This document shows, piece by piece, positions 1-64,000 of a stretch of DNA of 64,000 nt (the stretch's first letter is position 1; the number at the start of each line of letters is the position of its first letter). A program made the position numbers and the translations under genes. This DNA comes from Ashinkailepas kermadecensis (Eukaryota > Arthropoda > Thecostraca > Neolepadidae): positions 62,001-126,000 of the forward strand of contig JAOTOM010004379.1 of assembly GCA_034440615.1 (NCBI GenBank), written 5' to 3'. The notes under the pieces were generated by a model. It made no database searches and was not told the origin of the DNA. It saw only the letters and a list, made by a program, of their open reading frames with translations.

Positions 1-106
1 GAGGTGGTCCCCGTGTTCCTCACCGTCTGAGATGGTCCCCGTGTTCCACACCGTCTGGGGTGGTCCCCGGCGTCGGTGGTCGTCTGGGTTGGTCAGCAGC
101 TCTGCA

Positions 107-700
107 GAGGCGGTGTGACCAGACACCATGTGGCGGTGTGACCAGACACCATGTGGCGGTGTGACCAGACACCATGTGGCGGTGTGACACCATGTGTCGG
201 TGTGACCAGACACCATGTGTCGGTGTGACCAGACACCATGTGGCGGTGTGACCAGACACCATGTGGCGGTGTGACCAGACACCATGTGGCGGTGTGACCA
301 GACACCATGTGTCGGTGTGACCAGACACCATGTGTCGGTGTGACCAGACACCATGTGTCGGTGTGACCAGACACCATGTGGCGGTGTGACACCATGTGGC
401 GGTGTGACCAGACACCATGTGTCGGTGTGACCAGACACCATGTGGCGGTGTAACACCATGTGGCGGTGTGACCAGACACCATGTGTCGGTGTGACCAGAC
501 ACCATGAGGCGGTGTGACCAGACACCATGTGTCGGTGTGACCAGACACCATGTGGCGGTGTGACCAGACACCATGTGGCGGTGTGACCAGACACCATGTG
601 GCGGTGTGACCAGACACCATGTGGCGGTGTGACCAGACACCATGTGGCGGTGTGACCGGACACCATGTGGCGGTGTGACCAGACACCATGTGTCGCACAC
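107..700. repeat. 23-bp minisatellite
   Basis: Tandem copies of a 23-bp unit containing ACCATGTGGCGG and TGTGACCAGAC, with GTGTCGG variants and a few shortened units. Because 23 is not a multiple of three, the array reads open in several frames and gives long but meaningless ORFs on the minus strand. Confidence 0.95.
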
Positions 701-722
701 GACGTGCGTCAAACGTCCGACG

Positions 723-795
723 CCAGCCGATTGGAAATAACGCAGTCGATGCGCCCTTAAGCCCAAATAACCAACCAACCAGCCGATTGGAAATA
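723..795 (+). mobile_element. Miniature hairpin retroposon, 5'-truncated copy, with target-site duplication
   Basis: A 39-bp insert (740-778) carries CGCAGTCGATGCGCCC followed by an AACCAACCAA-type tail. It is bracketed by a perfect 17-bp direct repeat, CCAGCCGATTGGAAATA, at 723-739 and 779-795. It lacks the 5' half of the hairpin seen in the other copies, so it is probably 5'-truncated. See the copies near 2.4, 18.2, 23.4, 24.6, 28.4, 36.0 and 42.9 kb. Confidence 0.8.
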
Positions 796-1199
796 GCGCG
801 CCACGTCTGTCGGTGCAATTGCGTAAAGTGCGGCGGCTCCGTGAACCTCTCTGGACCGCTCGCCGTGACGGCTGAGGTATGAGCCGGCTGGCGCGTCAAT
901 TGCGGCGCGCCTGAATTTCACCGACTCTGCGTCAGTGTCACCGACGTGGGCGCGCTGCTAATGCGCCAGCCGACGTATCAATTCAGCCGGCCGCGCCACA
1001 TTCGGCCGCCTCGAACTCTGTCGATCGGCGGCGGCCGTAGCTCACGTGGGCAGCGTCTCACCTTCTCCGGCTGGCACGATGGTGGACAAATGTTGGCCAT
1101 GTGTCGTCGTCTTGTCGCGGCTGCCTTTGGTGGCGGCCCCGCTGGCCGGGCTGTGTTACCGGCGCAGTACGGCCCGCTGGCCAGCCGTCCCCGCTGCAC

Positions 1200-1445
1200 T
1201 GGCGAGTTGCACAGCGTGCCGTTGCCGTGCCGGTGCTGTGCGAGTGCTGTGCCGGTGCTGTGCCGGTACTGTGCTTGTTGACAGTGTGCTGTTGCCGTGC
1301 CGGTGCTGTGCCGGTGCTGTGCCTGTTGACAGTGTGCTGCTGCCGTGCTGTTGCCGTGCCGGTGCTGTGTCGGCTGACAGTTTGCTGTTGCTGTGCCGGT
1401 GGTCGGGCGGTCAGCGTGCTGCTGTTGCGTCAGTTGACAGTGTGC
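1200..1445. repeat. Irregular GCCGGTGCTGT repeat
   Basis: Loose tandem copies of TGCCGGTGCTGTG and TTGACAGTGTGCTG with variable spacing, grading into the next array. No coding signal. Confidence 0.75.
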
Positions 1446-1477
1446 GCCTATCAACTGACGCAACAGTTGCCAGTTGC

Positions 1478-1940
1478 TTCTTCGGTGGTCAGTGTGTTGC
1501 TTCGTCGGTGGTCGGTGGTCAGTGTGTTGCTTCGTCGGTGGTCGGTAGTCAGTGTGTTGCTTCGTCGGTGGTCGGTGTGTTGTTTCGTCGGTGGTCAGTG
1601 TGTTGCTTCGTCGGTGACCAGTGTGTTGCTCCGTCGGTGGTCAGTGTGTTGCTTCGTCCGTGGTCAGTGTGTTGCTCCGTCGGTGGTCAGTGTGTTGCTT
1701 CGTCCGTGGTCAGTGTGTTGCTCCGTCGGTGGTCAGTGTGTTGCTTCGTCCGTGGTCAGTGTGTTGCTCCGTCGGTGGTCAGTGTGTTGCTCCGTCGGTG
1801 GTCAGTGTGTTGCTTCGTCGGTGACCAGTGTGTTGCTCCGTCGGTGGTCAGTGTGTTGCTTCGTCCGTGGTCAGTGTGTTGCTCCGTCGGTGGTCAGTGT
1901 GTTGCTTCGTCGCTGGTCAGTGTGTTGCCCCCGTGCCGGT
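1478..1940. repeat. 23-bp minisatellite
   Basis: About 20 copies of a 23-bp unit built on GTCAGTGTGTTGCTTCGTCG, with CTCCGTCGG and CGTCCGTGG variants. The long plus-strand ORFs over this stretch are repeat artefacts. Confidence 0.95.
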
Positions 1941-2400
1941 GACCAGTGTGCTGTTGGCCTGACGGACGGGGTTTCGCTGCGGTGATGGCGATTGAATATG
2001 CAGTGGCGAGGTACCCAGTGCTGCTAGCATGCAACCTGTCAGAAATATTCAGTAGCTGTGTCAGCGTCGGAGCCGGATCGGCGGTCGTCCCTGGGACGAC
2101 TTGACGACTTACTCTGTTCTCTGACACGGATCGTAGGTGCTTGTCAAAGTCATCGCATGCTGACAATATCGGTTGCCAGCGTTTGTCAGTGGCCATCGGT
2201 TCCATCTAAGAGGACGAACTGCGCTGTTATGGAGCGTCAGGATCTGGCCAGTGCTTCCTCGTCAGGATATGAGCCTAGAAAAGGCCTGTCCACTCTGTTA
2301 TCACCGCACACTTATCTGAGGTCTATCATGTGCAGTACGTGGCAAGCTTGCATTTAGACCATAGGTTCGCCCTTCCCCCATAGCCCCGTTCTTTCTGATG

Positions 2401-2479
2401 CCCTACGCCGTTAGTTAGTTATTGTGGTTTAGGGGCGCATCGACTGCACAGGTCATATAGCGCCCACCCTACGCCGTTA
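2401..2479 (-). mobile_element. Miniature hairpin retroposon with 13-bp target-site duplication
   Basis: On the minus strand the 53-bp insert (2414-2466) starts TGGGCGCTATATGACC, continues through CAGTCGATGCGCCCC and ends in a CAATAACTAAC tail. The flanks are a perfect direct repeat, CCCTACGCCGTTA, at 2401-2413 and 2467-2479. GGGCGC and GCGCCC can pair to close a hairpin. This is the only copy found in inverse orientation. Confidence 0.85.
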
Positions 2480-2639
2480 TGCACAGGTAATAGCCAATAT
2501 GTATTTGTGAACCTGAAATCGGAGAAAAGCGTTCATGAACACGTTTCACGGTGGTCGTTATTCTTGCAATTTGATCAACTCTATAAATAACGTAAGTGCG
2601 CAAGACCAGACTGATTGGGCGCGGCATAACCACACTATG

Positions 2640-3150
2640 TGCCCGCCACCGAGCTCCGAAGGTCAATGAATCTTCCAGCCCGACGGTGGCGACATCTGCG
2701 ACCTGCAAGGTTGCTGGGAGGGCGGCGGTTCGGAGAAGGTGGGGAGCCATCTTTGGCGTCCACCGGGGCGATAGCTCGGGCGCCGATTGCCGTCTCGCTG
2801 GCCGCTGATCGAGGATCGGTCCGTGCAGACGACCGTTCGCCATCGTACATGGTGCACGACGTCGGTGCTGCAGAGGGGCCGGGTGTGTCCACTGCCCTAT
2901 TGGGGTGGCCGATGCTATCGTCGCCTGTTCGACCCACGGTGGTCGACCTTGCCGGATGGCGTCGACACCGCCGTCGTCACCGTCCGTGTCACGTCACGGG
3001 CTGCCGCGCCGTGGCCGATCTGCGGCCACACGACCCCCTCCCGACATGGCGTGCAGCTGGCGGCTGAAGATGGTGCGGGGGCGGCCGCTGTCCCGTCACG
3101 TGACTGCTCACTGGCGACAACCGTTCAGTCACGTGACTGTACGTTTTTTG
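2640..3150. other. GC-rich segment, possibly coding, unassigned
   Basis: A clearly G/C-rich island in A/T-rich surroundings with overlapping open frames on both strands. A plus-strand frame from about 2865 has G/C-ending codons and several Cys (VCPLPYWGG, PWPICGH) and lies behind a GCTGCAG acceptor-like site. I recognise no family and no convincing donor. It could be an upstream exon of the 7.9-kb gene or unrelated. Confidence 0.2.
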
Positions 3151-3252
3151 TATGCTTCCGTCACCCATGGTCAGGCGACCAAGAGTGTTCCCCCAACGAA
3201 TCCAAGCATCATATTCACACTTAAGTGCATTAGCATGTTGTGACACCCCTAG

Positions 3253-4183
3253 TTAACACGCGCCCTGGAGGGCCTCTGAGAATTACGCGCACTGGAGGGG
3301 GGGGGGGCGGATTCCGCCCCCCCCCCTAAGATCTCGGCTCCTAGTAAAGCTGGAGGAACGAAATTCGCAGGGTGGATGGGCACGGTAGTGAACTCTATTG
3401 TGTGCAATTTTCGTGACCTTAGGTCAATATCTTCAAGGTCAAATGAGGTCAGATTGGCAAAATTTTCCGGTTTTGCGTGACTTGGCTCGTCATCGTTATG
3501 GATCGCTGTGATTGTGTTTAAATGCTCAAAAATGGGCATCAATGATGTTTTGGACATTACTAATGATGCAATGCAGATGCTAGACTCAACATTTGACCTC
3601 AGGTCACCTATATAGCACCACTTGATCAGGTCAGTTACCTGTTCCAGTTACCGGAACCGGCCGCCCGCCCGACTACTCCGTCGGGCAGCTCGGAGCAATC
3701 GGCTTCGTGAAGAAGGGAGTGAAGTACATGAATAAAGTATGGAAACGCAATGACAAACAGTACAAATGACAGCCAGTAGTGCATTTATGGCAACATTCCA
3801 GTTGATCAAGTTTGGTTTCATTAACCTGTCATGAACTTGACCTGACTTGACCTTGGTGACCTAACATGACCTTGAAACTATACAGCATATCAATATGCAT
3901 CAAACAAGTCGCTAGTGTTGCCTAGAACACTTCCCTTTTGTCAGTATACTGGAAGCGCATCAGCGCCGATTTTTGTGGTCTGGCGCTATAACATTTTTTT
4001 ACTTTAGCGGCCCCTAACTTGAAAATTTTCGGCCGATTTCCATTTTTCTTACTTTAAACGATGCGCCGTTCATTTCTAAGCGGGTACACCGAACATCGCG
4101 TATATCGACCGGTAAAATCTGCAGTTATTTGCGAAAAACCGGAGGGGTGGGCGGATTACGCCCCCCTCCAGTGCGCGTGTTAA
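3253..4183. mobile_element. TTAA-flanked inverted-repeat element (piggyBac-like MITE)
   Basis: Both ends are TTAA (3253-3256 and 4180-4183) followed inwards by inverted termini, CACGCGCCCTGGAGGG at the left and, as reverse complement, CACGCGCACTGGAGGGGGG at the right. The left end has a second copy of the terminus at about 3283. No transposase is encoded, so the element is non-autonomous. A TTAA duplication is characteristic of the piggyBac superfamily. The assignment is by target site only. Confidence 0.6.
3414..3872. promoter_or_regulatory. Cluster of AGGTCA nuclear-receptor half-sites
   Basis: Eleven exact AGGTCA or TGACCT hexamers lie here: 3414, 3421, 3436, 3446, 3594, 3601, 3628, 3838, 3848, 3857 and 3867. 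Several form direct repeats with 4- or 3-bp spacing, notably four in a row at 3838-3872, and two form everted pairs with a 1-bp spacer. All fall inside the TTAA element. Whether any nuclear receptor binds is untested. Confidence 0.4.
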
Positions 4184-7100
4184 GAGATGGAAGGCAAAAT
4201 ACAAGCACGCAACATAGAATTAGTGACATTTGCTATTACATAGCACAGCTAAAAATAGTCGCGGGCAAAAATCCTTCCCACAGCCAAACACCGTCCCAAA
4301 GCAATATCGCCATCACCAGGATTAGTAAAATTTAGCATTCGTGCAGAGTGGGGCGTATCGTGGTCGTTGGCATGCCGGCCGTTTAAGGTTTGCACGGACG
4401 TCTGACTGCACGGACGTTTGCCCATGTGCCAGCTTGTTTCCCGATGGGAAGCAGAGAATGTAATGCTTCGGGTGGCAATAAGAAGGGATGGATGATTCTA
4501 ATAACATGGCAATCAAAGGAATACATAATGTTTCGCGAAAGTTCAATAACAACCTGATATGTATTATGCTCGCTCGTTTTCTCGTGATAAGTACAGTTTA
4601 AAAAAAAATGCTTCTTTGGTTTTAATTTGGAGCTCTTGACCTGTGAATAATTGTAACACCACTCCATCATTCAACTATCCAGCATCTCACCGTTTTATAA
4701 TTTTCTTCTAAGACAACGAATACTAGAGCGGATTTTCTTGGTCGAAAAGTGGAATGGACAAGTTTCATGTCGGGACAGACCGTATTTGTTTTGAAGTTGC
4801 ACCAGTGATTTTTAATTTTAAAGACGATGGTGGCATTTTTTTTAATCCATAAATTTTCAAAGAAGCGCCTCAGAATTCCTCGCTTTGTGATTGGTCAAAA
4901 TATATGTGACGTCACATCTGTAGAGTTCAGCGATGCTTGACTGCCGCCCATTACATCTTCCATTTGGGACGCTCCCAGTTCATAATAATCACGACAGTTT
5001 TATCTTGGATCACATCCAATCGTCAGGGGCAAATGCATCGTAGAAAACGGCGGTATTATTCTTATTTGTGCCGAGGTATATAAATGCAACTGCAAGTAAG
5101 CCAGAAACAATGTTCATCGGCCTCCCCAGGGCCGAGAAGATGAGGACGTTGTCGAACGATTCTGAACGCCGAGACAGTCCGCTGATCTCTGCCAGTGGCC
5201 CCGCTTGCTGTGACGAACATTTATATGCATATGTACCATAGACATTTACATTTTGCAAAACAACTGCAGAAACCTCAGCAGTAGTATACTTGTAATGTTT
5301 TTCTCAAGCTGAGTGAAATTCTACAATACGCCTGACATTCCATGTAAAAATTAAGCCAACAATCCTTGCCCTCCATCTAAAATCCATACCAGTTCTAGCT
5401 AATGAATCACTTCAATTTTCGATTTGATAGTCATCCCTTTTCGCATTATCTCCATCAATATCATAAAATATGGCAGCAATTGCAGAGGGCATCTTACTCA
5501 TAAAATACTCATTTTGCATCATCAAAATGCTGCTTGAAGATGTTGGATGGCATTGGCCCACACCTGCTGATCACCGATTATGTTGCTCTACACCCACCTA
5601 CCTACACATTATTGATCACGTCAGCCTACACCTGCAGGTAGCTGATCATGTATGCCTACACCTATTGATAATTGATTGCATGAACTGCAACACATGCACA
5701 ATATATATCTTCCTGCAAGGAAGTTAATTAAAATTCCACAACATGCTTGGCATTCCATGTAAAGATTAACCTGAAAACATGTGCACCTTGTTTAAAATCG
5801 TATAGCCAAATAATCCCTGCAATTTGTAATTTGATAGCAGTCCCTTTTTGCAATATCTCCATGGACATCATCAATATATTGCAGTAATTGGAGCAGGAAC
5901 CTTACCCACCCATCTTATCCATCACAATACTGCTTGAACGTATGCTATGACATCTGTACGCACCGCATTGTGCCGGACTTGAAACACAAATTATAGTTGC
6001 TGTATTACCGCCATAATAGATTACCTATCCTTCCGAGCATCATATTTTCATAAAATTGGTAGCATTTCAGTATCACAAGCCCTCGCTTTAGTATCCATGA
6101 CGCGATTCGGTTGAAAAACCTTGCATGGAATAATCCAACGTATGGTTCTCTGTGCGTTTTGGGCTTGGCTGCTTCGAGGCCCCACATATGTGACGTCACT
6201 GCTACGAGAAGGTTTTTAAATCGATGGCAACCCCTAAGTGAAATTAATAATTTATGCTGTAAATGCTTCTCCCATGAGAAAAAAAAAATATTTCAGTTTT
6301 GTCTACGAAGTATTATTACCGTTTTTTTGGGAAACCAAAAACCCATTACGTGAAACTTGTCGATTGAAAGTGGTGATTAATTCGTGTGACGTCAGACGTG
6401 CGAAGTTCCAAGGGGTTCATTTAATAATTTGCATGTGCATGGGGATAATCTAATAACCACACCGAACAAGCAGCGTTTGAACTGTCCCAACGTCTGGGAC
6501 TTTTATCACGCTGAGTTTCTTTTGAGACAATATTTGTATTTTCATGGGGTAAGTACCCCTCTGTGCTGTCACGTGGCTGTATGCTGGCGGTCGCCGTCCC
6601 GTCACGTGACACGTGACATTGGCAGCTCCTGTCCTGTCACGTGTCCGCATATGGTCTGGGGTCCTGGCGGCTGTGCACGCCATATTGAAGGCAATCGGGT
6701 CCATTCCAGTCAAATCCCAGGGTGTTTGGGAGCAGCCAGCCGGCACAAGTCCGGCTCTCGGGAGAGCCAATGATCAGATCCAATGTTGAACTGTTGAACT
6801 GCGATACGTAGGCATAGCGCATCAATACGGCCGTCACGACATGTACAGGCACACCCAGCGTCGGCCTTCGATCGTTCTGTCCATATGGTTTAAGAGTGAC
6901 ATGCATTAAACCCTAAATGTCTCGTCTTGTGTTGTCAACAATTCAACGTAGTGTGCGTGACCGAACGGTCAACTGACCTGACCCGCCCCCTAGTGGAGAC
7001 TGTATCGGAGTCGCCAGTTCGCACACACGCGTCTCGGAGGCTGTTCTCGGTAGACACACACGACTGGGTGCACTCCGACAAACATTGCTGTGGTGGTGAA

Positions 7101-7583
7101 ATGGCTGATAAGCAATCCCCCTGGACTTCGAGCCGGGAGAGACGCAACTATTCTATAAAAAATATAAACAACCGAGACAGTTCCGCCTCTCCCAGTGGTT
7201 CCGGAAGTGGCCGTAATTTTGAAGACAAAAGACCGGTGTATGTTTGCACTATATGTAACGCGGTCAGGATTATAATATTTCAAAGTTGTGGTGATTAATA
7301 TTTCCTCTCCCATACTGCCAGTGCCACCGCTACTTTGTCACTACTTGACTGTGTTTGAAAATGCGCTGGAAGTGGACAAAGCCGCATTTGTGACTTAAGC
7401 AGCATTATCATCAAATCAAAATTATGGTGCAACGTGGAAATGTTGTACGTCCCTGCGTGAGGTAAAACTAAAACTGCATTATGCTGAAGGTTGTCCCATG
7501 AAGAGGAGCGATTGTAGCTCTAAGTCAGATTTTGTTGTGGTGCTTATTTTATCCGTGCTTGTGTGTGTGAGTACGCACGTGTT
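4184..7583. other. No gene recognised
   Basis: A/T-rich sequence with short unconserved ORFs. The only visible pattern is a group of CACGTG cores in GTCACGTG contexts at 6569-6645, resembling a similar group at 3093-3137. It may be intron or 5' flank of the gene starting before 7875. Confidence 0.4.
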
Positions 7584-7868
7584 CGCCAGCTGCTCGTACC
7601 GCCGCCGCCCGCTGACGTAGTGTTCGGCCGCTGCTCGTGCCGCCGCCGCCCGCTGACGTAGTGTTCGGCCGCTGCTCGTGCCGCCGCCGCCCGCTGACGT
7701 AGTGTTCGGCCGCTGCTCGTGCCGCCGCCGCCCGCTGACGTAGTGTTCGGCCGCTTGCCGCCGCCGCCCGCTGACGTAGTGTTCGGCCGCTGCTCGTGCC
7801 GCCGCCGCCCGCTGACGTAGTGTTCGGCCGCTGCTCGTGCCGCCGCCGCCCGCTGACGTAGCGTCCTG
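7584..7868. repeat. 41-bp minisatellite abutting a splice acceptor
   Basis: Seven copies, mostly 41 bp and one shortened, each with GCTGACGTAGTGTTCGGCC and a GCCGCCGCCGCCC run. The GCTGACG motif (7611, 7652, 7693, 7734, 7770, 7811, 7852) matches the animal branch-point pattern. The last one lies about 18 nt from the acceptor AG at 7873-7874. Confidence 0.9.
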
Positions 7869-7874
7869 CCGCAG

Positions 7875-25815
<17,941 letters not shown>

Positions 25816-26850
25816 ACGCGACGTCATCACGGCCTGCAACCGCGTGCCAAAGACGACCGATGGAGAGAAGGAAATCAAAAGAAGGATTCCAGATGATTGC
25901 ATTTATCTGCTCGAGTTCTGGCTGGATGACCGAGGCAGCTCAAACGATGTGTCCCGCATTTTACCGCAAGTGACGACGCCGTGTTTCATGTTCGATTTGT
26001 GTTTGCAACTTACTGGCCGATGTCACATAGCCATGTTGCTGAATATTTCTATGTGGTTTGGCTTTGTAGACTTAAGAGGGCTCGCTATGGTCTACGAGCC
26101 CCTGCGCTTTTAATACAGCTATGTAGTGCGTTAGGTTGTCGTGTATGCGGATTTTGTCGACCACTTGAGCACGCTTGCTGGTGGCAGCGCATTTCAGATG
26201 TGTGATAGCTATCTCTCCAGAAATTCCGTGACAAAGTTCCTAAGATAACTTCTGACACACTCCAGCCCGGCGTCCCTCCCCGCCCCTGTCCTTAGCGATG
26301 TATAGCCCCAGCCGTCGTGTTCTGCCCTGGGCCCCAGGCCACTGCTGCCATGCCATGTGTAACTGTTTTGCGCTTCCGGAGTGTTTAACGCTAGCCGAGC
26401 CGGGGCTCCATGTGACAAGCCGTCCGGCTTCCGGCTCCTAATATTACGGCGCTTCGTGTGAAACGTTCAGTTATTTATCGTGCGCGCTGCCTGCGCCGGC
26501 CGCCGGCGACTCGGAAGCAGCGGACGCACTCGGAATAGAACTGGAAACCATCGGTGTCCAGTGATGACCGGAAAGTTGTGGCTTCACGGCGACGGCAGAG
26601 TGGATCCCAAAGTCGTTCCGTGCTGGAGAATTAACGCCTCCGTCTCACCAGTTGGCAGTTCCGACTCATGGGTCAGCCACTCGGCGTAGTGTGTCGACAC
26701 GCAGAGTCGCAAGCGACGAGTGGCGAGGCAGCAGAAGTTCCACAGCCCGTATCATGTGATAGGCAGATGACGAGGCGAGACCGCCGCGTATGTTGTGCTC
26801 CCTTGGCCGTTCCCGATGTATCGATCAATAAACTGTAGAAAGCCTTGGAC
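25816..26850 (+). other. Probable 3' untranslated region of the TANC-like gene
   Basis: Follows the stop codon without a conserved ORF. The first canonical poly(A) signal, AATAAA, is at 26827-26832 about 1 kb downstream. Confidence 0.45.
26827..26832 (+). terminator. Candidate poly(A) signal AATAAA
   Basis: First AATAAA on the plus strand after the TANC-like stop codon; cleavage would be expected near 26850. Position only; no transcript evidence. Confidence 0.35.
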
Positions 26851-28370
26851 GTTTTCACGACGAGGAAGGACATCTCAACAATCTTGCTGGACGATATTTG
26901 TGGTGCATATATTCCATTGGTGTAACGTATGCCCATATGAATTGGAGCTGCGCATTCGGAACCTTCAGTTCCCCTTTCGGATGGGATACTCGTGACCGTC
27001 TACGAGTCCATGGAACGCATATTCGCAGGTAAATCCCACACCACTCGCTTGATTCGGAGACAAACGTGCATCAACGGCGCGTTCATAAAGTGATCTGGAC
27101 GCTTACCTTGTGCGCCGTAACGCACCTCGCGTAACCTCAAAGACAGTTGTGAAGTCAAGACATGTCAAACTTCGCAATGTTGCGGGTAACAAGCTTTAGC
27201 TAAAATGCGCACACTCGGGTAGCAATTTTATCACGAATGTAGGATAAAACTGTATTTCATAACCGTTTGAACATATTCTGGAAAACAGTTCTTTATCCCT
27301 TTAGTTATGGACATTTGCATTCAAAATAATGTTGCAATTAGGTGTTGTAACGGGAATATTTGATGCAACGTAAGTGTTTGTGAGTTCCATATATATTATT
27401 TGCTCCCAATTACTACGGTTACACACGCTTCAAATAGAGTTGCAGCTCCTAAGCACATTCACATGGCAGGTTCGTCATGTCTCATGCAGGTATTTGAAAC
27501 TTGGAACTAATCGTACGCCGTTTTATTGTTCAGGCTATTACGATGTTTGTGGTTCAACAAGAAATGCACGGCAGGAAAATGTCAGTTGGTTGCATGGTAC
27601 ATTGGTTACATTTCATGTCATCTTTATAATTAAGTATGTTTCATATGATATCAGTACTTGTACTTGTCACCCAATCGCAGTAAAGTTCTACCCAGTTCTA
27701 CCCATGCCCGGACCTGCATCGTTTGAAGCGGTGAAGTCGAGGTGTGCGTTGTGAGGAGGTAGAACTGTACAATTTGATTTGTATTTCGTGCGAAGAGTAT
27801 CCCCCGAGAAGTCAGAATATGTCGTTGTGGATATCCGAATATCAATTTTAGAAATCAACACCCGTGCCTCCCCATACAAACCAGTTCACTGACATTCACT
27901 GTGCTAGTTTTCATCGTGGTTTAAGTTATGTGATGGAGAGGATCGGGATTTGGCAAAGTTTGTTGGGTAAAAAAATTAAGCACAATTTTCCTTTTTCTGA
28001 CATCATTAACTCCACTTGTGCTTCCCAGTGCATTTTGGGATTTGATCAAGAAACAGTAACTTTGCAATTATTGCCAAGCATCATAATTTTACTTTCCGGC
28101 AAGTTAATTATTATTATTTTCTGGAGAAAATAATGCAGTGGATTGCAAAAATGTAGGGCAAAGCAGTTTTCTGGCACTGCTTCTCACACAAAGGTATGTG
28201 TGATTATTTCAAAACTTGTGTTGACTAGTGTCACTTGTGTTGACTTGTGTCACACATTTTTGATAACATGCTAAAACAATGGCAAATTGAAGGAAAAGCG
28301 AAAGAAAATGTGATTCTGTGAAAGGGAAGAAAACCTCCGTTTGCGCTGGTGCAAATTATATAGGTAACCA
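26851..28370. other. Intergenic; no gene recognised
   Basis: A/T-rich sequence between the plus-strand TANC-like gene and the minus-strand DRC8-like gene. Only short unconserved ORFs. Confidence 0.4.
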
Positions 28371-28371
28371 T

Positions 28372-28968
28372 TATTTTATTGATGCTTAAATGTGGAAAGC
28401 TGATGGGCGCTAAATGACCGAACCTGGTCGATGCGACTCAAAACTCAAATAACGAACCATGTCGAAAGCTGGTGTACATCACACAATGCTCTATTGCCAC
28501 GGTGTATGAAGCTGTACTGTGGCTCCGAATTTCTTGTGGGTAGCAGACATGACATTTTTTTACCTCCGGACGTCATTGTGCACGTGCGTCCTAGACAGGG
28601 CGCATCGTAATGGTACATCGGTATTCCAGTGTGGCCGAAGGCTTATGGACAACTGGGAAGGATCTGCTCTTCTGCTTGGATGGGCTGGCCATGGTTCCAT
28701 AGCTTAATGTATCATTCTGGGTGCACCATTCGCCAACATATTGATCCAACAAGCGAACGTCACCGCACGAGATGGTCATTGATCAGGCAATGCCTGCGCC
28801 GGCTCAGGTGCACATGTGGGGTGGACACAACGTATACGCCAGGGCTGGATTTCACCACACATGCTTCAATCCGGATTCCGCCATTATTTTATTGATGCTT
28901 ACATGTCGAAAGCTGGTGTACATCGAACAATGTTCTATTGCCACGGTGTATGAAGCTGTGCTTGCTTG
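28372..28968 (+). repeat. Direct duplication, one copy interrupted by a miniature retroposon
   Basis: Segments at about 28372-28513 and 28884-28968 share CATTATTTTATTGATGCTTA, AAGCTGGTGTACAT and CTATTGCCACGGTGTATGAA. The first copy carries the 56-bp insertion at 28403-28458; the second is uninterrupted. Confidence 0.85.
28390..28471 (+). mobile_element. Miniature hairpin retroposon with target-site duplication and visible empty site
   Basis: A 56-bp insert (28403-28458), head ATGGGCGCTAAATGACC, GGTCGATGCGAC, tail CAAATAACGAACC, between ATGTGGAAAGCTG (28390-28402) and ATGTCGAAAGCTG (28459-28471). The paralogous segment near 28908 has one copy of the target and no insert. Confidence 0.88.
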
Positions 28969-28972
28969 ATTG

Positions 28973-28978
28973 TTTATT
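28973..28978 (-). terminator. Candidate poly(A) signal for the DRC8-like gene
   Basis: AATAAA on the minus strand, about 410 bp beyond the stop codon. Position only. Confidence 0.3.
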
Positions 28979-29385
28979 CAATTGCTATTTCTAATCGGTG
29001 GTAATTATAGCAATCACATCCGGCAAATCTCCGCTACGCTAAAAAGAAGTAACTCGAACAAAGTGACATCAATTTTGTTGTTATTTAAGTAGCCTGCTTA
29101 TTCAGAGTAAATATATCCCGCCCGCGTTTTCAACTCATGAATCATGGATTGAAATTCGTCAGCTCGTAAATCCCATTGATAAATCGCAACCTAAAAGTGG
29201 AGGTGATATCGCATCCACCCCTCCTTTGTATTATCCTCGTGACTGATGCGTGCACAGTCACCTGCTGCTTACACACGACTGCGTGCGTAACAATAGCATG
29301 GGAACATGCATCGTCACACACAGTACGACTAATCACCTCTGTTGAACCTGATCGTGTCTCATCACATTGATGGTGGCGGAGTGGT

Positions 29386-29625
29386 TCACCACAATTCTGG
29401 CACCACCAACTGTTTGACGAACTCTGTGTAGCGGACTCGGCCAGAGTCCGAGGCCGGCACCACGGACACCATCTCCTCCACCTCCTCCTGGCTGAAGTGT
29501 TCGCCCTCCTCCGTCAGGATGTGCACAAGCTTGTCCTGCGGCAGAGTGCCCTCCTCTTCCTCCTTCTTCTCCGGCTTCTGCGGTCCAGGTCTCTGAACTT
29601 CGTCCTCCTTTTCCTCGGCCAAAAC
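29386..29625 (-). CDS. DRC8-like gene terminal exon
   Basis: Acceptor CATTGCAG then VLAEEKEDEVQRPGPQKPEK, an acidic/lysine-rich stretch, and DKLVHILTEEGEHFSQEEVE with the C-terminal EF-hand, ending VKQLVVPELW and a stop. Phase 0. The HILTEEGEHFSQEE block is diagnostic of EFCAB2/DRC8. Confidence 0.9.
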   Translation of the reverse strand, partial: VLAEEKEDEVQRPGPQKPEKKEEEEGTLPQDKLVHILTEEGEHFSQEEVEEMVSVVPASDSGRVRYTEFVKQLVVPELW

Positions 29626-30276
29626 CTGCAATGGTAGACGAAGGTATACAGCTGAAGTCGCTCTTCAACATTTCGTTTTTGCCAACAAACACAGGACACA
29701 AAACTTGGCGTTAAGTCTTAGAACCATTACGCATGCTCACTGAATAATTAATTTACACTAGCCACAGTTATAAACTTGCCTTCTTTTACATCTTGTACGC
29801 TTCTGACGGTTATTCAGACGACGTTGGGAGAATTCACCTGGAAAGCCCGAAGAAGCTGTTCAGCTGTGGCCGACGGGTACTTCCTGTCCTCCACGCACTG
29901 GATGATGTGTGGCATGACGGTTTCGAGCCGGATCAGACCGGGTCGACCCTCCTCTTCTAGCTGTGTCACCATCTCTTGGAGGTCGCTTTCGCTCGGGCAG
30001 CAGCCCACAGAGCGCACAAGGGTACCCAGCTCGTGTACATCGACACAGCCTGTTCCTTCAGTGTCCAGCGCCTGCGACAGATGAAGCAGGTGGTGCCACA
30101 CGCCCACACAGCCTGTGGTCCTCAGTGTCCAGCCCCTGACATACAGGAAGCAGTGATTGCCACACATCCATGCAGCCCGTGCCCTCAGTGGCCAGCGCCT
30201 GACACAGATAGAAGAGAGTCAGAGCCTGACACATAAAAAGGGAAATAAAAATAAAAAAATTTGTGTAAATAGGGGG

Positions 30277-30307
<31 letters not shown>

Positions 30308-33300
30308 ACAAAACCACACAAAAAAAAAAAATATTTGATTTTAAGCCCAACTGTGGGAACAGTATGGCCTGCAATTTCGGCATTGAAGGTCCAATTCAGT
30401 TGAAATTGGTTGCAATCTTTCCGAAATCGGGCTCGTCTGCCGAATATAACGCACTTATCTCAAATAAAAAAAGCACCATGCCGAACTGTCGAACTAGCAT
30501 AGGTGCCGCGCTGTGTCACGGCCGTTATTGTTACACAGCCTTCCCGCGAAGTAATTCGGACTTGAAATGCTCTAGCAAAAACGTTTTCGAGGTTTCAAAA
30601 AGGTGACGGTCGGACCGGATCGAGCCGGGCTGGGTCGCTCAGATGAACTGTTGCCGTACATGCACTGGGGTAGTCCCGCTTGGGCTTCGCTCCCGCTCAT
30701 AGCCGACTTAAGGCACCAACAGAGGCGTTGAGCGAAGAAGGGCAGGTGGCAAAAGCGCGGTGCGGTCAAATATCCGTGTGCCTATGTCAGTTATACTCAT
30801 AGGTATATCGCCTTGAACGTCTATACCGCCACGCGTTCTCAATTATGTGTGCAGACATTAAGTTATTTTGGATGCGACATATTCACCAAATTGCATCACT
30901 AGCTGAAGCTGGCATTGCAGAAGCTCATATGGCAAAGGTTCGTGGGAGGTCGTATGATGAAAGTTTCCTGGGGAAAATATTATTGCACGTATGTCTGCAT
31001 ACTAGTGACGATGGGCTTACTTCTGTTAGTATTCTTTGGTCTTTCGTCCGAATCAGTGATGTTAATTCATGATGTTCGCAAGTGAGTTCCCCAGTCGTCA
31101 GATGTCGGGAACGACAAGAAGGATCGTTCGGTTGGCCAGCAAGGACGCTTCCGTTGGTTGGCGCGCCATACTACCGGCGATGGGAAGTGTCGGCTGCAGT
31201 GTGAGGTACATGGCAGGTGTATATCTGAGCGTCGCCATACTACCGGCGATGGGAAGTGTCGGCTGCAGTGTGAGGTACATGGCAGGTGTATATCTGAGCG
31301 TCGCCATACTACCGGCGATGGTAAGTGTCGGCTGCAGTGTGAGGTACATGGCAGGTGTAGATCTGACCGATAGACTACCGACGTGAATCCCCTTCTTTGA
31401 ACAAAACGTTAGAAGTCAGACGCAATGTTACTTTATCATGAGCGTGATGGCTTATCTGCGCTGGCCGTTCAGATAAATTTCTGTACCATATCCATGGGCG
31501 TAAACTCGCTTGACATCGCCAATCCTGTGAATTATTGTTTTGATTATTGGCTTCTAAAGATGCTGATAGGAACTGGACAAGGAAAAATAATTGGAGCAAA
31601 TATGTTTTTGTGTTACCTGGTATCATAAATGATGATGGTACCAAAAGGCCAATTTATTTCCACTGCTCTATGTGCTTTATGTGTTCTTCGAGGTCGTTTT
31701 GGTTACGTTGATACCTATAAATGGATATCACACGAACAAGACACTACAAAACCGTCATAGGAGAATGTGAGACCATTTCATGCTCCGCCAAAATCTACAG
31801 CGCAATATTTGAACTCAGGCGACCGGATGTCACCTCGCTCGTCCTCAACGTTGATATAAATTTACTTTGTACCCCCTATTTCAACCGAAGATATATCTAA
31901 ATCTGAAGAATTTAGCTGGATGCACATTTATAATCTCTGCAGCAAATATTAATTGAATTATTGGCATTAAAATCTCATAAAACTTCAGCGGATTTTGCGA
32001 CATTTCTGATGTCACTTGTGACGTGATAAATCACGTGACCTAGGTCAAAGGGATGATCTCAGATGAGAAGGGCTACGTTTTTGTATTGCGTACGTTCTTT
32101 TTTACAGTGCGTGTGTGTAAGTTAGGCATTGACATCCTAACAACGGAACAATTGCCACCCCTGTCCAAGGTGGTAGTGGGTTGAGAATTGCGTCAGGCAG
32201 CAGCAGAATGTGTGCAAAACGAACGGATGAGAACTGGAGCCATGCAATTTTACTGCGTTTACTCGCACCTATCAGAGCAAAGGGAATGCAGCAATGGTGA
32301 TGGGCTAGGGGATTTTCACTCTACTCCTGAAAGCCACCACATAATTTCCGGCGATCCCATTGCCGGTGCATCATAGGCTAGAGTAGCGAGGCAGCCAAAC
32401 CAATTTCCGCTGTAGTTGGATCCGATTTCAAGCCGTTGTTCAACAAAGGTCCTGACGAGTTTCTCTTATTCGTATTTTTTTCTCGCGGTCACTTTTACGC
32501 CGACTGTACCTGCTTCCGCAGTATGTTCGCTTCACACAAACAAAAACAATTACCGAGATGTTTCCAAGCACGGCAAAAATTCAGTGTACCGTAAATCCAA
32601 CCCAGGTATGTAAATTAGTAATATGAATTAAGACATTTTTCGAATGTTCGACAGTTACTAAGAAACCGCCTTGGATAGAGGGGCAAAGACGGTTAGTGTT
32701 GAGTCCCGCATTGAACTTATCCACTCGTCCGTACGTGCAACCACTGCACGTGCAACTTATATTTTCTGCCGATGTGATCATTGTCTTTCTTACAGATTGT
32801 AGAGTATTGAAATAACACCAGCCGTCATGCTATACTGATCATCTTGAGGTAGATCGGAAATATATTGATCTAACGCTTGAAAGGTAGGGCATATATAGTT
32901 CCCAATTGAACCTAGGGCACATGATGGAACACTAGTTTATGCGTGCTATCTTTTACAACTGACAACAGATGGTTGGAAAGGGTTTTGAGTGTCGTGCTCC
33001 TTTACCCACTACTGTCTTCTCTGTGTAGACGAACACTGCCCAGGCGTTACACAACTTCAGAAACAAAAACTTCATACAATTGTGTTGTCTTTCACCACCG
33101 TTATTTCCGCAATGTTCAGGAAGGCGCAAGTATAAATGCTTCACATTAAGCAGCCACTGAGTAAATCAGGTGAACGGAGCTACCATATGCAAGGATAATC
33201 AATGTATGCATCAATAAATAAAGTTGGCGTGATCTCATTGCACATGCCCAATTACCAGAACATTATGTAGACAACGAACACCGGCAATTGTTTATGATAC

Positions 33301-34158
33301 GTCAAGGTCAAGCACGCCAAAGCTTACGCATAATGCGTGCATTTCACATTCGTCAGCGGATTGGCTTGCAGCTCTTCTCACCTGGAACAGCTTGGTGATG
33401 CGCCTCTCCAGCTGAGCTGTGAATGGATCGTACTCCTTTTGATCGCGTACACGGAACACACTGCGTGCAGAATGCACCGTTTTCATTACGTTCAGCGCCT
33501 TCTTTTCGGCGGTGCTCTTTGCTGTGGCTGAAGAACCCTCTGTTGGGATTGAGGAACCCTCTGCTGGAGCTGCTGCATCTTCGGCTCGGACAGTAGCGCC
33601 CTCGACAGAGCCGTCGACTTGAGCTGGGGCGCCCCCGACAGCGCCCTCAGTTGGAGCTGGGGCGCCATCGACAGAGGGCTGTGTCTGTCCTGCGACCGTT
33701 TCGCCGCCATCAGTGGAGGGCTGGGCTGAGAGCTGGTCTCCTGGTGGTGCCTGCCCCTCAGCCACCACCGCTGCTGTCTGCGAGCCGCCTGCTGCCGTCG
33801 GTCCCGATGTCGCCTCGGGGACGCCCTCGGGGACACCCTCGGGGACACCCTCGGAGACACCCTCGGGGACACCCTCGGAGACACCCTCGGGGACGCCCCC
33901 GGGGACACCCTCGGGGACACCCTCGGGGACACCCTCGGGGACACCCTCGGGGACACCCCCGGGGACACCCTCGGGGACACCCTCGGGGACACCCTCGGGG
34001 ACACCCTCGGCTGACTCGGCGATGACGCTCAACGGCTCCACATGTGCGCCATCGACGGCTGACGAGGTCCTGGCCACGTCGCCGTTGTCAGCAGCCGCCT
34101 GCGACGTCGGCTTTGGCGTGGTGGACTCGTCATCCGACTGCTGTGGCTCCGGCTTCAT
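29386..34158 (-). CDS. EF-hand dynein regulatory complex subunit, DRC8/EFCAB2-like (spliced)
   Basis: Three phase-0 exons join: 33382-34158, 29838-30071 and 29386-29625. The joined C-terminal part follows the EFCAB2/DRC8 pattern closely: ERRITKLFQ-ALDTEGTGCVDV, ELGTLVRSVGCCPSESDLQE, EDRKYPSATAEQLLRAFQ, LVHILTEEGEHFSQEEVEEM. DRC8 is a small calmodulin-like subunit of the nexin-dynein regulatory complex in motile cilia and sperm flagella. The EF-hand loops look poor in acidic ligands, as in other family members, so Ca binding is doubtful. The N-terminal exon adds a long low-complexity extension with EGVP repeats not present in the short vertebrate protein. Upstream candidate exons at 37041-37163 and 40365-40511 would also join in phase. 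Confidence 0.85.
29838..30071 (-). CDS. DRC8-like gene central exon
   Basis: 234 bp, phase 0 on both sides, acceptor CTGTCGCAG, donor TTCCAG|GTGAAT. Encodes ALDTEGTGCVDVHELGTLVR then SVGCCPSESDLQEMVTQLEE and EDRKYPSATAEQLLRAFQ, the first EF-hand pair with the GCCP signature. Confidence 0.92.
30100..30215 (-). repeat. Two decayed copies of the central exon's acceptor and first codons
   Basis: Immediately upstream (in gene direction) of the true acceptor lie two copies of its sequence: TGTCAG|GGGCTGGACACTGAG near 30130 and TGTCAG|GCGCTGGCCACTGAG near 30190. The outer copy still encodes ALATEGTGCMDV. Both are out of frame with the downstream true exon if spliced in phase 0. Confidence 0.8.
30216..31155. 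other. DRC8-like intron sequence with a poly(A) tract
   Basis: A run of about 27 A at 30279-30303 and a second A-rich run at 30320. Nothing else recognised. Confidence 0.5.
31164..31370. repeat. 69-bp tandem triplication
   Basis: Three copies starting at 31164, 31233 and 31302, nearly identical, beginning CGCCATACTACCGGCGATGG. The 69-bp period keeps frames open on both strands; no protein match recognised. Lies in the long DRC8-like intron. Confidence 0.95.
31375..33290. other. DRC8-like intron; nothing recognised
   Basis: A/T-rich. One isolated TCACGTGACCTAGGTCAAAG (E-box plus everted AGGTCA) at about 32031. Confidence 0.4.
33382..34158 (-). CDS. DRC8-like gene N-terminal exon with EGVP repeats
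   Basis: In the EF-hand frame from ATG at 34158; an in-frame stop lies about 50 bp further upstream. It encodes MKPEPQQSDDESTTPKPTSQ, about 15 EGVP units, a Pro/Ala/Gln-rich stretch and then RDQKEYDPFTAQLERRITKL leading to LFQ and donor CCAG|GTGAGA. Only the last 40 residues match DRC8. The start is either this ATG or a GGCAG acceptor just before it. Confidence 0.75.
33812..34012 (-). repeat. Coding 12-bp minisatellite (EGVP repeat)
   Basis: About 16 copies of a GGGGACACCCTC unit (plus strand) giving EGVP with GGVP and EGVS variants, in frame inside the DRC8-like N-terminal exon. Confidence 0.9.
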
Positions 34159-34874
34159 CTGCCGGCCTGTGGCTGTCGCCGACGCCGTCTGGCGGACATC
34201 CGTTCCATTAACCTTTGCACAGACAGGGCTCCACCCCGACTCAGAACGGGTGGCGGAGGAGAGGGATGGGTACCAATTCCCTCCCTGCTGTCTATCTCAA
34301 GACTAGAAGTGGATAGATAGGCAATAGAAGCGCCATCAGTTATTCCAAGCAGTTCTACCCAATGTTTACTGAAATCATTTGTGGAGTTGAAGTTAATGTC
34401 AAGGTCATATTGCACGATTGTGTTTTGTGTGGCATTTGTACGCTGTATCTAAAAGACCTTCCTGCTGTGATTCGTTTTCCACGAATTACGAAAAAAAATG
34501 ACTTGGACAAAATATTGCAATTAATCAATTTATATACATGTTTAGTGCTGACTTGCGTCACCTTGGATCGGTATCGCCCAATAGGTATGGTCAGCATTGG
34601 TAATCGTCCCCTACTATCTTATGGTATGGGTGGAGATAGAGAGCCAATCCAATCACCGTTAACTCGACTAAGAGATTCCGCACAAAACTTGTTAATGTCA
34701 TTTGTGAAATGGATGTCACGGTCATCGTACAAATGTTATTCTAGTTCTCGTACAATTGAGCCAGAAGTCGTCTCTCATGGATATTGATGTATTTTTTGTA
34801 GTAGTAAACCTTAACTTGAAGCCTTGTCTTTGACTGTTGGTTATGCAGTGCAAGCCAAGCGAAAAAAAAGATGA

Positions 34875-35650
34875 GCATAAAGTCATAAAGTCATAAAGTG
34901 TTTAGACTTAATAAGAGCCACAAGGGCCCATCCAGTTAATTCTGCAAATGGAAGATACCATAAGCCCGGTAAAAATACCCACCCCAACCATCACCACATC
35001 CTAAAGAAGCCATCCACCAACATCCCACACACCTATCAATGCCTATCTACCCTAGCTATCCAGCCCTATTCCCTTGATCCCTCTTAACACATGTGGATTG
35101 AATGCCTTACCAATAATTTTCAAACGCATCCATGCCGGCTTAAAGGGGTCTGTGCCGTGCACACATACTTAGCATATATCTCACCCCATCCATCACAAAT
35201 TATAACTAAAAAACAAGATTATCCTGTCCAAAAAATGTGTCCACCCTACATTTAAGTGCATTCAATAAGGAACTCCCTACAACATCAGCAGGCAGCATAT
35301 TCTACTGATCAACAACACTTTTACTGAAGACCTGTTGTCGCTTAACTGTCCTACACCTCAACTTGTCTAATCTGAATTGATGACCCCTATGTGATACTCT
35401 AAACCGAAGAGCATCATTCAAATCGACCTGATCTAGCCCTTTAACAAGTTTGTACATTTAAATCATGTCCCCGCTTAATCTCCTATACTTGAGTGAGCAC
35501 ATAGCTAATGCTATAAGCCATTCTCCATATTCTAAGTTGCATATTCCACTGATGAGTCTAGTGGCTAGTATGAAAAGGCAAAGAAGAACGCTTCTAACTA
35601 AACAAAACGGCCTATCAAGCACATCGAAGGTCAGTGTCACATGCTGATAT
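34875..35650 (-). pseudogene. Non-LTR retrotransposon 3'-end fragment
   Basis: Decayed minus-strand reading (ATRLISGICNLEYGEWLIAL, AMCSLKYRRLSGDMI) parallels the better copy at 37.8-38.1 kb. It ends in a tail with the repeated octamer TAAAGTCA and the shared GAGCCACAAGGGCCC. A 5'-truncated LINE copy with many stops. Confidence 0.6.
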
Positions 35651-36037
35651 ATGACCTATGATATGCTCAAAGTGTCATTTATAAGTTGGAGAAACACCTA
35701 AAGTTGAAAACCGTAACGAGACGGACAAATCAGCAACGGAGCCCATATTTTAGCAACGTCTTCTTCGCGCATGTTTTGATCTGATATAGCGCAGTAAAAA
35801 AAAAACGTTTGTGTCAGTAACCTGAACCAGTCTTGACCTAAAAATGTCACGGCATACCCAAAATCGATGTGGCATAAGGTATTGGAAATGTTTGCAGCCT
35901 TTCGCAAACCGCTCCGCAGATATATGAACGCATGCCGTGAGGGCGGACTCCTACCCATCCCCATCCGTGCGAGAAGTAGTAAGAAACCCGGCGAATGCCC
36001 TCCCTCGAACACGATTTATGCTAACATATGTAGCTCC

Positions 36038-36104
36038 ATGTGTGCTTGGTAGCTGCATGACCGACGCAGTCGATGCGCCCCTAAACTCTAATGTGTGCTT
36101 GGTA
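36038..36104 (+). mobile_element. Miniature hairpin retroposon with perfect 14-bp target-site duplication
   Basis: A 39-bp insert (36052-36090) starting GCTGCATGACC and containing CGCAGTCGATGCGCCCC and CTAAACTCTA, between two copies of ATGTGTGCTTGGTA (36038-36051, 36091-36104). The tail is short. Confidence 0.82.
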
Positions 36105-36754
36105 ATGCTAAAAATATTGGACAAAAGCCTGTGATTGAAAAATTATCCACTCCCAATACAGTGCATGATAGCATGAACACACGATGGTTATATTATGCGT
36201 TTTGCAAACAAGACTAGTGATCTCGCGATCGCAAAATGAGCAAATATAATTAACATTGTTCAGCGTGTACCATTTGGAAATCGAAATCAAAAGTCTACAT
36301 TGGGAAATTGAGGTGATCGACTATTGCAGACCAAAGTTTACACTGGGAGAAGCAGCTTATCGATTATCACACAGTGTGTGCTGTGCAGACGATCATTACA
36401 ACCGGGCAGCCTGACTGAACCATCGCGTCGGGCAGCTTGCCAACCATGTACACAACACTGGGCGCTCAGATCGCCGAATGCTTCCAAAAATCCGCACAGA
36501 AGCGGGGGGGGGGGCGCCGTCTGTGCTACCGAGGCATATAAAAGCTGAACGGGCTCTGGGTCGATCCAATATCACCGACTTTCCAAGCTAATCTGAGGAG
36601 TGCTGTTATGTCGCAATAGTCGGTCTGATATGGGCTGTTCGGTACCTGATTATCATAGTCGTGTGTGTTGCGATGGCGCTTAATTTGTTTCACTTTTATC
36701 TTCATGATGTGCATAAATGAAAAACCACTATTGTAGTGTGGTGAATAACCACCA

Positions 36755-36830
36755 TACACAGCGCAAATGAACTTTATGGTCCGGCACGGCACGCCTCTAA
36801 AAATCACTCCCCCTTCGGAGGGCCTTATGT
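36755..36830 (+). mobile_element. Related hairpin repeat, second subfamily
   Basis: AGCGCAAATGAACTTTATGG, TCCGGCACGGCACGCC and CTCTAAAAATCACTC follow the same hairpin-plus-tail plan as the miniature retroposon. The copy at 46232-46285 is similar. No target-site duplication seen. Confidence 0.45.
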
Positions 36831-36857
36831 GAATAGATCTATCTATCTTTCTATCAA

Positions 36858-37163
<306 letters not shown>

Positions 37164-37214
37164 CTGAAGTGCATCAACAAGTCTTAATCACTTGAGCTAT
37201 CTGTTTCTGGCTCA

Positions 37215-37452
37215 TCCATGACCAGCTATAGCAGAGACGTCATCTGGCAGGAAAGGTGGTGTCATCAAGTGGATAGGACTGACAGCTGTATACCCCGTCA
37301 CAAGCCATAGTAGATATGTCATCTGACAGGAAAGGCGGTGTCATCAGGGTGATAGGCCTACCCCGTCACAGGCCATAGTAGAGATGTCATCTGACAGGAA
37401 AGGTGGTGTCATCAAGTGGATAGAATTGACAGCTGCCTATCCGGTCACAAGA
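37215..37452. repeat. Three copies of an about 66-84-bp repeat
   Basis: Each copy has TCACAAGCCATAGTAGAGAT, GTCATCTGACAGGAAAGG and GGTGTCATCAAGTGGATAG; the middle one is shorter. Confidence 0.9.
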
Positions 37453-37569
37453 GGCGGCGAGAAGGAAACATTTTCTTTGCGTGCCGTGGCTTAGAGATTG
37501 CCAAAACTGTGCATGTGTGCAAAAAACGCACACATTTTATGAGCATGGCAGATTAAAAATATAACAGTA

Positions 37570-38145
37570 ACTCATAAAGACATAAAGACATAAAAGATCA
37601 GTACAACTATGAGCCACAAGGGCCCTTCTTGGCTGCACTCTGGACACTGAACCAGTTGTCCACCCAATCCGTCGATCAACCCTCCCTGGAATACCGAAAA
37701 ACAAGCCCCCTATTCTTATAATGATTGTCTATGCTGTTTTTAAAGATGTTTTTAAAGTGTGTTGTTACTGACAATGGTTTCTGGAAGCTGGTTCCAGTAT
37801 TCTACTACCCTGTTGGTGAAAAAAAAGAGTGTCTTAACCTTGTCCTGCTGTGATTAACTTTAATTTTGAATTGATGACCTTTAATTGCATCATTTCTGTT
37901 AAATTCAAACATTTCCCTGAGATATCCCTGTTCCTGACCATGAACAAATTTAAAGACCTCGATGAGATCTCCTCTCAGCCTTCTATATCTAAGTGAAAAC
38001 ATATTCAATTTCTTCAATCTTTCCTCATATGCCAGGTTGCCTATACCATTAACCATTTTTGTTGCCCTCTTTTGTACTCTCTCTAAAAGCCAACAATCTT
38101 TTTCATAACTAGGGGACCAAACTTGGACACAGTATTCCAACTCGT
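37570..38145 (-). pseudogene. Non-LTR retrotransposon reverse-transcriptase C-terminus
   Basis: A 111-residue minus-strand reading beginning MEYCVQVWSPSYEKDCWLLE, with RVQKRATKMVNGIGNLAYEE, RLKKLNMFSLRYRRLRGDLI and FFSPTG, typical of the C-terminal region after the LINE reverse transcriptase. It is followed by a non-coding tail ending in TTTATGTC repeats. 5'-truncated and therefore dead. Confidence 0.8.
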
Positions 38146-38149
38146 CCGA

Positions 38150-40020
38150 ATAATCACTGCGACGACAATATAGCAGCGGGGCCGGACAAGTTTAGATCAT
38201 CCACTGGTTTCCTGTAATGGTAGAAAATGTAGTCAGTATGTTGGATGTGAAGTGGACACAGCACTCCGCACCGTAACATGTATATTGAGAATGGATGCGT
38301 GTCTCAACTGCCAAGGCTGGTGTCGCTTGTGCAATGGTACTGGAAGCATCGTCCACCCAGCCATAGTCAGAGCAATTGCTCCGAACATCCGAATTTTTTT
38401 TCATTAAAATAATTCAAGCGTTTTTAAGCTAATCTTGGTAGAAGAAGCAAGGTCTATCTACTGCATACGGTATCGAGAGATTTTACCGATGAATACAGGA
38501 GCACAGACAAGGTCTGAAATATTAGCTTGGAAATGCATTTTCTGCTGCATTTATAAAGGCAAGTTCGAAATCACAAATACCACAATGTAATAACATTCGG
38601 TGTCGGATCGTTCAAGCGACAATCCAAGGACTCTTCCTTCACTGCTTCAAAAACTAACCAGTATGAGGTTTGCTCCTTGTTTAGAGGGACATACGCCAAA
38701 GGAAGTTGTATGCCTGTTGTATGTCTTCAACCCTTCTTTCATGCCTTAAATTGTCTCCTCCACATATTACTCTTCGGGATTTGGAGCGTGGCCAGAATTT
38801 TTGCTTGTTGATGTTGCTGACAACTTCCCCCCCCCCATTGACAAGCTTTTCCCTTCCTGAACGTTACTGTCTCCAAACACACACCCATTAACACATAGCC
38901 ACTACCCTTGTTTACAGATGGCATAAATAACCCTCAAATGCCAGTTGATGACCATTTCGATATCACTCGGCAAGACGGACAACCACTGAGATCCTTTCGC
39001 AAAAGGTTTGCCACTACAGACAAAATGCTCGAAGATAATGATTTAGGCAATGGAACAAGATATTGAAGTCAATTTCTTCCCACACTAACCGCTGCTAGCC
39101 GTTACTTATCTTTTTATTTCATCACGTGCTTAAAGTTCTTGGTGGAAGGTGTGTCCATCAGTCAATTAATTGAGAATTTGGGGTGAAGTGCCCGGTAGGT
39201 GAAGATCCGGAAGTGAAAAGGCAGATGGCGAAAGGGATTTGGCGAATCTCTGTAGGCAAAAACGTAGTATGCTACGTAAATACGTAGTATGCTACGTTTT
39301 TAAGGTACGTAGACGACAAAAATGTAGGCGAAATCACGGAGGTGAAATAGCAGTAGGCAAAAGCTCATGTATACGAAATCTCCGGGGGCGAAATCTCATT
39401 CAACCATGGACACATATGTCGCAACCAACACAGTGTATGTTGGTGTAAATGGGTCAAATTCTTGTACTCAACACGTGGGATCCAGTAAATGACCACAACA
39501 CCAGTGTGCAGTAAAAGTCGTGATTAAATAGTGTAGAATGTCTGCTAAAACTGGTTAAGCTCAAAGCTGCTGCTGTGACATTTTACTGACAATAACGTTT
39601 TGTCAATCGTTACAGTGTCAAATGCACTGATCGCAAGAGCTTCTATAGGAAAATTGGAGAATGATGATGGTTAAGCGTCTGATAACATTTTTAAAGAAAC
39701 ATTATCAGACAATACTAGCAACTGCCACTCTTTTCTGCTCAAACAAATACATTTCCAAATTCGTACAATTGCAATAGAAGCCTACGGCAGAAAAGTTCAT
39801 GGTTTGAGGTAGAGCATCAAATATCTATGAAATCGAATTATGGATGCCCATGCTTGATTACAAGCGAATCATAGGTATTTCTTGCTTGAACGGGGTAGTG
39901 ACAAATTGCGAAGCGTTTTTGTACTGAACAAATGACTAAGGAACTTCTTTGAAGGAAATATACCCTCGTGTTATACATTTCAAATGCTGCTGGATGTCTA
40001 GCTTTCCACCAACATCAAAA
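38150..40020. other. No gene recognised
   Basis: A/T-rich spacer. A 20-bp near-palindromic unit, ACGTAGTATGCTACGT, is repeated at about 39262-39299. Confidence 0.4.
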
Positions 40021-40364
40021 GTTCAATGAAATACATGACGACCACCGCATAACACATACCGTGCAGGGCGAGAGGCCCGCCATCCTCTTTCTAGTTGTGA
40101 AAAGCAGTAATAACTCACATCCCAAGTGTAGAATTGCCAGAATGAACCAACATACTTCTCTCCTACCGACTCCGTCATGCTCAATCTTGGTTCAGCATTA
40201 ACTTTGTTGCGTAGCTCTCCACATAGTCGGTACAAAGAACAACGCTCCTGCAGGACAATTGCGATGCAGCTAACCTGTTTGCATTCATTTATATTTCGCT
40301 CCATTTCTAACACTAAATAAAATAATGCTACGCTTTTAAGCAGGCCGGTCGGATGATAACTTAC

Positions 40365-40511
40365 CAGATACTTGGCAGCTTTCCAAACGTCCTGATGGAC
40401 TGATGAATCTGTTAACAGTCCGCTAGACGGAGCTGAAGGTGTCTCAAAGTGTTTCAACGTGCTCCAACACTCCAACCCAACCGCCACAATTCTGCCTCCG
40501 CTACAGCGCAT
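40365..40511 (-). CDS. Candidate first coding exon of a ciliary gene (possibly the DRC8-like gene)
   Basis: 49 codons from ATG at 40511, with a TAG in frame upstream, to a strong donor TATCTG|GTAAGT, phase 0. Encodes MRCSGGRIVAVGLECWSTLK, HFETPSAPSSGLLTDSSVHQ and DVWKAAKYL. I do not recognise it. It is on the same strand as the DRC8-like gene and the phase allows joining to 37041-37163. It could equally start a separate gene. The adjacent X-box argues for a ciliary product. Confidence 0.4.
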
Positions 40512-40525
40512 ATCAACAAAGCTGT

Positions 40526-40539
40526 GTTGCTATGGTAAC
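40526..40539. promoter_or_regulatory. RFX X-box
   Basis: GTTGCTATGGTAAC, two RFX half-sites with a 2-bp spacer and one base different from the common GTTGCCATGGTAAC. RFX factors drive ciliary genes through promoter-proximal X-boxes. It lies 15 bp upstream of the ATG at 40511 (minus strand). Confidence 0.6.
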
Positions 40540-40675
40540 ATTCGTCGGGCGGAGTCATATGAAGTTGGTTGGAAAGGACGGCACGGCCCAATCCAGCTGA
40601 CACATTTATTTGCAAACACATTTGACATTCGCAAACATTTAGTTCCTGCTAAAACTGAAACAAAGTTTCACTGGG

Positions 40676-40735
40676 CCAGGAAGTGCGCCCTCGAGACATT
40701 GGTGGCGCCCTCGAGACATTGGTGGCGCCCTCGGA
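40676..40735. repeat. 21-bp tandem repeat, three copies
   Basis: GCGCCCTCGAGACATTGGTG units in tandem, the last incomplete. Confidence 0.85.
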
Positions 40736-40864
40736 CATTCCATGCTTTTGGCAGCGAAACTACAACACGACATGTCGCGCACCAAGTATCGATTATAGCC
40801 GCTACTGATCATGGAATATATTTCTGCCGATTTGTTTTACCTTAATGTATTCAATGAATGCACG

Positions 40865-41235
40865 ACACACGGTCCAGCGCCGACTCAAGACCCCAATCGC
40901 ATAGCTCAGGCGCCAGCCAGGCACTAAGCCAACACGTAATGTGCCAGCGTATGGCACCAAACAGACGGCTCAGACACCGACTTAAGATACTGAATATACG
41001 GCTTGCAGGCGCTGACTTCTTAGACACCAACCACGGCTCAGGCGACGACGTTCGCTACTCAGCGAAATACAAGGCTCACGCTCCGGCGTGTGGCACTATG
41101 GAGGCGCCAACACAAGGCGCTAGGCACAGAAATTGGCGCCGACCAGATGACTACACATTTGGCTCGGACGCCAACGTAAAGCACTAACCATAGGTTAAGT
41201 CGCCGACTCAAGAAACTAAAAACACGGCTAAGCAT
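40865..41235. repeat. Highly decayed about 32-bp tandem repeat
   Basis: Recurring ACGGCTCAGGCGCCGACTCA-like and AGACACCAA-like motifs with many substitutions; an old minisatellite. Confidence 0.5.
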
Positions 41236-41239
41236 TGAC

Positions 41240-43680
41240 AAATACCATTTTTCTGCTTTAGTATTTGTGCACCTTCAAGTTGTGTAACTGGCATGTTGCA
41301 GTTTTTCTTCAGTGGCAATACCTATCTTTGGTATTCTTGCTTTGGTGCTATTATTGCCTTGTCTGCTTTCTTTTTCTTTTCATGTCCATCGGTCCATATT
41401 AACATCCACATATAGTCAGCTCTGTGGCATTACCTATGCTACGAACTCGTGTACTTGTGGGCGATACCACAGAACATCGACGATCAGTTGATCCTGGATT
41501 TAACATATTAACGTTACGAGGCAAAGTAATGCAAAACGCTGGTTGTAGCAAGGAACATGAGATATTTGTATGCTTACTGACTTTTGCTATGCATACTTTT
41601 GGCTTCACTGATGCCAAATGCTGCGACTGACCTGGAAGCTTGATATATTTGCTTATGTTGCTTTTCTTTCGAAACTGGGAGTGCTGTGACTTTAACTCAT
41701 TTATCTGGTGCTACGTTAGGGGCGTTGTAAGTCGTTGGAATTGAGGACAGTGGCACTCCTGGTCACCTAATAATGGACGGTACATCATCAAAAAAGAAGA
41801 AAAATCAAATACTGTATTCCACACTGTGCTGTTTTTACAGGAAAATTGATTTGTATTGCCTTGTTCAGCACCAACTTCGTTTTGTTGCCTGGCGGATGAT
41901 GCACAATCATACAGAGGAAATTTGTATATATGCCAGTCGACTTTTCATGAAGTGGATTTTGTTTCAACCTCGACCTCACCCCACCCCCAATTAGCCCACA
42001 TGATGGATGACATGGAGTAAACCCGCGCTAGTGGCAATGCTTAGTGGTGCGCTTTTTCTGAGGTCAAGTGGCAGCATCTAAAGCCAATGATAGGGGATGC
42101 AAGTATAAATATTCCTCTCTGTATCGATCCTACATCAATTAGGTTAATTGTTGGAAAAACAGACGTAGCATCTGTGCATCCGTCCAATGATAAACACATG
42201 GCTTCCCTCGAGCATCTTTGTCCTAAGAATGGGTGACGGTGTTGCAGTTAAGTATTCAACGACTGGCTGAGGCAAGAGCTGCGCGTACGCTTCCTACTAC
42301 AACATGACGTGAAATGTAACTGTTCCGATACCTAATAATTCCCCATTCCTCGTGCTTCCTTTTTAGGCGAGTGCTTCGACTTCGTCGTCCGTTTTTCGTT
42401 CACGTGCGGGGTGACGGGAAGATTTTCCAGCGTCCGTGTATTTGTGGCGATTTCTGGGCTGCGGCTGTTTTTCTCTGTTCTTCAACTTGTTCATCAGGAA
42501 GGTTGTTATGAACTCCGGTAAAGTGACCTTAATCTCTTTTATTTAGATCAGATGTAGTATGGGAAAGCAATATTTGCAAATTCATTTCCATAATGTTCGA
42601 TGAATGACAGCGTATGACAACGTATTTTCGCCTATGAAATGATGTACTTGAATACGTGAAGCTTAGGGCCAACCACATTTGTAGCACAGAGCTAGCAACT
42701 TAGTAGTACGATAGTACATATTTGTGCTAAGTCAAACATTGTTAGGGTGCGATGTTTGTGTTAAATCGGATGCAAAAGTACCACGAATGACCGAGCGGAC
42801 AAAATTATTGTGCCGGTTTGTTCGCAATACACGAGTCGCAAAGAACACTAGGAACCATTTCTTGACGGACGCTGTATAACCAATGCAGTTGATGAGCCAA
42901 AAAATCCTTATAACTAACTAACCATTTTTCGACAAATACAAGCCGGAAGACAAGGCGTAAGGCGTAGTAAGGCGTAGTAAGGCGATTACAGCGCCCCGCT
43001 GGCGGACCGATAAGCTTACTCCAGGATTGCTCCAATTATGGACAAATCTCATAATGTGGAGGTACATCGCAGTCGTTCCGCTGAGATTTGTTCACCGACG
43101 GACGTGCGAATAAGCACACTCTTCTTGATGCAGTGCCCACTATCGAACCTGACACTCTAAGATGGTGTACATTGGCTTTGGCGTGATTTCTGTCTCGGAG
43201 CAATGGTTTCTTCAGTCATGTCAGGCTTAGCCACATTTGTTCTACGCCTGGCTGGCCGGCAGCCATCACCGTATTGTGCCGCGGGGCCCGCGCAGTGCAG
43301 TTCCTACCATTTTGGTATTAAACAAAGATGACGGGGAGGGAACCCCCATGGCATTACGCGAAGATCGGTGAAAACCTTGGCGTCACAATCTGGCACTGAT
43401 AAATAAGAGTTAAACATACGAGAGCCACAAGTACGAATAAAAACGTAAAGAAGGAATGTCGATAGCGCGGTGCACAGTGTATGCTAACTTACTGCGGAAA
43501 AAGCATGGAGGCCATATAAAAGCAGGGAAACATATTGGGTATGAAATGTATCATAGCAGGACCGAAAATCATCCATTTACCGGTGCCGATTTAAGACGAT
43601 GCAATGACCACATCGATGAATCCGGAGAATTTCCCCACGAATAGTAGTTCTATGCTGGAAAAAAACGCTGGGTTGATGCG
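41240..43680. other. No gene recognised
   Basis: A/T-rich sequence apart from the miniature retroposon at 42854-42933. Confidence 0.4.
42854..42933 (+). mobile_element. Miniature hairpin retroposon, diverged, with target-site duplication
   Basis: A 54-bp insert (42867-42920): GGACGCTGTATAACCAATGC, AGTTGATGAGCC, tail CTTATAACTAACTA. Flanks ACCATTTCTTGAC (42854-42866) and ACCATTTTTCGAC (42921-42933) differ at two bases. Confidence 0.65.
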
Positions 43681-43689
43681 TTAAACGAG

Positions 43690-45460
43690 ATCCTTCCGTA
43701 GGGAGGCGCGAAGAAGAGGTCACGCGCGCCCACGCTCAAGAGCGACACCAGGCAGCACAAGAAGCCGAAGAAATCCAAGAAGCAAGAAGAAAAGAAGAAA
43801 AGGAGAAGCAAGAAGACAGCAGAGAAAGAAGATTGCTGTCTTCTTGCTTCTCTTCTTTCTTCCCTTTATCCCTTCCCAGTACCCTCCCATGTCTTTCATG
43901 CCCTGGCCGTACCCCTCCGCCACCCTGCTTCTAACCGACCAGCGTCCACCCCTGCCACCCTTACGCCTTCCCAGCCTTCCCTCGCCCAGGCCCCGGCCCC
44001 CGTCCCATCTATCTCGCCGGCCAAAACCAAGGCCAAATCCTAAGGCCACCTCAGCCGCCACACAACCTGTCCGCAAGCACACGGCCACCGTCTCCCGCCA
44101 GATCGACCCTCCCACCTCTTCCTGTGCTATAACCCAACTCATCCCAAAAACTCTTCTGATTGCACCACGCAGACCGGGACCACCACGCCTACCTAGTCCA
44201 TCCTGACTGAACCCACGACCCCAGCCAAACCAAATTCGGTCGAAAGTAAATCGCCTCCCAGGCGCAAAACGGTTTTCTCATTTTCCAGACTCAGTCTCTA
44301 TGTGGAACAGTATTTACCAGGTTACACCACACCAGGTTACTAGGTTACATGCCCACAACGTAAACGGTCCGACTCGGAAATGGGGCGTGCAATGCTCATC
44401 GCCAGCAGCATACCTCCTCGTCGAGTAAAGTTACGTTCCCCCTGAAATACGTAGCAGTCAGCCTCAAAATCACACATTGCCTAGCCATTGTCATCTCACT
44501 GTGCATCTCTTCGTCAGCTGCAACTCCCACACAACAGAAGGTGAACAACTTGCTGATTCAGGCCCCTCCACCAGTTCTCATTATGGGAAACCTACACGCT
44601 AACCACCCCTCCTGGGAAAGCAACCAGACGGACACTAGAGGCCGCGAAATCCACCAGTCTGTCTCAGACCACAACTTAGTGCTTCTAAACACCGGGGCCT
44701 CCACCCGTCACCAACCGACCTCGGGATGTTTGGGGAGTTGCATTGATTCCACCTGCCACAACCCGACCGAAGGAGGTTCGGACGGTTGCATTGATTTAAC
44801 GTGCTGCTCCCAGCGATTACGGTCGCTAATCGACTAGTCAGTCTCATTAGCTAGCGACTGGTCCGTCTCAGACGACCCCGGCTGAGCGGTCACTATCCAA
44901 TCACGATTAGGCTCAGCACGGACGCCACCCACCGCACCAAACTATTCAGACCATTTTGGAACTTGAAAAGAGCCGACCGGACGAAATTCGAGGATCAGAT
45001 CGACCTCAGCCTGGCAAGATCAGAGAACAACAAAATCGATACAATATTCGGGGCCATCAGCTCAGCAGCACGTGACTCAGTCCCTAAAAGTAACAAGCCT
45101 AGGGAAAAGGCATGAGTGCCATGGTGAACTTCGGATTGTCAAAGGGCAGTCACCTCCCGGCGCCGCGCCCACAAACAATACAAAAGATGCGTGTGCGAAG
45201 CAAACCTTTCAGCAAATAGACAGCCTCAAAAACACTGCCGGTGCACAATTCGAACAGCACTCCATAACTCTTGGCAGTCAGCCGCCATACAACCTGTGTG
45301 ACAGTCAAAACTGTCATGGATCGAATCCAACAATCAACGGTCCGTAATGTGAACAACTTTTCCTTCGTCTGGAATCCGGACCACGCCAACATTCCACAAA
45401 GCGAGCAAACAGACGGGCTGGCAGAGCAAGCCTTAGCATTGACCACTTAACCCAACGTTG
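43690..45460 (+). pseudogene. Degenerate LINE with ORF1-like, endonuclease and RNase H-like remnants
   Basis: A charged coiled-coil-like stretch (about 43715-43830) and a Pro-rich segment resemble a retrotransposon ORF1. Endonuclease remnants follow at 44560-44840: LIMGNLHANHPSWESNQTDT, where active elements have GDFNAHH, then LVLLNTGASTRHQPTSG. The linker RPFWNLKRADRTKFEDQIDL and ISSAARDSVPKSNKPRE is at 44930-45100. NPDHANIPQSEQTDGLAEQA at 45365-45440 looks like an RNase H end. The reverse transcriptase between them is missing and frames are broken. Probably the Jockey/R1-type lineage. Confidence 0.65.
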
Positions 45461-46231
45461 AATGTTCGGTAAATCACTGCAAAGCACTCCCACAACACCA
45501 CGTACGTAAGCCCGCGCATACATTCGTAGGAATAACGTAGTCATCCACGAATGGCATCGGACACGCATGAGCAGATGCGCTTTATCATTCGAAATAGATG
45601 GGCCGTCGGACGGATATGAGCCGACTTGGCTCAAAATTAGCACGACGTAAAGCGATTACCCAGAAGTGCCATCGGACATAAATTAACCGATTTGCCTTGC
45701 AATTCACAACGCAAAATGGCTACCCAGAGGTACAACTGACGTAGATGCGTCGAATTGCAAAAAAAAAATACCGTACGAATCTCGCACACAGCCGTGCGTG
45801 AAAGCATGCTGCTACTAGCCCACTACTAACAACTAACACGCGACAGCACACCACACCGCACAATACTACACCGCACTGTACCGCATCTGTACTATCAGTG
45901 TGCATCACGCTGCACTGTACTATCACATACCGCGTGATAGGCCGTGTGGACATTTACCTCCTTGTCCGCACGGAAAGGTCGCTCGGTGCCCTCCGTCAAG
46001 AGCAGGCTAATGCCGACACCCTGGCAAAACCAACTTTCTTGTCAACTCTCCATCACCCCAACTATAAATTATCTTGCGGACGAAAAAGCAAGCTAAACAC
46101 ACTAAGCATCCGGGAGACATCCGCCTGCCCAGTCCCGCCTTCAGTACCTTAACGTCACATACCCTATAACGTAAGACCCCTTTCACACATGTACACTTGC
46201 CTTATACTTGGTTGCAAAACCTACTCAATTT

Positions 46232-46285
46232 AAAGGCGGCGCAAATGACCTCTATGGTCAGGCACGCCTCTAAACTCACTCTCCC
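46232..46285 (+). mobile_element. Related hairpin repeat, second subfamily
   Basis: GGCGCAAATGACCTCTATGG, TCAGGCACGCC and TCTAAACTCACTC. TGACC and GGTCA pair perfectly around a 5-nt loop. No target-site duplication seen. Confidence 0.45.
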
Positions 46286-46289
46286 CCCC

Positions 46290-49200
46290 CATGAGTTGAT
46301 GTCATTCTGCAAATAGGTAGGTGCAGATGGCCAGTAGGTCCAGTGTCACTGGAATGCGTGACACTGCAGGGAGAAGATGGAACTTATAGCGCTGCAGCGT
46401 TCTGCGACCTAGCGCTTGGCCAGCTGGTCACTGAGGCATAAATGAAGTACGCTCACGAGATTGAAGCTTACACAGGGACTACATAGGGACAAACTAATGC
46501 TTCCGCCAAAATGTCGTGGAAATCACACCAATAGAACCGATCATCGAAGTGTGAGGGAACCAAAAAGTAAAAAGGCACTGGAGAAACGGTAATCGCACTG
46601 TTTTGAGGAACTCACCGGATGTCTTGCCAGCCCGATGTCCAGGCCGAACTCGGGGAACTACTCCGCCACACCCCCGTCGGAATATCGATGTTCTTCAGGT
46701 ACCTTCGAGAGCAGAGGCCCAGCCCAAGGGACGGGGGCCCGCTTCCACCATCCCCTTAGCAACCAAATATACACTAGACCGAACAAGACATTTTTTAGAT
46801 TTTTCACCACGCAAAAAAAATCGGCGCGTTTCGCGCGCCGAAAGCGTGTTCTTTTCCATAACATTTTCCTCGGGCTTAGTAGCCCTTAAGAAAATCTTGG
46901 CTGGGCCACTATTCATGAGAAAATGGTAAGATGCATTAAGTGACACGGATTCATCACTCCTATGAACCAGCACTGATTTGATTGATCTATAACTAAGGAA
47001 TGAACCTGCTGATAGCCAATCCACGAGCGCGCAGAGTCCTTCGGCAAGGGTTAGTTTGGGGTGGAAATTACTGGACTGAGCGGTGTTTCCTGGTCGAACG
47101 TACGGCAATGGGACATGGAACGGATCTTGTTACACCGATTGAGGGTGAGATATAAATACAAAAGATTCTGGAACAAGTGGAACAAAATCTACATCAAATA
47201 AACTGGTCGCTAGGGCAGAGCTAGGAGAACTAAGGCGCTACCCGAAAAAGCACGATCTGATCTGATGCCCAATCAATGCATGAGTTATAATTTACGAAGA
47301 AAAGGTGCCTGGACCCATTCCATCCCCTTGACCCACTGAAGAACAGGTGCCTGGTCACTTTGGCACTGATCACAAACTGCAAGCACGACTTCGTATCGCT
47401 CTGCCTTGCTTAACTCCGACCGCAGCTGTATGAAAGTTTGTTACGATTCACTCAGTCAGTGTTAACTCGGAATGCCATGCTGAACGTTCGAAAAATGTTT
47501 TCCATATGGTATGTACATGCACATTGCACAGCACGGTGTATTGAAGTTAAAGGGATGACTTACTCAATCTGCGTAGTGGCCGCGGTTGGTGTTGGAATTA
47601 ACCTGAACTGAAGAACGAGAGAAGTGATAAGGGTGGGACGGGCCACCGCTGTAGCAACACAGAACCCATCGCCACCACCACCGTCACACAGCCAGCATCA
47701 AACCAATTGCGTCTGGTGTCATTTTACCCGCCAGTTAGGGCGTACGTTTTGTACAGAAACTTCCGGCACGAAATAGCCAGTGCAGGTGAATGAGGGAATT
47801 TCGGATACTTCGGAATTGCCGACAGACTCCTACATACTTTCTTTAGTATTTCGTATGTATAGTACTGCTTGAGTACTTTGAGGCAGTCTTTGGCTATAAA
47901 GCAAACTGCTAAATGATCGTTTTGAAATGATGGTTGCTATCATTATAAAACCATGATATAATACAATGTCATTTCAAAGTCAAGTTTCGATCCGTGAACC
48001 AAGCAGAAAAAAACGCATGTCATGATAACTGTTGTATGAAGAAAATCTTGGTGCTCATACAAACAGGGCCAATAGGATAAAAACACTCAATAATATTAAG
48101 AACATTAATTCAGCAGTGCCCACCTTATCACAATCTAGCCTGTTCTTATCCGTTCCAGATGGGCACTCAGGATCATGTATCGAAGAAGACAAAGCTACCG
48201 ATGCGACCAGATATGATTTCCTCGGCGGTACAATCGGATCAGACGACATCGGACGGACTTTCTGCGTCTGGCATGAACAAAGAGATCGGTGGACTATGAA
48301 AATAGCCTGATGCGCAGGCTAAGCAGTGCCATGACATCAAATATCGAGCGAGGTGACTGTTAACTATGCAAATCACCGCATACCCAGGTGATGCACAAAC
48401 CACCATGAAATTAAATATCGTACAAGGTGATCGACCTGGTTCATCCCACACACTCACATGCACCCACTGCGCAATTTCAAGGCAAAATGCCTGACATGTC
48501 TGAGCGCAACAGATTTATCCATTGTTGAAGACTTAAGAAGCTACGTCTCGGAAACATCGAACGATATTAGTGCGGGAGGAAAACTATTTAATTAAACTGT
48601 ATGCATTCCAAAGTCACCTTGGGCGACCAGAAGCTGCCGTCACGCTTGTAAAGCTTTACTAGCTCAGAGATGGTTGGCGATAAGAATCTGAACCACTGGC
48701 AGCTGTTAGGGTGAAGCTACATGACTGAAGCTGAGCCAACTTCGTGCGAAATGTCAGAACTGCGTGTAATGTGCTCACGAGTCACTGAGCACTGCAATCA
48801 ATATACCTCGAAAATTTGGTGGAACATTGAGATTGTTTCCACCAAGAAATGCGCTGGCGAAGGGCTCGCGTGATGGCATGATCATGTTTTCGGTGACTGC
48901 GCCATACCTGCCTTCACTTAGTTTTTGTTAGCATCACTTCAATAAGATCTTGGCCTTGGACAATTACAAAATGGCGCTGGTTTCTCAATCAGCCATGTCT
49001 CCCACGTAGTTGCATGCTATTTACTTGTGCATGCTCGGTGAAAATGCGCCACTTTTATCCTACTCCTCCAAATCAAAATTGGTGCCTGAAGCATACATTC
49101 CCACAGACGGCTTGTGCCAGAAACATAGGCTTCACATGCAGTAAATTGAATACTACTATCAATATATCATGCATCCACGCGGATGTACCGTTTGAACTAT

Positions 49201-49480
49201 GCAATATCTGTCACAAACATGGAGCAGGTTTTATGCACTATCTTGGTCACTATTTGCACCTTCTAGGTTCTGTTTCTATCCAAGAATAATTGATTGAAGG
49301 GTATATGATGCAATGTCACCACAATACGGAAACAATTCGATAGGAGAAACCAACCGTTGAGCATAACTAAGCGATCCTCGCATATGCTGGTGTTCTTGCC
49401 GACACAGCATCAGGCGGCTCATTTCACGAATTAGCTCCGTTTGTACGGCATAGCACTGCAAAATTGCCTTCATGATGAGT
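46290..49480. other. No gene recognised
   Basis: Short unconserved ORFs only. No repeat array or recognisable mobile element in this stretch. Confidence 0.4.
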
Positions 49481-49484
49481 CCTC

Positions 49485-50985
49485 GGCGCTGTCACTAGGA
49501 TCGGCGTCATCACTCGGACGGGCTCCACCACTAGGATCAGAGTCATGACTAGGAAGGGCTCCATCACTAGGATCGGCGTCATCACTCGGACGGGCTCCAC
49601 CACTAGGATCGGCGTCATCACTCGGACCAGCTCCACCACTAGGATCAGCGTCATGACTCGGACCAGCTCCACCACTAGGATCAGCGTCATGACTAGGACG
49701 GGCTACACAACTAGGATCAGCGTCATGACTCGGACCAGCTCCACCACTAGGATCAGCGTCATGACTAGGACGGGCTCCACCACTAGGATCAGCGTCATGA
49801 CTCGGACGGGCTCCACCACTAGGATTGGCGTCATCACTCGGGCGGGCTCCACCACTAGGATCGGCGTCATGACTCGGACGGGCTCCACCACTAGGATCAG
49901 CGTCATCACTCGGACGGGCTACACAACTAGGATCAGCGTCATGACTCGGACCAGCTCCACCACTAGGATCAGCGTCATGACTCGGACGGGCTCCACCACT
50001 AGGATCAGCGTCATCACTGGACGGGCTCCACCACTGGATCGCGTCATGACTCGGCGGGCTCCACACTGGTCGGCGTCACACCGGACGGGCTCCACCACTG
50101 GATCGCGTCTGCTCGGACGGGCTCCACCACGGATCGCGTCTGACTCGGCGGGCTCCACCACGGATGCGTTGACTCGGACGGGCTCCACCACTGGATCGCG
50201 TCATGACTCGGACGGGCTCCACCCTGGATCGGCGTCATCACTCGGCGGGCTCCACCACTGGATCGGCGTCATACGGCGGGCTCCACCACTGGATCGGCGT
50301 CATCCTCGGCGGGCTCCACCACGGATCGGCGTCATGACTCGGACGGGCTCCACCACTGGATCGCGTCATGACTCGGACGGGCTCCCCACTGGATGGTCTG
50401 TCGGACGGGCTCCCACGGGATCAGGTCATGACTCGGACGGGCCCCCACGGACGCGTCTGCTCGGCGGGCTCCACCACTAGGATCAGCGTCATGACTAGGA
50501 CGGGCTCCACCACTAGGATCAGCGTCATGACTCGGACGGGCTCCACCACTAGGATCAGCGTCATGACTCGGACGGGCTCCACCACTAGGATCAGCGTCAT
50601 GACTCGGACGGGCTCCACCACTAGGATCAGCGTCATGACTCGGACGGGCTACACAACTAGGATCAGCGTCATGACTCGGACCAGCTCCACCACTAGGATC
50701 AGCGTCATGACTCGGACGGGCTCCACCACTAGGATCAGCGTCATGACTCGGACGGGCTCCACCACTAGGATCAGCGTCATGACTCGGACGGGCTCCACCA
50801 CTAGGATCGCGTGGGCTACTGGATCGCGTGCTCGGGGGTCAGCGTCATGACTCGGACGGGCTCCACCACTAGGATCAGCGTTATGACTCGGACGGGCTCC
50901 ACCACTAGGATCAGCGTCATGACTCGGACCAGCTCCACCACTAGGATCAGCGTCATGACTCGGACGGGCTCCATCACTAGAGCAG
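49485..50985. repeat. 1.5-kb minisatellite, 36-bp unit
   Basis: About 41 copies of a 36-bp unit, GACTCGGACGGGCTCCACCA plus CTAGGATCAGCGTCAT, with CCAGCTCC and CTACACAACT variants. The period of 12 codons keeps several frames open, so ORFs here are artefacts. Units between about 50020 and 50460 carry many small deletions. Confidence 0.97.
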
Positions 50986-51524
50986 GTGACATAAGTACGT
51001 TTGGCACAAGAAAAAGTCGTCACCACCAATCAGTGCAAACATAGGTACACACAGACTGCACAGCAGTTCGAAAGACAAGCTCTACCGCGCCACTCGAATA
51101 TCCAGAGCGTTAGACTGTACCGCACTGCACGAACATCCCAAGCCCTGGACTGTACAGCACAGAAAACCTGACCATCATTTACCGTAGACTGTACCATGGA
51201 GCCCATTGTGCATCGGGTGGAACAAGACTTCCTAAGAACAGTTGGCTGTGTTTCGATATATTGCTTTCAAAGACGAGGTTCCCTTTTATTCCCATTAGCT
51301 GCCATGTTTTGGCGGTGTTCTTTGGGCGTTTTAATGCGAAAAGGAGCCCAAGCCCGACTTGAGTGGTTTTGTCCTGCCACCTAAGACCTGACCAGGTCAG
51401 GTAGAAAAGGACAAATTCATTTAATTTATTTCGGTTTGCTAACCTGAAATGATCCAGAAAATCCTTGATCTGTGACTATCATAGCCTCGTTTCAAAAAGC
51501 ACTTCATCCATGCCTGTCCTATAT

Positions 51525-51995
51525 CGACGACGACACCTCCATGCCTTATTCGTCTGCCTTGAATGTTCTATCGCCGACAATACCTCCATGACTGTCTCGT
51601 TTCCCTTGAAGGTTATATCGCTGACAGCACCTCCATGCCTTTCTCGTCTGCCTAGAAGGTTATATCGCCGACAAAGCCTCTGTGCCTGTCTCGTCTGCCT
51701 TGAAGGTTATATTGCCGACAATCCCTCCATGCCTGTCTCGTCTGCCTTGACGGTTATATCGCCGACAATACCTCCATGCCTGTCTCGTCTGCCTTGAAGG
51801 CTACATCGCCAACAACACATCCATGCCTGTCTCGTCTGCCTTGAAGGCTATATCGCCAACAACACCTCCATGTCTGTCTCGTCTGTCTTGAAGGTTATAT
51901 CGCCGACTACACCTACATGCCTGTCTCGTCCGCCTTGAAGGATATATCGCCGACAACACCTCCATGCCTTTCTCGTCTGTCTTGAAGGTCATATC
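51525..51995. repeat. 47-bp minisatellite
   Basis: About ten copies of a 47-bp unit, CCTCCATGCCTGTCTCGTCT, GCCTTGAAGG and TTATATCGCCGACAA. Confidence 0.95.
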
Positions 51996-51999
51996 GGCG

Positions 52000-54245
52000 A
52001 CCGTGTTAACTCCCTAAATATAATTGGGCGCGCCATTCGTCTATTCCTTTGTGTGTTACGATCACAGGTCATGGAAACCCATCCCGCAGAACAAACTCCG
52101 GAACATCTCAACCCTGGCATATGTGGGCTCTCAAGTGTGAATGAAATCACAAGAGGGCGAAAATACAGCAAAGCGTAATGCTTGCTTCTGCGGTCCTCTA
52201 TGGATGAAATTAATGGAGACCTGCTGCAGGTGCGTAAGAGGACAATGGCAAGAGGCAGAAAGAACCGATACCATACATCGTCTGTCTACGCATGCTGTAC
52301 AGAGATTCCACGATATCATCAGCGGGTGATTCGTCATCTGATCAGGTCAAGTGTGGTGGAGGACCACCGTTCATAGCGCACACTGGAGGCGCACTTCAAC
52401 CTACTTCCGTGGTGGGGACAGAACACCTCTCAAATATAAGGGCCGGCAAGGCCACAAAAGAGGGTCATCCTATGCCAGTCATGGTTAATATACCGAAGGC
52501 GGTTGTATTGGTGAACTTCAGCCTGATCAGGCTTGGTTTGACGGAAAATAGTACAGCCATACTACCTACGGTGAAATGTTCCTCACGTGACACAGATCAC
52601 TTGCCGTTGGCAACAGCACCACCAAAACGCTGGTGCCGGTCGGATTCGAGCAGTTGATCTTGACTTTGGAAATTTGCATATTGCGGCGCTACTCTGAAAC
52701 ACACTAATCGGTATTTTTTGGTCAGAATTAATATCCGTGTCATCAGAGCCTAATATTTCACCCCGAAATAACTTGCGCTCAGCCAACAGCTACACTTATT
52801 AATGGCTACAATTTCGTTGCACATTGTATTATTATTTGTCTTTTGACTGAAAACTGGATTGCATGTTGCAGCCCAGTTCGGGTCAACGGATTGCGCGCCA
52901 TAATCAATCATTTCGAGAGCATGCATTTGCTTTGTGATGCGCGCCTTTGACGTAGCAAGGCAGATGAATCAACAACACATTTGAGAATCACGGGCAGTAA
53001 AATCCCCGGATGGCTTACTGTCCTTGTGTGTCGCATTACCTACTGGAAGGGCTTAGTGGCACGGTGTCTTCCTGCGGCATGCTAGCTCGCAATATCTTAC
53101 ACGAACACGGACTGGCTTCGCGTTACTAGAAGCTTTGAGTGCCACTGACCACCCTAAGGTCATACAACGGCTCAATCATGTGGTCATGCCCCGGACCGCT
53201 CCCGCCAGAGGAAGCCGTCCTCGTCCGTGACAGTGACCTTCCGATACACGTGCAGTGCGCAGGAAGTCGCATTGCTTCGATCGCTTCGACTGCGTGCACA
53301 TCTGACCACGTTGGGTGACCAGAATGACGCTCACCGTGAAATCGTAGCACCACGAGACGAACCAACCAAACGCTCACTGGCGCGAGCCCCAACATCAGCC
53401 TTTCCAGCGATGGAAGACAACTGACAGGAAATATGCCGAAACGGGTTCGCTGCTGCACGTGCGGCAGGATTCCACGGCGATGCGACCGCCGCATTTTCAG
53501 AGCGTGACAAAATAATCAGCCGAGCTCGCGTGACCGCTGGCAGTTCGCCATCGTCTGATTTTCCAAATGGCCGTCCCAGAGAGACCTGTTCGCTGTGCTG
53601 TCATGCCGCACGATGGGCGCTTTACCAGCTGGTGGAGCGAAAAGAGCAGACCATAGTTAAAAAAATAACACTTTTCATTGTCAGCGCATCACTGTAGCAT
53701 TGTTACTGATAATCCTCACCACCACAGCCAACTTCTTCTCCTTGTGTCCTGTAGGTTTCAGTTGTCCATTTTGGCTAATCACGCGTCGAAAACAGGCACC
53801 TATTTAACAGTCTCATTACTTCTTTCCCATATCCATGTCCATACATTGAACGGTGAAAAGAGGGATACACATTATGCTAAATCCAATACTCCAAGGTCGA
53901 GATATCAAGCATGCGCCTCAGGGAAATAAACGTTCAGTGAGGACTGGGATCTTCCTTGGAGACGCATGCAGGGCCTCGGTGAAATGGCAGCAGACGCCAT
54001 TTCACCCCGCAGGAGAACGTCTCAGTCAAGCTGACGTTCTGCCGTTCACTCTGAATTTTGTACAGAGTATGCACTGCAACTTCAACTGTAGAACGGCGAC
54101 CTCCTTATCTATATCACCGAGAGCTCACAGAGAGCTGAAGAGACTAATCATGAGATCCTCACCGCGCGGCTTAGGCATGGACGGAGAAGACACCAACGTA
54201 AATTGTGTCGAAGTTGGCAGGGATGGATTCTCCCAAAATGGGATG
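52000..54245. other. No gene recognised
   Basis: Short unconserved ORFs only. Confidence 0.4.
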
Positions 54246-54248
54246 TAA

Positions 54249-54249
<1 letters not shown>

Positions 54250-54335
<86 letters not shown>
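54250..54335. repeat. (GA)n microsatellite
   Basis: About 85 bp of nearly pure GA. A second GA-rich tract lies at 55205-55350, on the other side of the Penelope-like fragment. Confidence 0.97.
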
Positions 54336-54339
<4 letters not shown>

Positions 54340-54480
54340 CGAAAAGAGAGAAAGACAGAGAATGAGAGACATAGTGTGTAAATAAAATATACGACCTTCA
54401 ATATACCAGGAGGTGCTGAGTTGACATCAAAAGTAACGATAAAAGTTGTACTTTATTGCTCAACGTTTACAAAATAACGT

Positions 54481-54769
54481 GCAATCGCTGTCTTGGAACA
54501 TTTTATGTCGGCGAAACCAAACGTAGCATCAGGGATAGGTAAAATGAGCACTTGGGAGATGGTAGACTTCGGAGATCATACACACCTTTAGGCGAACACA
54601 TGATCGACAAACATTATAACATGGAACACAGCGACACTAACACAAACTTCAAAGTAGAAATTCTAGCAACAGCCAGGGACAACGCTGATCTGAAGGTCCT
54701 CGAATCTCTACATATACGTAATCTACGGCCGCAACTAAACACGCAAACGACGTCTTGGTATATCACATA
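54481..54769 (+). pseudogene. Penelope-like element, GIY-YIG endonuclease fragment
   Basis: Translation CNRCLGTFYVGETKRSIRDR, a stop, NEHLGDGR, TPLGEHMIDKHYNMEHSD and VLESLHIRNLRPQLNTQTTS has the GIY-YIG core (FYVGET), the catalytic-type Arg and the C-terminal E..I...P.LN pattern typical of the EN domain of Penelope-like elements. One in-frame TAA at about 54541 and no RT domain upstream. Confidence 0.8.
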
Positions 54770-55041
54770 AAATTACATAAACATAACTTATATATAGTAT
54801 GTATTATGCGTTATATTGGATATATGTCTATATATGTGCGTGAGTGTATGCATCGATATGTATATGGACCATCGGCTCGGGCTTCCTCAGAGGATTCCTT
54901 CTTGACATAGTTTGTTTCTGGTTTGGAGTTTCTGTGAGTGTCTGCACCACTGAGGAGGCTTTTCTGCATTCCACGTGTCTTTTTGCACGCTTTTTTCCCG
55001 CGTGATTTTTTTACATTTTGTAAGCTTGAGCTTTTTCATCA

Positions 55042-55075
55042 CTCCTGACGATGGCCCCTGGCCGAAACGTGGAGC
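55042..55075 (+). ncRNA. Hammerhead-ribozyme-like core in the Penelope-like repeat
   Basis: CTGACGA (55045-55051), a short stem GGCC-CCT-GGCC, then GAAA (55064-55067), with CTCC before and GGAG after able to pair. This is the hammerhead core order CUGANGA, stem II, GAAA. Such motifs are known in Penelope-like elements. Cleavage activity is not shown. Confidence 0.55.
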
Positions 55076-55359
55076 AATAAAGTACAACTTTTATCGTTAC
55101 TTTTGATGTTAACTCAGCACCTCCTGGTATATTGAAGGTCGTATATTTTATTTACACACAATGTCTCAAACCCAGGAGCATCTAAGAGCCATTCTTCGTT
55201 ATATTAAACAATGAGAATGAGAGAGATAGAGAGCGAAAAGAGGGAGGCAGCGATAGAGACAAAGACAGAGACAGAGATAGAGACAGAGAGAGAGAGAGAG
55301 AGAGAGAGGTAGAGGAAGAGGAAGAGGTAGAGGCAGAGGCAGAGGCGGAGGCAGAAAAC

Positions 55360-56660
55360 TGTATTTACAGACGCCGGATCCATCCACACATGCACCAACA
55401 AGCACATGCCCACATACACCAAACCATCGTCATACACACCAAACTTCAATTTTCATTTTCAGCATAGTGCAGTCGACCAGGCATCCCATATGCGGGATAT
55501 GCATCGTAGATCATTACTGCTCGCTACGTTCATAACCCCATTCTTCAATGTGTTTATGCGCTTCAGGAATCCCCAGGAGGCCATTCTGTAGTTGCATCAA
55601 AATTGTCAATATGCTCCTGAGGAAACATATTTGATGCGCTACAGAATGTATCCAAAAAACATTATATTAGCATCGCTAACACACCTTGAACTTCTGCAAC
55701 AGTGCGGCAGGATATGAGTACCACAGATGTAATTCGTGGTAGATGCATCAGTGGTAGGTGATTGAGCAGCATGCGAGATACAAGTGTCGTTTCACATGAC
55801 ACGAGCACATTGACAATTTTTCATCAAGGAATTGGCTCTGCAGCAAGCAAGCGGTAAGTTGTTGACGCGTCGCTGCATCGTCGCAAGCCGAATTAAAGTT
55901 ATAATTAACAATGCAGAGACACCTAAAGTTATATATTTAGGCTTTAGGGTAAATCGAATTCATTGGTCAGGTAGCGTCCATGTCAGAGGCCTGTGCTCAT
56001 TTACACGTAGCAGCGTACTATTGCGCCACGTCAGCATAGGAGAAAATTTTGATACATGCGGGAATACATTGGAGAATGCATACTGTGCTTTTCGTGTTGT
56101 AAATTATACCATGCTTTTTTGCATAGTATTCGCAAATGTTCAGGAGTTGTTGGAGGCCATATGGTTAGATAAAAGAAGAGCCGCATCATCAACATATGAC
56201 AAATGGTTAATACTACCAAGGTAGTAAAGCAGCGTATTATCTATTTGTCAAGGGACTAAAGTAAACTCGGCTGTGAAACCTTGCTTATTTTAATCAAGAG
56301 AAGAAAACAAGTCATAAGTGTTTAAAGAACACTTATGATAACAACAAGTCAAGTTGTCATTGTTCAAAGAAGGAAATAATATGCTACCCCATCTGACGCC
56401 ATTCGAAGTCTCAGTCTCACTCAGTTGGAGACTCTGGCACCTACAAAACGGCGGGCCACTTTCTCACATGCACAAACACCACACACAGCTCTAACAAGGG
56501 AATTACTAGTCGAGAAAACTAAAGTACTCGCAACCACCCACAACAAACGATGACTTATTGCCCTAGAGGAAATATACATCAGGCACGCCGATGCGGCCAT
56601 CAACAAACATATCGACGCGAGTGGGACACTCGAATTCTACGAGGGACCCCCCCCCCCCTC
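55360..56660. other. No gene recognised
   Basis: Short unconserved ORFs; an 11-bp hairpin (TCATAAGTGTT and its complement) at about 56312-56338. Confidence 0.4.
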
Positions 56661-56689
56661 CCCACGTCAGTGACTTGGTGCTTTGGAGT

Positions 56690-58890
56690 TTAATACTGGA
56701 AATTTACATTTCCGGTACTTCCCGCGCCCACCAGCATAACGCACGGGATTTCTTACTCTAAGCATAAATATCAAGGTTGTACATTTTACAAAAACACCTT
56801 TCCTCAACATACTGTCTTGAGATTGAGAAAACAAAATCCAATGTGATGATCCATCTGTTTTCCTGTTGCCGTAAAAAAACACATTTTCCTTCCAAGCACT
56901 TTCTAGCCCAACTACACGGAAATCCTCGATCTCGTGGTCCAGTCCGTTGAAGTGTTTACTCACTGGAAGCTCTCCTCCTCTTCCACACCGAATTGACGAC
57001 AAGTGATTTGGACCCTGCATACAATTTGTTCCCTGATTCCCCTATATAACAAACATCAGCACACGTGTTGCAGAACATGCCATACACGACATTAGAAGAT
57101 GTACAGCCTATAGTGGGCCTTCCTACTTTTATTCCACGTGCTTCAACTTCCTGACGCATGACGCGGCACTCACAACAATTCTTTCCAAAATTTTGTGCCC
57201 TACTTGGAGTCCCGTACATTGCACTTCTTGTCTTGTCATGCACCAATTTATCAGCTAGGTTTGTTCCCCTTCTGTAGGTTGGCATAGGGTCGACTGGGAA
57301 TAGTTTTTGTAGGCTTTCTGTTCGCTGTAGGATATGACGTTTGTCCCTCAATGTCCATCCGTCGGATGTCGGGGAGATATCTGGAGAAAGTAATGGCCAT
57401 CGGGATCCCCTTGACCGTATATTTACTTTGAGACCTCTTCACTAGCAATGAGTCTGTCAATTTGATTGGCCTTGCGTATCGGTATATCAACTTTCTGAAG
57501 CGGGTACACTCTTTGTAATGCGGGTGTAATGTAAAGCGGGTCCCTGATTATGTTTTCGCTCTGGGCGTACGAGTTGTGCTTGCTGCATATCCGTTTGGCA
57601 CGGGTTGCTAATCCAAATTGGATGCTGTCTTTCACTGATTTCGGATGGTCAGAAGCATACCGCAAGGATGCTTTTTATCGTTTGGTTTTCAGAACACTTC
57701 CGTAGCAAATTTGCCGTTGTGTAGGCCCACGCGGACATCCAGAAATTCAATCTCTCACCAGAGTACCTCAAATCAACTTTGATTTTCGGGTGAATAGTGT
57801 TAGCCAGCTGATGAAAACGCTTTAATTGATCTATGTCTCCGGCAAAGATACCAAATATGTCCTCGATGAACCTATATACAATTAATGGTTTGACCGGTGC
57901 GGTGGCTAGCAAAGCTTTCCCCCAGCTGCCCATATACGTACAGGCGTAACTCTTCCCCAAACGCGAGCCAATTGCGGTGCCGTCGGTCTGGATGTAATGG
58001 GTCGCTTTTTCTAACCTAAAATTGTTGTTTTCAAGAACCAGTTGTATCGTGCTAATAAGTTCTTCTGTTGGAATATCCTGGCATTTTCTGCTGTTCAGGG
58101 CAGCCTGGTATCCTTGGAGTCCCTCTAGCTTTGGCATGCTTGGGTACAATTTTTTTCACATCCATGCAGAACATTTGTATGCTCCGCCCTGCTGAATGGT
58201 TTGCGAGAAGCTAACATAACCTGCTTGTCGTAATTTCGTAAGGAAGTCCGTTGTGTCACGGATATAAGTTGCCTGGGATTCCATATGACTCTTGAACAAG
58301 CTTGCGGCTACTTCCGCGCGATATTTCCGTTGCGTGGTTTCTGCTACTCACTATCGTGCTAATCGGATAACCCGGTTTGTGGGTTTTCGGGTTTCCCTGT
58401 AGGTATCCCGGCTTTGGATTTGTTGGCAACATATACCACGGCAAATTATTTCCTATATGGCCTCTCTTGTACCGGTCATTCACCAAGCTCCTGAACTTTT
58501 CCTGTATCGAAAGAATGTGGCCTGAATTTTTAGGGTAGTAGATTGTATCATCTTCCAGATCCTTGCGTGCATTGTTGCGGTAATTCTCGGCATCCATCAC
58601 CACTGCTCCCGAGCCCTTGTCTGCCGGTCGTATCACTATGGAATTGTCTGCCATGAGTTGATCTATGGCTTTCACTTCCACTGGCTTCAGGCTGCCTTGG
58701 CACTACTTTTTATGCCACCTATTATCTCCCTCGAAACTTCCACCAAATACAGGTCAAGGCAGAGGTCACGATTACGCTGAAGCGCCCAGGATGACTTTTT
58801 GGAGGCTTTGTCATTAGGTATGACGTCATCGGCGTCCCTGTTATCTGGCTCTGTGCTTTCACGATTTCCCCAGCACTCACGCAGGCGCAT
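56690..58890 (-). pseudogene. Penelope-like retroelement, degenerate RT plus GIY-YIG endonuclease
   Basis: Read on the minus strand through several frames: NSIVIRPADKGSGAVVMDAE (58.6 kb), GYLQGNPKTHKPGYP and ISTIVSSRNHATE (58.4 kb), MYPSMP (58.1 kb), GTAIGSRLGKSYACTYMG (57.95 kb), YRFIEDIFGIF (57.85 kb, where active elements have IDD), TRAKRICSKHNSYAQSE (57.6 kb), then VVYGMFCNTCADVCYIGESG (57.1 kb) and HFNGLDHEIEDFRV (56.95 kb) of the GIY-YIG domain. The order RT then EN defines Penelope-like elements. Frameshifts between blocks and the altered catalytic dyad show it is dead. Confidence 0.88.
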
Positions 58891-58894
58891 TAGT

Positions 58895-59445
58895 CTTTGC
58901 CACTCTTGTATTTCGGCTATGACTAACGATAGTAACGGCTTCTTTTTAGTACAAATTTGAGACCCTTTCCCAGGATCGAAAACTCCGCATCGGTTAGGGT
59001 TCTTTTAGATCATTCCGTTGATCACTCCGTCGTTACCTTTATCCACAAGTAGGGACTTCCCCCCCTTGCCCTCATCGACATTTTATCTCGACGCCAGCAG
59101 TACCACGCAATATCTGCAATTTCCTTGTCTTGATACGTTTCATCTCGGCATATGTTTTTGTATATCATGTCTCAAAATAACTGTGGTTTTGCCAATGTCA
59201 CAGACGGGACTGCTCTCAGAACTGAGTGTCTTTTCCCCCACGTCTGAAATCCACTCATCATATTGTTCTTGCATACGGACAGCATTTGTATTTGACAGGT
59301 ATCGGCATAGCTTCATTAGCTCCATGGAATCTCTGTTTAACACCTTTGTCATCCCCTTGGCATTCCCATTTCAGTCTAAAACCGGTAGGTATCAGTTCCT
59401 CCTCCAGGCATGCCGTCAAGAACTGCTCGTGTGGCTTGCTTTGCG
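58895..59445. other. No gene recognised
   Basis: Spacer between the Penelope-like remnant and the JAMM ORF. Confidence 0.4.
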
Positions 59446-59449
59446 TGCC

Positions 59450-60193
59450 TTAACAGTCCATCGTCTTTTTTTTGCTGAATGGTATATTACCACTTGCTTC
59501 GCTCGTTTGAATTATATCTGCGTTCTGAATGGCGAGGCCATGGGAACTGACGTTAGCCGTGGCCAGCGGGTGGCGATAATGAGTCGTTACGAGTAAATCC
59601 GATACTGAACACTGACTGGTGATGGCTGCTTGTGGATGTACAGTTATTTGGTTAGCATCCCGCAGGTTTACCGCATCCACCTCATCGGCCCACCTCATCC
59701 ACCTCATCGGCACGATATCCAGCGCAAGGTCAAATAATCCCACCTTTGTCTCATGGTTATGAAAACCTGAAGGTTTGCAGTTTCCAATCACGTCCATCCT
59801 CCTTTCGGCTAATCTAAACCACTTGTTGACGTCGTACTTCGTTGCACACACCACAGCTACTGACTCCGGGAGCAGGCTCTGGTACACGAATTGAGTGTGC
59901 ATGTGAATGCTGCTTAAAAATGCCGTTTGTGATGGATGTGTGTGGATCCATCCAGGAATACTTAGGTCATTTTCGATCATGTGCAAGTCGAACGACGAAT
60001 CATCGTCCATCACTACAGAGTTACCTGTTCCATGTCGGCGGGGTACTATCAGCTTCGTAGTGGAGGATCTTGTTTCCGTCATAGTCCCACAGAGTAGGCC
60101 ACATGTTTCAACGTCACGGCTGGTGTTAGCGATTGCCGGCTTCAGGAAGACTTCTTCCAGGTTACACGGCGATGAAATTGTTTTCATTTTCAC
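59450..60193 (-). CDS. AMSH/STAMBP-type JAMM domain protein with altered zinc ligand
   Basis: 247 codons from ATG at 60193 (stops lie just upstream) to a stop. Residues 10-140 match the catalytic domain of the endosomal K63-specific deubiquitinases AMSH and AMSH-LP: IANTSRDVETCGLLCG with the catalytic Glu at 29, GWIHTHPSQTAFLSS with His84 and His86, and CKPSGFHNH with the second, structural zinc ligands. The third catalytic zinc ligand, Asp in the HTHP-x7-S-x-D type motif, is His97 here (codon 59903-59905, CAC where GAC is expected). The N-terminal MIT/SBM part of AMSH is absent and the last 85 residues match nothing I know. No intron is visible. It could be a retrocopy, a domain carried by a mobile element, or one exon of a larger gene. 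Likely inactive as a protease, perhaps a pseudoenzyme. Confidence 0.75.
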   Translation of the reverse strand: MKMKTISSPCNLEEVFLKPAIANTSRDVETCGLLCGTMTETRSSTTKLIVPRRHGTGNSVVMDDDSSFDLHMIENDLSIPGWIHTHPSQTAFLSSIHMHTQFVYQSLLPESVAVVCATKYDVNKWFRLAERRMDVIGNCKPSGFHNHETKVGLFDLALDIVPMRWMRWADEVDAVNLRDANQITVHPQAAITSQCSVSDLLVTTHYRHPLATANVSSHGLAIQNADIIQTSEASGNIPFSKKKTMDC

Positions 60194-60676
60194 TAGATTA
60201 TGGCTTAGGAGTGAAGAAAACTGATGAAAATTGGGTGCAGTTTACCAATATTTATATTAAAACTGCATACAGTTTTAGTACAGCATCGTACCTTCTTCCG
60301 TGTCACGCTGCACCATATGACAGTGACGGTTTGTCACGACAGCTGCGGTAATATTGCTTCTGTTATGTCGTAAATTTTCGCTTGAACACGTATCCTCCTT
60401 TATATTTTTGTTTAATACGCGTGTTGGTATGTGAAGGTTTTATCTTGGATTCGCCTGTTAGATTATTCCATGCGTGGTTACTTAGCTGTGCTTAATCAGA
60501 GGTGTCCTAGATAGCTTCGATTGACACCTGATTTTCAGCTGAGCATGATTTGTTTGTATTGTTCAGTGTGGCTAACATATGGCGCAACGTGGCACTGAAG
60601 AATGTACGATGCTGTGCTGAAGCTGTATGCATATTTATATATGAATATTGGCAACCCGCTCCTGGTTGTCATCAGT

Positions 60677-60832
<156 letters not shown>

Positions 60833-60839
60833 CACATTT

Positions 60840-61485
60840 ACATGTTTAGTTTATTAATGCAGGTACATATCCCGTCATAAATATGTATATAATAACATGT
60901 TCGTTTTTATTCAAGTATTTATCCCGTCATTGAATGAAAGATGAATTTTATTTCCCACAGCTATATATACATAGGCTATTGTATTTCGCTCTGCAGTTGT
61001 ATTTGATTTATGTTCAATATCCTCGCAGATTTGCTGGACTTAAAACCATAACTGTTGCTGATTCCCAAAATATGGCATACTTGAGATGCAAAAACATGCA
61101 AAGCAAAGGTGTTGTTTCTGAGCTTGTTTGAGGGACGTCAGCTTCTAATATCAGAGTGCTGTTTCGTCGTGTTCTGTTTTCGGAGCAGTAAGCTCACCAT
61201 TCGGCAATGTATGAGAAGCTCCAATGTACGGAGTGCGTGGGGTGATATTTTTACATTTGCCGTCTTTTCCTTGTGGACCACTATGCTGGTTGGGTCCTCC
61301 TAGTGCATTATCTGTTCCTTCTGGTGTACCACTTCCATTGCATGTCAACGATGGGGTCATATTCCCCCTCTCAATTTGGTGTATGAGTGTACGGCTTGAT
61401 TTTAACAAGTGCACCAGCTTAATTCTTGCTAGTTCACCAATGGAGGTCCTCCAGTGAGCCATGTCCATCATCTCCGACGCACCAG
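60840..61485. other. No gene recognised
   Basis: Short unconserved ORFs. Confidence 0.4.
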
Positions 61486-61489
61486 TTCA

Positions 61490-61705
61490 GTTTTGTCTAA
61501 GTGCACCAGGTCAGGTCACCTCGATGCACAAGTTAGGCCATCCCCACAAGTTAGGTCATCACCAGGGCACCAGTTAGGTCACCACCAGTGCACCAGTTAT
61601 TTCATCTCCACCAGCCAGGTCACCATCAGTGCACCAGTGAGGTCTCTACCAGTGCAGTTAGGTCCTTCACACCAGTTAGGTAACCACCAGTGCATCATTT
61701 TTGTC
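61490..61705. repeat. Decayed 23-bp minisatellite with AGGTCA
   Basis: Irregular copies of a 23-bp unit, GTGCACCAGTTAGGTCACCA plus CCA. Several retain AGGTCA. Confidence 0.75.
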
Positions 61706-61739
61706 CTCTACGGTGCGCCAGTTCAATTCTCCCCAGTGC

Positions 61740-62212
61740 AACAGCTTGGTGTCAGCCGCGATATTCGGATTGCCGTCCGTGACTGGAACCACCGGCAGCA
61801 GCCCAGAACACAGACAGCCACTGACGTGACAAGTTCACCCCACCCCATCCCCACCCCCACTCACACACAGCTGGAGATCGGGGTGAACATGCTGGCAGCT
61901 TTAGGGTTCTCCGCCGATTTGACTCGTTGGTGCTCTGGGGGAGCACATCAGAGTGCAGAGAGGCCCGCCAATATCAGCCTCGGGGGTCTCGCCAGTGCAC
62001 ACCTGAGATGCTCCTCTGGCGCCTCAGCCTCAGCCGTCCGTCTTCGCTTCAATCAGCGCCGACGCTGGCGTGCCGACGATTTGTCATCCGGAGCGAGATT
62101 CGTAGCCAGAGCCGGAGCCGAGGCCGGGGCCGGGGCCGGGGCCCGAGTTCAGTACTTGTTAATATGCAATGACAGAAAGCGAATGAGAGTGAGAGGGAAC
62201 ATCATAAAATAA
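61740..62212 (+). other. Open frame of unknown status
   Basis: An open frame continues from the preceding repeat through VSRDIRIAVRDWNHRQQPRT, LEIGVNMLAALGFSADLTRW and a Gly/Ala/Glu-rich stretch encoded by a GGCCGGGGCC repeat. An acceptor-like CACACACAG precedes CTGGAGATC at about 61872. I recognise no family; it may be a chance ORF. Confidence 0.15.
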
Positions 62213-62214
62213 GC

Positions 62215-63180
62215 TTAATATTGGTAAGTGTGCTTAAGGTAAGTGTAAGGGTGTCTGCAGCATACCGTTGAGCTGTTCGTTACACTAATTTATTGTCATA
62301 TCATTAAGCTTAAGGTTTCCAATCCCATGGCTACCGTAATGCCATCTCGGGTAGAATTTCCACACCCTGCACCCGCGTTATATTCAATGAGCGTGCGATG
62401 TAGCTGAAAAATAAAAATAAAGCGTGCATCATATTACTGCTCACAAATGCATTGTGCTGAATAATATGACGTACTCACAATGGTGTCCGTTAAGGTTATA
62501 TCACATAGCGGCATAGCGGGCATCGAGGAAGATTTTCGTGGTGAGAACCTCTCCATCCCCCCCCCCCACACAAAAAAAAATATATATCAGAGTGCTGAGC
62601 CGATGCCGTTTTATTATAAATATGCGGAAGTGAGATCGGGTGTCAAAACTGCACGGGCAAAAACGGAAGAAAATAGATAAGGGAGCATAGACGAATCCAA
62701 TATTCGCTTATGAAAAAGTTGTTACCCAAGGACTAATCGCCAAGTAAAATGTGATGCACCAATTATGTTGGCACATCCTATCCAATTCCCTAAAGATAAC
62801 CAAGTCAATACTTTTCAAAGACATAGTAACAGTGAATGAGAAGGCCAAAATTTCACAGCACAGCATTTTCACTCAACGGTTGCCTTCGATGAGTACGACT
62901 AACAGGAAACGGGTTAAATAGACGTCTACTTTCTCCAATTTCTTGAAGAGTACATACATATTTTAGTCATACCATTATAGGTGCATGCATTGGAGGTACA
63001 CGCATGTAATGATCGAAATAATCGTTCTGGCTATGCATTAATTTGAACACAAATAAAAACGATCTTTATCGATTGAATCTAGTTAATATACTAATTAAAT
63101 ATGTTAATTATTAGTGAGAAAAAGGCATAAAATAACCTTATGCTCTTATTAAGACAAAGAAATAGATTCCAAATCACACT
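62215..63180. other. No gene recognised
   Basis: A/T-rich; no repeats or conserved ORF seen. Confidence 0.4.
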
Positions 63181-63187
63181 GTATATA

Positions 63188-63210
63188 TTTCGGCCACGGG
63201 CGTTCCTCAG
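63188..63210 (-). ncRNA. Hammerhead-ribozyme-like core 3' of a Penelope-like element
   Basis: Minus strand: CTGAGGA (63210-63204), stem GCC-CGT-GGC, then GAAA (63191-63188). It lies about 250 bp downstream of the endonuclease stop codon, where the terminal repeat of a Penelope-like element is expected. Only the core and stem II are visible by eye. Confidence 0.5.
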
Positions 63211-63452
63211 CAGTGAACATTTTGCTACAAAAGCCACAAAAACACACACGCCAAGTGCACCTGGTGACACCGAACCGTGAATCGCCTTCATTTTACATAT
63301 CACAATATCTGCATACTCGTAAAATACATATACATATTAACATAAACCCACATCAAGGTGCATGATCCATTGTGTACATGTGTCAACTTGCGACCCAGGT
63401 GTGTGTGCGTGTCTGTGTGTGGATGCGGTTATGTGTTGCATATGTGCTTGCC

Positions 63453-64000
63453 TTATGCGGTGTATGGAACCGGTTTTATCAGGGTCCAGGATACCATCAT
63501 TGTGTTTAATGAAGGCTTTTTGTTCCTAATCTCTATTGATTCGCTGATTTTGAGCTCTGCTACATCTTTGCAAACTTGCAGAATGGATATGCTGAGTGTT
63601 TTAGAGTCGAAAATGCTGCTCGCGTGAGTGATTTTGAAGTGTTCGCCAAATGGGGTGTTAGTGGTTTTATTTTTAGCGTCTCTTAAGTGCTCATTAAATC
63701 TGTCCCTAACCATGCGTTTTGTTTCCCCTATATACGTGATGTACAATGGTCGGCATAGCTGGCATGTTATAAGGTAGACGGTGTTTCGTGTGTGGCATCT
63801 GCCTTGAAGTCCTGCCAGACAACAGTGACACTTTTTGCTCCCAGCAGGACATGGGTGTGGGTTGAGAGCGGACTTGGTCAGAGTTTCTGAAAGTGTTTTG
63901 CCACTCTGCCATGCTACACGTAGTGATAGTATTGAGGTTTTGATTGCCGCTGATATTTTTTTGGTGAGCTTATCATCTATGTAGGGGAGGCTGACGAAAG
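63453..64000 (-). CDS. Penelope-like element, C-terminal part with intact GIY-YIG endonuclease (runs off the window)
   Basis: Open without a stop from the window edge to the stop at 63453-63455. Reads VSLPYIDDKLTKKISAAIKT, then SALNPHPCPAGSKKCHCCLA with the CxxC linker, NTVYLITCQLCRPLYITYIG and ETKRMVRDRFNEHLRDAKNK (GIY-YIG core with catalytic Arg), FGEHF, and the C-terminal SESIEIRNKKPSLNTM. This is the connector plus EN domain of an EN-bearing Penelope-like element. The RT would lie to the right of the window. Unlike the copies at 54 and 57 kb it has no breaks in the visible part, so it may be young. Confidence 0.85.
   Translation of the reverse strand, partial: FVSLPYIDDKLTKKISAAIKTSILSLRVAWQSGKTLSETLTKSALNPHPCPAGSKKCHCCLAGLQGRCHTRNTVYLITCQLCRPLYITYIGETKRMVRDRFNEHLRDAKNKTTNTPFGEHFKITHASSIFDSKTLSISILQVCKDVAELKISESIEIRNKKPSLNTMMVSWTLIKPVPYTA

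Follow-up and report, generated by a model that had tools for sequence, protein, structure and literature searches.

The hairpin unit of ∼57 bp that recurs in the genome of Ashinkailepas kermadecensis is almost certainly the 3′ terminus of LINEs that carry reverse transcriptase and RNase H. Genome-wide, an estimated 62–68% of the copies with an intact 5′ arm start within a few bases of one another, just outside the hairpin base, and 20–23% run on into LINE sequence; the common 5′ end noted in the initial annotation of this DNA is thus borne out. Our reading, held with even confidence, is that the solo hairpins arise by target-primed reverse transcription of a trimmed or processed RNA template whose 5′ end the hairpin determines. 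The unit forms a hairpin in two parts, GGGCGC...GCGCCC enclosing a GAC...GTC stem, and is followed by a TAAC/AACC-type tail. Its copies in the window (the whole 64,000-nucleotide stretch that was analysed) and their flanking duplications are listed here.

740–778, + strand: solo hairpin copy, 5′ end within the hairpin loop (E 9.1e-11; duplication CCAGCCGATTGGAAATA)
723–739, + strand: 5′ target-site duplication of 740–778 (17 bp, exact; score 18)
779–795, + strand: 3′ target-site duplication of 740–778 (17 bp, exact; score 18)
2414–2466, − strand: solo hairpin copy, starts TGGGCGC (E 3.4e-18)
2467–2479, − strand: 5′ duplication of 2414–2466, TAACGGCGTAGGG (score 13)
2401–2413, − strand: 3′ duplication of 2414–2466 (score 13)
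18189–18247, + strand: solo hairpin copy, degraded (E 6.3e-8)
18178–18188, + strand: 5′ duplication of 18189–18247, 10/11 match (score 8)
18248–18258, + strand: 3′ duplication of 18189–18247 (score 8)
23412–23471, + strand: solo hairpin copy, AAACCTG-loop allele (E 2.6e-16)
23401–23411, + strand: 5′ duplication of 23412–23471, CTTGGTATCCC (score 11)
23472–23482, + strand: 3′ duplication of 23412–23471 (score 11)
24620–24676, + strand: solo hairpin copy (E 4e-12)
24610–24619, + strand: 5′ duplication of 24620–24676, 9/10 match (score 7, alone not significant)
24677–24686, + strand: 3′ duplication of 24620–24676 (score 7, alone not significant)
28403–28458, + strand: solo hairpin copy (E 1.3e-12)
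28390–28402, + strand: 5′ duplication of 28403–28458, 12/13 match (score 10)
28459–28471, + strand: 3′ duplication of 28403–28458 (score 10)
36052–36090, + strand: solo hairpin copy from the second start site, GCTGCATGACC (E 7.4e-13; start coordinate 7)
36038–36051, + strand: 5′ duplication of 36052–36090, ATGTGTGCTTGGTA, 14/14 (score 14)
36091–36104, + strand: 3′ duplication of 36052–36090 (score 14)
42867–42920, + strand: solo hairpin copy, degraded (E 2.7e-7)
42853–42866, + strand: 5′ duplication of 42867–42920, AACCATTTCTTGAC, 8 leading bases exact, 12/14 by eye (score 8)
42920–42933, + strand: 3′ duplication of 42867–42920, AACCATTTTTCGAC, 8 leading bases exact, 12/14 by eye (score 8)
55927–55980, − strand: ninth hairpin copy, old, without a clear duplication (E 3e-5; duplication score 5)

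The eight insertions of the initial annotation are all real: an nhmmer model of 76 copies, all from outside the window and with same-insertion copies kept in, recovered 8/8 (E 3.4e-18 to 2.7e-7) and added the ninth at 55927–55980, and the best match in the reversed window had an E of 1.2. Direct repeats had been claimed around all eight; with a match scored +1 and a mismatch −2, this stands for seven (score at least 8) but not for 24620–24676 (score 7). Random window positions score at least 8 in 13% of cases because minisatellites fill the window (28 minisatellite rows were found), and the mismatched-flank control, which pairs the flanks of different copies, was therefore taken as fairer; it gave 0/72 scores of at least 8, with a maximum of 7. 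Among the sampled copies, 45/78 have a duplication score of at least 9, for which the null, from a near-identical test, is 1.6%. The word GTCGATGCGCCC was counted 12,874 times in 908 Mb and its reverse 16 times. An 11-base core with up to two mismatches, counted in the window only, showed no excess (22 occurrences, chance mean 17.1), so the argument draws on exact matches, on the full-length model and on the genome count only. The exact hairpin pattern had 0 matches in viral contigs. If the density of the window (9 per 64 kb) is typical, the genome would hold ∼128,000 copies, a figure extrapolated from this one window.

The link to LINEs is most direct at L024, where an ORF with RVT_1 and RNase_H (L024:5377-7776) ends 100 bp upstream of the unit; the window copy at 2414–2466 aligns with the 3′ end of this LINE at 48/48 bases compared. 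An ORF2 match ends 57–207 bp upstream of the unit in 15/67 copies of the first sample, 66 of which had enough upstream sequence for the test; three of the 15 are the query ORFs themselves, the pairs L026+8185/L026+8295 and L026+9109/L028+8935 share an ORF or flanks, and rows at 0, 2 and 993 bp were left out. Among the matches listed, homologues have endonuclease domains too. The unit ends reverse transcriptase/RNase H LINEs from more than one family, which are probably of the I-type group, a label drawn from the RNase H domain. In the ORF2-joined copies the box WGTTA is retained as far as the border (G 15/15, T 15/15, T 14/15, A 13/15), while the base preceding it is not conserved in these 15; genome-wide, 1499/8832 copies carry the GTTAT prefix, with all alleles counted. 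Several hairpin alleles occur in both LINE-joined and solo form: L024 and window copy 2414; L067 (ORF2 match weak, E 0.003) and L016+1244; L035 and L024+1780 with L037, at one base different; and the AAACCTG-loop allele of window copy 23412, which in L121 follows a GTTAT prefix.

Since the unit ends resident LINEs, with an ORF2 match close upstream, the initial proposal of a separate, complete miniature retroposon is unsupported, and the identical alleles in LINE-prefixed and solo form oppose it as well. The finding named in advance as fatal to that proposal, that most copies extend into a longer element of which the eight are random truncations, is half realized: a LINE is indeed the parent of the unit, but the majority of copies lack a LINE extension and their starts are non-random. 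That retroposition is LINE-driven, as first suggested, agrees with the flanking duplications, the tail and the LINE identity, and from these three target-primed reverse transcription is inferred.

The starts were mapped in sampled copies and counted across the genome. Two of the 100 listed loci were left out, L004 and L005 were excluded as they lie inside L009, and 25/98 copies were removed as same-flank duplicates, including 14 additional copies of a single insertion in an amplified host repeat; L014-2486, a diverged copy of that insertion, was kept. The resulting set of 78 comprises 73 unique copies and five from the window. Its duplication-resolved copies (n = 45) include 19 that start at −22/−23 and 11 at −17 to −21; the other 33 are 13 weak, 9 unresolved and 11 called LINE-prefixed by the prefix alone. 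Duplications within tandem repeats (L001, L039, L080, L103) may be artefacts and were counted. In the first sample 11/67 copies were removed as the same insertion, and chance may account for its weakest matches (E up to 1). A second sample of 40, from which duplicates were not removed (flanks of L097, L110/L125 and L122 recur in the first set), has 19 copies without a resolved duplication, and 17 of its 21 resolved copies start at unit coordinates 1–4. In the window, six of the eight starts fall at unit coordinates of about 0–4; the remaining two are 36052, at coordinate 7, which is the second genome-wide start site, and 740, in the loop. The sampled loci come from small contigs, a bias avoided by the genome-wide counts only.

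These counts fall from 4302 for GGG to 3852 for TGGG, 2609 for ATGGG and 790 for GTTATGGG; the series uses NM for NN, so that neither the amplified GT alleles nor the AT alleles are included. The start model assigns 33–39% to T2, 27–31% to A1 to minus 1 and 20–23% to LINE-joined copies. Solo copies thus start mostly 1–2 bases beyond the hairpin base, at the A or T of ATGGGCGC, and fewer start within the stem at GGGC/GCT, a second sharp site at which the count drops from 2993 to 2271 over one base; neighbouring bases lose about 5–9% each. Trimming that simply halted at the base of the stem would not be expected to give starts within it, which counts against that mechanism. Distal duplications were not established for LINE-joined copies, with few plausible ones among 25 searched up to 6 kb upstream, and the start-site evidence is therefore confined to the vicinity of the hairpin.

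The hairpin with an A-rich tail that had been described from the letters holds up in folding: it beats shuffled sequences in 4/4 copies tested (z −2.4 to −5.4). Base-pair covariation in the hairpin showed no significant excess over shuffles, and the structure therefore rests on the folding scores and the slide control only. Among six stretches folded, an outer helix that pairs the GTTAT box with ATAAC in the tail appears in the minimum-energy folds of L024 and L028, and in that of L067 with a different inner fold; it is absent from the folds of L021 and L020, and the L120 stretch ended before the tail. The models thus give a hint of such a helix. A scan of the window with Rfam gathering thresholds for a known ribozyme or structured RNA family returned 0 hits; when 221 bases surrounding one copy were scanned permissively, the single match fell far short of the gathering score of its model (E 2.9).

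In the mechanism that we propose, each unit would be a LINE 3′ end inserted alone, the LINE-encoded endonuclease and reverse transcriptase carrying out the insertion. Upstream LINE RNA would be lost from the 5′ side, by exonuclease trimming or by a cut at the conserved WGTTAT/GGGCGC border, until the hairpin halts its removal; the ∼57-nt remnant, with a presumed reverse transcriptase-binding hairpin and the tail, would serve as a short template. The preferred one-or-two-base start suggests that the hairpin shields the end of the copied part or marks it. Starts are found at the upstream face of the hairpin, which fits a 5′-to-3′ trimming activity that meets this face first; a reverse transcriptase that stalled at the hairpin would leave ends at the opposite face. 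A step of trimming or processing at the RNA level is favoured but unproved. A further version is rather doubtful: here cleavage at the conserved border yields a stable ∼57-nt hairpin RNA as the main template, and hence a promoterless retroposon that is the dominant product of several LINE families in parallel.

The end may alternatively be set during or after cDNA synthesis, by release of the reverse transcriptase past the hairpin or by a 3′-to-5′ nuclease stopped by a cDNA hairpin, which we regard as a possibility of about one in three. The cDNA can pair with itself just as the RNA can, the LINE-borne RNase H could release it and a nuclease cutting a few bases into the duplex could yield the GGGC/GCT start. 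Against this, resection would have to stop at the same one or two bases in around two thirds of insertions, and nothing obvious would make the reverse transcriptase let go beyond a stem that it has already copied. It counts against the trimming model that cDNA trimming or release at the border predicts identical ends. The start could also be chosen by microhomology of the cDNA with its target, a feature known from truncated L1 insertions, but at least one matching base is present in 5/24 unit-start copies, which equals chance and fits a defined template end; we give this idea hardly any weight.

Ordinary random 5′ truncation of LINEs would account for a unit that is a LINE 3′ end and for the copies that end at scattered offsets (−45 to +1), but it predicts dispersed 5′ ends, and near the hairpin it is contradicted by the two discrete starts (p 7e-15 for the first peak against a uniform expectation), leaving it very improbable. 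An independent 57-bp retroposon, a headless SINE with its own transcription that parasitizes the LINEs, is unlikely. It would explain the precise common 5′ end and a ratio of solo to LINE-joined copies estimated at about three to one among those with an intact 5′ arm, but since several alleles occur in both contexts it would need repeated separate births. The unit also has no recognisable pol III-type head, in line with the initial remark that no pol III promoter is visible: ARAGORN, which would miss decayed tRNA-like heads, found 0 tRNA genes in 52 loci and the window, the Rfam gathering scan of the window gave none and inspection by eye, the one further check, revealed no promoter.

If processing of RNA or cDNA at the hairpin sets the 5′ end, these very many copies are natural footprints of how a LINE 3′ end is handled, and ideas on what determines LINE 5′ truncation become directly testable. 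It would also suggest that an RNA of ∼57 nt is enough for target-primed insertion, and would give promoterless units a route to seed SINEs. The literature listings searched, with most subscription journals outside their scope, showed no account of LINE 3′ hairpins that stand alone and share a set start, which falls short of proving that there is none.

The units resemble 5′-truncated LINE copies in having a LINE 3′ end, a tail and target-site duplications, but show two discrete start sites near the hairpin where those have dispersed ones. Like SINEs with LINE-derived tails they are short and non-autonomous, with a LINE-type 3′ end and duplications, but a pol III-type head was not found and they begin right at the hairpin; their length of ∼57 bp is below that of the shortest SINEs known to us. 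Bov-A units are likewise short and promoterless and derive from the 3′ end of the Bov-B LINE, but are longer and were later joined to a tRNA head. According to a study of ZfL2 (PMC4176376), its 3′ stem-loop is bound by the ORF2 protein and is essential for retrotransposition. The stringent-type LINEs, zebrafish ZfL2-1/ZfL2-2 and eel UnaL2, likewise have a stem-loop and short repeats at the 3′ end. Theirs belong to the LINE or to a SINE tail, whereas the hairpins described here stand mostly alone with a precise 5′ end, and their recognition by the reverse transcriptase is presumed.

The 57-bp hairpin unit forms the terminus of RNase H-encoding LINEs. A first sample of ∼268 kb, including the window, gave 67 unit matches at E < 1; when three ORFs of this genome served as tblastn queries, 15 of these 67 copies (66 testable) had an ORF2 match ending 57–207 bp upstream of the unit, a figure that includes the three query ORFs and two pairs sharing an ORF or flank. 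The longest query ORF has RVT_1 and RNase_H domains and is similar to the L1 and R2 reverse transcriptases whose structures are solved; among the matches listed are homologues of ∼1230 amino acids that also contain endonuclease domains. Outside the first sample, six further loci of this genome (L052, L059, L074, L092, L102 and L113) have an ORF2 match (E of 4e-4 or better) 81–138 bp upstream of the searched motif, or nearer; the match at L120 lies 145 bp upstream and that at L067 is weak. More than one LINE family, differing upstream, carries the same unit. Conservation of the shared block among the 15 ORF2-joined copies begins at WGTTATGGGCGC, the base in front of it being random, and the bases directly before the hairpin are G (15/15), T (15/15), T (14/15) and A (13/15). 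The initial annotation had proposed a separate retroposon; its common 5' end and target-site duplications stand, but an independent origin is unlikely. As it also stated, no pol III promoter is visible: no pol III head was found in the window and fetched loci, and classification as a SINE on that basis was rejected.

A profile built from 76 unit copies, all outside the window, recovered 8/8 of the window insertions described initially (E of 3.4e-18 to 2.7e-7; top match in the reversed window, E of 1.2) and added a degraded copy, listed here with the other features of the window.

Features of the window
15867–17300, plus strand: TANC-like gene exon (HTH_TANC1, AAA lid and ankyrin repeats; domain match)
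55927–55980, minus strand: ninth hairpin copy, degraded (profile match, E of 3e-5; duplication score 5)
57649–58149, minus strand: ORF with a putative reverse transcriptase motif (motif only)
59450–60193, minus strand: piece of a JAB/MPN-domain protease gene (domain match)

Arthropods are among the best named relatives of the TANC-like exon. The ORF at 57649–58149 had no match in Pfam; its motif looks like that of a Penelope-like reverse transcriptase. The eight insertions have duplication scores of 18, 13, 8, 11, 7, 10, 14 and 8. Flank pairs taken from different copies never scored 8 or more (0/72; maximum 7), and 13% of random window positions reach 8 because of the many minisatellites. These are very abundant (periods of 12–111, up to ∼156 copies, for example at 20390–22710 and 49493–50980); three dinucleotide arrays are also present.

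Start sites were determined in 98 fetched places, reduced to 73 after removal of same-flank duplicates, plus five window copies. Of these copies, 45 had duplications scoring at least 9 (null rates in a near-identical test, 1.6% at this threshold and 0.3% at 10 or more); the rest comprise 11 with a GTTAT-like LINE prefix, 13 weak cases and nine without a resolved duplication. Nineteen of the 45 start at offsets −22/−23, which are T2 or A1 of ATGGGCGC, just outside the first pair (p = 7e-15 against uniform placement). Eleven start at −17 to −21, of which two at −21 (unit coordinate 3) are better grouped with the first start, and the remainder are scattered. A second set of 40 copies, selected only by an intact 5' arm and with same-flank copies left in, gave 21 resolved copies, 17 of them starting at coordinates 1–4 (null rate 2.6% at a score of 9 or more). 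The other 19 have a GTTAT prefix (eight), ATTAT (one), a prefix like the LINE at L023+9092 (two) or are ambiguous (eight, of which L093, L094 and L106 look solo with weak duplications). Both sets bear out the common 5' end.

The 12-base word GTCGATGCGCCC occurs 12,874 times in the 908-Mb genome, versus 16 for its reversal. With the second variable base fixed as A or C, a restriction that drops AT alleles as well as the amplified GT allele, GGGCGCTNMATGACC occurs 4302 times, with T in front 3852, AT 2609 and GTTAT 790 (reversed controls 8, 5, 0 and 0); with all alleles counted, the GTTAT prefix is found in 1499/8832. Assuming 3–7% loss per site, the restricted series is modelled as 33–39% starts at T2, 27–31% from A1 to ∼−1 and 20–23% LINE continuation; this continuation may be slightly underestimated, as exact GTTAT is absent in 3/15 ORF2-joined copies. 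The counts agree with the sampled start sites. The counter-reading offered at the outset, that most copies extend into a LINE and are randomly truncated, was right about LINE membership, but only this estimated minority extends and the starts near the hairpin are not dispersed; an ordinary truncated LINE was rejected. In the inner series, TNMATGACC...GTCGATGCGCC occurs 3289 times, preceded by GC 2993, CGC 2271 and GGGCGC 1737 times. The drop to 76% over one base at GGGC|GCT implies that ∼26–30% of GC-bearing copies start there. CpG loss could contribute, but at the other CpG base, which is covered by the two-base step to GC, no more than 9% is lost. One solo insertion has multiplied inside a host repeat (L002, L003, L013, L022 and others; 15/98 fetched copies), which inflates the GGGCGCTGTATGACC counts.

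The same alleles occur LINE-prefixed and solo. Window copy 2414–2466 is identical to the 3' end of the L024 LINE at 48/48 compared bases, and the AAACCTG allele of window copy 23412 has a GTTAT prefix in L121. GATGTA..TAAAGCCCT is prefixed in L067, where the ORF2 match is weak, and solo in L016+1244 and others; ATTGCA..TTTAAACCC is prefixed, by GTTAT alone, in L035 and L024+1780 and is solo, with one base different, in L037. For CGAAATGACCTATGCA..CTAAACCAC the solo candidates are a weak copy (L020-6850) and a slightly longer one (L060). These shared sequences make it most likely that several LINE families give rise to the short form.

The duplications, tail and LINE identity point to insertion by target-primed reverse transcription and support the LINE-driven retroposition first proposed. 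Solo ends sit at the hairpin's upstream face, 1–2 bases beyond the first pair; stalling of the reverse transcriptase on the hairpin predicts the opposite face and is disfavoured. So is an end chosen by annealing to the target, since microhomology at the start (5/24) is at chance level, a result consistent with a template or cDNA whose end is defined. We favour an RNA remnant: the 5' side of the LINE RNA would be trimmed away, or the RNA cut at the conserved WGTTAT border, leaving the hairpin, presumably bound by the reverse transcriptase, as template. Close behind is an end set on the cDNA, by trimming back to its own hairpin or by enzyme release at the border, which predicts identical ends. 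A simple stop at the base of the stem does not account for the inner start GGGC|GCT, which may speak for a nuclease cutting into the stem.

Covariation in the hairpin pairs was not significant. The LINE hairpin is preceded by a conserved AGTTAT box that can base-pair with ATAACT in the tail (L024 7861–7934; L028 6356–6432), perhaps sequestering the tail or marking the boundary of the template. At L111 a second 5' arm interrupts a hairpin copy, as if the reverse transcriptase had switched template within the hairpin; at C919:30893–31358 four copies lie within 470 bases, grouped as two spaced pairs that may be in tandem. A titles-level literature search of partial coverage did not turn up any account of LINE 3' hairpins that insert on their own from a fixed start. 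For the presumed binding of the remnant, the nearest comparison is with zebrafish L2-clade LINEs, where the ORF2 protein binds such a stem-loop, which is needed for retrotransposition (PMC4176376).
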